The translations under genes were made by a program, and so were the position numbers. 64,000 nt of DNA from Branchiostoma floridae (taxonomy: Eukaryota > Chordata > Leptocardii > Amphioxiformes > Branchiostomatidae), in the NCBI RefSeq assembly GCF_000003815.2, contig NC_049990.1, positions 495,827-559,826 on the forward strand. The letters are read 5' to 3'. The notes below the pieces were generated by a model. It was given only the letters and a program-made list of their open reading frames with translations. It ran no database searches and was not told where the DNA came from. Shown here one piece after another: positions 1 to 64,000 of the stretch. Numbering within the stretch: the stretch's first letter is position 1; every line of letters begins with the position of its first letter.

Positions 1-528
1 AACTGTGCAAAGTTCGTAACATTTCACGACCAACTCTATCAACTTTCTGTGTTTAAAAACAATCATTTAAGTCTTTTTCCCATGTATCGCGCCTGTACTT
101 ATATACAATGTAACAACGCTGTTCTGAGCAATATCGCAGTCTAATAAGTAATATTCATTGTAACAAATTCGTTCGTGTCGCTTGAACTCCGCAGCAAATG
201 TAACATCAGAACGTGGCTTGAATAACGTGAAGGTGAACAATAAAATGATGAGTGGCGAAACAATATCCTTGTCTGATGCTTCCATTTCGTCAAACTTTCT
301 TGAGTCTTTAAGGTGGTACTTTAAGTATTCATAAGTTAGAAAAGATTTGACGTAACAATAAGTATAAAGTTAAAACAATAAGTACATTAAAATATATATA
401 CAAGAAGAATATCATTAGTAGAATAAACAATGATAGGTATATAAGTTAAATTCCGAGGGTAAATTTCAAACGCTTACTAGGTAGGTGGTTTAGACAGACT
501 GTGGGGAGGGGGGTATAAAGAGTAAGGA

Positions 529-1250
529 AACCCACTCGACATTTAATGGTCGGTCCCTTAACAGAAAGGGGGGATTCGTGACGTGTTAGACGGGTCAGGA
601 GTAGGGGTCGATCAATAACTATGTCGTTTATGGACAGCAAAGACACGTTTGCATTCACCCACTCGACATGCAATGGACGGTCCCTTAACAGAAAGGGGGG
701 ATTCGTGACGTGTTAGACGGGTCAGGGGTTAGGAGTAGGGGTCGATCAATAAATATGTCGTTTATGGACAGCAAAGACACGTTTGCATTCACCCACTCGA
801 CATTGCAATGGACGGTCCCTTAACGGAAGGGGGGATTCATAAGCTGTTAGTCGAGTTAGGGGTTAGGAGTAGGGGTCGATCATTAACTATATCGTTTATG
901 GACAGCAAATACACGTTTGCATTCACCCACTCGACATGCAATGGTCTGTCCCTTAACAGAAAGGGGGGATTCATGAGGTGTTAGTTAGGAGTAGGGGTGC
1001 AAAGACATGTTTGCATTCACCACCTATGATACAATGGTCGGTCCCTTCACGGAAAGGGATGGTTCATGTGGTGTTAGGTGGGTCAGGGTTGCAAGTAGGG
1101 TTTGATCAACTACTGAGTATAACGATTATGACATTGAGAAAAACAACAACTAAGATGAATAAGATATGGACAAAAATGCTGCACAGTAACGACACAAGTT
1201 TACATCCATCCTCCCATACGCAATGGTCGGTCCCTTAACGGAAAGGGGGA
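529..1250. repeat. Tandem satellite, about 130-bp unit
   Basis: About five to six head-to-tail copies of a unit that contains cccactcgacatgcaatgg, cggtcccttaacagaaagg and a gtcgatcaataactatgtcg block. Later copies are shorter and diverged. No coding capacity is convincing in either strand. Confidence 0.85.
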
Positions 1251-2298
1251 AATGCTATAAAAAAAGAAAGAAGAATGAAAAAGCTTAACTTAGAAAATTT
1301 GATGTTGATTACCAAAAACAAACATCAGCAGTAATTCATCAACAGTATTTAGCGGCCATGTCCATTGATAAACTGTAGTTAGATTACATTAGCTACATGT
1401 AGCTACATTAGTACATAGATCTACACCAAACTTTGTGTAGTTAACAACAGGGTGCGGGTAGCATACAAAACAAACAAGTAAGCTATAAAAACATTCAGAA
1501 TAATCAAAGGTACCCCATGGGTATGGCCGTATGCCCTGCAAAGTTTGCTGCACTCCACTGCATTCTCCTACGCAAAGGCGAAACAGAGTCGTCAGAGGGA
1601 CTCCATCTGTTTTCATAGGCTTTGCCGCGATTGTCAACCCTGAGTGTGAGGGTGCTCCACTGGTCCTACCTACAACACTAGAAGTGAGAAAAACGACCCG
1701 ACTGTCATGTCGTAATATGGCTTAAGAGTTTGTAGATGTACCAACTAGTGTTTGTTTGTTTGTGTTAACAAGTAGTGTGACATAGATTCACATCACAAAA
1801 GAACATTTTAGCGTCATCAACTGGTAAAGGCGTTTCTACACCTGTTTTATCCCCCTCACATTGTGATGATTTCAAATAAATAAACGAAGAATCGAGGAGT
1901 TCAGAGTACATAATTACATTTCAGAAGGGAGATAGTCATCAAGTATGGTAGGGGCAGCTTCATCATGCAATTTTCAACACGGTTTTCTGACTTTCGTGTG
2001 CAGGGTTTAAGGGGGGGGGGGGTAGTAATCGATGATTGCAATATAACCACCACTTAAGTACATTGTCCTGTTTTCTAGGTCGACTTTTTCCCACCCATGG
2101 TATCTGTTTTCCAAATGGAGCGAGGCATAAGATATTCTTTGGTATACCGTGATTGTTGATTTGTTGAAAGTAACTTGATTTTAGCGGTCGTTATTCATTG
2201 ATAATTTAGGTCGTTATTCATTGATTTTAGAGGTCGTTATTTATTGATAATTGTCAAAAGCACATTTCCAACCCATACTATAATGTTTGCACATAATA
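1251..2298. other. Intergenic stretch without recognised gene
   Basis: I see AT-rich sequence, a short gttt run near 1750 and a G homopolymer near 2010. Short open frames at 1389-1725 overlap on both strands, lack convincing splice context and match no family I know. Nothing further can be supported. Confidence 0.5.
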
Positions 2299-3546
2299 CA
2301 CTCGGCACAAAAAGTTTGGAATATCAACTTTGGTATGTCATATTTCCGTTATTTATGCATCAATTTCAATGTATTATATATCAATAGAAAGCTTGTGTGA
2401 TTTTCTTTCCTATGGTATCAAACTTATTATGATTGTAAACACATGAATCGAGTACAAGACCTGCTTACATGAGTGGGTCACGAAAAAAAAGTGCCCAAAT
2501 TCCCCTGCTTCTGTTCAACACTGTATCGTCCTGTTGATATTGGCACGTGTGTCACTGGTTCAATCAATCCTTTTTTCACCTCACATTTGGTATACGGAAC
2601 ATACAAGGTTTTAGCACACTTAGAGTAGAGTATATCCCTTTCGATAGTCGGATGGACATCAAAGCGCGGATGCGGCAAGGAGAACCGCACGCTGACGCGA
2701 CAAGAGTAACTTTCGGCATTTGGTGGTGGAGGAAGCGTCATGGTGTGGGGCGGTATAACCGCCATAGGAAAAACAAGACTCGTCATCATTCCAGGCACCT
2801 TCAATGTGGTGAGATATAGGGACACCATCCTCCATCCAGCAACAATATCCTACCTCTTCAATATTGGACCAAATGCCATTCTGCAAGATTACAACACCAG
2901 GCCACACAGAGAAAGGGCCATTGGATTGAGTACAGTCTTAGGGAATAGCCTTCCTACGGCTTATGGCTAGCACTCGATTGATCACCTCTTGCCATGGTTC
3001 AGATTTTTGGCTTGAATAAAGAGTAGCAGTAGCTTTGATTGACATGTCCTGTTTATTCTACTTGCCTTCATTCACAAGTCAATACCGTCGGAAGAAAATG
3101 AGCAGAATGTAGTGATTGACTTTAGTAGGGTAATTTTGGCACTTTATCTTTAAGACCCCCTGTACGTAAGCAGGCCTGGTGCTCGTTCCATGAATTTACA
3201 CTCATAAAATACTCTACTAAGATATGCTAAAAAGAAACTTGGATGCTCTGTATACCAAACGTTAGGTGAAAAAGGGATTGATTGAATCATTGTTACCCGC
3301 GGCCATAACAACCGGACGATAGAGTTTTGAACAAAAACGTGGGGATTTGGGCACTTTTTTTTCGTGACCCACTCACGTTAGCAGGCCTAGTGTATGTTCC
3401 ATGAGTTAACAATGATAATGAGTTTCATACCATTGGAAAGAAAATCATGCAAGCTTTCTACTGATATATAATATATTGAAATTGATGCAGAAACAGCAGA
3501 AATATGATCAACCGAAGTTGATATTCCAAACTTTTTGTGCTGAGTG
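2299..3546 (+). mobile_element. Tc1/mariner-like element with long TIRs and decayed transposase
   Basis: The ends CACTCGGCACAAAAAGTTTGG (left, one base shown past the 20-mer core) and its inverted counterpart at 3526-3546 are flanked by TA on both sides (2297-2298 and 3547-3548), the Tc1/mariner target duplication. Inverted similarity continues inward for roughly 340 bp on each side, much longer than most Tc1 TIRs. Between them, about 2640-2970 encodes a broken Tc1-type DDE transposase piece: GGGSVMVWGGI-like context at 2725-2760 and an ILQDYNTRPH motif near 2880-2910 matching the family DNARPH motif. The fragment changes frame and lacks most of the domain, so the copy is non-autonomous. Confidence 0.85.
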
Positions 3547-3548
3547 TA

Positions 3549-4137
3549 GATTGTATTAAACAGTTTTTGTCCATCTTGATCATGTAACGTTATGTATTAT
3601 TGTCTTGTTTATTGTTGTCCTTTGATATGGGCCAAGAGCCTGAAAAACGGAAATATACGGAAATGTAGGCCTGTTATTGTTATTGTGATGACAGTACGAA
3701 TCTGATCATTTCCAAGCAGATGCGCGGCTTGTTTCTCACTTGACCCAGTGATCATATATGGTTAAAGTCTGGGGACATGGGGAGGCTGGATTTCCCGTGA
3801 CACCGCAAGGTCTTCTTCCGCCCTCTTGCGATTTAATATCAAACTGCACCCCTTCTATCGCTCAGCCGCTTTACCCCCTGTAACTACTTTCCCGTTGTGC
3901 AAGACCCGCGGCACATGACAGCCCCCTGTTGTACCATCTCTTCAACTTTATTCCGCTAGATAGAATACAGTTTCTGTATCTCTAATTCCAAGTTATCTTT
4001 ATGTCTCAAATATCTGTAAGGTTATCTAAAAACCGACTGGGTTAAGGTGTCGCGGAGGAGTTTGTAAACGTTGCCTGTGAGGCGGCCGACCCTTCCGCAC
4101 CACGCGGTGTATATTGCATGAGCTGTTGCAAGAGAAG
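3549..4137. other. Intergenic stretch without recognised gene
   Basis: About 590 bp between two transposable elements. I see no supported exon, RNA gene or tandem repeat here. Confidence 0.5.
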
Positions 4138-5240
4138 GCGTGATACTAGCCGCAGAGACGACTGTTGGCCTATTATCGCTTATACTACTAACGCTCCCGG
4201 CCAACAGTCGCAGACTTCAACATTGAACGGAATCAAAAAATCGCCGAATAAACGAGCCGCTGCACTAATCCTCGGATCTCTGGGTGTCCCTCACTTCCTA
4301 ACAGCCTTACCTAGCCAGCCGGAGCGTTTTCCGGCTCAAAAACCCCCTTCGCTAGCCGCGCCGGGACTAAATGCACTCCGATCGCACTGTTTATACACAC
4401 CGAGTGGCGGCCATATTGGAAATACCGGCTAAGCCGGCGCGCCGAATCAGCCGCGCGAATAAGAGACTACTTTTCTGATAAGCCATTCCTATGTGGGGAA
4501 AGTTGGAAAGTTCCCTGAAATTTCAAATCAACTATATTCAAGCAGAATAACAAACTGGAAAGGGCTTTGGATATTTTTTCAATGAGTTCAATATGTTTTT
4601 GNNNNNNNNNNNNNNNNNNNNNNNNNNNNNNNNNNNNNNNNNNNNNNNNNNNNNNNNNNNNNNNNNNNNNNNNNNNNNNNNNNNNNNNNNNNNNNNNNNN
4701 NATATTCCTTTTTCAAACAAGTCACTAACATTAAAACATGAAACACTTTTGTCTCAAAATCACAATGGAATATTATCAAAAACATATTGAACTCATTGAA
4801 AAAATATCCAAAGCCCTTTCCAGTTTGTTATTCTGCTTGAATATAGTTGATTTGAAATTTCAGGGAACTTTCCAACTTTCCCCACATAGGAATGGCTTAT
4901 CAGAAAAGTAGTCTCTTATTCGCGCGGCTGATTCGGCGCGCCGGCTTAGCCGGTATTTCCAATATGGCCGCCACTCGGTGTGTATAAACAGTGCGATCGG
5001 AGTGCATTTAGTCCCGGCGCGGCTAGCGAAGGGGGTTTTTGAGCCGGAAAACGCTCCGGCTGGCTAGGTAAGGCTGTTAGGAAGTGAGGGACACCCAGAG
5101 ATCCGAGGATTAGTGCAGCGGCTCGTTTATTCGGCGATTTTTTGATTCCGTTCAATGTTGAAGTCTGCGACTGTTGGCCGGGAGCGTTAGTAGTATAAGC
5201 GATAATAGGCCAACAGTCGTCTCTGCGGCTAGCGTGATAC
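4138..5240. mobile_element. Foldback / Mutator-like element: 455-bp inverted arms and 9-bp target duplication
   Basis: The left arm 4147-4601 and right arm 4777-5231 are both 455 bp and read as inverted copies that appear identical or nearly so. They are separated by a 100-N gap plus 75 bp of unique sequence. The 9-bp direct repeat GCGTGATAC lies immediately outside both arms (4138-4146 and 5232-5240). Each arm has a subterminal hairpin (CGACTGTTGGCC paired with GGCCAACAGTCG, 4158-4209). Long TIRs with a 9-bp duplication are typical of Mutator-like and foldback elements; I see no transposase. Near-identity of the arms suggests recent insertion or gene conversion. The open frames in the arms are mirror copies and probably not protein-coding. 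Confidence 0.85.
4602..4701. other. Assembly gap (100 N)
   Basis: Exactly 100 N, as used for gaps of unknown size. It falls in the loop of the foldback element, where the long palindrome would hinder assembly. Confidence 0.95.
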
Positions 5241-5800
5241 CTGTTACTGCTGTTATCACCTGGAAACTTCGTCATTCCGCCCGTTTACAGGTAACGTCTT
5301 GCGTTGATTTCTGTTGTGAGACGTCTTGAAGAATGTAGGATGGTAAGAAGACACTTTTGTTCGCGATTGTTGGGGGAAATTGGAAAGAAACAGCGTCTAA
5401 ATCCGGATGGTGTTGGCATTCCTTAGGTGAAGACCACATGGCAGGGAAAGTGTGCTGTGTTTGTGTGGCAGAATCGTTTGGTTTGAAGCGTGTTGTTTGT
5501 TAACGCCGATGATCCATGGTTGTCAGCAGTGCTCTGTGTCATCACCGATAGTTTCTGTCATGTTTGACTCACCAGCTAAGTATAGAAATCTGTTCGTTTG
5601 GAGAGAAAAATATGCCGACGTCAGGGATACGTATGGGGGAGGGGGGCGACAACATAAACCACCTTTTCAACCTGTTTTGGATTCCTCCTTGCCTTTTTGT
5701 GGCAATAAAATTAAGCTGCGCATTAAGTAAATCAAACAGACCCGATTTTCGAAAGTTGATTAGCGTAATTGACGTGATAATTGGTTAATTAAGGGACAGA
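5241..5800. other. Intergenic / distal upstream region of the p53-family gene
   Basis: No exon or repeat is recognised. Overlapping open frames at 5452-5788 have no splice context or similarity that I recognise. Confidence 0.4.
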
Positions 5801-5842
5801 TAACGCCCATTGTGGTGCAAATTTCGCCGGTCCCTCGTGGCA

Positions 5843-5850
5843 TGACGTCA
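5843..5850. promoter_or_regulatory. Perfect palindromic CRE (TGACGTCA)
   Basis: The octamer TGACGTCA, the CREB/ATF full site, lies in a locally GC-rich stretch about 800 bp upstream of the p53-family start codon and 54 bp before a p53 response element. The clustering suggests the promoter or 5'UTR of that gene, but no transcription start can be read from the sequence. Confidence 0.5.
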
Positions 5851-5903
5851 CGCCCGGGGATTCCCCTGCTCGGGTCGGGTAGAGAAAAACACAAGAGGTC
5901 TGC

Positions 5904-5923
5904 AGACATGTCCGGACTTGTTC
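5904..5923. promoter_or_regulatory. Perfect p53 response element, zero spacer
   Basis: AGACATGTCCGGACTTGTTC is two adjacent decamers that both fit RRRCWWGYYY with no mismatch and no spacer. It sits 725 bp upstream of the start codon of the p53-family gene in this window. Under equal base frequencies a given position matches with probability 2^-24, so about 0.004 would be expected by chance in 64 kb. Autoregulation is an inference. Confidence 0.65.
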
Positions 5924-6647
5924 CTGTGTCTTACTCAAGTTACTGGGACACTTCTTAGCGGGAACCATGGCCGGGAAAGGTGGGAAAGAACATCTGAAGG
6001 AGTCGTTGTTATGTAGCAATGTTAAACTGTTGTTGTTGATATCCTTGTTTAATGTGTAATATTTCGCTAGACGTGAACTCTTGGTGCTGAGTGTCTCTTG
6101 GTACAGTAGTTTTCAATGAGAAGACTCCAGGTAAAATGTCTCTTGGTGTGTCAACGTGACGTCGATTCGAATAATCTGTGAAAGATGGCGTCTAGCTGGC
6201 GTCGTGTGCTCTTGAACTGTTGATTCTTAAGACGAAAAAATCAGAATAAATTAGTATTAGGTCTGTCCAACTCTCCTGGCTTTGTCAAGAAATTTGGAAT
6301 GAAAATTATGACAAGACTTCTGATTGTTATGTCTGTTGGGTATCCCTCCAAAATCCAGCTGGCTCAGAGCTGGATGACTGAAAACACAAGGAAGTAAAGT
6401 GTCTTTCCCAGGGGCAGTATGGTGAGTATTGAACCCAGGTTCCAAGTCTGGTACCCTGGTTACCAGAGAACAGCGCTCAGCGGCTACAAGTCTTCCCGAG
6501 CCGACAGCTACATGCCCTGTAAATCGGAATTAGCCAGCCCGGGAGTTGCGCTGTACACTGTGATTACCAGGGTAAGTCGAGCGCTACACCGCCCACCAAA
6601 AAACACAGAACTAAACAGAAATGTCTTTGTCACGTTTCAGACTCGCC

Positions 6648-9600
6648 ATGGAGGATTCTCTGCCTTTCCCCGACCTTGACAACGACACGACAACGACCTT
6701 CGCACAACTGTGGAACGACTCGTCGATAACTGAGGCAGATTTTGGGTAGGTATGACGAAAGGGAACGACGCATTCATGATTTTTTTTCATGACTGTACTT
6801 AGAATCTTTGTGTTGGTTTTATGTTCATGGTTTTGGTGATGACTGCTTCACCATGAACTTAACAACCGTCGCAAAGATTTTTGTTTCTATACAGTACAGT
6901 GGTGAGTGTGAACTGTGATTATCTCTCCAGTTTGTCCCGACTGCAAAATGAAAAACTTCAAACAGTAGTACTGAAAATTGAGTGTATTTGTAGGAACTGA
7001 ATTTGAAGCAAGGTGTTATCTACTATAGCCTACTACTAGTGTAGTTTCTGATTTCTGTGTAAAGAGCTTTTAGCAGGAATTGGATGGTTTAATCGTGTGC
7101 TTTATTCTACAGTTGATTTCTGTGTTAATGGCGTTTATCAGGAATTGTTTTCAGAATGCTTTATCTTATAGTGTCTTGTATCTTGTGATGACTTTGTGCA
7201 AGCTCGCTTGAGTGAGTGAGTGTATCAGGAATTGTAGTTAGAATGCTGTGCTTTGTTCTACAGTTGATTCTGTGTTAAAGTTGTACATCAGGAATTGTTG
7301 TTAGAATGCCGTGTGCTTGACTCCGTAGTGTATTTTATCAGGGATTGTTGTTCAAATGCCGTGTACTTGACTCCTTAGTGTATTTAATCAGGGATTGTTG
7401 TTCGATTGCCGTGTACTTGACTCCGTACTGTATTTTATCAGGAATTGTTGTTCGAATGCCGTGTGCTTTATTTGATAGTGTATTTTATCAGGGATTGTTG
7501 TTAGAATGCCGTGTACTTGACTCCGTAGTGTCCAGCCGTTTGAAGCAAGCCTGCTTCCCTTTTCCAGTGACATGGGGGAGTTTTTCCAGCAGATGGAAGG
7601 GAACGTACGGAACGTCAGTAACGATCACAGCTACAGCCAGCATTCCGTAAGCAATCCTGGAATGTCTGAATCTCTTTTTACACAACCAGTGGTTTATTCA
7701 TACTGACGTTTCGGTGACCGTCTGTCACCTTCTTCAGGGCAATTCTGACTGGTTCACATTGTACTGCAGGACAGGTGTCGCTGCTCACAGTTCAGATGCG
7801 GTCACAAAAAGTATTTACATATGTACAGTCAAATTTATGCAAATTATTTACAATGTTGTCCCAAACCCAAACCCAAAACGTCCATAACTGTTGTCAATGA
7901 ACCATTGGTTGTGTAAAAAGAGTCTCTTTAGTCAGTGATGTACCAACCTGATGAAACTATTCATGAATCCTGGAATGTCTGTTTGTGTGGACTAGGCCAG
8001 ACTTTACGTTGTATGATGGCTATGGCCGAGGAAAAAAATGTGTTTCCTATTTCAGGCATGGCAAGGTTTGGTTTATCAGGCCCTGTTCATAATGCAAAAA
8101 ATCAACGTTTCTATCTATTTGACCTGACAGCAAATGGTTTGCATTTTGCGTTTACAAGCAAACCATTCCAGCTCCTTGAAAAGGCATGAAGGGCTCGAAA
8201 TACTGGGTGCACCCAAAATTGGAGCTGTGCACCCAATTGTTTTCTGTGGGTGCACAGGGTGCACCCAAATATTTCTCACATTTATGTATGTAAAGATATT
8301 AAAGTATACTAATATACATCATATTCTTGACATCTAAGTGTTAGAAAGATAATAAAAATGTCTGCCATGGTACTTTTTTAAGAATTTGAAGCTTGTAATT
8401 AAGTTTTATTATTAGGTTATTACTTGAATTTAAGTGGTGCACCTAATCCCAGAAATGAATTTCGAGCCCTGGCATGGTAATGTGACCTGATGCATCTTTT
8501 CTGTACCCTACAGGACCAGTCTGATCAGGGGTCAGAAACTACAGCGATGGAGGGTCAGCAGACGGACAGGGTAGGTCTGGGGTGTTGTTTGTTTTTTTGC
8601 TTGCTTGTTTGCTTGTTTATTATCAGAAGGCAAAGGTAAGTCTGCGGTGTTGTTTGTTTACTTGTTTATTAGCAGCAGGACATATAGTAGATCTGCGGTG
8701 TTGTTTGTTTGCTTATTTACTTGTTTATTTTAGCCTGTGCCAGTGGCCCCTCAGCGACCTCTAACCATTCCCCCCTCCTGTACCCCAAAGTGACCTCCAG
8801 CCTGCCAACCTGTCAGTGACCTCTAACCTTTACCCCCTCCTGTACCCCCAGGTGACCTCCAGCGTGACCTCCGGCCCCTCAGCGACCTCCTCAGACGTCC
8901 CGTCCACCACAGTGTACCCGGGACCCTACAGCTTCCAGGTGGCCTTCCCCCCTCAGACGCTCAAACCCAAGTCTAAGAAGCTGGCCTGGACCTGGTCGGA
9001 ACCCTGCAAGATGCTGTATGCTGACTTCAACAAGGTGAAACTCCTTAGTCTGGACTTTAAGTCTTAAAGATTTTGGGACTGGCTAAATCCTAGATACTAC
9101 ATAAGCAAATGTTTCATGAATGTGATGATGTGAGAGTAATATCCTGATGTAGAGGCCTTTTTGATTTGAAACTTCATTGTTCTGCACAGGGAAGGTGTTT
9201 GTTGAACTTCTGTCTGGATTGTCTCCAGTTTTTCTACTTGAAAATTAAATGTCAGATATGTCCCTTCAACTTAATGACAATGTTTAACTCCTCTAAAGAA
9301 GTTCCCCTCCCATCTCTAGTTGTTATATTTAAGAATCTCTCTACCGTCTCCGGATCTGTCCCTTCAAATTAAAGACAATGTTAAACTCCTCTAAAGAAGT
9401 ACCCCTCCCATCTCCAGTTGTTGTAATGAAGACTTTCTCTCCCATCTCCAGTCGTAATTAAGACTCTCTTTCCCATCTCCAGATCTGCCCCTTCAACTTT
9501 AAGACAATGTTAAACCAACTCCCATCTAAAGTTGTTTTTATTAAGACTTTCTCTCCCGTCTCCAGTTGTTGTACTTAAGACTTTCTCTCCCATCTGCAGA

Positions 9601-12600
9601 TCTGTCCCTTCAACTTTAAGACGGTGCGCCCCCCTCCCGCTGGCTGCCTGATCCGCGCCATGCCTGTGTACCTGAAACACGAGCACATCGGCCTGCCCGT
9701 TAAGCGCTGCCCCACGCACCGCGAGAACGACTTCAACAACGCGGACCCGCCGGCACACTTCCTGCACTGCCAGGGGAAAGCTGTGGAGTACCGCGAGGAT
9801 CCCACCACGGGGAGGCACTCCGTCATCATCCCCTACGAGCATCCGCAAGGTTCGTTCTTAGCTTCCCGACAACGTTCTGATTGTTTTAACGAGCTTAACT
9901 ACAGAAGCTATGGATGCTTGCAAGATTTACTTCCTGTTTTAGACATCCCGTATGAACATCGGCAAGGTTTGTTGTTGTTGTAGCTTCCCAAGAAGGTTCT
10001 GTTTTCAGGGCGGTTTGTTGTTTTAACTCAAGCTTACTTTGAGAAGCCGTGGATGGATCCATGTCAGATTCTGTATGTGGGTAGGGGTCAGGAAAACAAA
10101 GGTCAAGTTCAATAAGCAGCTTTCCTAACAGCTTCTTATGGTACTGCAGCAGGACTTGTGTTTTTGAGATTTTGTGTTTTGGACATGCCATGGTCCTGAT
10201 TGAGTGTGAGGCATGTTTATTGTTTGTTGCTTTAAGCTTCTTTTTCATATCGTTATCTCTCTTTCGCATTAGTTGATTAGTTCATGTGTTGCAGTAGAGA
10301 CATTTGTTTATTGTTTGTTTATTATTTGTTTGTTTACAGCGGGTACGGAGTGGTCGACCGTCCTGTACAAGTTCATGTGTCTGAGTGGAGACATTTGTTT
10401 ATTGTTTGTTTGTTTGTTTGTTTATTGTTTGTTTACAGCTGGTACGGAGTGGTCGACCGTCCTGTACAAGTTCATGTGTTGCGGTAGAGACATTTGTTTA
10501 TTGTTTGTTTATTTTTTGTGCTACAGCGGGTACAGAGTGGTCAACCATCTTGTACAAGTTCTTGTGCGGCAGTGGAGACAGTTGTTTATTGTTTGTTTGT
10601 TTGTTTGTGGTTTACAGCCGGTACAGAGTGGNNNNNNNNNNNNNNNNNNNNNNNNNNNNNNNNNNNNNNNNNNNNNNNNNNNNNNNNNNNNNNNNNNNNN
10701 NNNNNNNNNNNNNNNNNNNNNNNNNNNNNNNNNNNNNNNNNNNNNNNNNNNNNNNNNNNNNNNNNNNNNNNNNNNNNNNNNNNNNNNNNNNNNNNNNNNN
10801 NNNNNNNNNNNNNNNNNNNNNNNNNNNNNNNNNNNNNNNNNNNNNNNNNNNNNNNNNNNNNNNNNNNNNNNNNNNNNNNNNNNNNNNNNNNNNNNNNNNN
10901 NNNNNNNNNNNNNNNNNNNNNNNNNNNNNNNNNNNNNNNNNNNNNNNNNNNNNNNNNNNNNNNNNNNNNNNNNNNNNNNNNNNNNNNNNNNNNNNNNNNN
11001 AAGGGGTTTACTGTAGGGGGCTATCTGAGGGGGGCATCCTGAGGGGGGGGGGGGTTCTGTTCTATCAAACCCATATGACAAACCATACTAGCATGTTCTT
11101 ATCCTAATTCATACCGGTAATTTTTTTATTATTCATATTGTATCATTGTCACATTCTATGTATTTCTTTATTATTTATCAATTGTAATCAATTTTTTTAA
11201 GTATAGAGGGGGAGGGTTAGTATAAGCTTTACATGCCTTTTCTACCCTCCTGCACCTGTTTTATCTATTGTTAATCACATCGTGTATCATGTACTTGTGC
11301 ATATAAGTAAACAATATACGACTATGTGTTCCTTTTCCCCCAGTGGCGCAGTCTTGGGTCGTCAGGCCGTGAATATCAAGATCTGCTCCTGTCCCGGACG
11401 AGACCGAGAACAAGACGAGGACGCGCTCCTTCCGCAGCCCGCACCTGGGTCGAAGAAACGGCTGATGACAGGTAACGTCTGAGAAACATCCGAGGAGATT
11501 TTCAATGTCTTGTTCCTTTGTGAAGGCACTTCAAGAAAATGGTGACAGGTGGCCACTAGAGTACCTGGGATTTTTAGTGCTGGGAAAGATAATCTAAAGC
11601 ACCACCGAAATGCAAAACAGAAAAAATATATAACTGCAAAAATGGTCACATGTACAGGTTTTGCTCAGGAAATACAAATGTTCAGTCCATTTCACACAAA
11701 CCCTCAGGCATGTCACTGATTTATCTTCCTGAGTCTTGAAGTCTCCCTGACAATGTGACACGCCTTTCTTCTCCCAGACTCCAAGACGTCTCAGAAGAAA
11801 CGTAAGAAGACCAGCGTCACCAGCAGTAGCAACGGCGTGGCGCATGACGGGGAGGTTTTTAATGTTCACTGGCAGGTAAGATTACACAAACAAACAAATA
11901 GACAAAAAACAAGAAAACAATATTGGGTCAGGCAGACAAAATATTTCAGCAAAACAAGAGTCCAACAGTTGCAGAAGAAGAAAGTGAAATGAACTGAATT
12001 GAAAATTGAATGTTTGAGGAACATGTGATATGACTTGGCACTAAGTGCAGTAATTTTTTGTATCATTTGAATTTTCCAGAGGTTTTGTTTATTGGTATTG
12101 TTCCATGTTTATTTTATGCAGAGAACCAGAGTTTATTTTGTATGGACATTCCATGTTTATTTTGTGCAGAGGCTCTGTTTATTTTAAGCAGAGCTCCCAA
12201 GTTTATCTTGTGCAGAGGCTCTGTGTTTATTTTAAGCTGAGTATGCGAGCTTATTTTGTACGGAGGTTCCATGTTTATTTTGTCCGTTTCAGATCCGCGG
12301 CAGAAAGAACTATGAGACACTGCTGCGGGTGAAGGAAGCTCTGGAGGTGCAACACCGGTGTGAGACTGACCCGCAGGTCACAGCACTGTGAGTGGAGTCT
12401 TTCTTGAGGGTTTGCATGGGGGGGTCCTGAAAACACTTATGCTAAATTCAGGAGGCTCACAAATGTGTTATGCTAAAAGTGAGAAACGCAATTAATTACT
12501 CAAAATTTGGCCACTTCACATTGAGTTGTAGGGAAAAGATTATCATAGGAAAGTAGAGCTGGTTGGCTTCGTCTTACATGGAAGGGCCATGAAGGCTGGC

Positions 12601-13548
12601 TTCCTGTCTCCTGCACAAAACATCAAAACAGATCCTGAATTGGAGGACAGGATTTTCTTAGCTAACATGTCATAGTTTTATCTGCTGAGATTTTCACTAG
12701 GATCCTTTTTTTAGGTATAAGGCCATGTTGATTTGATTATATGGATGACATTCTCTGGGAACTCCAAAACTGATGCGAGCGAGCGAATAAAAAAAAAGTT
12801 TGGCCCAAAAAAAAAAGTTGCCTTCAGTATGAAATCTAAGTGGTTAGGAAGGTTGAACATAGGACTAACAACACATAGTATGGTATACCAGCTGTTAGGT
12901 GTAGGGACCAGTACATCTTACCGGTGCAAAACGTTTTTTTCTTCTTGGACGAGGACCGATCCGAAAAAAACAGACCTGAAAAAAATCAGTGGAACGGGTT
13001 TCGCCAATTAGAAAATGGACAATACCAACAATAGATTTTTTTCTTTCTGTCCTTTCACATCTTATTCTTTCACTTTAGATTTATTTTGGCATTCTACGGC
13101 ATTAGCTATCTGTTTTCTGATGCTTTTTTTCAATCTACGACATATATGTGCTCATTTTACAGCTGCTTTGCGCAATTTACTGTGTGGTTGAAAACTTTTT
13201 TTTTTTTGGAAACGGCCGAAAATTGATGCGAGCGCGGATGTCATCCATATAATCAAATCAACATGGCCTAACAATGAAATGATCCTACATAAGAAAAAAA
13301 TGCTCTCCCACATTTAGCATGTTTTATTGTATGGATGAAAACACAAATGATGAATGAAAACTGTTTATACCTCCAGTCTTAGAACTGAAGAGGAGCAGCC
13401 AGAACAGCAACAGCCCCGCCCACCCACAGAGCCGACGCCCGACAACCCCCCAGCCAATCAGAGCCCAGCGGTGACCAGGCAGGCACAGAGCACGCAGGTC
13501 AGGTACACTCTGCGCCGGACCGTCTCCAAACCCAAAACCTGGGAGTGA
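6648..13548 (+). CDS. p53-family transcription factor (no SAM domain), 9 visible exons plus one partly in a gap
   Basis: Tetrameric DNA-binding regulator of stress and cell-fate genes in the nucleus. Coding exons: 6648-6745, 7568-7646, 8514-8570, 8852-9034, 9600-9849, one whose 5' edge lies in the array before the 10632-11000 gap, 11344-11471, 11778-11875, 12293-12387 and 13377-13548; visible exons have GT-AG borders and matching phases. The N-terminus has an MDM2-box-like FAQLW (residues 18-22). The DNA-binding domain starts near residue 100 (YPGPYSF). Zinc ligands C and H are seen in KRCPTHRE (C176, H179 by this model); the second cysteine pair and R248 equivalent lie in the gap. ICSCPGRDR is in the exon at 11344. 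A KKRKK nuclear signal and the tetramerisation helix (VFNVHWQIRGRKNYETLL) follow. The protein ends 56 residues into the last exon in a Q/P-rich tail without a SAM domain, so it is p53-like in layout, about 420 aa if the gap exon is of normal size. The position equivalent to human R273 is lysine. Paralog identity within p53/p63/p73 is not settled. Confidence 0.93.
7231..7545 (+). repeat. 50-bp minisatellite in p53-gene intron 1
   Basis: The motif atgccgtgt recurs at 7306, 7356, 7406, 7456 and 7506, an exact 50-bp period, with diverged copies upstream. The array ends just before the polypyrimidine tract of the 7568 exon. Confidence 0.9.
7693..7741 (-). ncRNA. Degenerate hammerhead-like motif of a Penelope-type remnant
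   Basis: Read on the minus strand: CTGAAGA, then a 6-bp hairpin GGTGAC/GTCACC, then GAAAC and GTC. This is the order of a minimal hammerhead ribozyme core. The flanks that should pair as stem I do not, so this copy is probably inactive. Compare the better copy at 28599-28640. Confidence 0.45.
8189..8471. mobile_element. hAT-type MITE, AGGGCTCGAAAT ends
   Basis: The inverted ends AGGGCTCGAAAT and ATTTCGAGCCCT bound about 285 bp rich in GGTGCACCCA. A second member with CAGGGCTCGAAAT ends lies at 43327-43778. The CAGGG start resembles hAT termini, but no clean 8-bp duplication is seen here. It lies in an intron of the p53-family gene. Confidence 0.7.
8571..8735 (+). repeat. Three copies of the p53-gene exon-3 donor region
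   Basis: The donor gtaggtctgggg with the following tgttgtttgtt recurs as gtaagtctgcgg near 8636 and gtagatctgcgg near 8687. Each is preceded by a piece resembling the exon end (agcagacggacagg). A two-copy duplication of the next acceptor plus exon start (cctgtaccccaaagtgacctcc) lies at 8772-8862. Confidence 0.7.
9245..9625 (+). repeat. Repeated acceptor plus start of p53-gene exon 5
   Basis: The exon start atctgtcccttcaactttaag recurs as diverged copies near 9254, 9353 and 9481, each with a ctcccatctccag acceptor-like tract close by, before the functional junction at 9599/9600. A diverged copy of the exon's 3' end with its donor (catcggcaaggtttg) follows at 9945-9975. Confidence 0.8.
10273..10631 (+). 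repeat. Array of acceptor plus 5' part of p53-gene exon 6
   Basis: Four copies, spaced 88-99 bp, each carry a ttacag or ctacag acceptor and an exon edge coding GTEWSTVLYKFMC-like residues (exon starts near 10340, 10439, 10527 and 10618); a fifth partial copy lies at 10274. (gttt)n runs separate them. The last copy enters the N gap, where the rest of this exon (the human exon 7 equivalent with the second zinc cysteine pair) must lie. Confidence 0.9.
10632..11000. other. Assembly gap inside the p53-family DNA-binding domain
   Basis: 369 N. The gap removes most of one essential exon; the next exon (11344) begins in phase 2, which the lost exon must supply. Confidence 0.95.
12080..12292 (+). repeat. 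Degenerate acceptor-side minisatellite before p53-gene exon 9
   Basis: About seven diverged copies of a 25-35-bp unit like ccatgtttattttgtgcag lead up to the true acceptor tgtccgtttcag at 12292/12293. Confidence 0.7.
12720..13269. mobile_element. Foldback MITE, 32-bp inverted ends
   Basis: AGGCCATGTTGATTTGATTA and the following 12 bases at 12720-12751 are inverted at 13238-13269. The inside carries a shared module (cggacctgaaaaaaatcag-like, 12905-13010) also found at 21080-21180 and 53265-53370. It is intronic in the p53-family gene; superfamily unknown. Confidence 0.75.
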
Positions 13549-14900
13549 ACGACCTCTGCTGACCTCCGACACGTCCTTATAAGGAAAAAAGGACAAAAAA
13601 AAAGTAGCGAGTGGCTACGAACCAATCAGCAGTCGAGTCAGGCCCACAGTAACAACCAATGGGAGCCATGCTGTCACTTATGTACCAAATGTACAGGGTT
13701 TGTTCTGGTTACCCTGGTAACAGTTTACCCACTCTGCAGGTTACCATGGTAACAGTAAGCCTACTCTGCTTAGACTTCTGGTTACCGTGGTAACACTTAA
13801 CTAACACTGGGAGGAAAGCAGTATGTCTCAACTCTGGGGAACCAATGGTGTGGCGCCACCTCATGCTGGTTGCTATGGGTTACAGCCAATGAGAGCCCAG
13901 ATGAGAAATCCCTCTGTATTCTTGTACTAGTTGTAGGTTGCAAAGACCAATATAGAATATTGATAACCTACTAGTATATCATTATCAATTATTTACCTTT
14001 GTAGTTTAGAGGTATTGTTGATAACGTCGTTGATCATTTTGTAATTAAGTCCTCAAAAGGAAGTCGAATTTCAGGAATAGAAGTTTTCTTTATTTATGTT
14101 TTACTCCAACTGACATTTATTTTACCTTGGAGGAAAATTGTTAACTTTTGTTTTGTTTTCTCTTCATGAAGTGAAGTGGAATATTCCTCATGTTGTCTGA
14201 TGTCTCCAAACCCAAAACCTGGGAGTGAACGACCTCCGCTGACCTTCCACATGTCCTTATAAGGAAAAAAGGACAAAAAAAAGTAGCGAGTGGCTACGAA
14301 CCAATCAGCAGTCGAGTCAGGCCCACAGTACCAACCAATGGGAGCCCTTCTGTCACTTATGTACCAGATGTACAGGGTTCTTGCACTGTTCTGGTCACCC
14401 TGGTAACAGTTTACCCATTATGCAGGTTACCATGGTAACAGTAAGCCTACTCTGCTTGGACTTCTGGTTACCCTGGTAACACTTAACTAACACTGGGTGG
14501 ATAGCAGTATGTCTCAACTCTGGAGAACCAATGGTGTGGCGCCACCTCATGCTGGTTGCTACGGGTTACAGCCAATGAGAGCCCAGATGAGAAATCCCTC
14601 AGTGTTGTAGGACCAATATAGAATATTGATAACCTACTAGTATATCATTATCAATTATTTACCTTTGTAGTTTAGAGGTATTATTGATAACGTTGTTGAT
14701 CATTTTGTATCTTCATGAACATAGTTTACAGGACATATTCTTACATAGTGTAAGGTGAGCCAAGAAAGATAGAAAGTCCTAAAAAGGAAGTCAAATTTCA
14801 GGAATAGAAGTTTTCTTTATGTTTTACTCCAACTGACATTTATTTTACCTTGGAGGAAAATTGTTAACTTTTATTTTGTTTTCATGAAGTGAAGTGGAAT
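13516..14900 (+). repeat. Tandem duplication of the p53-gene CDS end and 3'UTR
   Basis: Sequence beginning about ten codons before the stop (tctccaaacccaaaacctgg) recurs from about 14202. The two copies, roughly 680 bp each, align through the aaggaaaaaaggac tract, the CCAAT-rich and GTTACCNNGGTAAC segments, and the final tgttgtctgatg. The second copy of the coding tail is downstream of the stop and so noncoding. Confidence 0.9.
13708..14480. promoter_or_regulatory. Six X-box-like palindromes GTTACCNNGGTAAC
   Basis: Copies at 13708-13721, 13740-13753 (GTTACCATGGTAAC), 13781-13794, 14394-14407 (one mismatch), 14426-14439 and 14467-14480. They match the RFX-factor X-box consensus GTNRCCNNRGYAAC. 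All lie in the p53-gene 3'UTR, three per duplicated copy. Function is unproven; they could be chance or transposon-derived. Confidence 0.6.
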
Positions 14901-15153
14901 ATTCCTCATGTTGTCTGATGATTTTTACATTTTGTTTGTACACATGTACTTGACAGTCTTTTATTTATACTACCTTGTTGTATTGTGACCAAGGCTTTTT
15001 GTTAAAATATGATTTCTGCGTCAAAGTTTGAAAAATGTATCTTACAAAGTAAGGCTGTAAACTGTACTATGATACTAGCTTTTCCACATATTGTTAAGTT
15101 TAAGTTGAAGATACAAGTTTCTATGTTCATTGTAAGATAGTCTTTATGATATT

Positions 15154-15159
15154 AATAAA
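15154..15159 (+). terminator. Polyadenylation signal of the p53-family gene
   Basis: AATAAA about 1.6 kb past the stop codon, followed by a GT-rich stretch (gggttgtcttctatgtgtttg). It is the best-placed signal after the duplicated 3'UTR. Confidence 0.55.
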
Positions 15160-15812
15160 GTTACTTCCAAGTTTTACGGGTTGTCTTCTATGTGTTTGTT
15201 TGCCATGGAAATTTAATTTTATGAATGTGGTATGGAAAAACATCAGAGAACATTGAAAGTTTGGAACAATAAAGACAGCATAACTTGCACACTTTTCTCT
15301 CATCTGATAAAAAATGGCAGTTCCAGAAACTTGCAGTATGAAAAGTTGTCTCAGTCAAGAAACTTTTATGCTGCTGCAAGTCTTCATTCTTGAGGGGAAA
15401 ATGAAACTTTGCAACTGCCCAACACAAATGTCTGCAAACGTTTTATCTTAGGATAGATGCGATAACATAATATAGAGAGAGTATCAAGATAATTTTAACA
15501 GACCAGCAGGCAACAATAAGTGAGAGAAACGTCAATGAATGTTAGACATCAAGGTAATAAGATATGCCAAATAGCAGTTACTCTAGCAACTGGATATGTT
15601 TTTATCACCAAACTAATGATTTCATTTCATGATTGTTAAAAAGCACTATGTACATATAGTCAAAATAACTTATCGCACATACCAGTACACTTTTTTTGGG
15701 GCAGCAGCAAATTATACATTGAAAACATGGACATGCTGACATGTCGCACACTTAGTGGGTAATCAGGTATGTAACATGGTGACCTTTGACCTGTAGATAG
15801 GGAGGAAGCAAG

Positions 15813-18800
15813 ATGGCGCATGTGACTGGCGATTGGAACCCGCTGGGCCAGGTGTTTTACAGGTCAGGTATTTCTACACGGCTACGTCACGGGCACAAGC
15901 TGCATGTGAACTTGAGAAGTAGTATCTTAGCTTGTAGGAGAGGTGCTGGAGCTGTTGTTATGTTGCGGGAAAAAAGGTTTTCAGACGGCCTACTTCGGCC
16001 CAAGGCAGACCCACCCTCCCGAACAGATCATCTACAGTGTATGAGACCATGTCTAGGGGAGAAATAGACGTTAAACAAGGACCAGAACAACGGATTTCAC
16101 AGTTGTACAAACAACACAGCACCTGGAAATATATCTTGATAGATAAAGTAAAATATAAGTAAGTGCATGCAACATACTCACTGACTCTAATACTCTGGAA
16201 CTAACGTTACTATTAAGGCCGCCGACTTCGACCGTAGTTGGCATGGTATCAAGGTACTAAAGATGGAAGAATGAATGTGTGTGTGTGTCTGTGTGCATGT
16301 GTGTGTGTGCGAGTCCGTGTGCGTGCGCGAATGTGTGTGCTTGTGTATGTGTGTGTGTGTGAATGTGTGTGTGTGTGTGTGAGTGTATAAATGTGTGTGT
16401 GTGTGTGTTTTGTGGGTTATTATTATCATGACAAATTATCTACACTAGTAATCTGTTACATGCAGGAAGTGCTTTGCCCCACCCTTATTGATCAGTAACT
16501 GTTTTATATTGTCAGGGTAATCTAGTATCTACACTTGTGAATCTCTTATTTCTACATGTAGATATCAGGTATATATTCCCCCACCCGATGATCAGTTTAT
16601 ACTGTTCTGAAAGCTGAATTTCCCGTTTCTGACACCAGGAAGCAGGAGATCTACTCCATGGGATGGCGCGACATCGACCTGGACAAGTTCGTGGTCGCCG
16701 CGGCGCCGTACGGCGGGCCGATCGCGCTGATACGGGACGAGACTAAGCTGGTGCGCGTACAAGGCAGCATCCGCCCTGTTATCTACATCTACACTTCCTC
16801 TGGCAGGGAGATCTCATCTATACGGGTAAGGGGAGGGAGGGAGGGAGTTTGGGGGAGTGAGTGAGTGAGTGAGTGAGTGAGTGAGTGAGAGACAAAGCTG
16901 GTGCGCGTACAGGGCAGCATTCGCCCTGCCATCTACATCTACACCTCCTCTGGCAGGGAGATCTCGTCTATACGGGTAAGGGGAGCGAGTGAGTGAGAGA
17001 CGAAGCTGGTGCGCGTACAAGACAGCATCCTCTGACAAGGATAAAATTCTGATGGGCCAGGGATGCTGTGGCCTAGTGGAACAGTAGTGATGTGATGAAC
17101 TCTGACCTGTTTCCATATTTGCCCAGTGGAACAGTGGTCATATGATGAACTTTAACCTGTTTCCTTATTGCACAGTGGAACAGCGGCCATGTGATGAACT
17201 CTGACCTGTTTCCTTATTTGTCCAGTGGCCATGTGATGAACTCTGACCTTATTCCTTATTTGCCCAGTAGAACAGTGGCCATGTGATGACCTCTGACCTT
17301 ACTCCTTATTTGCACAGTGGAACAGTGGCCATGTGATGACCTCTGACCTGTTTCCTTATTTGATGTGGCCATGTGATGAACTCTGAACTCTGACCTGTTT
17401 CCTTATTTGTCCAGTGGAACAGTGGCCATGTGATCCACCTGGGCTGGTCCTGCAGCGAGGAGCTGCTGTGTGTGCAGGAGGATGGCAGCGTTCTCGTCTA
17501 CGACATCTTCGGGCAGTTCAAACGTACCTTCAGCATGGGCACCGTGAGTCGACTCGGTTTATGTCTATGTTTTTTTTTTATAAAGAGGTCTAGAACCCTG
17601 GCTACTTGTGTTGTTGATATCTATCTGTTTTATTTGCCGGGACTTTATTTCGTTGTAGAAGAAAAAATCAGTTTTTACAATGTTTTTGCATTGAGAAAAT
17701 TCTATAGTGCATGTTGAAGTAGTACATGAATTTGCATTGTCAGGAATTTGCAGCGGAGACGTCACATTGAAAACTGATGTTTTTTGCCGTTTCCCTCTGC
17801 AGGAAGCGAAGGAGATGAAGGTGCGAGACTGCCGCATCTTCAACAGCCACCAGGGCACGGGGCTGGCGGTCATGACCAGCTCATACCGCATCTTCATGGT
17901 CAACAACGTGGACGAGCCCCGCATTCGCAGGATGGCCGACGTGCCAGGTAGGGGAACAGCAAGGGGAGATCCTGGGGGTACAAGAACATTGGTGGGAGAT
18001 ACCGAGGGTATGGGAACAGTGGTGGGAGATCCCGAGGGAAAAGGAACGGTGGTTGGAGATCCCGAAGGTGTTGGAACAGTGGTGGAAGATCTGAAGGATA
18101 GGAGAACAGTGGTGGGAGATCTGAAGGGTAGGGGAACAGTGGTGGGAGATCCCGAGAGTGTGGGAACAGTGGTAGGAGATCCCGAGGGAACGGGAACAGC
18201 GGTGGGAGATCCAAAGGGTATGGGAACAGTGGTGGGAGATCCCGAAGGTGTGGGAACAGTGGTGGGAGATCCCCAGGGTATGGGAACAGTGGTGGGAGAC
18301 CCGAGGGTATGGGAACAGTGGTGGGAGATCCTGAGGGTATGGGAACAGTGGTGGGAGACCCAATGTTAACTGCAAAATGCATTTTAGAGCTTATGTTGCA
18401 CATTTTAAGCAAGAAAAAAAAGAGAAATTAGTCTTGTGTGTGATTTTCCGTCCCTGCCAGGTCTGGACGCCCCTCCCAGCAGCTGGGTGGTGATCTCCCA
18501 GGACCGACAGTCCCGCGTGCTGCTGGCGCGGGAAAACGATCTGTACCTGCTGGACCACGGCGGGCAGTACTCCAGACAGGTGGGTCTATTTGTCCATTCT
18601 GTTGATGCATGTTTCCCATGGTACCAGAAACCAGACGGGCAAAGGGTCGGGAGGTGAGAGGAAGTACAGTTCAGAGTTAGAAGAATTAGTCATTTATCAA
18701 CCTTGGCTGCCAGACATTCCTGCAGAGGTAGAGGCACACACAGAGATGGCCGCGTGTTTATTTGTTTACTTGTTTATCTGTTGTCCCCAGCTTGCCCCAG

Positions 18801-21800
18801 TAAGCCAGCAGGTCGAAGCGTACACAGAGATGACCGTGTGTTTGTTTGTTTGTTTACTTGTTTATTTGTTGTCCCCAGCTTGCCCCAGTAAGTCAGCAGG
18901 TACAAGCGTACACAGAAATGGCCGTGTGTTTGTTTGTTTACTTGTTTACTTGTTGTCTCCAGCTTGCCCCAGTAAGCCAGCAGGTCGAAGCGTACACAGA
19001 AATGGCGGTCTCCTTCAACAACAAGTACCTGGCGCTGTTCACCAACACGGGGCTGCTGTGGATAGGGTCATCCGATCTGGAGGTGCGTCGTTTTGTTTGT
19101 TTGTTTGTTTGTTTGTTTGTTTGTTCGTTTGACATAACTGTTGAAAGCTTCTTTCCTAAAACTACATCTTTATGGGACTTCCTCATGATTGCTTCCCTGA
19201 GGGGTAAAGCCTTAATGTTTTTGAGTTAAAAGTGAACAAACATTTGTCATCACAATACAGTACAGTAACACAAAACATTGGAGTGGTTCTTAGATCTTTG
19301 TTTTGTGCTAAAGCTGAGGTAAATGAAAACGAAAAAAGTGCCTTTAGGCATGACACCAGTTTTGTACGGAAGTTACAAGCTGTAAGACTGGACTGTAAGG
19401 TTTGATCCACTCACACTGGGAAGGGCCCCCGTACTCTTTTTTATACATTTTAGTATAATGGTGGGATCTTTAAATGTTAATGTGCTTGACGTGTGGCTCT
19501 CCTCAGAGATGGGCCTCCAGCTTTTAACTTTATGTCTGGTCCAATTTTCCTGGGTTGAATGAGAAAATAGGTGTTAAGTGCTTTCTGAAGGTCACAACAT
19601 TTGGGCCTGCTTAGGATTTGAACCCAGTACCTTTAGATTTTAATTCAGGATCCGGGAGTCCAGCATTCCATCTACATGTAAAACATTTAAAAAACACAGT
19701 GGATGGATGTCAACAATATTAGACTTGGGATGTTTACAACGTTAGACTCGTCAGCAGGCTATCCTTACCTTAGATCACAAGGAAGTAGGTTAGTCACGAC
19801 TTTGACAAGAATTTTATTAGCTCTCTTGTTCTAATGGATGCGCTGAAGCTACAACCAGCCTTTGGTGTAACACATTGATATTGTACACAGTATCATACAT
19901 TTTGTGAATGTTTCTAGTGTTGAGGTTTTGTGTCTTTGATCCCCCAGAGAGCGTACTGTGAGTTTGATACCAAGTGTCCGCAAAGACCCAAACAACTGGC
20001 ATGGTGAGTACTCACTACATGTATATATGGTTTCCTTTAGTCAGTATTGACCATGGTAAAATCCTAATTGATATCAGCCTTACAGCATTGGCTGTGGCTA
20101 AACAGTCCTATATGAGAATCACACCTGTCTCACCTGTCCATTGTTCCACAGGTGTGGTACAGGTGCTATAGTAGGTTACTGGGAGAACATACTGCTGATG
20201 GTGGGCCCAGGGAAGGACTATGTGAAGTATAACGTAGACAGTACTGTGCACCTGTCTCACCTGTCACACCTGTCTCACCTGTCCATTGTTCCACAGGTGT
20301 GGTACAGGTGCTATAGTAGGTTACTGGGAGAACATACTGCTGATAGTGGGCCCAGGGAAGGACTATGTAAAGTATAACGTAGACAGTACTGTACATCTGT
20401 CCCACCTGTCTCACCTGTCACACCTGTCACACCTGTCCATTGTTCCACAGGTGTGGTACAGGTGCTATAGTAGGTTACTGGGAGAACATACTGCTGATCG
20501 TAGGCCCAGGGAAGGACTATGTGAAGTATAACGTGGACAGTACTGTACACCTGTCTCACCTGTGTCACCTGTCACACCTGTCCCACCTGTCTCACCTGTC
20601 ACACCTGTCACACCTGTCCTTTGTTCCACAGGTGTGGTACAGGTGCTATAGTAGGTTACTGGGAGAACATACTGCTGATGGTGGGCCCAGGGAAGGACTA
20701 CGTTAAGTATAACGTAGACAGTACTGTCTCACCTGTCACACCTGTCTCACCTGTCTTACCTGTCCTTTGTTCCACAGGTGTGGTACAGGTGCTATAGTAG
20801 GTTACTGGGAGAACATACTGCTGATGGTGGGCCCAGGGAAGGACTATGTGAAGTATAACGTGGACAGTACTGTACACCTTGTCCCAGAGCTGGACGGACT
20901 CCGCATCCTCAGTAACTACAGCCACGAGTTTCTGCACAAAGTTCCCAGTGAGTAAAACCAGACTTGTTGAACTTCTTGTGTGTGTGTATGTCCGTGCAAG
21001 GTCACAGCATTTAAACCCACTAGGGATTTGAACCAAGAACCTTTGGATTCCAAGCCAACAACCCTAAACACTAGGAATGGGTACCAGTACAAAACCATTT
21101 TTTCTTGTGGGACCGGTAAAGAAAAACGGACCTGAAAAAAATCAGTGGACTGGATGTAGGACTGATTTGAAAATGAACAGATTATATTGGCAGGCATTCA
21201 TGTGTTTTGGAGCTTATGGTAAAAGGAAAGATCAAGAGCGAAGTAGAGGAGAGTTGATGGCCATTTTTCCAGAGCTTCTATGGTCAGTTAGTGTTGTTTA
21301 CATGAAGGTCAATTCCTGGCTGTGCAGAGAGAGTAGTTGCCCCACCCATTATACATAGAAGAATGATTTGCAGCACTATTCCAATGCTCTGTAGGTTTTT
21401 TAATGGTTTCAGTTTCTAGACTTAAAATAATAAAACATTGTAGACTTCTAAAGTGGCAGATCTAAGCATTGCAGTGTTGAGTCTGTATTATATAATAATA
21501 ATAATATATCATTTACACCCTCTTCTTCGGTCAGTGTTGTGAAGTGTGTGTTTAAGATGGGTCCATCGAGCCAGGTGCCATGCTGTATGAAGCCTCCAGA
21601 GAGTTCCAGGTGTGCTATATTATATTATATACAGGTGCGGTTAGATGCTGGAATCATTGTTAGACCTTCCCCCGAGTAACTTAAGGTGTAATGAAATTAA
21701 CACATTTGGCAAGAGGATACATTCTTAGCAGCTACCTGCACCTACACTGGTCCATGTACTGGGTTTATATGGCAAGATTAGTATGTGTGGATAAGTTTGT

Positions 21801-24800
21801 TTGTTTGTGTGTTTATTTACAGAATGGGAGTCCGAAGAGTACTAGTATGTGTGGATGGCAGATGAGTATGTGTGGATGGGTTATGTTTGTTTGTTTATTT
21901 GTTTGTTAACAGAACGGGAGTCCGAAGGCAGACGAGTACATCCGGATGATCCAGGACCGGCTGCAGGTGGCGGTGGACCAGTGCATCCAGGCGGCAGGGT
22001 GTGAGCACGAACCGACGACGCAGAGAATGCTACTCAGGGTAGGTACAGCCTTGGTACAGCCTTGGTACAACCACGCAGAGGATGTTACTCAGGGTAGGTA
22101 CAACCATGGTACAACCATGGTACAACCATGCTATAACCTCAGTACAACCACACGCAGGCGGCGGGGTGCGAGCACGAACCGACTACACAGAGAATGCTGC
22201 TCAGGGTAGGTACAACCATGGTACAACCTCAGTACAACCATGGTACAACCACACACAGGCGGCGGGGTGCAAGCACGAACCGACCATGCAGAGGATGTTA
22301 CTCAGGGTAGGTACAACCTAGGTATAACCATGGTACAACCTCAGTACAACCAGGGTACAACCATCCAGGTGGCGGGGTGCGAGCACGAACCGACCACCCA
22401 GAAGATGTTACTCAGGGTAGGTACAACCATGGTACAACCTCCGTACAACCTCAGTACAACCACACAGAGGATGCTGCTCGGGGTAGGTACAACCATGGTA
22501 CAACCTTGGTACAACCATCCAGGTGGCGGGGTGCGAGCACGAACCAACGACGCACAGGATGTTACTCTGTAGTTGTCTTTTTTTCAGCTTATGCATGTAT
22601 GACACATGTTAGTTTAGACTGAGATTGTTCATTTTTTACTGTTAATTGTTGTCGATTATGTCTTGATTACTTTCCCTCCCTCCCTCAGACCGTGTCATTC
22701 AGGAAGTGTTTCCTGAGCAACATGATTGATTATTTATTGATTATTGATTCTTTTCCAGGCAGCATCATTTGGAAAGTGTTTCCTGAGCGACATGAACCCG
22801 GAACCGTTTGTGCGGATGTGCAGAATGTTGCGAGTGCTGAACTCGGTCCGAGACTTCACCATCGGGATCCCGCTCTCCTGTGCACAGCATCCTTGTTCAT
22901 AGATACTTACAACACATAAATACACACATAGATACCTGGTCACAGTATCTTTCTTTTTAATGTACTTACTTCCTCACACACATAATACATACATACATGC
23001 ACACATAGATACTCACAGGCCGAGACTTCACTATAGGGATCCCGCTCTCCTGCGCACAGTATCCTTCATAAATACACCACAAATCACAAATACACATAAA
23101 TACACACACAAATACACACACAAATACTTATAATTCATAATACAAACATAGATACCCATAAATACACTTATAAATGCACCTTTGACCCTTTACTGATGTC
23201 ACACTTCCATTCTGGATGTGTGACTTAGTAATTGGGTCATTTCAACTTGAGAAGGATCAGAGGACTGATAGAAAGCTTGTTTGTAAGCGCCTTATTTTGT
23301 GTACGGATATAAAGTCTTAAAATTGTAACATGAGCACCCATAAGTACATACATAATTCATAAATGCTCCCATAAGTACATACTTTGTCAATGAATGTTGG
23401 ACATCCAAGTAATAAGATACACCAAACAATAGTTACTCAAGCAAGTCGGGATATGATTGTCCAAAATTATTATCCAGTTGCTTGAGTAACTATTATTTGC
23501 CATAACTGATTGATAGTTTTGTTCAGTTTGTGTTAAAACCACATGATGTCCACCTTAACCCCCACCCAGACTGGAGCAGCTATCCATGCCAGTACTGACA
23601 GACAGGTGAGGAGATCTTGTCTTTTCTTGGTTCCTTCTGTAGATGTTCAGTACTGACAGATCATGTCTTCTCTGTGGCCCTACTGGAGAAGCTGACAGTT
23701 TTTTTTTTAACTGTGGTAGAAATGATTCAGGCAAAGTTGAACTGTGACAGCTAAACACAAAAATTAAACTGACACAAATTTTTGACTGACCAACTCCATT
23801 CTTTAAGTTGTAGATAAATGAGGAATCCACCGTTTCTGTGACGTCACTTTATGCAGACAGAAGAGATATTGAAAGCATTTTGTCCACTTATAGTGCACAT
23901 CCAGTCTCCTGTGCCTTCAGTTTTTCTGCCTCTGGAAAATGATCACCTCTGCTATACATACCCATAATGACGATACCGTACCCTTGTTACCAAAGGTATT
24001 TAGTTAGTTGTGCCACTAAAAAAGCTCTTAGCTTGAGTACGGCACCACTGCGCATGTATTTTGTATCTTGAGTTTTTATGCCCCACAGACTGGTCCTGAG
24101 AAGACAGTACCCGCTGGCTATCCGCATCTGCCAGTACCTGAAGATGCCGGATGCTGAGGGTGTCAGCCGCATCCTGGCACACTGGGCCTGTTATAAGGTA
24201 TGCACAAACAAACAAACAAACAAATAAACAACTAAACAAACAACCTGGTCTATAGGACCACACATCCTCATGCACTGGATCTGTAATAAGGTATGGACAA
24301 ACAACATACATCAGAGTTAAAGTGAAGTAAACTTAGTGTTACAATGTTAACTATCTCTCTCCCAGCTTTCAGGTGAAGTGTTGAAAGTTTCATGTGGAAT
24401 GCCAACTGTCTGTCCAGTTAAGGGTGAAGTAAAAGTGAGTGTTCAGAGTAAGAACACTGTCCAGTAAAGGATCTGATATAAAAGCTCCTTGGTAAAACTC
24501 TTAGTGTTGAGAGTCAGAACGTCACATGTACAATGTCGACAGTCCCAGCTTTAAGGTGAAGTGTTGAAAGTTTAATGTGCAATGCCAGTTGTCTGTCCAG
24601 TTAACGGTGAAGTAAAAGTGAGTGTTGAGAGTAAGAACACTGTCCAGTTAAGGGGCTGATATAGAAGCTCCTTGGTAAACTCTTAGTGTTGAGAGTAAGA
24701 ACGTCAACCATCCCCCCCCCCCAGGTGCAGCAGACACCACGTGACGATGGNNNNNNNNNNNNNNNNNNNNNNNNNNNNNNNNNNNNNNNNNNNNNNNNNN

Positions 24801-27800
24801 NNNNNNNNNNNNNNNNNNNNNNNNNNNNNNNNNNNNNNNNNNNNNNNNNNNNNNNNNNNNNNNNNNNNNNNNNNNNNNNNNNNNNNNNNNNNNNNNNNNN
24901 NNNNNNNNNNNNNNNNNNNNNNNNNNNNNNNNNNNNNNNNNNNNNNNNNNNNNNNNNNNNNNNNNNNNNNNNNNNNNNNNNNNNNNNNNNNNNNNNNNNN
25001 NNNNNNNNNNNNNNNNNNNNNNNNNNNNNNNNNNNNNNNNNNNNNNNNNNNNNNNNNNNNNNNNNNNNNNNNNNNNNNNNNNNNNNNNNNNNNNNNNNNN
25101 NNNNNNNNNNNNNNNNNNNNNNNNNNNNNNNNNNNNNNNNNNNNNNNNNNNNNNNNNNNNNNNNNNNNNNNNNNNNNNNNNNNNNNNNNNNNNNNNNNNN
25201 NNNNNNNNNNNNNNNNNNNNNNNNNNNNNNNNNNNNNNNNNNNNNNNNNNNNNNNNNNNNNNNNNNNNNNNNNNNNNNNNNNNNNNNNNNNNNNNNNNNN
25301 NNNNNNNNNNNNNNNNNNNNNNNNNNNNNNNNNNNNNNNNNNNNNNNNNNNTAAATAATGTGACTTTGATGTATTTTTCTTCAAAATTTGCTGTATGTCA
25401 GGACCTCAGTCATTTTGTTATGGTCCAGTTAACTTTTAGTTAGTACCCTTTACCCCTATCTGACCCCCTACATGAAATCTGACCCCCTACATGAAATCTG
25501 ACCCCCTACATGAAATTTGACCCCTACATGTAACCTGACCCTTGCCTGTAACCCGACCCCAGCTGCTGGAATACGAGCCCAAGTCTGCGGAGCAGGTTCC
25601 TCTGCTGATGAAGATGGGGCGAGACCAGCTGGCCCTGGCCAAGGCTGTGGACAGCGGGGACACTGATCTGGGTAATTTTACATTGTCAGACTCCAGTCTT
25701 AATAATAATTATAAATTGTAATAATTGCAGGAATAAGCAATCCACTGCTTCAATCTGTAATGTCATAGTTAATAATGTATTTTCTTTAGAAATGTTAATT
25801 TCAAGACATGGACTTGAGAATTTGGTTAAGTCTAAGACTGTTTCCTCTGCCCCCCTCCCCACAGTCTACACTGTAGTGATGCATCTCAAGGAGAAGTTGA
25901 CCTTGGGCGACTTCCTCATGACGATCCGGAACCTTCCAACGGCGCAGAGCCTCTACCTGCAGGTGTGTTTGTTTGTTTTTATTTATTTTAGTTTCCTTCT
26001 TGACAGGCTGGGATGGAACAAACGGACTCCAAAGCCAGAGATATGGATGTAAATATTTGTGTAAATACAAGACTTAGTGTCAAACTTCTGCATATTTAAG
26101 AACTCAACACAATTACGGAGAAGAGTAAAGGGGTGACCCAGTGTGCTTGACCAAAACGTAAGCTGTAGTGAAGCCACATTGCACTACCACTATAGCAACT
26201 TTATGCTTCACCTCTGTTGAGGATGACTGCCGTTGTTAACCATTCACCTTTGACCTTTCACCTATTACCCTTTACCTTTCACCTTTCAGTACTGTAAGGA
26301 GCAGAACCGAGAGATGTTGCAGGACCTGTACTACCAGGAGGACAACTTCCAGGAGTCGGCAAACTGTCGCGTCATGGACAGCTACAACGAAACGGTAAGT
26401 AAACAAACAAATAAACAACAAATAACACTTCCAGGAGTCCACAATAAACAAACAAATAAACAACAAATAACACTTCCAGGAGTCGGCAAACTGTCGCGTC
26501 ATGGACAGCTACAACGAAACGGTAAATAAACAAACAAATAAACAACAAATAAGACTTCCAGGAGTCGGCCAACTACCGCGTCATGGACAGCTACAACGAA
26601 ACGGTAAATAAACAAACAAATAAACAACAAATAAGACTTCCAGGAGTTGGCAAACTGCCGCGTCATGGACAGCTACAACGAAACAGTAAATAAACAAACA
26701 AATAAACAACAAATAACACTTTCAGGAGTCGGCAAACTTTCGTGTCATGGACAGCTACAACGAAACGGTAAATAAACAAACAAATAAACAACAAATAACA
26801 CTTTCAGGAGTCGGCAAACTTTCGTGTCATGGACAGCTACAACGAAACGGTAAATAAACAAACAAATAAACAACAAATAACACTTCCAAGAGTCCACAAT
26901 AAACAAATAAACAACAAATAACATTTCCAGGAGTCCGCAAACTGTCGTGTCATGGACAGCTAAAACGAAACGGTAAATAAACAAACAAATAAACAACAAA
27001 TAACACTTCCAGGAGTCGGCCAACTGTCGTGTCATGGACAGCTACAACGAAACGGTAAATAGACAAACAAATAAACAACAAATATCACTTCCAGGTGTCG
27101 ACGAACAGCAGTTCGGTCTCGGGTACTTCGGGCACACACAGATTTGTACACTCAGTCATTTACAGTAACTGTAAATGCATTTGAGTTTGTGGGGATTTAA
27201 TTTCACGGTAGCAGGAAAAAGGACTTTTCGCGGTGGTTTTAAGTTCGGGGTAGCAACAGGCACTATAGTCTCTTTCTGCTATTAAAGAAGAATTGCGGTG
27301 GTTTTAAATTCGCAGTGAAGCAACCACAGCGAAAACCACGAACATTAAGCCACTGCGAAAGTTTCTGCATTTACAGTATTTGGTTTACAGTAATCTACGG
27401 ATCCATCTAATTATGCATATGCTGTTGATATGTGGTGCATTGCATACAGATGCCTAGTACCAACATGTAGAACTTGATATACTGTAAATGCAAGTGTTTG
27501 AATAAAAACATTTTTAGTCAATTTTCAAACAACGCTGTCATGACTGAAAAAAAAAAATATCGTAATAAGACAGGACAGAAAGATTATTAGTCCAATAATT
27601 TGAAATGCATTTTGTGTGTGATGGTCTTTAAATGTGTTAACGGGCTTGTCCCGACATACCTGGATACCACCTTTGTACACAACCACCTGTTACACAGCCA
27701 TAACACCAGACAAGCCTCTTTGCTCCATAAACCCAATTACACAAACACAGCCGGCCACCGCACATTTGCATACAGAGGAGCAACATATTACAATACACTT

Positions 27801-30800
27801 TCGGCGGACATTAGACATGCACCAACTCTACGGCAGTTTAAAGCTGCCCTAAGACACACTCCTCCGCACATTGACCTCTGACCTCCACCGTTGACGTTTT
27901 TGGTTGACATCGACAACTGTTCTTGGTAAAGACGCTTCGGTTTATTTGTATATATTGTTTGTTGTCCTCTGGTTGTCTTACTGAATGTAACACGTTTCGT
28001 TTTTGTTATTTATGTAGTGGGCCCCCTTGGAAATCAACTTCAAACAAGTTGAAGGGGCTACCCACATGTCTGGAGATGAATAAATAAATAAAAAAATAAA
28101 GAGCTTTGTTAGAGCATTAGAGTTGAACGGTTGACGAAGGAAGCCTCTGACCTGACATGTTGTTTATTTGTTTGTTTGTTTCCAGAGGATGGACGAGCGA
28201 CTGCGAGCCTTACAGCAGGCCCAGGAGGCGTACACCAAGGCCAGGAACGAGTTCGCTGCGAAGGTCCGTCCAACGATTATCAGCGCCCGATAATCATGAT
28301 TATTTCACTGCACATTATTTATACACCACATACAACTCAAGTCGATATTGGCTTGTTTTTCAGTCTGTCATGAAATTAACATGTTTAAAAATGACTCATT
28401 TGCATTAACTGTGTCTTAGCCTTGCTATCCTTTGAAATCCTAATTGTCTTCAGTTTGACTTTGGCTTAGCTTTGTTTTCTTTGGAATCCAAATTGTCTTC
28501 AGTCTGAATTGTCTTACAACCTTTCCTATTGGACATCTGAAATTGTCTTCATTCATAGTTAGAGTATAAAAGACCTGTTTCTTCCAGATCTCTTCAGTGT
28601 CACTGACGAAGGATAGTGGATTCTATCCGAAACGTCTGACCGTTTCAAAACCATATCCAGTTGCTTGAGTAAATATTTTTGGCGTATCTTATTACCTGGA
28701 TGTCTAACCTACATCGACGTAACATGTTTAAAGTTTAGATATCAAAACAGCAGTAGTATTGATTACTCTAACACTGCAAACTGAATCACCACTCCATACA
28801 TGTTGATCAAATCTAGCCTGGTTTAATCATGCTTCTGTACAGCCCGCCCAACATTGCTGCGGGAGGGGCCAGTTACAGCCCCAAACAGCAGAGTTTGTGT
28901 TACACAGACTAGATCACATCCAAATGTAACAGATTTGATTGTCTTCAGCAGCAACGGTTTTATTCTTGTTTTTTCTTACATAATCCGAAATTGAAATGGT
29001 ATTTAGAAACTGTATTTCACTAGCTTATTCAGTAGAAAGATGGTCCCCCTGTGTTAAGAGAGGCTGTACCTGGACCTGTCCTTACAGGACACCATCTCAC
29101 ACAAACAAACAAACAAGCAAACAAACAACTTTCCCCAGGTAACAGAGGAGCAGGTGAGACTGCTGAAGTACCAGATGAGGTTGGAAGAGGAGCTGAAGCG
29201 ACCATATTTGGACCTGTCCTTACACAAACAAACAAACAAACAACTTTCCCCAGGTGACAGAGGAGCAGGTGAGACTGCTGAAGTACCAGATGAGGTTGGA
29301 GGAGGAGCTGAAGCGACCATATTTGGACCTGTCCTTACACAAACAAACAAACAAACAAACAACTTTCCCCAGGTGACAGAGGAGCAGGTGAGACTGCTGA
29401 AGTACCAGATGAGGTTGGAGGAGGAGCTGAAGCGACCATATTTGGACCTGTCCTTACACGACACCATCTCACAACTCACCACCGAGGGAAACCACAAGCT
29501 GGCCGAGCAGCTTCGCAAGGAGTTCAAGGTGCCGGATAAGAGGTACGGACAGGTTCTTAAGGTGCCGGATAAGAGGTACGGACAGGTTCTTAAGGTGCCG
29601 GATAAGAGGTACGGACAGGTTCTTAAGGTGCCGGATAAGAGGTACGGACAGGTTCTTAAGGTGCCGGATAAGAGGTACGGACAGGTTCTTAAGGTGCCGG
29701 ATAAGAGGTACGGACAGGTAATCTTAAGTGGGATAGTGTCTAAGGTGCCGGATAAGAGGTACGGACAGGTTCTTAAGGTGCCGGATAAGAGGTACGGACA
29801 GGTTCTTAAGGTGCCGGATAAGAGGTACGGACAGGTTCTTAAGGTGCCGGATAAGAGGTACGGACAGGTTCTTAAGGTGCCGGATAAGAGGTACGGACAG
29901 GTTCTTAAGGTGCCGGATAAGAGGTACGGACAGGTTCTTAAGGTGCCGGGTAAGAGGTACGGACAGGTTCTTAAGATGCCAAGGATATTAGCAGTTTCTT
30001 CTTCTCTAGCCTCCTTCCTTCTATATAAAGTACCCCAGCTGGAAAATTCTGACATGGTTTAACTGTGACCCTCTCCCCATAACCCCTGCCCTGTTCCCTT
30101 CAACCCCACCCCAGAGTTTCACATCCGTAAGAAAGTTTGTGACTGTCACCCCAGGTTCCCTCCTTGTGACCTGACTTGTGAAACCCTATTACCACACCCT
30201 GTTAGAAAGTTTGTGACCTAACCTCCCTGTCCCCTGGTTCCCTTCCTTGTGACATGACCTCAGAACTTTGCCCTATGACCCCCATGTGTAAGAAGTTTGT
30301 GACTCAACCTCTCTTTCACCAGATTGCCTTCCCTATGACCTGACCTGTGAACTTTCCCCTATGACCCCCATGTGTAAGAAGTTTGTGACTCAACCTCTCT
30401 TTCACCAGATTGCCTTCCCTATGACCTGACCTGTGAACTTTCCCCTATGACCCCCATGTGTAAGAAGTTTGTGACTCAACCTCTCTTTCACCAGATTGCC
30501 TTCCCTATGACCTGACCTGTGAACTTTCCCCTATGACCCCCATGTGTAAGAAGTTTGTGACTCAACCTCTCTTTCACCAGATTGCCTTCTCTATGACCTG
30601 ACCTGTGAACTTTCGCCTATGACCCCCATGTGTGAGTAAGTTCATGACCTCTGTGTCCCCAGGTTCTGGTGGCTGAAGATCCAGGCTCTAGCGGAGGGCA
30701 GTGATTGGGCGGAGCTGGACCGCTTCGCTAAGAGCAAGAAGTCCCCCATTGGGTATGAGGTAAGACCTGACGATTACAATGTCCCCCATTGGATATGAGG

Positions 30801-32920
30801 TAAGACCTGACGATTACAAAGTCCCCCATTGGATATGAGGTAAGACCTGCGGATAACAAAGTCCCCCATTGGATATGAGGTAAGACCTGCAGATAACAAA
30901 GTCCCCCATTGGGTATGAGGTAAGACCTGAGGATTACAAAGTCCCCCATTGGGTATGAGGTAAGACCTGCGAGTAATAAAGTCCCCCATTGGATATGAGG
31001 TAAGACCTGCAGATAACAAAGTCCCCCATTGGGTATGAGGTAAGACCTGCAGATAACAAAGTCCCCCATTGGGTATGAGGTAAGACCTGCAGATAACAAA
31101 GTCCCCCATTGGGTATGAGGTAAGACCTGCGGATAACAAAGTCCCCCATTGGGTATGAGGTAAGACCTGCAGATAACAAAGTCCCCCATTGGCTATGAGG
31201 TAAGACCTGCAGATAACAAAGTCCCCCATTGGGTATGAGGTAAGACCTGCGGATAACAAAGTCCCCCATTGGGTATGAGGTAAGACCTGCAGATAACAAA
31301 GTCCCCCATTGGGTATGAGGTAAGACCTGCGGATAACAAAGTCCCCCATTGGCTATCTCAGGTAAGACTTGCAGATAGCAAAGTCCCCCATTGGATATAA
31401 GGTAAGACCTTGGATAACAAACTTTAAGTCTCCCATTGGCTATGAGGTAAGACCTGCGGATAACAAAGTCCCCCATTGGGTATGAGGTAAGACTTGCAGA
31501 TAACAAAGTCCCCCATTGGATATAAGGTAAGACCTGCGGGTAATAAAGTCCACCATTGGCTATGAGGTAAGACTTGCAGATAGCAAAGTCCCCCATTGGA
31601 TATAAGGTAAGACCTGCGGGTAATAAAGTCCACCATATTGGCTATGATGTGGATAACGAAGCACCAACCTTCCCTCGATCAAGACGGGGCCCAATATTGG
31701 CTGCCAGCACCTTTGACCTATTATTGACATCACACCTCTGATCTGGATGTCTGACTTAGGCTTTGGGTCATTTCAACTTGATAAGGAGCAGAGGATTGAT
31801 CAAAAGCTTGTTGGAAAGCGCTTTATTTTGTGTACGGATATAGAGTTAAAATTGTAGCATAATATTGACTACTGTCACAGATGAACTTACATCCAAGTAA
31901 ATGATTGATGTATTGATTGTTTAACTCCGTTTGCAGCCCTTCATCGATGTGTGTCTGAAGCACCAGAACAGATACGAGGCTAACAAGTACGTCGGGCGGA
32001 TCGCCGACCCCGCCAAGGTCAAGGCTTACATCAAGATCGGGTGGGTCTCTTGCCTTTCCTTCGTTTGGTTCTTTGTTTAGTAACCTGGATTAAGCTATGG
32101 AGATTCTTCACGTTTGTTTGTTTAGTAACCTGGAACATTCAGCCGAGATACCTTGAAGATACCTAGGTGAAGTAGGCTGCGCCTGTGTAGTCACCATCCT
32201 GACGTTCGTGGTATCTCTTCTTACTCCAACATAAGTCCAACCTTGATTTAAAAGCGTTGACAGACTCTGCCTCTACAACCTTAACCGGCAGTGAGTTCCA
32301 AAGCTGTACAGTCCTAACCGCAAACGACTGACGACGCACCAAGGACTTTGCCAGTGGCACTGTAAGCTTGAATCGATGCCCTCTAGTCGACTGATGTTGT
32401 GAGATAGTTGACATGTTTGTTTGTTTGTTTGTTTAGTAACCTGGAGCAGGCAGCAGAGACAGCGATGCAGCAGAGGAGTGAGGAGGATCTGAACCTGGTG
32501 CTGAGTAAGAGATTGTTGACATGTTTGTTTGTTTGTTTGTTTGTTTGTTAGTAACCTGGAGCAGGCAGCAGAGACAGCGATGCAGCAGAGGAGTGAGGAG
32601 GATCTGAACCTGGTGCTGAGTAAGAGATTGTTGACATGTTTGTTTGTTTGTTTGTTTGTTTAGTAACCTGGAGCAGGCAGCAGAGACAGCGATGCAGCAG
32701 AGGAGTGAGGAAGATCTGAACCTGGTGCTGAGTAAGAGATTGTTGACATGTTTGTTTGTTTGTTTGTTTGTTTAGTAACCTGGAGCAGGCGGCAGAGACA
32801 GCGATGCAGCAGAGAAGTGAGGAGGATCTGAACCTGGTGCTGAGTAAGTGCACCTCCTCACATCGTGTCCTGGCTGAGAAGATCAGCACCATGAAGGCAC
32901 AGCTCTCCAGCAAGAAATAA
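15813..32920 (+). CDS. VPS16: VPS16, core subunit of HOPS and CORVET tethering complexes
   Basis: Tethers endosomes and lysosomes for fusion together with the other class C Vps proteins. Exons: 15813-15862, 16639-16825, 17415-17543, 17803-17947, 18461-18579, 18963-19082, 19948-20003, 20778-20947, 21535-21609, 21913-22038, 22759-22886, 23570-23605, 24089-24197, 24725-gap, 25563-25671, 25865-25962, 26290-26394, 28186-28263, 29373-29542, 30663-30759, 31937-32040, 32776-32920. The N-terminal beta-propeller region begins NWNPLG-like and [19 protein letters not shown]; the alpha-solenoid C-terminal region includes [22 protein letters not shown]-like and SKKSPIG. Visible codons plus about 45 lost in the gap give about 840 aa, the usual length. 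Phases agree except at exon 9, where the frame fails (VFKMG and [16 protein letters not shown] are in different frames). Exon 11 ends at a GC rather than GT donor. Nearly every intron carries tandem copies of exon edges. Confidence 0.96.
16275..16410. repeat. (GT)n microsatellite, imperfect
   Basis: About 135 bp of alternating gt with scattered changes, in VPS16 intron 1. Confidence 0.9.
16859..17414 (+). repeat. Copies of VPS16 exon-2 end and exon-3 start
   Basis: After exon 2 a gagt run is followed by a near-complete copy of the last 85 bp of the exon with its gtaagg donor (16892-16982), then a shorter copy at 17000-17030. From about 17080 to 17414 some seven copies of a roughly 55-bp unit carry gcccagtggaacagtggcc, the exon-3 acceptor and first codons, with tgatgaactctgacctg. 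Confidence 0.9.
17951..18365 (+). repeat. 30-bp minisatellite after VPS16 exon 4
   Basis: About fourteen copies of ggtgggagatcccgagggta plus tgggaacagt. The array starts a few bases past the donor at 17948 (gtaggggaacag), so the donor itself looks like a diverged unit. The long open frames across it are a repeat artefact. Confidence 0.9.
18700..18962 (+). repeat. Acceptor-side copies of VPS16 exon 6
   Basis: Three copies of about 88 bp precede the true exon. Each carries a cag acceptor or its relic and the exon start coding [14 protein letters not shown], then a (gttt) run. The functional copy begins at 18963. Confidence 0.92.
20140..20777 (+). repeat. Four upstream copies of VPS16 exon-8 acceptor and first two thirds
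   Basis: Units of about 145-180 bp start with tgttccacag and code [15 protein letters not shown] and [11 protein letters not shown], then break into (cacctgtct)n. Copies start near 20151, 20298, 20451 and 20632; only the fifth (20778) continues into [11 protein letters not shown] and a donor. Copies are almost identical. Confidence 0.95.
20995..21070 (-). repeat. tRNA-derived SINE fragment
   Basis: On the minus strand ggttcttggttcaaatccc resembles a tRNA B box with its T-arm. A related fragment lies near 19600-19665 (gatttgaacccagtacc). No full cloverleaf is present. Confidence 0.35.
21820..22565 (+). repeat. Copies of both edges of VPS16 exon 10
   Basis: Upstream, 21820-21850 repeats the acceptor and start (acagaatgggagtccgaag). 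Downstream, four to five copies of about 115 bp repeat the exon end coding [11 protein letters not shown] and MLLR plus its donor gtaggtacaaccatgg. The functional exon is 21913-22038. Confidence 0.92.
22688..23065 (+). repeat. Partial copies of both edges of VPS16 exon 11
   Basis: 22688-22726 repeats the acceptor and exon start (ttcaggaagtgtttcctgag). 23018-23062 repeats the exon end (ccgagacttcactataggga and cccgctctcctgcgcaca), followed by gtatcc, a GT donor. At the functional exon end the same position reads gcatcc. Confidence 0.85.
23166..23330. repeat. Dispersed intronic repeat, second copy at 31708-31862
   Basis: The two stretches share cacctttgacc, gggtcatttcaacttga and gcttattttgtgtacgg-like blocks in the same order. 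Family unknown. Both lie in VPS16 introns. Confidence 0.75.
23390..23505. repeat. Penelope-type repeat fragments
   Basis: gttggacatccaagtaataa (minus) and the inverted ccagttgcttgagtaactat are also found at 15537-15602 (minus) and, next to the hammerhead motif, at 28650-28715 (plus). They appear to be pieces of one element family. Confidence 0.55.
24205..24700 (+). repeat. Copy of VPS16 exon-13 end, then a 190-bp two-copy repeat
   Basis: 24258-24300 is a diverged copy of the exon end and donor (cacatcctcatgcactgg, aataaggtatggacaaac). From 24350 two copies of about 190 bp (cccagctttcaggtgaagtg) follow up to the next acceptor. Confidence 0.75.
24751..25351. other. Assembly gap inside VPS16
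   Basis: 601 N starting 26 bp into exon 14. About 45 codons of the C-terminal region are missing, by comparison with the usual VPS16 length. Confidence 0.95.
26395..27105 (+). repeat. 82-bp array of exon-17-derived pseudo-exons
   Basis: About nine units follow exon 17, two of them truncated. Each full unit has a cttccag acceptor, a 42-nt segment coding [14 protein letters not shown] or a close variant, and a GT donor (gtaaat). The segment is a multiple of three and open in all full copies except the one near 26935-26975, where TAC became TAA. Confidence 0.93.
27166..27378. mobile_element. TA-flanked MITE, ACTGTAAATGCA ends
   Basis: The inverted ends ACTGTAAATGCA and TGCATTTACAGT, next to TA, bound a palindrome-rich body (gcggtggttttaagttc). 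Further members at 33349-33526 and 33554-33703. The TA flank fits a Tc1/mariner-derived MITE. Confidence 0.75.
27590..28100 (+). mobile_element. 5'-truncated non-LTR retrotransposon (reverse transcriptase C-terminus)
   Basis: 27600-27881 encodes 93 aa with the pattern of the RT-distal end of CR1/L2/Jockey-type ORF2: [40 protein letters not shown] and [11 protein letters not shown]. It stops at a normal place and is followed by a 3'UTR ending in (aataaa)n near 28080, the usual microsatellite tail. The rest of the element is absent, so it is a dead-on-arrival insertion in a VPS16 intron. Confidence 0.85.
28599..28640 (+). ncRNA. Minimal hammerhead ribozyme motif, Penelope-type
   Basis: Stem I GTCA (28599-28602) pairs with TGAC (28637-28640). 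Core CTGACGA is 28603-28609. Stem II GGATAG/CTATCC has loop TGGATT (28611-28628). GAAAC follows at 28629-28633 and GTC, the cleavage triplet, at 28634-28636. Stem III would be only AC/GT with no loop, as described for hammerheads in Penelope-like elements, which may need to dimerise. It is followed by the ccagttgcttgagtaaat repeat shared with other copies here. Confidence 0.7.
29047..29372 (+). repeat. Acceptor-side copies of VPS16 exon 19
   Basis: Two copies of about 115 bp precede the functional exon: a ctttccccag acceptor, then coding [29 protein letters not shown], then (aaac)n. A fragment of the exon middle (gacaccatctcac) lies at 29088. The true exon starts at 29373. Confidence 0.93.
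29529..29985 (+). repeat. 33-bp array of VPS16 exon-19 donors, in frame
   Basis: About fourteen copies of aaggtgccggataagaggta plus cggacaggttctt, interrupted once at 29717-29740. Each contains the last 14 nt of exon 19 and its donor AAGAG/gtacgg. The unit is 11 codons ([11 protein letters not shown]) with no stop, so any later donor would lengthen the protein in frame. Confidence 0.95.
30285..30650 (+). repeat. About 88-bp repeats before VPS16 exon 20
   Basis: Four near-identical units (tgtaagaagtttgtgactca, ctttcaccagattgccttcc, tatgacctgacctgtgaact) with more diverged copies from 30100. Confidence 0.9.
30740..31645 (+). repeat. 40-bp array of VPS16 exon-20 donors
   Basis: About 22 copies of gtcccccattgggtatgagg plus taagacctgcggataacaaa. 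The first is the true exon end (SPIGYE) and donor GAG/gtaaga at 30759/30760. Most copies keep a near-consensus donor. The unit is not a multiple of three, so use of other donors would usually shift the frame. Confidence 0.95.
32163..32414 (-). mobile_element. Non-LTR retrotransposon RT C-terminal fragment
   Basis: Minus-strand 83-aa frame with [22 protein letters not shown] and [11 protein letters not shown], the pattern at the end of CR1/L2-like ORF2 proteins. It is truncated at both ends and lies inside the last VPS16 intron, opposite to the gene. Confidence 0.85.
32420..32775 (+). repeat. Three upstream copies of VPS16 last-exon start
   Basis: About 112-bp units, nearly identical, have a tttag acceptor, coding [20 protein letters not shown] and VLS, then taagagattgttgacatg and (gttt)n. 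The fourth copy (32776) continues to the stop. Confidence 0.95.
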
Positions 32921-33348
32921 CGTCTTAAAGGCGCAACAAAATAGATAACATACAAGAAAACAAAATTATGGGCTGAATGATAAATATTAACTTGAAAGTT
33001 CATCTGGGCTCAGCCTGGTAGTTGTCATTCTTAAGTAAAGTTGAACAGTTACTGTAATTTCCAGTTAACACAAAATATGACGTTTTCCAACTCGTCTTTG
33101 TCAAGGGCTGGACAATGCACTGTTTCTGTGTCGCCACGTTTTGTATATAGATCATGTGACTCTTTGAGCAGTGGATCATAAACTCAGTATGATCATAGAT
33201 GAGGTAATTTTGACACATCTTAATGTTTCATCGGATGTTGTCCTTGACAAAGTTGAAAATTTGGATAAGGGCAATTTTTGTTGGGAATAACAATTCAACT
33301 CAACATAAACTTTAAAGTTAACATGTTAGTTAATACGTATACAGTAAA

Positions 33349-33703
33349 TGCTTTTAAGTTTGCAGGGATTTAATTTGGTGGTAGTTTTAAGTTCCCGGTA
33401 GCACCATGCACTGTAATCGCTTACTGCAATGGAAAAATGTTCACAGTGGTTTTAAGTTCACGGTGAAGCGGCTACTGCGAAAACGACGAACTTTAGACCA
33501 CCACGAAAGTATATGCATTTACAGTATAGCCCAATGATATCCACAACACCAAGTACTGTGAATGCAGAAATGTTTGCGGTGGATTCAAATTGTTCCCAGT
33601 TTTTGCGGTGACCACTTAACCGCGAACTTAAAACCACAGCGGCAAGTCCTTTTCCCCGCTAACACGAAATTAAATCCCTGCGAAATTAAATGCATTTACA
33701 GTA
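33349..33703. mobile_element. Two adjacent ACTGTAAATGC-type MITEs between convergent genes
   Basis: Copies at 33349-33526 and 33554-33703 share the ends and body of the 27166 element. They occupy the intergenic space between the VPS16 and exchanger 3' ends. Confidence 0.7.
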
Positions 33704-33831
33704 CATGAATATCAGTCTATATATCAAATGAGCCCATTCCTCAATCAGAAACTTTAATTGATAAACTATGTAAATGGAAAAAACATGCCAGGACACAACA
33801 ACGAAATGTAAAGCTTTGAAATTCTTCATAC

Positions 33832-33837
33832 TTTATT
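33832..33837 (-). terminator. Polyadenylation signal of the exchanger gene
   Basis: TTTATT on the plus strand reads AATAAA on the minus strand, about 3.1 kb past the stop codon at 36961. It is the most distal candidate seen before the VPS16 end. Closer signals are possible. Confidence 0.4.
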
Positions 33838-34908
33838 CTAGTCGTCGCATTCCATGAATATTTTGCTATGATGTGGCTGTGAGATCGTCAGAACGCATGG
33901 AACGCATCAACTGTAATGATCACAATCGTGTCAAATTCACACATGCAGTCGGCTATTTACATGTTTTCTCATGATTTAAATTATGTATAATACAAGAATC
34001 TTTTTTGCAATATACAGGAACATGTATGGACAATATCACAGACAAATAGGAAATAAAAATGACACTTGCATGGCGTTCGTAAAGTAAAGAACAATTACGT
34101 GCTTTTTATACAAAATGCAAATATTGCTCAATCTGAGTAAAAAAAAAGAGTTTCGGACCAACATTATGGAGTTTTCATCTACATAATTTCCATGTTTGTT
34201 ACTAAATTATTTTATATCAGCATCATAAAAAAGGCACCATGGAAAGAAAATTACAGCAAGATCCTTACATTTGTCAACTAATGGACAAATAAGGCATCCA
34301 ATAAACTTGGACAATTATGTAATGATAGCAAAATTGTCAAATTGAATGTCCACGTGTTCAAAGCTAGGAAAACTTGTTTCCTGTGTACAAATAAAAGTTT
34401 AACACAATGAAAATGGTTGTTGTTTAAAGTACAATAAATGGATCTGCTCGTTATACATTCATTAATTTGGTAGAACACTTAATTAAGATACCAGTTAAGC
34501 GAAGGTACCTTTATCATCATACATGTATCTCAGTTCTCGTGTTTCAAATTAGAAAATGTAGCCAAATTTTCCTGCTTTACTAAACTACGCTACACTACGG
34601 TGTACATTGTCCATAGACAATGTTCTGATACTATAATATATACAACGTACTTACAAACAGTAGCAAGTTCAAATGTGGCACACTTTTATATGGCTTTCCA
34701 TGCAATAAAATGTTGCACAAAGTAAGGAATAACATTCAAATTGCCATTTGTGACCATTCATGGAATGTGAAAAAAAGTTATACAGCCGCACCTTCGGACT
34801 TATAACACAGTTTTCTGTGTCACATACTTGTTATCACTAATATCATTCTTTACGGTGCAGTCATACGTGCGTAGTATATAATTATTCACGTCCGTATTAG
34901 GTGCATAT

Positions 34909-35111
34909 GGAATTATTAGCCTCTACCCGGCTCTACTGGTCACTGGAAAAATAGTAGAAATTGGACAAATATGTCAGATAAGATGCCAGCTGGTTGTAAA
35001 CCATACACCTCGGTCAGCTAACTCCTCTGGCATGTTATGTGTCTATATTTGTCCAGTTTTTACTAGTTTTCCAGCGACCAGTGGAGCCTGGTAGAGGCTA
35101 ATAATTCCATA
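34909..35111. mobile_element. Palindromic MITE in the exchanger 3'UTR
   Basis: Inverted arms of about 65 bp: GGAATTATTAGCCTCTACC to ggacaaatat, mirrored by atatttgtcc to GGTAGAGGCTAATAATTCC. A half-copy with gcctggtagaggcta occurs at 62655-62745. Confidence 0.75.
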
Positions 35112-36012
35112 CAGACTTGAATATATGCACATGTGACCGCACCCTTGGTACAGAGTATTCACATCTTTTCATTTCAATCTAAAACAAAGGCTTCTTTCTT
35201 CGTTAAAGTCAATGTGGCTTATATGTCACATTTGTGCATGTGTCCGTTTTCTGGTTTCAAAACTGGAACGTATAACATTACTTCCTACATAAAACAATCA
35301 TACAAGAGGTTTTTTCCTTTTTTGGCAAAAACTGTAGCATTATTGCACCAGTGTTGATAAAGTTTCACAAAACCATCAAAAAAAGCTTGTCAACCTGATA
35401 ATTATATAAGGTAATTAACAAATATGAAACCATTCTTTATTCTAAAATCAGGTTTTTCTTCAATTCTAAGCAGACATTTGTGTTCATTGCACTACAAATG
35501 TGCTACATGTTGCTACTGTTTCTAGATGTATCATTTTGCAAGCCTGGAAATGATCTCATGGTTTACCATTAGCGGCTGTCTGACTACATGTGTAACAGTT
35601 ACTACAGTACTAGTGTGTTAACATGTGTTCACTGTCAGCGTCACTGGCAGAAGAAGTCAACACCAGGACATGAGATGTAGCTGAAATGAACAACCTAGTG
35701 ACGTTTGTTTCATCCCTGTAGACCTTTTGCAAACCAAGCTGCACCACAAAAACTATGCTTGTGTTGTTGAACTTGAATGTCAAAAGCTTTCCAGTAAAGG
35801 TGAAATATTGCTTTGAAACAAAAAAAGGCTCATTGTATGCAAGAAACACTTGAAGGGAAAAAATGTGACCTTGTAAAAGTAAGCAGCTTTGTAACAATCC
35901 ACGTTCTTGGCCATGGTTACGGCCGTGGAAATTTTTCCACAGTTTTCAGTATGATACACTAATTAACAAAATCTACTCAATAACTGATATTTCTTCTCTG
36001 CATTTCTATTGT

Positions 36013-36330
36013 TTCTTATCACTTCAACCTCTGCTGTTCCAGCACTGCTGGAAAAAACAACCAATGATCTACTCAAAAGTCTGTTTCAGGAAACTTCTAC
36101 GATTGCCTGGACTACTGGCTACTTCTGAATCTGAAAAGCATTTCATTTTTGTTCGCTTGTTGTTGATGTTCTTCTTATCACTTCAACCTCTGCTGTTCCA
36201 GCACTGCTGGAAAAAACAACCAATGATCTACTCAAAAGTCTGTTTCAGGAAACTTCTACGATTGCCTGGACTACTGGCTACTTCTGAATCTGAAAAGCAT
36301 TTCATTTTTGTTCGCTTGTTGTTGATGTTC
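36013..36330 (-). repeat. 159-bp two-copy repeat in the exchanger 3'UTR
   Basis: The segment ttcttatcacttcaacctct to tgttgttgatgttc is present twice with almost no change (starts 36013 and 36172). Its open frame is not supported as coding. Confidence 0.9.
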
Positions 36331-36960
36331 TATTTAGAGTGCCCTATTTTGAACAATGATGACCATTGATGTAAAACATTCTCCAAATTGCAGTTTGAAC
36401 AACTACAACATAGACAGGCTACATGGACTGAAGCTTGGTTCAACAGTGGATCCGACATTGTCAAAAAAACAATTTATCCAACTTTTCAGCTGTGGGGTTA
36501 AAACTGTCTTCAAACATTTTTTTACACTTTACAGTTCTTTTTAATACAAGGCCGTTTGACCACTTCTTTGCAATGAACTGAATTGATGGATGGTGGAAAT
36601 TATCATGCTAGAAGATAGCAGTGAGCACTGTTTTCAAGGCCTGAACTTTTGACCATTGTGTAAACAGTTGTCATCAAGACAGTGCCATAGTTTGGCAGTA
36701 CAAATCCTTTTTATTGTCATTTATGTATACATCTTATTTCATTTATGTATGCATCTTATTTCATTTATGTAAGCATCTTAAGGGTGGTCCCTTCTGTTAG
36801 TTTAACTGATTTTCAAGGGAGCCCTTTAATGCAATGCAGACAAGCCAAAAGCAACACTTGAAACACTTTAACCAAACATTACCGGATCCACAGCTGAACC
36901 ATTCTGCACTAACCTCTACCGACACAGAGTTACTACGGTTACAGCTAGTCACCCGTCGGG

Positions 36961-38387
36961 TCATACATGGCTGCTGTCTTTCCCGGGAACTCCCGTACTC
37001 ATAGTGAGCATCACGCGCGCCCGGGTCCGGAGCTCGTGGTCTCCCAGCCCAAGGTCACCCTCAGCGCCATCCTCCTCCGCGGGGGCCTTCGGCAGGGTGG
37101 GCGTGGCGTTGGTAGGCGTGGTCACGACGGTTGCCGTGAGGTCGTTGCCGGAGTTGGCGCGGCCGTATGAGAGCTCGCTGCCGTCCAGGATCAGGTCTGT
37201 GTCGCTGTCTTCCTGGATGTTGTGCTGGTTCTGAGGAGGAAGAGGCAAACGTAAAAGCAGGAAGAGACAAGCGATGTTCAGTGTAGCACTGATGTAATCT
37301 CCAACCAGATCCACAGTGCGTAATGTATACTAGTAGCATCAAACCTGTTTGACTCCCTTGGCCGGCTACACTCCTTGGCTAGCTTTGATACTATCTTATG
37401 GCACCGTAGGATCTGCTTGGATAGCATTGATGCTCAATTTGTTTGTTCTTCTTTAGTCACATAAGTGTAGCATTGTTGCCAACTGCAATGGTAATTTCAT
37501 GGTAATTTTGGCTATTCTAGTCCCCTCCCCCCCCCCCCCCAAAAAAAAACTGACAACCCAGCCAAGGCTTGAACCATCAGTGGGGCCAGTGCAGCGTTGA
37601 TGCTGCTTTAGTGTGGCATTGGTGCTGCTTTAGTGTGGCATTGGTGCTGCTTTAGTGTGGCATTGGTGCTGCTTTAGTGTGGCATTGATGCTGCTTTAGT
37701 GTGGCATTGATGCTGCTTTAGTGTGGCATTGATGCTGCTTTAGTGTGGCATTGGTGCTGCTTTAGTGTGGCATTGGTGCTGCTTTAGTGTGGCATTGATG
37801 CTGCTTTAGTGTGGCATTGATGCTGCTTTAGTGTGGCATTGATGCTGCTTTAGTGTGGCATTGGTGCTGCTTTAGTGTGGCATTGGTGCTGCTTTAGTGT
37901 GGCATTGGTGCTGCTTTAGTGTGGCATTGATGCTGCTTTAGTGTGGCATTGGTGCTGCTTTAGTGTGGCATTGATGCTGCTTTAGTGTGGCATTGATGCT
38001 GCTTTAGTGTGGCATTGGTGCTGCTTTAGTGTGGCATTGGTGCTGCTTTAGTGTGGCATTGATGCTGCTTTAGTGTGGCATTGGTGCTGCTTTAGTGTGG
38101 CATTGGTGCTGCTTTAGTGTGGCATTGGTGCCAGTTGCCATGGTCAATTCAAAGTAATCATGGCTGCCCATTGGCAAGTTTCTCTCCTAAACTGTCAACC
38201 CTGAGGAGGAAGAGACAAATTTGTGTACTTGTAAGACATCTTATAATTACCTCGTAAGCCTGTGTACTTGTAAGACATCTCGCCAGCGGAAGACAGCAGG
38301 CTGGGAGGGTCTCGGTGAGGGGGGGTCCTGCGTGTGTCAGGGTCGGCTTCAGGTAACTGGACAGAGTTAAGGACAACATGTGCAGGT

Positions 38388-38418
<31 letters not shown>

Positions 38419-41400
38419 GCTAAACACAGGAGTTCCTATCGCACTTGGCCCAAAAACTTGAAATTTCATCAATCATACCCCAGTTATTACGGGATCAACA
38501 GTTACTGTTCAGTACAAAAGGTCAGTGCAAGCTAGAAAAAAAAATGAAAGTGATCTCGATCCAGTTTGTTGGGTCTTGGGCTACACACAGGAATTCCTAC
38601 TACATGCACATCTACACTTGTTCTGAAAACCTGAAATTTCATCAATCATATCTCAGTTATTACTGGATCAACAGTTACTGTTTAGTACAAATAGGTCAGT
38701 GGAAGAGTTGTTTGACAACAGATCATTTTCTGTTTTTCATGATGATCATTTCTTATGTCCATTATGACTGTCCAAGATTCTCTCCCTAAACTGAGCCAAT
38801 GTAAGGCTTAAACCAATAAGGGGGGACAATGCTGTCGTGGCATTGGCAAAATGAGGGTCCTGTGTTCGAGGAGGTGCTTCGAGCATGTTACAACAGCCTC
38901 ATTACTCAGAAGGTACCTACCGGTACTGTAATAATGCAACAAGATAAACAACAAGGTGAATAATATTGACCTTATACAATGTCCTTAGGGCAGTGTCGCA
39001 TTGATGCTACAAGTTTAGTGCAGCATTGGTGCCGACTGCCACGGTAATTTCACGGTAATTTCTGTCATGGAAAGGATACTTGTGGTCGAAGTTGTACCAG
39101 ACTCTGAAGAGCCAAGCCGACTCGTACCGCATCCCTCTTCTTCTGGAGTCCACCTGCGCATCACCCTGTGCACCATGGGAAACAGGCAGGTCAGAGGGGA
39201 ATGTGGTAAATAGGACCATGGGAACACAGATTTGTAGTCAGGGTCATGGTAAGGACAAACCATCAAAAATGTTTCTTAAATTTTTTTCTCCATTTTTAAG
39301 TGAAAGAAAACACCAAAAAATGGTTACAATTCAGGTCTACAATATATACAAATAGCATGTAGTATAAGTTTGCAGCTCTTTATCAAAAATCCTTCTGTGT
39401 AGATGAAATTGTCTCAATTCAAACTACTCTATTGCCCAGTGTTGAATTTATCAAATCATATACATTTGTACACATAACACAGTGGACTACCGGTACTTAT
39501 ACATACATAGACATAAGATTCATGTACTAAACAACATTTCCATAACAATATACTGTTCATATCTTACGTGCATCAAATGGCTAGTTCTATCTACTGGGAG
39601 GTACTATTAATATTGTATCTACTGTTGATATAGAAAAGGGGAGGGCCATTAGCTTGTATGAGTTTTTTTGGAAAATGCGGGGGGGGGGGGGCGTTTCCTT
39701 TTTAATAGTTTACCTTCATCAGCTGCCAGTCATGTCAGCACCAAACCTCTCATCATTTGGGAACAACCAAAACATGCAGTACCACAGCTCCCCCTGTCAG
39801 ATGCAGACTGCATTGCAGCCAACTTCTGGCGCAATGCAATACCACCACACCCCCTATCTAATGCAATGTCAGCTGCAATATGCACATATTTGTCACTGGG
39901 CAGAAAAAGTGCAAAAAAAGCTGCCTCAATCAGTTTTATAAAACATTGCACAGCCTAATTTTAGATTTTGGTTGAGGCAACGAGCTGAGCAACAGATTTT
40001 TTTCTTCAATTTCAGAGTGAAATATGAACCTGAAATCGGGCCCTGTGATTGGTCAATTTTCCCTTCCATGCTGTCAATCATGATATCATGCCTTGTGATT
40101 GGCCACTTTTCTCTTGCCCTGCTGTCAATCACATCATCTTGCAATGTGATTGGTCACTTTTCCCTTTCAAACTACCGTTCCACACCCCGGGGTCAGGGGT
40201 TGCCCCTCTGCTGCAGTTCCCAGCAGAGTCACCAGGTGGAGCTGCTGCGAGGTCTGCATGAAAACCGCCTCTTGGCCAGACACAAACAACAGGCCAAGGA
40301 AGCAGCTCAAACAAACCCTCCAAAAAGGCAGCAAAAATACATCACAAAAATGTAAAATTTCTTCATTTTCTTAAACTGGTTTCATCATTACCATCCAGCA
40401 ATTAGTTCCAACTAAACTTCTATAAAAAATATACTAGTATGTTGTCTGTTAAACATTTGAATACAAAATCCGTTAGATTACAAAATGTCATACGTCAGTT
40501 GCAAAATCATGCAGAAAAACTAACTAACTAGGTAAATAAATTTCACAAACTTCAACAGATTTCAGCAAAAGTTTCAGAAAATTCTACGTTAGCAAAGGAA
40601 AAAAAACAACTAAAAACAGCCAAAAAAAATGACAAAAGATTGACCAGGAAAGTTAAAGAGCAGTTATGTTAGTTCAGGAATCTAAAATTTGTGCATGCAA
40701 AAAAAAAAGCTGTGCAGAGTTTTGTCAGCTCCAGACGTTTGTAAAACATCAAGATATCTTCAAAACATCCTCAAGATGTCTTAAAAATGTCATTAGATGT
40801 CTTCAAATAACATTTTCAAGACGTCTTCAAAATGCCAAGATTTCTTCAAAACATCTTCAAGATGTCTTCAAATAATGCATCTTAAAGATATTTCAAGATG
40901 TCTTCAAAAGTTCAAGATGTCTTCAAAAGTCTTTGATATTTCTTCAAGATGCAGTTAAGACGTCTTGCAGGAGCGGAGGGTTTGAGAAGTTCCGCTTACC
41001 TCGTCCTCAAGATACGCACAAAGGTATCTGTACTCCGGGCCGTCCCTGGGGGGGTCCCCGTCGCCCAGGGGGGGTGGAAGGAGCTTCGGACAAGGAAAAG
41101 GTGAACATAAATACAGGGTCTGAACAGGGGGGTCTGTAGCCTCGCGTGTGGGGGGTGCCTCATGGGGGGGGTGCTAGTGTGAAGGGGGGGACTGGTGGGG
41201 GCACTGAGACATGGTGCACAGACACTGATTTCTTTGTAAACTATTAAAGTAAAGTATTAATCCTAACATGAAAGTTCCCATGTGAGGAAAGAACAAGACG
41301 AGGGGCGCTACAGGCTTTCTGTCATGTTTGACCCGTGTGCCTGAGGTTATGTGCTGGTGTGCTATTCTAGCTGAAGAAGACGGAAGAAACTGAAGTTTGG

Positions 41401-44400
41401 GTCCATTTTGCTGCAGCGTTGCACCTACAGCACAGTACTTGTCCTGTGTTACGAAGGTTCCCTTTAGATAACCTGATCTTTTAAAGGCAGCTGGTCTATG
41501 ACTGAAGTGTACTGAAGCTGTGGAATACTGCAGTTGGTTTTATGTTTGCTATTCCTGTGGTGAGCGCACACACTAATCACAACACCAAGACAGCGTTACT
41601 ACTTACCATTTCTAAAGGAAGCAAGTGTTTATGTACACATCGGTCTATACCAAATGCTTCTGCATGCAGAAAAAGTGACACTTGGAACCAAAAAGTGTCA
41701 AAAGTGTACTATCAACCCTTGAACACAGCCTCTACCTTTGGCAGTGAAAACCCTACAAAAGATCCCCTCTGTTGAGATGGAACAGAAAAACAGGAGGTTG
41801 TGAGCCAAGTGAGAAAGACCATCTACATTGTAAGAAAGGGCCTTTTAACCTTTAACTTCAAATCACCGTTGACCCACAACTGGAGTCACATGACTGTGAG
41901 GTCACATGACAAATGCAGCGGGTCAGTCTTTCTGAAGAAGACTACAGATAACTGGAGTCACAGTCAAATGTCCAAACTAGTGCTAGATACATCCATTGTA
42001 TGCAGCCTGAAAACTTGTTTGCAGCGAGGAAAAAGGTGTAATGACATGATGTTGAGGCAAAAGTTGTGAAGAATCGAACGCTCGTGTCCGCTAGCCTGAC
42101 CACTCGGCCATAAGATGCCATGTAACACCTGTACCCTGTCCTGACCAGTTCAGGCCAGTCCTGACCACCCTGAGGGAAAAGTGCACCTTACATCGTTTCT
42201 AACCGTTTTCACCATGGGTCAGTGCCACCACCAGTGCAACAATCACATATACCAAGGGACAGTGGAGTACCCCCTAAACCCAGGGGGTGTTTGACAGAGG
42301 GGGAGGGGGTGTCTGAGTTAGAAAAGCAGAAGAAGTCTTGCCTGAGGTGTGGACACTACCACCGTGCTATCCTTACGGCTCCCACCAGCGCCCGAGTGCA
42401 TGCTGCCATCCAGAGAGTGCTTCACATGGGACACACACAGTCATGAGCAGGTCATAGGTTAGTAACAGGTCATAGGTTAGTAACAGTTCACAGGTTAGTA
42501 ACAGATCACAGGTTAGTAACAGGTCACAGGTCAAGGTCAGGTCACAGGTTAGTAACAGGTCAAAAGTCCAAGTCAGGTCACAGGTTAGTAACAGGTCACA
42601 GGTCACAGGTCATATGTCACAGTCAGGTCACCGGCAAGTAACAGGTCAAGGTCAGGTCACAGGTCAAGGTCAGGTCACAGTTAGTAAAAGTAACAGGTTA
42701 GTAATATCTAGTGACTGGGTAGGTAACATCTAGTTCACTAGTTTGTAAAGGTCAATGACAAACAGGTATCCTCACTGGCTGGGACTTGTATCAAGCTTTT
42801 TGCAAAATATTTTTGACATTTATGAAAAGTGGAATAACAATTATATTACTCAGTGAGTGAATTTGAAAGTCAGTTTTCAGACATGTTCAAAGCCTTGCAT
42901 TATACCTTGTTACTGGATAACCACTGTCATTTGGAAAGAGGGACCAGAAGAGTATGTTGTATATTTCAACATCTTTTATCATTCTAATTCACAAAATAAC
43001 AGTTTTAAATTTCAAGTTTAGAGTACCACGGTAAATCGTTAGTTTACAGCTACAAAAAATTTACAAACTTTCATGAGCAAAAAGTTGAGGTGAAACCTTT
43101 CTTTTGTGTTTATCTCAAAAGAATAACTTTAACCTTGCCAACCTTTCCCAGTGGGTGAGGATGCCTGTCATGTTGACATCACCGTAAGGTTGTTAGTCGA
43201 CTCTCAAACAAACCAAAAGAGATCACATATAAAGGTGCAGAAATGATATGTGTGCAGTCAAAAGGATATGATCATGCGATGATTGGGACTATGATAAGGA
43301 CTATAGCGACGCTATGTGATACTTCTCAGGGCTCGAAATACTAGGGGCACAATCATGCACTTTCGTACAGTCACAATTGGAGCTGTACCTCAAACTTTAA
43401 GTTGTGGGTGCACAGAGATATTTGTGTGGGGTTGACAATGTAGGTTAAGGCAATCTTGTACAATCTTCTAAAACACAATACTGTGTAATACTATCCATAT
43501 CACCCAAGGTACCAGCCCGACCTAAGGTAGGATCGCCAGATGGTCAAAGGGTGATCAGACCCGGCAAAGGGCCTGGATTTTTGTGGTAACAGTTGCTTTA
43601 AGTTGGCTTTTCAACTTTAAACTCAAACTCTGAAAAGAGACAGTTAGCTTTGTGATCAGGTTTTGCTGGAATTCTATTCTATTCTATATAATGTGCAGTT
43701 TCAATCTGCTCTGTGCAACTAGAGTCTTGCGTTAGGTGAAACTGTGCACACAATTCCAAAGGTGCATTTCGAGCCCTGATTTCTAATGGATACTGAAATG
43801 TGATCAACCAGAATTATGGACTGTTATTGGTGGAAACATAAAGAGAAGTGGAAAAAGTGGAAGATACCAGGTGTGGGGAAAATCAAAATGAAATGTAACA
43901 TTTTACAAAAATCTACGAAAATTTATCATACTTGCACAAATACATATAACAGATATACAGTGATATTTATATTGTAATTCAATGTAACTACAAACTAGTC
44001 TAGATACTATCACTTATTACATTCAACATCATTCCATGCTTTTTTCCATGCATTAAAACTGATAGTTCCGGCTTGCTCTCTATCAAACCTTACAAGAATG
44101 TCTACTCTATGTCAACATTATCATCTTCAACACTACATGTATCTAAACGAGCTGGAATATGGAAGACTGTTTTGGAAGACTTTTGATTGGAAAACGTGGA
44201 ACTTTTAAGGAACAGCAGTTCCAATTTCTCATTCAAGAAAAATTTCAAGTAAAAAAAAAAAGAAATTGTTCTAATAAAGTCAACATTATCGTAAATTAGC
44301 AAGGAAGTTGGAGGACGTCTTTGGAAGACTTTTGATTGGAAGACATGGCACGTTTAGGTCAACTGCAGTTCCAATTTCTCAAGTAAGAGAATTTTCAAGT

Positions 44401-47400
44401 ATGAATAAGAAAAGATACTGAAAAGTAATTCTGAAATTCTACTAATAAAGTCAACTTAATTATACATTAACAAGGAAATTGGAAGAGTGTTCCAAAAGAC
44501 TTAATATTGGAAGACATGGAACATTTAGATAACATCAGTTCTAATTTGTCCTTCAAGAAAATTTTGAAGTAAAGAAAAAAGATACTGAAGAATTGTTTTG
44601 CTGCAAATCTACCAATAAAGTCTATGCTATCATAAAGTAAGAAAATTGGAAGACTGTTCCAGAAGACTTTTGATTGGAAGACATGGAACTTTCAGGTATA
44701 AAGCAGTTACAATTTCTCCTCCAGGATAATTCTTAAGTGAAGAAAAAAGAAGAGTAGTTTTGCCGATGATGTTTTATCAGGTGAGGACTGGATCTTACCG
44801 TGTCGACGGCCTCAAAGGGCTGGGTCATTTCCTGGTCTTCGTCTACCCCCACCCTGCGGAAAAATGGGGACATGTTAGCTTCTAATAAACAAACAAACAA
44901 ACAAACAAACAAACAAACACAAGGGCTGGGTCAGCTCCTGGTCCTCGTCTACCCCCACCCTGCGGACACATGGGGACAAGTCAGCTTCTCATGAACAAAC
45001 AAACAAACAAACAAACAAACAAACAAACAAACACAAGGGCTGGGTCAGCTCCTGGTCTTCATCTACCCCCACCCCAAGAATGCAAGCAAAGTACTTGTAA
45101 AGTACAAGAACAATCAAACTTTCATTTCCGTTGTGTAAGTCATACAAACAAAGCAACTCTACTGTCAGAGGTAACTAGACAAGCCAACGTTGCCATGGGA
45201 ACGCACCTGATTTTGAGCCAGGTCAGCATCTGGAGGGTCAGGCTGCCACAGAACAGCACCGTAACCATGACGATCATCAGTGTGGTCGTGAACATCAGCT
45301 GTCTCGCCTCCGACGACGTGCTGCGGATCGCCAGCGCGAACGCCACCGCACCCCGTAACCCTGGAAACAACAGAAGTTACCATGGCGACGGTTAGAAGGG
45401 GGTAATTTGACACTGAAACTGCTGTCCCTTGTGCTGAATGACATTCAAACTGACACTGCTGTCCCTGTCTCTGGTGCTGAATGACATTCACACTGACACT
45501 GCTGTCCCTGGTGCTGAATGACATTCACACTGACACTGCTGTCCCTGGTGCTGAATGACATTCACACTGACACTGCTGTCCCTGGTGCTGAATGACATTT
45601 CCACTGACACTGCTGTCTCTGGTGCTGAATGACATTCACACTGACACTGCTGTCTCTGGTGCTGAATGACATTCACACTGACACTGCTGTCTCTGGTGCT
45701 GAATGACATTCACACTGACACTGCTGTCCCTGGTGCTGAATGACATTCACACTGAAACGTGCAACATTTACACTAACCTGAAAACATCATCATATTCTGG
45801 AAGTTGAAGTTGATTTTCTGATGTCGCCCCAGGTTTAGCAGCAGGGTCAAAGGGTAAATGTTACACATCCTGCCCAGTCCGATGGCAAGCTGGGGCAAAG
45901 GTCAAGGAACATGCCAATTGTCTTGTGGGGGGAGACAAGATATAAATTCCTCTACTTTGTTACTATGAAGTTTGAACTCATTTGACAGAATTTTGTTACT
46001 TATATACATGCAAACACCAAACTTATGTACTTAGAATACTGACTTTACAAAGAATATTGTTTTTGATTACTATTCTGTCCATGTCAAATCCTCAATTCTA
46101 TTTGTACTGTCTTTGTCTTTGTCAGCAGGGCTAGCCATTCATAATATTATTGATAGTCTAGTTAGGCTAGGTCTGAACAGTCACATTGGTGAATTGTTAA
46201 ATGAATGAATGAACGAATGAATGAATTAAAAAATTTCAGGCTGTCCTAAAGCTTTCAACTTACTGTATTAAAAGCGATAACAAATTCAGTCATCAACCAA
46301 ACTATCAATCAATCGATCAATTAATCAACCTATTGATTGGTTGCATTAGCTGGTGTGTTACGCCAATGGGTAGTTATATTGGCTATATGGATACAGATAC
46401 AGAATCAATGGATCAATTAATCGACCACTGTAAGGATACGAAAGCGGCTGAGATGAACCCGCCCTTCCACTGGTGGTGCTGGAAGGTGAAGACGGACACG
46501 CCCATGTAGGAGAAGATGAAGTTCTCAGCCAGGAAGTTAAGGAGCTCGAACAGCTGCTTGGTGCGCGCCTTGGACTCCTCCGACAGGTTGTTGTAGGTGT
46601 AGTGGGCCTGGGTGATGCCGCAGAACAGAACAGCCACAATTCCTGCAGAGAGGTAAATAAGGGGTGATGCCGCAGAATAGAACAGCCACAATCTCTGCAG
46701 AGATACCGCAGAATGAAAAAGCCACTATTTGTCCAGAAGGAAGTGTTCTCCCCAAGAGCGCCCTGCTGTAGCACCCCCTGTAATATCTGCTATAGCACCC
46801 CCTACTCACCAGTCATGCCCAAAGCTTCTGCCATTTGGAAGGTGCTATAATATAAAACATTAGGTAGAACATACACATCTCAAGAAGAGAGTATTCTCCT
46901 CAAGACCCCCCTGCAGCCCCCCCTGTAGTACCCCCCCCCTACTCACCCGTCATGCCCAGTGCTTCTGCCATGAGGAAGGTGCTGTAAGACATCAGGAAGA
47001 ACATACACGTCTCCAGAAGGGGGTGTTCATCCCAAGACCCCCCTGTACACCCCCCCCTGTAGTACCCCCCCTACTCACCAGTCATGCCCAGTGCCTCTGC
47101 CATGAGGAAGGTGCTGTAAGACATCAGGAAGAACATACACGTCTCCAGAAGGGGGTGTTCATCCCAAGACCCCCCTGCAGCCCCTCCCCCTGTAGTACCC
47201 CCCCTGCAGTACCCCCCTACTCACCTGTCATGCCCAGTGCCTCTGCCATGAGGAAGGTGCTGTAAGACATCAGGAAGAACATACACGTCTCCAGAAGGGG
47301 GTGTTCATCCCAAGACCCCCCTGCAGCCCCTCCCCCTGTAGTACCCCCCCTGCAGTACCCCCCTACTCACCTGTCATGCCCAGTGCTTCTGCCATGAGGA

Positions 47401-50400
47401 AGGTGCTGTAAGACATCAGGAAGAACGTGCACGTCTCCAGTAAGGGGTGTTCATCCCAAGACCCCCCTGCAGACCCCCCGCCCCTTGTAGTACCCCCCTA
47501 CTCACCAGTCATGCCCAGTGCCTCTGCCATGAGGAAGGTACTGTAAGACATCAGGAAGAACATACACGTCTCCAGAAGGGGGTGTTCTCTGATCTTGGTG
47601 AATTTGGTAAGGTGAGGGAGGGAGTTAAGGAGAATGGACTGAAGTGAACAGAGACTCTAATTCAACAATATAACCTCTGCTAACAAAGCCACATTCTTAT
47701 AAGAACATACCTAGATGAAACAAAGGAACAAATAGAATTGTACCGCTACAAAACAAGTTTTTTTTTTGTAACTACTTCCCAATTTTTACATTTATCTCTG
47801 CAATAATGTGTATGTGGCTTTGAATGGCACAATTTATAGGTTTGTGAGCAAAACATGTATAATTTTGTTCTTGGGGCTTAATTTTTTTTTTAAGTCAAAA
47901 AAGGCAATTCCGAGAAGCAACAAATAAAATTGGTGTTGCCTAACAACTGATAAACAAACAAACAAACAAACAAGCGGCTGTGAGTAAGGATATGACAGCG
48001 GTGAAGCAGCCCATGACGGCTCCTATCCCGAAGGATCCTGCGAAGATGCCCAGGAAGTTCCCGAAGGCCGTCAGGAAGGCGATGCCGTCGAACGCCTTGG
48101 TCGTCTTCCCGTAGCCTTCCACCGTTCTGTGTTAAACAAAGGGGAAAATAAACAAACAATTAACGCATGGTCATCTTACCGTAGCCTTCCACCGTTCTGT
48201 GTTACACAGGAGGAAAAAGAAACAAACGATTAACCAAGGATTGATGTATTCAAACCAGGGCTCTAGCCAGCGTCCGTTTTTCCGTCAATTGACGGAAATT
48301 TGCTGCATGTGACGGAAAATTTTTAAAACCAATCCGTCAACCTTGATGGACAAAAATCTTTGGTGGAAGCTGCAGGGGGCTTGGGGATGCCGTAAAAGCC
48401 ACACACTGTTTGTTTTACTATTGTTATGATTGTTGACAATGTGTGTCGGCGCCCTTTCGCATATGATAATCTCATTAAAAACCCGTTTTTCAAGGTCTCA
48501 GTTCAGTCTCTCTAACTCATGGAACAGTGTTTTCGCGACAATGGGAATTGGCTGACGGAAAAAAATTTTGAGCTGGCTAGAGCCCTGATTCAAACAGTCG
48601 TACTTTTCTTAAAACCAAGTACAGTACTTAGGAGCATGTTTACTAGATAGCTTCAAACAACATTTGCAGATAGATGTGCAAAGGTTTGGTGTGATAAGTC
48701 GTTCAGTGTAATATAACCAGCTGCTGCCACGCCACTTGCCTCCAAAGCTGGTGTTTTATGCCAAAGGGGAGTTATACTGGCTACACAAAGACACAAAATG
48801 AAACTGTGCATTTTTCACTGGTCATAAGGAGAAGGACAGTCACAATTACTGTGACTTATTCTTCCACCAGTCTTTAGAGGAGATTGAAATATGTAGAAAA
48901 GAAAGATAAATGTTCCATCCAATGCTTATATGACTTTTGTAATATAATATAAAAATCAATTAAATGATATCATTATATATGACAAGATAATTGATATGTT
49001 TTAAGCTATGTATAAGAGGCACAATTTAGGCCTGACTGCAATGTACGTATCTTTTATCAAACGGCTTACCGGTCGCAAAGACACTCTACCCACTCCTGAA
49101 ACTTTGCTGTACATCTAGATAGATAAAATGAGCATGAAGTGGTTGGACTTACGAGGACAGAATGATGGCCACGGCGTCGTTCATGACGCTCTCTCCGAAC
49201 ACAAGCGCGTACAGGTCCACATCCACGTGCATGTCGTGAAAGATGGCCAGCACCGTCACTGCAACACAGACAAGGGAACTCATTAACGAGGGGAACTCAT
49301 TAACGAGGGGGAACTCATTAACGAGGGGAACTCATTAACGGGGGGAACTCATTAACAAGGGGAACTCATTAGAACACGAGCGCGTATAGGTCCACATCTA
49401 CATGCATGTCGTGAAAGATGGCCAGCATCGTCACTGCAACACAGACAAGGGGACTCATTAACGAGGGAACTCATTAACGAGGGGGAACTCATTAACGAGG
49501 GGAACTCATTAACGGGGGGAACTCATTAACAAGGGGAACTCATTAGAACACGAGCGCGTATAGGTCCACATCTACGTGCATGTCGTGGAAGATGGCCAGC
49601 ATCGTCACTGCAACACAGACAAGGGGAACTCATTAACGAGGGGAACTCATTAACGAGGGGAACTCATTAATCAGGGGAACTCATTAATGAGGAGACTCAT
49701 TAGAACACGAGCGCGTACAGGTCCACGTCTACGTGCATGTCGTGGAAGATGGCCAGCATCGTCACTGCAACACAGACAAGGGGATTTAATAACAGAAAGT
49801 ACAGTAAGCACATCATTACTGGACAGCTATCAACAACATTCACAGTCAGAAGTGAAAAGGTTGGGCGTGACGGGTCCTTTAGGGTAATATAACCAGCAGA
49901 CATTGACTGACCAATCACAGACATCATGTGACACTGACTGACCAATCACAGACATCATATGACATTGACTGGCCAATCACAGACATCATGTGACATTGCC
50001 TGACCAATCACAGACATCATGTGACATTGCCTGACCAATCACAGACATCACGTGACATTGCCTGACCAATCACAGACATCATGTGACATTGACTGACCAA
50101 TCACAGACATCATGTGACATTGACTGACCAATCACAGGCATCGTGTGACATTGCCTGACCAATCACAGACATCATGTGACATTGCCTGACCAATCACAGA
50201 CATCATGTGACATTGCCTGACTAATCACAGACATCATGTGACATTGCCTGACCAATCACAGACATCATGTGACATTGACTGACCAATCACAGACATCATG
50301 TGACACTGACTGACCAATCACAGACATCATATGACATTGACTGACCAATCACAGACATCATGTGGCATTGACTGACCAATCACAGAGATCGTGTGACCTG

Positions 50401-53400
50401 GACTGACCAATCACAGACAACTCACCAGGGTCAGTGGCTGAGATGACAGCACCAAAGAAGAGGCAGTCGACGAATGAGAAATCTATCTCTGCGGCTGCAC
50501 CAATCAGCACGAAGGCATACATCACAGACCTGGGAGGGGAGAATTTGCATTATGATCATGCACATCACATTACAGTGATATCATGTAATTGATTCATTAA
50601 TACCAAAACTAACAAGCATAATTTAGATAAACAAGGGTATATGTATGCAAAAATACAATCTAGAGGTCGAAGAGTAGACATTTATTTTGACTTATTTTTC
50701 CCCAAACTATCACACTATGTTGTCATCTTTTCCAGTTAATATTTCCTATGCACCACTATTTTCTCCTTAATCACATCCAGGACTGATAGTGATAAGATGT
50801 GCCATGCCCATATTAGGCAGTGCCAGCCCCTGGGGGGTTATGGGAAGTGTTCCAGGAATTGCCAATGTTCTGCAGTGCAGCAGATTCCGGGACACATGCC
50901 AGGAAACATGCCAGGAAACATGCAGGCTTGGTGGGGGGGATGGAAGGGAATCTCGATTTCTGTCACTTCCACTTTGATAGATTTTTCAATGTGCAAGATT
51001 TTGATATTTTTTTTCTACTTTTTACAGTCATGGCATCAAGCACTGGTCAACACAGAAACATTGAGTGAATGATAAAATATTTCCATTTCTGGAAGTGGAA
51101 GTACGGAAAAAAATGTAGTCTAAATTTCGGGCAAATTAAAAGTTGGTTCGGCAAGTAGATTCGGCAAGTAGATTCTTAATGTATTTTCCCAATAGGACTA
51201 GACTTGGTGAATTTTAGAAAACTTGTCCAGCCCTGTGCACTATACGTGTGTGTAGCAGTAAGGAAGATGATGATGATGATGACTCACCCGACGATGAAAG
51301 TGGACACGGCCGTTCCCAGGAACGCATAGGTCAGGATTCCGCCGATGTTGCGGAAAAAATGTCTCTGTAACGCAGGGAGAAGTGTAGTCAGTAAGCATGC
51401 TTTTAGCCAAGTTGGCGTTTACGCGTCATTTGGATGCACTAAAATAACAGGAAATTCGACGCACTACACACCCTTACACTGGGGAGCAGATCCTCTGACA
51501 AGCATCAAATTCTGATTGACCAGGAATGCTAATGAGTCAATTGTGGTCAGTCTTCTACTGTGATCTCTCTGACAGTAATTTTGCCCCTCAGGATACCTTA
51601 TAATGCACCATTTTAACTTAAAATTCTCAACAACTCCTACAATAGTCAAGCCATATCACTTGCTTAAAAGTAGCTAAAGGTATCTCCACGACAATGTCAT
51701 TTATAGAAAAAAAGTCAGGCTTGTTTGGAATCATCCAAGACAATGACCTTCACCCTATGCCCTTGACCCCATGCCCTTGACCTTGACCCCATGCCCTTGA
51801 CCAATGACCTTGACCCCATGCCCTTGACCCCATGCCCTTGACCCCACGATCTCCCTACCTTCTTCAGCGAGTAGCCTGCGTGGAAGATGATAGGCGGCAG
51901 CAGGATGTTGAAGAATATTTCTGGGTCAAAGGTCGCCTGCGGAAGGGAAACACAACAGTGGGCATAAAATACTGCAAGCATCTCATGTCAAACATGTACC
52001 GAAAATTATACCACTTTAGGGTTCTCTCGTCTCGGGTGGGTCGTTAAATGGAGGTCCCGTGTTTGAGGAGAGCCACACCTCCCGCACATTAAAGAACCCA
52101 CCATACTTATCGAAAAGAGTAGGGGTCCTTCCCGGTTTGAGAGGATCAACCCTACAGTTCTATGGCCGCACCTGGGGCAATGACTGTCGTATTGAGGTCA
52201 CCTGAGTTTGTGCCGAATGCCAGCCGCTCCAGACCCTTGTTATTTAACCCTGTCTATTGTAAGTTGGTGTTTAACATCTGAAGCTGATTTAGAGGTGATG
52301 CGCCTAACTTGGGGGCCCAAACATGCATCACTTCTTCTTCCTTACATCACAAGCTACCTGCCACTAAAAAATGGAAGTTCTGCTGCAGTACCAAGGTCAC
52401 AAACCTGGGGGCACAAAGCCAACTTGACCTTTGTCCAACCCCTATCCACATACCAAATATCATCGTAATCCATCAAGAGGTTCTTGAGTTATGCTGACTA
52501 CAAAAATCCAGACACATTGACACATACAGACACGCAGACACAGACACACGAAAAACAATATCTCCATTTTCATGGCAGTAACAACTTTAAGTATAATGTC
52601 CAAACCTTGCATGTACTTTGAACTTTGAACTGTGCACAAACCTTGCTGAGTTCAGGGTTCACGACCTGCACCTGGTGCTCCTGGTACGGGCCCTGGTTGG
52701 AGAACAGGTATTCTCCCGCGCTCACGTTCAGCACGATGTTGGCGGGAGGCTCCCCATCGATGCTGCTGACCGGGACGATTTGCGAAACCGGCTTCTGCGG
52801 AACGACTTCATTACTTGTGTAGCGAATGATGACTCCGACGATCAGGCCTACAACAAAGTAATAATTACAGAATATGCTTTATTAATGGTGATTATGAATA
52901 AACAAACTTGCTGGGGGAACAAGAGTGGAATTGAGCATAAAAGTTCACTTGTGTTGGTAGGTACTAATAACTTAGTACGGCCTCCGGTGATACGGGATAC
53001 ACAGTGTTATATTCTATAATATGTAGTGCAAACATATGACTACATGAGATGTATAACAATGTGTGTACATGGAAGGTTCTAAAATCATTGATTTCTGCTC
53101 TGTATGGAGATTTCAGAGTAAAAGATATATCTATTGGCATTTCTTTCATTTGTATAATTGTAATCTAATGTTATACCTGTTATTGCTATTTCTGTGAACA
53201 TCTCTGTTAACTACACATCTATCAGCAATGAAGTCATGTCTTATACTGGTATCTACACTAGGGGTGTACTGTTACAAAACCGTTTTTTCTTTGTGGAGTT
53301 GTCCAGAAAAAACGGACCTGAAGAAATCAGTGGACCGGATGTTGGACCGATTCGAAAATGAGCAGATTATACCGCCAGGCGTCCAAGAAAATAACAAGAA

Positions 53401-55006
53401 CGAATTAGAGGGAGTTGATGGTCATTTTACCAAGTTTCTACAGTCTACAGTCAAACTTGGTCTAAAACAGAAGCAGTATTTTGTTTACAAGAACATAGTA
53501 TTTTCTGTAGTACCCAACCCTAGTAATCTACACCCATGTTCATTCAGCTTATTGTCAAATACTGTGTATTTTACAACCTGACGAGAAATGACCGAGTAAA
53601 ATCTGCAAGGAAATCTATTTCTAGTTACTAGTATTCTGCTTTCTTTTTATATTTATCAACCTTAACAAAAATCCCCTCCCCCAGCAGGGATGGACCAGCC
53701 CATCAAACATGGCCGCCTGAGGTCAGGTTACCTGTCATGTGACATCTACTCATGCAGTAAACTCACATCCAGCACTGGGCAGGTGCAATATTACACCAGT
53801 ATATCCATAATAAACAATCTTAAAGAACTGTTGGTGTATTGGTATTTATTTTAATTTTGGCACCAAAATTATGCTAAAGGTATTTTTATGCATCATGAAA
53901 ATTTGACAGACAGACATGCAGACAACTTTGGGGGAAATGACCATGAACATTATATACTCATAATACTGTACAACACAACACCAACACCCAGTGTTATAAT
54001 GTTACCATCCTATACATATTCATGGCTGTAGGATGCTGTGTGTAAGTTATGTGTGGACACACACACGCACTGCCGGGTGTTGTGGGGCTGTGAGGGAATG
54101 TGGGGTACAGTCTGGGGACATTCACCCCGACCTGCGGCGCAGCGGCATCAGTATGCACGGCAGTGTCGGCACGAGCTGCCGAACACAATTCACAAACAGG
54201 CCGGTCAACCCGCCAGCAAAACCGCACGGAGATGGAAAATTAAGGCTGGTGTGTGGTTTTATGCCTTCTCTATCTGTGCACTTAGTTTTAGTTCTGTCCA
54301 ACTTTGCTAAGGAACACGAAGTAAAATTTATATGAAACCGGGGCGCGGGGTGGCAAAAATTATACCTCCTCACACAGACACCTGTCACGCGCGCCCCTCC
54401 CCCTTTTGAAAAGGGCCGGGCGGCTTTCGCGTTTTGTCTGCAATTTTTTCCAAACAATATTGAAAATGTTTTCTTACAAACGTCTGAAAATGTACCTCGC
54501 TATTCATGGACCAGGTTTCAGACATTATTTCTGACCCGATCGTTTTGTTTTGACATTTTGTATGAATGAAACACCGTGCAGCGTTCTGCAAAGCCAGCCC
54601 AGATAAATAAATTTTATCACGCTGCTCACACAAGACTTCCGGAACGTTTATATTTGCGTATGTCTCCGTTCTGATTGTCCTTACCGTACAGCAGGGCCAG
54701 GCCCGTCTCATGTAGGTAGCGGAACCTTCTGTGTTTGAACAGCCAGATCGTCAGGATAGTCAACACCAGCAGGAACAGAAACATCATCAGGTTCAGACTG
54801 TCCAACTTGTGGTCATCCTCCGCCGCTCTCTCCGAGTCCTTCTCGGTCGGCATGACGGGGATGGCCGGCTGTGGCGTCGTCTTGGGCCCGTCCTGGGAAT
54901 GTGCGGCGGGTAGAACCATCATCAGCCCCGCCAGCAGGAGCCAGGACAGCCGGAGAACCCGCGGGAACGGACTGGGGGAGGATTTTCCACACATCACGGC
55001 CGCCAT
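36961..55006 (-). CDS. Endosomal Na+/H+ exchanger, SLC9A6/7/9 type
   Basis: Exchanges luminal H+ for Na+ or K+ across endosome/recycling membranes. Exons in transcript order: 55006-54685, 52847-52642, 51936-51859, 51364-51288, 50529-50426, 49258-49153, 48126-about 47970, 47638-47506, 46642-46440, 45889-45778, 45360-45207, 44853-44799, 39153-39080, 38356-38251, 37230-36961, with a possible extra exon 41083-41000. The start has a hydrophobic signal-like segment ([18 protein letters not shown]). Family hallmarks in order: [115 protein letters not shown]-like and GDHELRTR. That is about 700 aa, as in vertebrate NHE6. The donor of the exon at 48126 is not clear, and two donors are gtatcc (46439 and 39079). 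Which of the three vertebrate paralogs it corresponds to cannot be told; probably pre-duplication. Confidence 0.95.
37580..38135. repeat. 22-bp minisatellite, about 25 copies
   Basis: gctttagtgtggcattggtg plus ct, with g/a variation (ggtgct or gatgct). It lies in the last intron of the exchanger gene. Confidence 0.97.
40020..40170. repeat. Three 55-60-bp units with inverted CCAAT boxes
   Basis: Units carry tgtgattggtca or tgtgattggcca followed by cttttccctt and ctgtcaatca. It may be a chance repeat; intronic in the exchanger gene. Confidence 0.6.
40217..40354 (+). other. Possible orphan terminal exon, coiled-coil-like
   Basis: After a ctctgctgcag acceptor-like site, the plus strand codes [20 protein letters not shown] then [15 protein letters not shown] and a stop at 40352-40354. 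The helix-like, charged composition looks coding rather than random, but I do not recognise it and see no upstream exon. It would be nested antisense in an exchanger intron. Confidence 0.25.
40735..40960. repeat. Short degenerate tandem repeat, caagatgtcttcaaaa
   Basis: About twelve imperfect copies of a 12-18-bp unit, ending 40 bp before the donor of the candidate exon at 41000-41083. Confidence 0.8.
41000..41083 (-). CDS. Candidate 84-nt cassette exon of the exchanger gene
   Basis: On the minus strand a ttttccttgtccgaag acceptor is followed by 28 open codons ([20 protein letters not shown] then LCAYLEDE) and a gtaagc donor. Neighbouring exons (44799 and 39153) meet in phase 0, so this 84-nt piece could be included or skipped without frame change. 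It would sit in the cytoplasmic tail just after the last membrane helix. I know of no counterpart in vertebrate NHE6/9. Confidence 0.5.
42065..42115 (-). repeat. tRNA-derived SINE head
   Basis: The minus strand reads TGGCCGAGTGG (A box, Ser/Leu type) and CGTTCGATTCT (B-box-like) about 35 bp apart. No complete tRNA fold is seen. Confidence 0.45.
42436..42700. repeat. Array of AGGTCA-like half-sites
   Basis: About 16 occurrences of aggtcac, aggtcat or aggtcaa mixed with aggttagtaac in loose 18-20-bp units. AGGTCA is the nuclear-receptor half-site; no fixed DR/IR spacing dominates. Confidence 0.75.
43327..43778. mobile_element. hAT-type MITE, CAGGGCTCGAAAT ends
   Basis: Inverted CAGGGCTCGAAAT and ATTTCGAGCCCTG at the two ends; same family as 8189-8471 but longer inside. 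Target duplication is not clean. Confidence 0.7.
44100..44745. repeat. Four diverged copies of a 170-180-bp unit
   Basis: Each carries ttttgattggaagacatgga, cagttccaatttctc and ctaataaagtcaac blocks. No coding potential. Confidence 0.8.
44854..45080 (-). repeat. Two copies of the exchanger exon at 44799-44853
   Basis: Copies at about 44922-44970 and 45038-45078 keep gggctgggtcagctcctggt and ctacccccaccc with or without the ctgcgg acceptor side. (aaac)n runs separate them. Confidence 0.9.
45405..45765. repeat. About 38-bp minisatellite beside the 45778 donor
   Basis: About nine to ten copies of cactgctgtccctggtgctg plus aatgacattcacactgac. Confidence 0.95.
46643..46720 (-). repeat. Copies of the start of the exchanger exon 46642-46440
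   Basis: ggtgatgccgcagaatagaa and cagccacaatctctgcagag repeat the exon start and acceptor; a shorter copy follows at 46705-46735. Confidence 0.85.
46800..47505 (-). repeat. Five downstream copies of the 3' part of the 47638-47506 exon
   Basis: Units of 133-148 bp on the minus strand code [20 protein letters not shown] then LGMTG and the gtgagt donor, followed by a C/G-rich linker. The copy nearest 46800 is most diverged; the others are almost identical. Confidence 0.95.
48150..48215 (-). repeat. Copy of the start of the 48126 exon
   Basis: ccgtagccttccaccgttct with gtgttacac repeats the acceptor and first 17 bp. The minus strand then reads gtaagatg, a donor-like sequence, so the copy looks like a 17-nt pseudo-exon. 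Confidence 0.8.
48248..48595. mobile_element. hAT MITE, CAGGGCTCTAGCCAGC ends, 8-bp target duplication
   Basis: CAGGGCTCTAGCCAGC at 48256 and its inverse ending at 48587 are flanked by the direct repeat ATTCAAAC (48248-48255 and 48588-48595), the hAT signature. A second, inverted copy is at 57934-58284 in an ASCC1 intron. Confidence 0.9.
49259..49780 (-). repeat. Three copies of the acceptor side of the 49258 exon in an 18-bp array
   Basis: ggtccacatctacgtgcatg, cgtggaagatggccagcatc and gtcactgcaacacagac recur near 49390-49445, 49560-49620 and 49715-49775, separated by ggggaactcattaacgag repeats. Confidence 0.92.
49895..50420. repeat. 31-bp minisatellite with a CCAAT box in every unit
   Basis: About seventeen copies of tgacattgcctgaccaatca plus cagacatcatg. 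It ends 5 bp from the donor of the 50529-50426 exon. Confidence 0.95.
51725..51850. repeat. ccatgcccttgacc repeat beside the 51859 donor
   Basis: About seven short copies of cccatgcccttgacc or ccttgacc. Confidence 0.85.
52020..52220. repeat. SINE-like dispersed repeat
   Basis: ggaggtcccgtgtttgagga, cacattaaagaacccacc and gagtaggggtccttcc resemble a tRNA-type SINE body. A related start (gagggtcctgtgttcgagga) is at 38852. Confidence 0.45.
53262..53530. repeat. Dispersed repeat, CTAGGGGTGTACTG type
   Basis: Shares aaaacggacctgaagaaatc and gtggaccggatgttgga-like blocks with 21075-21350 and 12905-13010. The ends ctaggggtgtact and tagtacccaaccctag are weakly inverted. Confidence 0.65.
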
Positions 55007-55371
55007 CTTACTTCCCTCTAACCGCGCGGCATCATGGGGGATGGAGAGACGTCACCTGGACCGCAAGGAGCAGACAAACTTTTTCAGACTGGAAGTGAAA
55101 GTTGTTCTGCGTCTTCTGGGGGCCACAGACATCTTCAAGGCGGTACTTGTGTGGTCAGAAAGACATTTTCTGCCTTCAGTGGTGGAGGAAAGGCAAGCTC
55201 GCAGTTCGTTCGATATGATTCTGCCCTTGCAAACGTGTTGAGAGAGAGAGCAACATCACCACGCCCCCCTCCCCACTAACCTGGAAACCTAGAAAACATC
55301 ACCAAGTGTAGAGACTGGTCACCCAAAGCCAAACCTCCTTGGTTAAGACGTTGTTTAAGACACTGTCTAAG
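54999..55371. promoter_or_regulatory. Bidirectional promoter region between the exchanger gene and ASCC1
   Basis: 365 bp separate the two start codons, which point away from each other. GCCGCCATCTT at 54999-55009 is a YY1-type site (AAGATGGCGGC on the minus strand) spanning the exchanger start codon. The adjacent ACTTCC (55010-55015) is an ETS-type site. This is the usual arrangement of a TATA-less bidirectional promoter; no TSS is visible. Confidence 0.55.
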
Positions 55372-58300
55372 ATGGATGTCCTCCGCCCTGAGCTCCTCTG
55401 GATCGACGGCAGATGCTACAGGAAGAATTTCCTGTCAGACTCCCCGCTGGAGACCGGTCCAGATGACATGGAGGATGAGGATGAAGAAGATGATGTTGCC
55501 ATGACTACCGGATGCAGGGACATGTATGCTGATGAGTCATGTGACATCGTGCCGCTCCAGAAGACAGATAGGGGGTACAAGTTGACCCTTGACCTTCCCA
55601 GCGACCTCTACAAGTTCATCATCGGCAAGAAAGGGGAGACGAAGAAACGTCTTGAGCGGGAGACGAAGACTCAGGTGCAGATTCCCAAGGTCGGGGCGGG
55701 CGGAGAGGTCGTGATCACCGGGACAGACAGACAGGGGGTGATGTCCGCCATGAGGAGGGTTCAGATACTGGCGGACTCAGGTATTAAAGAAGGAGTTTAG
55801 GGGGTGTCTGTATGCAGGGTGGGGGGGGGTTGTGTGCTGGNNNNNNNNNNNNNNNNNNNNNNNNNNNNNNNNNNNNNNNNNNNNNNNNNNNNNNNNNNNN
55901 NNNNNNNNNNNNNNNNNNNNNNNNNNNNNNNNNNNNNNNNNNNNNNNNNNNNNNNNNNNNNNNNNNNNNNNNNNNNNNNNNNNNNNNNNNNNNNNNNNNN
56001 NNNNNNNNNNNNNNNNNNNNNNNNNNNNNNNNNNNNNNNNNNNNNNNNNNNNNNNNNNNNNNNNNNNNNNNNNNNNNNNNNNNNNNNNNNNNNNNNNNNN
56101 NNNNNNNNNNNNNNNNNNNNNNNNNNNNNNNNNNNNNNNNNNNNNNNNNNNNNNNNNNNNNNNNNNNNNNNNNNNNNNNNNNNNNNNNNNNNNNNNNNNN
56201 NNNNNNNNNNNNNNNNNNNNNNNNNNNNNNNNNNNNNNNNNNNNNNNNNNNNNNNNNNNNNNNNNNNNNNNNNNNNNNNNNNNNNNNNNNNNNNNNNNNN
56301 NNNNNNNNNNNNNNNNNNNNNNNNNNNNNNNNNNNNNNNNNNNNNNNNNNNNNNNNNNNNNNNNNNNNNNNNNNNNNNNNNNNNNNNNNNNNNNNNNNNN
56401 NNNNNNNNNNNNNNNNNNNNNGTGTGTGCGTGTCTGGCATCACTGGGACAAACCCATTGCTGTTTTCCAGGAAAACAAACCCATTGCTGTTCTCCAGGAA
56501 ACAAACCCATTGCTGTTTTCCTGGAAACAAACCCATTGCTGTTCTCCAGCAAACAAACCCATTGCTTTCTTCCAGGAAAACAAACTCATTGCTGTTCTCC
56601 AGCAAACAAACCCATTGCTTTCTTCCAGAAAAACAAACTCATTGCAGTTCTCCAAGAATACAAAAAAATTGTTGATGTTTTCCAAAAAAACAAACGCAAA
56701 ATTGATGTTTCCTATTTTCCAGGAAGAGCCAAGCTGCCCTTCACCCACTTCCTGTCGTTTCCCCTGATGGCCACGCCCATCAAGAAAGGCTTCCAGGAGT
56801 TCAAGTCCAACGTGCTGTCAGAGTGTGGGCAAGACCAAGGTCAGTGTATAAAGCACTGGTCTACAGGTACTTTCGGTGCCGCTGAAGTGTCACCTTCCAC
56901 CATTGATATCTTTTCATCATACCATTACTCCCTCCCTCACTCACTCACTCACTCACCATTACTAGTAGGTTCTCCTCTCACTGACATCATTATAGTTACA
57001 CTGTTCAAATACTGGCCTCAGTGTTATTCTACAGTGACAGCTTCTTTCCATCAACTGCAAAATTATGGAACTCAAGTTGTTGAAGAGGTTCATCAGTCAC
57101 GTATGTTTAACTTACTATCAATTTTCTTAGAACAATGACTGTTTACTAAAGGTAGAGAACGTACCTCCAAATTTTCGATGTCTGTCAGTACATCTTGGAC
57201 GCGGAGAATGGTCTAGTCTCTATCTCAGGTTGTTGTTGTTTTCTATTCCATTACCCCAGGTATAGATGCCAGTATATTCCAGAACCCGGACAAACTCCAC
57301 CTGACCCTGACGACCCTCGTCCTGCTGACCGATAAGGAAGTGGCGGCGGCGGAGCGCGTCTTGAAGGAGTGTCGTGATGACATCATCGCTCCGCTCCTCG
57401 AGGGAAGCCCGCTTCAGGTCGACGTACGTGGGGTCGAGTACATGAACGATGACCCGGCCGCGGTGGACGTTCTGTACGCACAGGTCCGTGTGTGTTCTAT
57501 TCTATTCTCTTCTATTCTGTTCTGTTCTATTCTATTCTGTTATATTCTATTCTATTCTGTTGTATTCTATTCTATCTATTCTATTCCATTCCATTCTATT
57601 CTATTCTATCCTATTTATCAATTGTTTGGCTGTTCAGCACACACGGCCAGGGTTGCCCAACTAGCCTGTGGCTATTACAGAGGGCTAGCCCTGCTGATAG
57701 ACAAGGACCATACAAATTGAATTTGGATAATTCTAATCTATTCTATATTTACTGACTGACTATATTTACGGACCAAACTTGCTTTAGAGGCTCCCAGTTA
57801 GGTATCAGGTGCATGGTAGTGCAGCCTTTGATTTAGAATGACTCCTGTGGTCTGGATCATAGATGAAACTTTTGAATACTTTCAAGAAAACTGACAAATT
57901 CTGCTTCTGTGCTGTTTTTATGTCAGTGCAGACCAGGGCTCTAGCCAGCTCGAATTTTTTTTCCGTCAGCCAATTCCCATTGTAGCGAAAACCGCAAAAA
58001 CACTATTCCAGGAGCTAGAAAGACTGAACTGAGACCTTGAAAGACTAGTTTTTAATGAGATTATCGTATGCGAAAGGGCGCCGACACACATCGTCAACAA
58101 TAAAAACAATAGCAAAACAAACAGTGTGTGGCTTTTACTGCCGTGGACGGCGTCCCCAATCAGCATGTAGCTTCCACCAAGGATTTTTGTCCGTCAAGGT
58201 TGACGGATTGGTTTTAAAATTTTTCCGTCAGACGCAGCAAATTTCCGTCAATTGACGGAAAAACGGACGCTGGCTAGACCCCTGATAAGCTGTCTGTAAC

Positions 58301-59195
58301 TTATGATCCACTGTTCATCAGGACACGTTTGCTATCTGCACGATGTGATGAGTCAGAAGCAGTGGATTGTTTATTCCTTGATGATGACTGGAGTTGATCT
58401 GTCAAACATTTTGGTCCAATTATTTATGTCAGCAATTTCATTAGATAAAATTTGTCAAATTTGATCTTGAATTTTGTCTGTATTCTCGCTGGATCAAAGA
58501 TGAAACTTCTGAATACTTCTGAAATTTCAAAGGTGAACTTTCAAGTAGAGGACTATGACAAATTTGGCTTCTGTGCTGTTTATGTCAGTGCAGACTGCCC
58601 TAATCATCTCCTCTCATCTGAAGCCCCAGACTGTAACCTGATATGTCCGTTCTGTCCTGAGTCCCAGACTGTAACCTGATATGTCCGTTCTGTCCTGAGT
58701 CCCAGACTGTAACCTGATATGTCCGTTCTGTCCTGAGTCCCAGACTGTAACCTGATATGTCCGTTCTGTCCTGAGTCCCAGACTGTAACCTGATATGTCC
58801 GTTCTGTCCTGACGTTTGTTTCTCATGTTGCACAGGTGCATCTGCAAGACGGATCAGACAAGCTGCAGACCATCGCTGACGGGATCGTGGAGAAGTTCGT
58901 TAGCGCGGGACTAACGGAGCGAGAGTACGACCGCGTCAAACTCCACGCCACCGCCATGAATACGCTATTCCGCAGAGACCCGAGCGCCAGCCCCGACAAA
59001 ACCGACAGAAAGGCTGCTGGGAAGGGGCGGCCGCTCAAGGACAGGGAGTCTTTCGATGCTCGTAACGTCTTGGAGATCTTCGGGGACTTTCACTTTGGCA
59101 AGACGGATTTGAACTCGATACACCTGTCCGAGAGGTTTTCCTCGGACAGTAAGACGGGATATTATAACTGCGCAGCGTTTGTAGAACTCACATGA
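55372..59195 (+). CDS. ASCC1: ASCC1, KH plus 2H-phosphodiesterase-like protein of the ASC-1 complex
   Basis: Subunit of the activating signal cointegrator complex, linked to transcription coactivation and alkylation repair. Four exons: 55372-55780, 56723-56839, 57260-57483, 58836-59195, all in matching phase, giving 369 aa. The start MDVLRPELLWIDGRCYRKN fits the family N-terminus; an in-frame ATG 33 bp earlier (55339) is less family-like. An acidic stretch (about 31-42) precedes a KH domain (about 68-135) with GKKG loop at 85-88. The C-terminal AKAP7-like domain keeps both histidine motifs, HLTL (H189) and HATA (H287), and GVEYMNDDP. The 581-N gap lies in intron 1 and costs no coding sequence. 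Confidence 0.96.
55841..56421. other. Assembly gap in ASCC1 intron 1
   Basis: 581 N after a G-rich run. The frames drawn through it are meaningless. Confidence 0.95.
56445..56722 (+). repeat. 27-bp acceptor-like minisatellite before ASCC1 exon 2
   Basis: About nine copies of cccattgctgttctccagga plus aacaaa, each holding a ctccagga or ttccagga acceptor-like core. The true acceptor, attttccag/gaag, reads like the last unit. Confidence 0.9.
57495..57615. repeat. ATTCT-type pentanucleotide repeat
   Basis: Imperfect (attct)n with attctg variants right after the ASCC1 exon-3 donor. Confidence 0.9.
57934..58284. mobile_element. hAT MITE, second copy (inverted relative to 48256)
   Basis: Ends CAGGGCTCTAGCCAGC and GCTGGCTAGACCCCTG. 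Internal ttccgtcaattgacggaaaa is shared with 48256-48587. No clear target duplication. Confidence 0.8.
58625..58812 (+). repeat. About 40-bp repeat before ASCC1 exon 4
   Basis: Five copies of cccagactgtaacctgatat plus gtccgttctgtcctgagt. Confidence 0.95.
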
Positions 59196-59451
59196 TTCAG
59201 GGTCATTTGAACTTCGAAGTTTATACTTTCTTGTCAATTAACCTTGTAGTCCTTATTTGGACTGAATTGTATCGATTTCACCATACTCTTGCCTCGTTAA
59301 ACACTGTGATTAATTGAAATATGAACAGCATAGAAACGACATGACATAATGTACATAATTAAATCAAAACATTTGAACTTCAGAAATAAGGCGTCAAGCG
59401 CCAGGAACATCTCTGCATTATTGAGTTGGTATAATGTTTTATTTATGATAA

Positions 59452-59745
59452 GGCCATACTCCTACACATTGACATCCAACAGCCAAACCGCCTGCCTGGA
59501 TGTAACCTGCTCTTTCAACCGTCACTCTTAGTTCCTGTGGACGTCCCCCCAAACCAGCTGTCTTAGCCAATCAGAGAATAGGCCGTTCAGTTTTCAAAAG
59601 GGGTCTCGCATATGTAAGGGTAAGTTCATTAATATTTATGCACAGGGCGGTCAGGACTAAGGGAGACAGTTGAAAGAGCAGGGTACATCCAGACAGGCGG
59701 TTTGGCTGTTGGATGTCACTGGCAGTGTGTAGGAGGATGGATAAG
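59452..59745. mobile_element. Foldback MITE downstream of ASCC1
   Basis: Arms containing gacatccaacagccaaaccg, tggatgtaacctgctctttc-like sequence and their inverses lie at about 59455-59522 and 59668-59745. The middle has ccaatcagagaat and aatatttatg. Superfamily unknown. Confidence 0.75.
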
Positions 59746-59993
59746 GCCAGATGAATGGTATCAACTTTATGAATATGAACTTACTTAAAGACCCTTAAAC
59801 CCAATCTTAAATTGTACCACATAATCTTCCAATAGATATCAAAGTTTTGTTACACACGACAGAGTTTTCTTCTTTGATATCTGCCAACACTTCAGTAATA
59901 TGCTAACAGCTGTAATGCTGCTTCTGGCTGCCAGGGGGCACTGCAGTGGGAAGAAAAAAGCAGTCCCAAAGGTGGCTAACTTCTACTTTCCAA

Positions 59994-60083
59994 GCAGAGG
60001 TTGAGTCGCGTAGATATAGTAGTAGTCGGAGCGCCGGTGTAATTTTTCAGACTACTACTATATCTACACAACTCAACCTCTGC
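59994..60083. repeat. 32-bp-stem inverted repeat
   Basis: gcagaggttgagtcgcgtag, atatagtagtagtc pairs with gactactactatat, ctacacaactcaacctctgc. The loop is about 22 nt. A strong hairpin in either strand; origin unknown. Confidence 0.85.
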
Positions 60084-60445
60084 CTGGAGAGTATCAATGT
60101 CCCTCAAACTGTAGCAATGATAGAGGATATGCTGAATGATGTGTTGATACCCATGGATATCAGAATAAAGCACTAAATTTAAATCTGAAACAATGTGCAT
60201 GTACAATCTCTTTTATTATACCGTCTTCTTCATGTACATTTTTTTTTCATTTCACAGTTTGCAGGATTTGGAAGCTTGAGCATGCCAAAGACTCTAAAAT
60301 AATGTAACGTTAGACACTTCTTTGTCTGCTGAGAGGAAGTTTTTTCAACCTCCTTGCTTTTATCAACCTTGCTGAGAGGAAGACTGGAAGAGTTTGGAAG
60401 CTAAGCACACTACACTACAAGTGGACCAGCCTCCTGCTGTGGGTG

Positions 60446-60525
60446 TTCGGAATTACCGGTCCGGTCCGGACCGCGGAATTACCGGTCCGGTCTGTTTGGG
60501 GGGCGGAAAAACCGGTCCGATCTGT
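60446..60525. repeat. ACCGGTCCGG direct repeats
   Basis: gaattaccggtccggtc occurs twice and aaaccggtccgatctg once within 80 bp, next to the palindrome ggtccggacc. Confidence 0.7.
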
Positions 60526-60529
60526 TATG

Positions 60530-63525
60530 CGTGTATCAACGCCCCCTGGCAGGAAATAGCAGAATTGCAATTGGTATGCTGTGTTCCCGTATATCACAAC
60601 ATGAAGCGCATTGATTGGATGCATGGGGTCCGCATGCTAATGTCACTGTTTACGTCAGATCGATTGGCGACGGTTAACATAAACATTGCACTGGTGGAGA
60701 GTTTGCCATGCCCGATACGCTGAACGGAACCTACTGCCAACAACACTCAAAGCAGTAAAACCGACACTTTTGAACACTAACGTTACCGTAGATTACGCTT
60801 AGCGTAATCGTGCACACGCCATAAATCCGATCGTAATTACGGCCGTATTTACGGAACGGTATCACGTGAAGAGCGGTCGGTAATATTCAGAATATTCATG
60901 TATGCTTTGAATACCGTGTAACGTTACACGGAATATTCATGAAACACCATTAATTATCAATCAAACAGCCTGATTTACGGCAGAAATTTAACAGCGTTTG
61001 GCCGGAAGGGCGGGGTTCTACCACGTGCGCAACGTAACTAGACTGTGTTTTTTTTTTTTTAAGTAAAATCGCTAGCCGATGTTTTGCTATTTTCCTAACA
61101 CGAAAGGGCAATCCTCATCACCATGTTTTCTTGGAAATATTTCTTCAAACAAAAATATGTGTATTTAAACAATACTGAGATAAATGCAACCGTTGCAACG
61201 TCAATATAAATCGCCTGTACATGTTCGCAGAAAATCTAACGTTACCGGACAACACAAGTCACCGGCAACTTTGATATTGCCGCTGGGCGTGATCAAGATC
61301 GGGAACATGCACTGGTCAGCGCGCGATCGGAAAGCCACCTTCGAATTTTGATAGGAATATCTGTGCACGGTAAATACCTATCTGGAATGGTGCAACCATG
61401 TATTTTAGAACTACTACGTACTACGCTTTCTATTAGATATGACCAAAGATCTTATATACGCTATAGAGTTTATAGGCACTTTTCTCAATGGTATGACACG
61501 AGCTGTCGACATGTACACGCCGTAAATACTACGACGTCACGGCCTTGTATACGGGTTTTGTGTGGGGTTCAGAAAGTGAGGAATGTTGTCAAACTTTGTG
61601 GTTTTGAGCGGAAATATGGGACCTACATTATTGAAATAGAAACCAATAGATATTTTGTGCGGGTGAATATGTTTAGTAGATGTTCAGATACCGGTAGAAT
61701 TGTAGCAAAAATGGGTTTGACCCGGGCCCTCCCGCCGCGCCGCCCAATTTGATTGACACATGCGGGCGGGCGCGGCTTCTTTGAGTTTGACCAAGGAGGT
61801 TAATCGCATTGCTTTGACGGCACACTTTCAAAGAACGGCCATGCACATATTAATACAACTATCAGCACGGAGCTTGTTTTTCCACAGTGTTTGATTTTGT
61901 TTCTTGGTTTACTTTATTTCATAGCGATATTTAGTACCGATGAATATCTTTTAGATATTTTGGAATAACATGTACCGTGAACCCACATCGTTAAGTTCAA
62001 CAGGCGTGCACAAATTGTTAGACATATTCAGTTGTGATTTATACTGGTATGTGGTGCCACCGCGACTTAAGATGACTAAGGCATGGAGTTTCTTCTTACA
62101 TTTAGCGATGTACCTACCGTATTTCCACATTTGGAATAGATGATGGTCGATCTGGCAGCTGCACAATGATGATGGAAAGCTCTCGTATGAACTTACCTTC
62201 CAGGTTTTAAACGTTTTAAGATGTCCTGTAGTGTACATGTGTATTCTCCAAATTAAAGGAGATTTAAAAGTTTCTCACCGATAATTTTGGAAAGTTCGCA
62301 ACTGCAGTGTAGTTGTAGATTATAAAATCAATAAACAATGTTTAAAATGGGGGTAGATCGCCACGACTATTAACAGCGATATTTATTACAATCGGAAGAT
62401 TATATGCTGTTTTTTGTTGTTGTTTTGGGGCTCATTCATACAACCCCCTCTCGACATTTCTTGTAGTATGAATCGGAAATACAAATTTTTTGAAATATTT
62501 GGACGATGAACTTCTGTAATGCTATTTTTTTTATATCAAGATTTTGAAATCAAGAGGTCATGATAGTTATTGCCTCATGTCGGTGTCAGGACATCAGAAT
62601 CTAGGATCGCTGCAAGGTTAACTGCAAGGTTAACTGTATTCCAGGCCATTCCTCTGGCCGGCTGACTCCCCTAGCGTACCATTGACTCTATTTGTCCATT
62701 TTCTACAATTAAACTACCGATCCGCGGAGCCTGGTAGAGGCTAGGTCTTGTTGGCGGAGCTGCACCCCCGACGATCAGCAGTGTGCAAGGGATGGAACCC
62801 CGAATCCCTTTATTCTGACTTAGAAATGTAGCTACCTAATAATAGTATGTCTTAAATTAATACATAGAAGTAAGTGTAATGTTAGTTACGACTTCACAAG
62901 TTTGAACAGGTACGGTTAGTTAGTTACGTACGCCAACTCAACATTGAACAGACAAATACGATCAAAAAATACATTAAAAACACATGAATGCCCTGTATTG
63001 ATTTCGTCGGTCGACTATCCGACGATCAGGAGCGGCCGTCAGCGATGTTCCGTCCCAAGAGCTCCGTCAGGAACAGGTAGGTCTTGTTGGGCCCCTCGGC
63101 ACCCTCGACGACCAGCATCATCATTTCAAGCAAAGTCGTCGAATGAAAACATAGTTTTGTATCGTCTCGTAAAGTAGTTGTGATATCAATAACTAATTAA
63201 ACAAGGACCATCATCTTAACTAGAAATACATGGGCATATGGTTACATTATACAATGTAAATTGTATAGTGTATTATACAATGTATATTAAATTTCAAAGA
63301 AGAAAAAAATATCCGAAAAGTCCGCCTCTAGAAAAGTAGCTATGATATCAATCAATTCCTAACAAAGGAGCATCAGCTTATCTATAGAAATATAAGTTAT
63401 GACCGGGCATAATATGGTTTTACAATTTCACCTTGTATATGATAAATAACCAACTCAGGCAAATCTTATATTTCCACTTGCAAAGAAAAAAGGTTATACT
63501 CAGTGAGACATTTGTAATGGGTATA
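60530..63525. other. 3-kb stretch without a supported gene
   Basis: A 134-codon open frame at 61348-61752 (+) has no recognisable domain and ordinary composition, so I do not call it a gene. A 32-codon minus-strand frame at 63026-63124 (start MMMLVVEGAEGPNKTYLFLT) has a diverged relative at 62745-62790 and may be repeat-derived. No RNA gene is seen. Confidence 0.4.
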
Positions 63526-63725
63526 TTAGTCTCCGATTTCTAACGTAATGTGGGAAGTTCTACACGATCCTGAAAAGCTATCCCTCGGCAGTTTGTGGAG
63601 TTCTGTCGGCCTGATCAAAGGGTACCGATATGCTAAGTAGGTTAGGGATATCATTACAGAGGAAACCGCACGACTGCCAATCACAATCACAACCATAGTA
63701 ACAGCCAGGCTGTGGCATTGTCGGT
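63526..63725 (-). other. Possible terminal exon with a membrane segment
   Basis: A minus-strand atcccatccacag acceptor-like site is followed by 66 open codons: a hydrophobic run LAVTMVVIVIGSRAVSSVMI, then a polar tail RYPLIRPTELHKLPRD, then stop. It could be the last exon of a gene entering from the right edge; I do not recognise it. Confidence 0.25.
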
Positions 63726-64000
63726 CTGTGGATGGGATTTGCAATTGAATTAAAATACAAGTGCTATTTACTTTTGGAAATGAATCAAGCCAAGAGCTCC
63801 AAAGAACCAAGGACGTTACATCAACAAAGAACGAACCACTGTATTTACGATTCTCTATAGTATTATTATCATTTTTATATTCTACGCACTCGATGTGTAA
63901 CGAAATCAGCACGAGTCTGCGACAGTCACAGACTCGCGGCGCTCCGTGTAAGACGCCAGGCACCCCCGGACTGTCACTCTTGTTTCAACATTTTCCCACG

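What the first reader, a model, noticed from the sequence alone, without database searches (positions are those of the whole stretch)
6648..58835. Splice junctions seed tandem repeats in all four genes
At well over a dozen exon boundaries the splice site plus part of the exon is copied 2-22 times into the adjoining intron. On the acceptor side: p53-family exons 4, 5 and 6, VPS16 exons 3, 6, 8, 10, 11, 19 and 22, exchanger exons at 49258, 48126, 46642 and 44853, ASCC1 exon 2. On the donor side: p53-family exons 3 and 5, VPS16 exons 2, 10, 11, 13, 19 and 20, exchanger exon 47506. VPS16 exon 17 gives whole pseudo-exons. Repeats normally avoid exon edges, so this recurrence suggests a mechanism acting at splice junctions (for example R-loop, lariat or nick-related slippage) or tolerance of decoy sites. 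Amphioxus intron minisatellites have been reported; I cannot check whether this exon-edge bias has been described.
Basis: partly seen in the sequence, partly recalled or inferred. Interest (0 to 1): 0.9.

Follow-up and report, generated by a model that had tools for sequence, protein, structure and literature searches.

The report
Splice-site copies in a lancelet repeat hotspot
In one stretch of what looks like a lancelet chromosome, exon edges with their splice signals have been copied tandemly into the neighbouring introns dozens of times; such 'mirage' repeats were already known from single lancelet genes, but here they are packed into a local hotspot and fall on exon edges more often than chance.

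Summary
The structures match 'mirages', minisatellite-like duplications of intron-exon boundaries already reported in lancelet Adh3, globin, troponin C and PGBD5 genes (PMC3087553, PMC3902484, passages). (2) It is regional: in 46 homology-chosen segments elsewhere 1 of 222 splice edges has a copy and arrays are about 14 times rarer. (3) Of 122 copies with an aligned boundary, 121 keep AG/GT and 108 would break the reading frame if used. Best reading: a local tandem-duplication hotspot with a real excess at exon edges, filtered by selection and tolerated because the splice pair closest across the exon is used. The cause of the excess is unknown; splicing was not observed.

The parts
17071..17434 (+). 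VPS16 exon 3 acceptor array, 50-bp unit x7.5; genuine exon starts 17415
18738..19006 (+). VPS16 exon 6 acceptor array, 84-bp unit x3.2; exon starts 18963
20119..20879 (+). VPS16 exon 8 acceptor array, 145-bp unit (with nested CACCTGTC 9-mers); exon starts 20778, 4 upstream copies
22018..22518 (+). VPS16 exon 10 donor array, 55-101-bp unit with nested 11-mers; exon ends 22038, 5 copies downstream
26290..27099 (+). VPS16 exon 17 (26290-26394) and 7 downstream copies of its 3' part plus donor, 82-bp unit; the unit also holds an internal CTTCCAG, so the copies are pseudo-exon-like; copy donors score lower than the true one (six at 2.8, one at -0.4, true 6.3)
29105..29459 (+). VPS16 exon 19 acceptor array, 119-bp unit x3; exon starts 29373
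29526..29980 (+). VPS16 exon 19 donor array, 33-bp unit, 12 decoy donors, in frame and stop-free; exon ends 29542
30739..31636 (+). VPS16 exon 20 donor array, 40-bp unit x22; exon ends 30759, 21 decoy donors all with GT
32414..32848 (+). VPS16 exon 22 acceptor array, 112-bp unit x3.9; exon starts 32776
9255..9622 (+). p53-family exon 5 acceptor copies (exon starts 9600)
   Evidence: P53 domain
10302..10631 (+). p53-family exon 6 acceptor copies; genuine copy not in the assembly (N run 10632-11000)
44815..45074 (-). NHE last modelled exon (44853-44799) acceptor array, 114-bp unit
46600..46730 (-). NHE exon at 46642: one diverged acceptor copy (18/24)
46798..47587 (-). NHE exon ending 47506: donor array, 146-bp unit, 5 downstream copies
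48098..48234 (-). NHE exon at 48126: one acceptor copy, 70-bp unit
49197..49784 (-). NHE exon at 49258: three acceptor copies, 174-bp unit with nested 17-mers
49899..50419 (-). 31-bp array abutting NHE donor 50426 by 7 bp without including the exon
17964..18358 (+). 30-bp array starting 16 bp after VPS16 exon 4 donor (17947), exon not included
30207..30642 (+). 86-bp array ending 21 bp before VPS16 exon 20 (30663), exon not included

Best explanation
These are lancelet-type 'mirage' minisatellites in a local tandem-duplication hotspot (about 0.49-0.59 Mb on contig C12). Short segments (17-183 bp) are tandemly duplicated at an unusually high local rate, founders fall on exon edges about 2-3 times more often than uniform placement predicts, and selection keeps those whose copies sit on the intron side and do not contain a complete exon. 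Splicing tolerates the decoys because the acceptor and donor closest together across the exon (the innermost pair) are used, as exon definition predicts. Shown: the copies, their direction, intact decoy sites, the excess in this region, the contrast with elsewhere. Inferred: duplication by slippage or template switching, often beside short repeats; selection; innermost-pair choice. Unknown: why edges and why this region.
For: Arrays and edges. Genes by Pfam: Vps16_N/C, P53, Na_H_Exchanger, AKAP7_NLS, HIRAN and RING. Edge excess 21/36 vs 7.27; HLTF alone 9/14 vs 2.24, p 1.5e-5, or 8/14, p 1.6e-4, with edges exactly as first chosen. Regional: copies at 26 of 86 evaluable edges in the three genes (13/37 VPS16+67, 4/20 NHE, 9/29 HLTF) versus 1 of 222 elsewhere; 36 arrays in 43.7 kb of gene span versus 10 in 170.6 kb. 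Short tandem repeats within 100 bp of edges 27/90 in the hotspot versus 4/223 elsewhere (partly the same arrays). Decoys: 121/122 intact dinucleotides, 108/122 frame-breaking if used. Closest-pair rule across exons in long introns: PMC9225289, abstract only. Same structures reported with undisturbed splicing in Adh3 and globin genes (PMC3087553 passages).
Against: No RNA data: which copy is spliced is inferred from exon continuity. The edge excess outside the hotspot is 1 of 10 arrays against 0.39 expected, too few to tell. Much of it could be inflated if exon-bearing copies stay recognisable longer: doubling every chance gives 14.3 expected against 21, p 0.005; at 2.5 times, p 0.07. The 36 arrays lie in one region and are not fully independent. 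Slippage or template switching was not tested by breakpoint analysis. Array sizes may be wrong: N runs lie beside arrays at 10632-11000 and 55841-56421.
Confidence: 0.72

Rival explanations
1. Pure chance in a repeat-rich, compact region: duplications land anywhere, and edges are hit because exons and introns are short; selection removes the rest.
For: Expected overlap is already about 20% per array; the window is repeat-rich throughout (21% of evaluable positions have a copy).
Confidence: 0.1
2. Detection bias: the exon side of an edge array is held constant by purifying selection, so edge copies stay recognisable up to twice as long as intron-only copies.
For: Could give up to about two-fold excess in principle; old arrays (match <88%) show 6/14 vs 1.9; pooled exon parts differ less than intron parts, 6.1% vs 8.6%.
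Confidence: 0.2
3. Splice-junction-targeted mutagenesis: transcription or splicing intermediates (R-loops, lariats, nicks) seed duplications at exon edges.
For: Excess at both donors and acceptors, and arrays that abut edges without including them: 26 of 36 include an edge or lie within 20 bp, 12.8 expected.
Against: Nothing ties it to transcription; edges sampled elsewhere rarely show it (1/222); short repeats beside edges are an alternative trigger.
Confidence: 0.15
4. Subtelomeric minisatellite zone: the window is 0.5 Mb from a contig end.
For: Position C12:495827-559826; flanks L009-L012 also repeat-rich (L009 is 74% N). A weak trend: 2 of 10 end samples against 0 of 8 readable internal ones had any copy, p 0.08 as computed with two all-N controls scored zero.
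Against: Ten 600-bp samples at 0.5 Mb from the left end of other contigs: 0 of 10 over 5% duplicated (highest 4.95%), versus 45 of 104 pieces of the window.
Confidence: 0.1
5. Assembly artefact (false expansions).
For: N runs beside arrays. In other lancelet genes array sizes differed between assemblies (PGBD5) or were misassembled in the draft (globin BflGb6) (PMC3902484 and PMC3087553 passages).
Against: Copies have diverged by several per cent in most arrays, with different nested repeats; PGBD5 repeats were upheld by re-examined Sanger and new Illumina data (PMC3902484 passages).
Confidence: 0.05

Closest known systems
Lancelet 'mirage' minisatellites (Adh3, globins BflGb6/BflGb9, troponin C, PGBD5)
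   Same: Tandem units spanning an exon-intron boundary, both donor and acceptor side, decoy AG/GT present, copies in the intron
   Different: In the passages seen, reported gene by gene; here more than twenty lie in a roughly 100-kb stretch, with a count against chance, a comparison set and a decoy-consequence count
Intron gain by tandem genomic duplication (e.g. potato RdRp, PMC4974935; search listing and start of abstract only)
   Same: Tandem duplication that includes splice-site-like sequence
   Different: Here the copies enlarge an existing intron; no new intron is made
Tandem exon duplication
   Same: Exon sequence copied in tandem
   Different: Only 15-105 nt of the exon with one splice site is copied; no array holds both edges of a modelled exon

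Membership tests
[quoted passage not shown]
   21 of 36 arrays include an edge; 24 edges with aligned copies
Lancelet mirage minisatellites | Both 5' and 3' boundaries affected | tested here: met
   Of 24 edges, 11 acceptors and 13 donors
Lancelet mirage minisatellites | Unit length of tens to about 160 bp | tested here: met
   Edge-bearing units 33-174 bp; published 10-72 (Adh3) and 150-160 (globins)
Lancelet mirage minisatellites | Found in a lancelet genome | tested here: inconclusive
Lancelet mirage minisatellites | Normal mRNA despite the copies | not testable with these tools
   No RNA data; reading frame joins without the copies in VPS16 exons 1-6, 10-11 and 15-22
Lancelet mirage minisatellites | Copy-number polymorphism, somatic instability | not testable with these tools
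   Single assembly
Intron gain by tandem duplication | A new intron arises between the duplicated parts | tested here: not met
   In VPS16 the copies lie inside introns that already separate frame-joined exons; age of the introns was not tested
Tandem exon duplication | Whole exon with both splice sites repeated | tested here: not met
   None of the 36 arrays holds both edges of one modelled exon

The most novel reading that the evidence does not exclude
A domain-restricted mutational process prefers exon edges: in certain chromosomal stretches tandem duplication is raised more than ten-fold and is drawn to splice junctions, seeding large reservoirs of intact decoy splice sites.
Probability: 0.25. 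Interest if true: 0.8.

Novelty: new member of a known kind. Interest (0 to 1): 0.52.

Why it matters
The arrays form a natural test of splice-site choice: over a hundred near-identical competitor sites, nearly all intact and mostly damaging if used, at known distances from the true site. If the edge excess holds genome-wide it would point to a duplication process tied to gene structure, and it bears on proposals that mirages feed intron gain. The regional clustering makes both questions testable.

Tried and rejected
Rows were picked by eye as lying in fetched DNA; some may have been missed. The myosin and TCP1 loci are the 30 best matches each; ten kinesin stretches were picked by eye. Of these 124 rows one lay outside fetched DNA, 10 were dropped for stops or an intron inside, leaving 113 exons. 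Segment L081 was left out of all rates because I saw its copies in the hit list before choosing it.

Subtelomere idea: not supported, 0 of 10 (2 of the 10 internal controls were all N). CACCTGTC 9-mer pattern: five exact matches, all in the VPS16 array, so no use as a marker. Selection to destroy decoys: no sign of it. Decoy sites kept better than neighbours: not significant, p 0.13. Exon as a conserved master copy: no consistent per-array difference. Microhomology at breakpoints: considered, not measured. p53-family and ASCC1 were left out of the formal test because N runs and uncertain edges make their models unsafe. VPS16 exons 12 and 14 were not found (exon 14 probably in N run 24751-25351). 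The start of VPS16 exon 9 and the ends of NHE exons f and h used were set by hand and are approximate; no array is scored on them.

The 24 edges were chosen because they have copies; VPS16 donors 2, 11, 13 and acceptor 10 were left out. Reading phases were entered by hand. In one search the HLTF h14 acceptor was set one base off (so 30 of its 250 dinucleotide cells are at the wrong bases) and was corrected. In one search the h14 acceptor and h6 donor were mis-chosen and were corrected for after the arrays had been seen; with the edges as first chosen HLTF is 8 of 14, p 1.6e-4. The VPS16 exon 17 array is counted as not including the edge because TRF starts 48 bp downstream, and the HLTF exon 15 donor array lies outside the gene span used; both omissions lower the count.

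Full report
Check of the observation. TRF lists 122 rows in the window. Gene models came from open frames, splice contexts, recall of human homologues, and Pfam (Vps16_N, Vps16_C, P53, Na_H_Exchanger, AKAP7_NLS). VPS16 exons 1-6, 10-11 and 15-22 join in frame without any copy. A junction counted as copied if a 24-bp window across it had a place within 800 bp at 20/24 identity. By this rule VPS16 has copies at 13 of 34 edges (three further edges have none), the exchanger at 4 of 20 (5 at 18/24). None of the six ASCC1 edges tested has a copy. The exchanger is of the NHE6/7/9 type by recall, not by a call.

More than chance? Array founders were placed at random in genes collapsed to one unit per array. 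In VPS16, NHE and HLTF, 21 of 36 arrays include an edge with at least 6 bp on each side; 7.27 expected, none of 200,000 simulations as high; 26 include an edge or lie within 20 bp, 12.8 expected. HLTF is the fair test: it lies right of the window (L010-L012, fetched before its genes were known) and gives 9 of 14 against 2.24, p 1.5e-5. One acceptor and one donor of HLTF were corrected after the arrays were seen; with the edges as first chosen it is 8 of 14, p 1.6e-4. HLTF identity rests on HIRAN and RING matches and SNF2 matches at C12:573126, 582950 and 583695; the name is by recall.

Is it general? Not in what was sampled. In 46 segments chosen by homology (myosin, TCP1, kinesin; 170.6 kb; 113 exons kept over all 47 segments, L081 excluded from rates) 1 of 222 edges has a copy, and intron or other non-exon positions have copies at 2.2%, against 21% of evaluable positions in the window. 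TRF finds 10 arrays there, 1 on a known edge against 0.39 expected, 1 more within 3 bp: 0.06 per kb against 0.82 per kb in the three genes. These families may not stand for all genes. Mirages do occur elsewhere: kinesin locus L081 has a clean three-copy acceptor array, and SNF2 hit lists show repeated same-range matches at C7:20251213/20251939 and C14:1.919-1.921 Mb (read by eye, not fetched). By eye no clear pair stood out among the listed 142 myosin, 60 TCP1 and 35 adaptin matches, though two adaptin matches at C6:10580705 and C6:10581035 overlap in range and were not resolved; such lists miss short copies. Distance to the contig end does not explain the hotspot on the small sample taken.

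Anatomy. Edge-bearing units carry 15-105 nt of exon plus the adjoining intron, and no array holds both edges of one modelled exon. Intron parts are often shorter tandem repeats themselves: (TTTG)n, 9-, 11-, 14-, 17- and 22-mers. TTTG/ACAA runs stand at 0.5-1.1 per kb here and 0.13 per kb elsewhere; short repeats lie within 100 bp of 27 of 90 edges against 4 of 223.

Decoys. Over 24 edges chosen because they have copies, 125 copies were aligned. Mismatch at the splice dinucleotide is 7 of 250 (30 of these cells one base off), in the exon part 305 of 5025 (6.1%), in the intron part 287 of 3341 (8.6%). Of 122 copies with an aligned boundary 121 keep AG or GT; 14 would keep the frame without a stop (12 of these in VPS16 exon 19), so 108 would break the protein if used, with phases entered by hand. 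That acceptor copies lie upstream and donor copies downstream is best seen in the two-way search; p53 exon 4 is the one unclear case. Copies score much like the true site in most arrays; exon 17 copies are weaker. Position, not strength, must then decide. Carranza and colleagues report that in long introns the sites closest across the exon are preferred and in short introns those closest across the intron (PMC9225289, abstract); the arrays sit where the former rule protects the gene.

Prior art. [quoted passage not shown] not held), with undisturbed splicing, length and somatic instability, unclear mechanism and an intron-gain model. PMC3902484 (passages) adds PGBD5 and troponin C. In the rows listed by searches (one search showed 20 of 69 papers, 15 of 195) I saw no genome-wide count of edge bias or regional clustering; most subscription papers are absent from the library.

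Verdict. The structures are known in kind. What is added is their density here, the test against chance with an independent gene, the contrast with other loci and the decoy counts. The cause of the edge excess remains open; detection bias could account for part of it but, on present numbers, not all.

Noticed in passing
L011, L012 (C12:569827-589826): HLTF carries ten further edge arrays by TRF, among them 17 decoy donors after the VLSNWI exon and 15 decoy acceptors before the YFREG exon.
   Followed up: yes
29526-29980: 33-bp donor repeat of VPS16 exon 19 is in frame and stop-free, so using any of 12 decoy donors would keep the frame (inserts mostly multiples of 33 nt).
   Followed up: partly
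36013-36331: Perfect 159-bp tandem pair holding TGTTCCAG and an open frame, possibly an acceptor copy of an unmodelled exon.
   Followed up: no
37597-38131: 22-bp array x24 at 97% identity outside the modelled genes.
   Followed up: no
10632-11000 and 55841-56421: N runs beside arrays; the genuine p53-family exon 6 copy is missing from the assembly.
   Followed up: partly
L081:874-1288: Kinesin gene on C2 with a three-copy acceptor mirage, 151-bp unit.
   Followed up: partly
C7:20251213-20252052 and C14:1919161-1920600: SNF2-family exons with repeated same-range matches in the hit list, likely mirages.
   Followed up: no
L048:2251-3186: 67-bp array x14 near a TCP1-family exon on C19, not on a known edge.
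   Followed up: no
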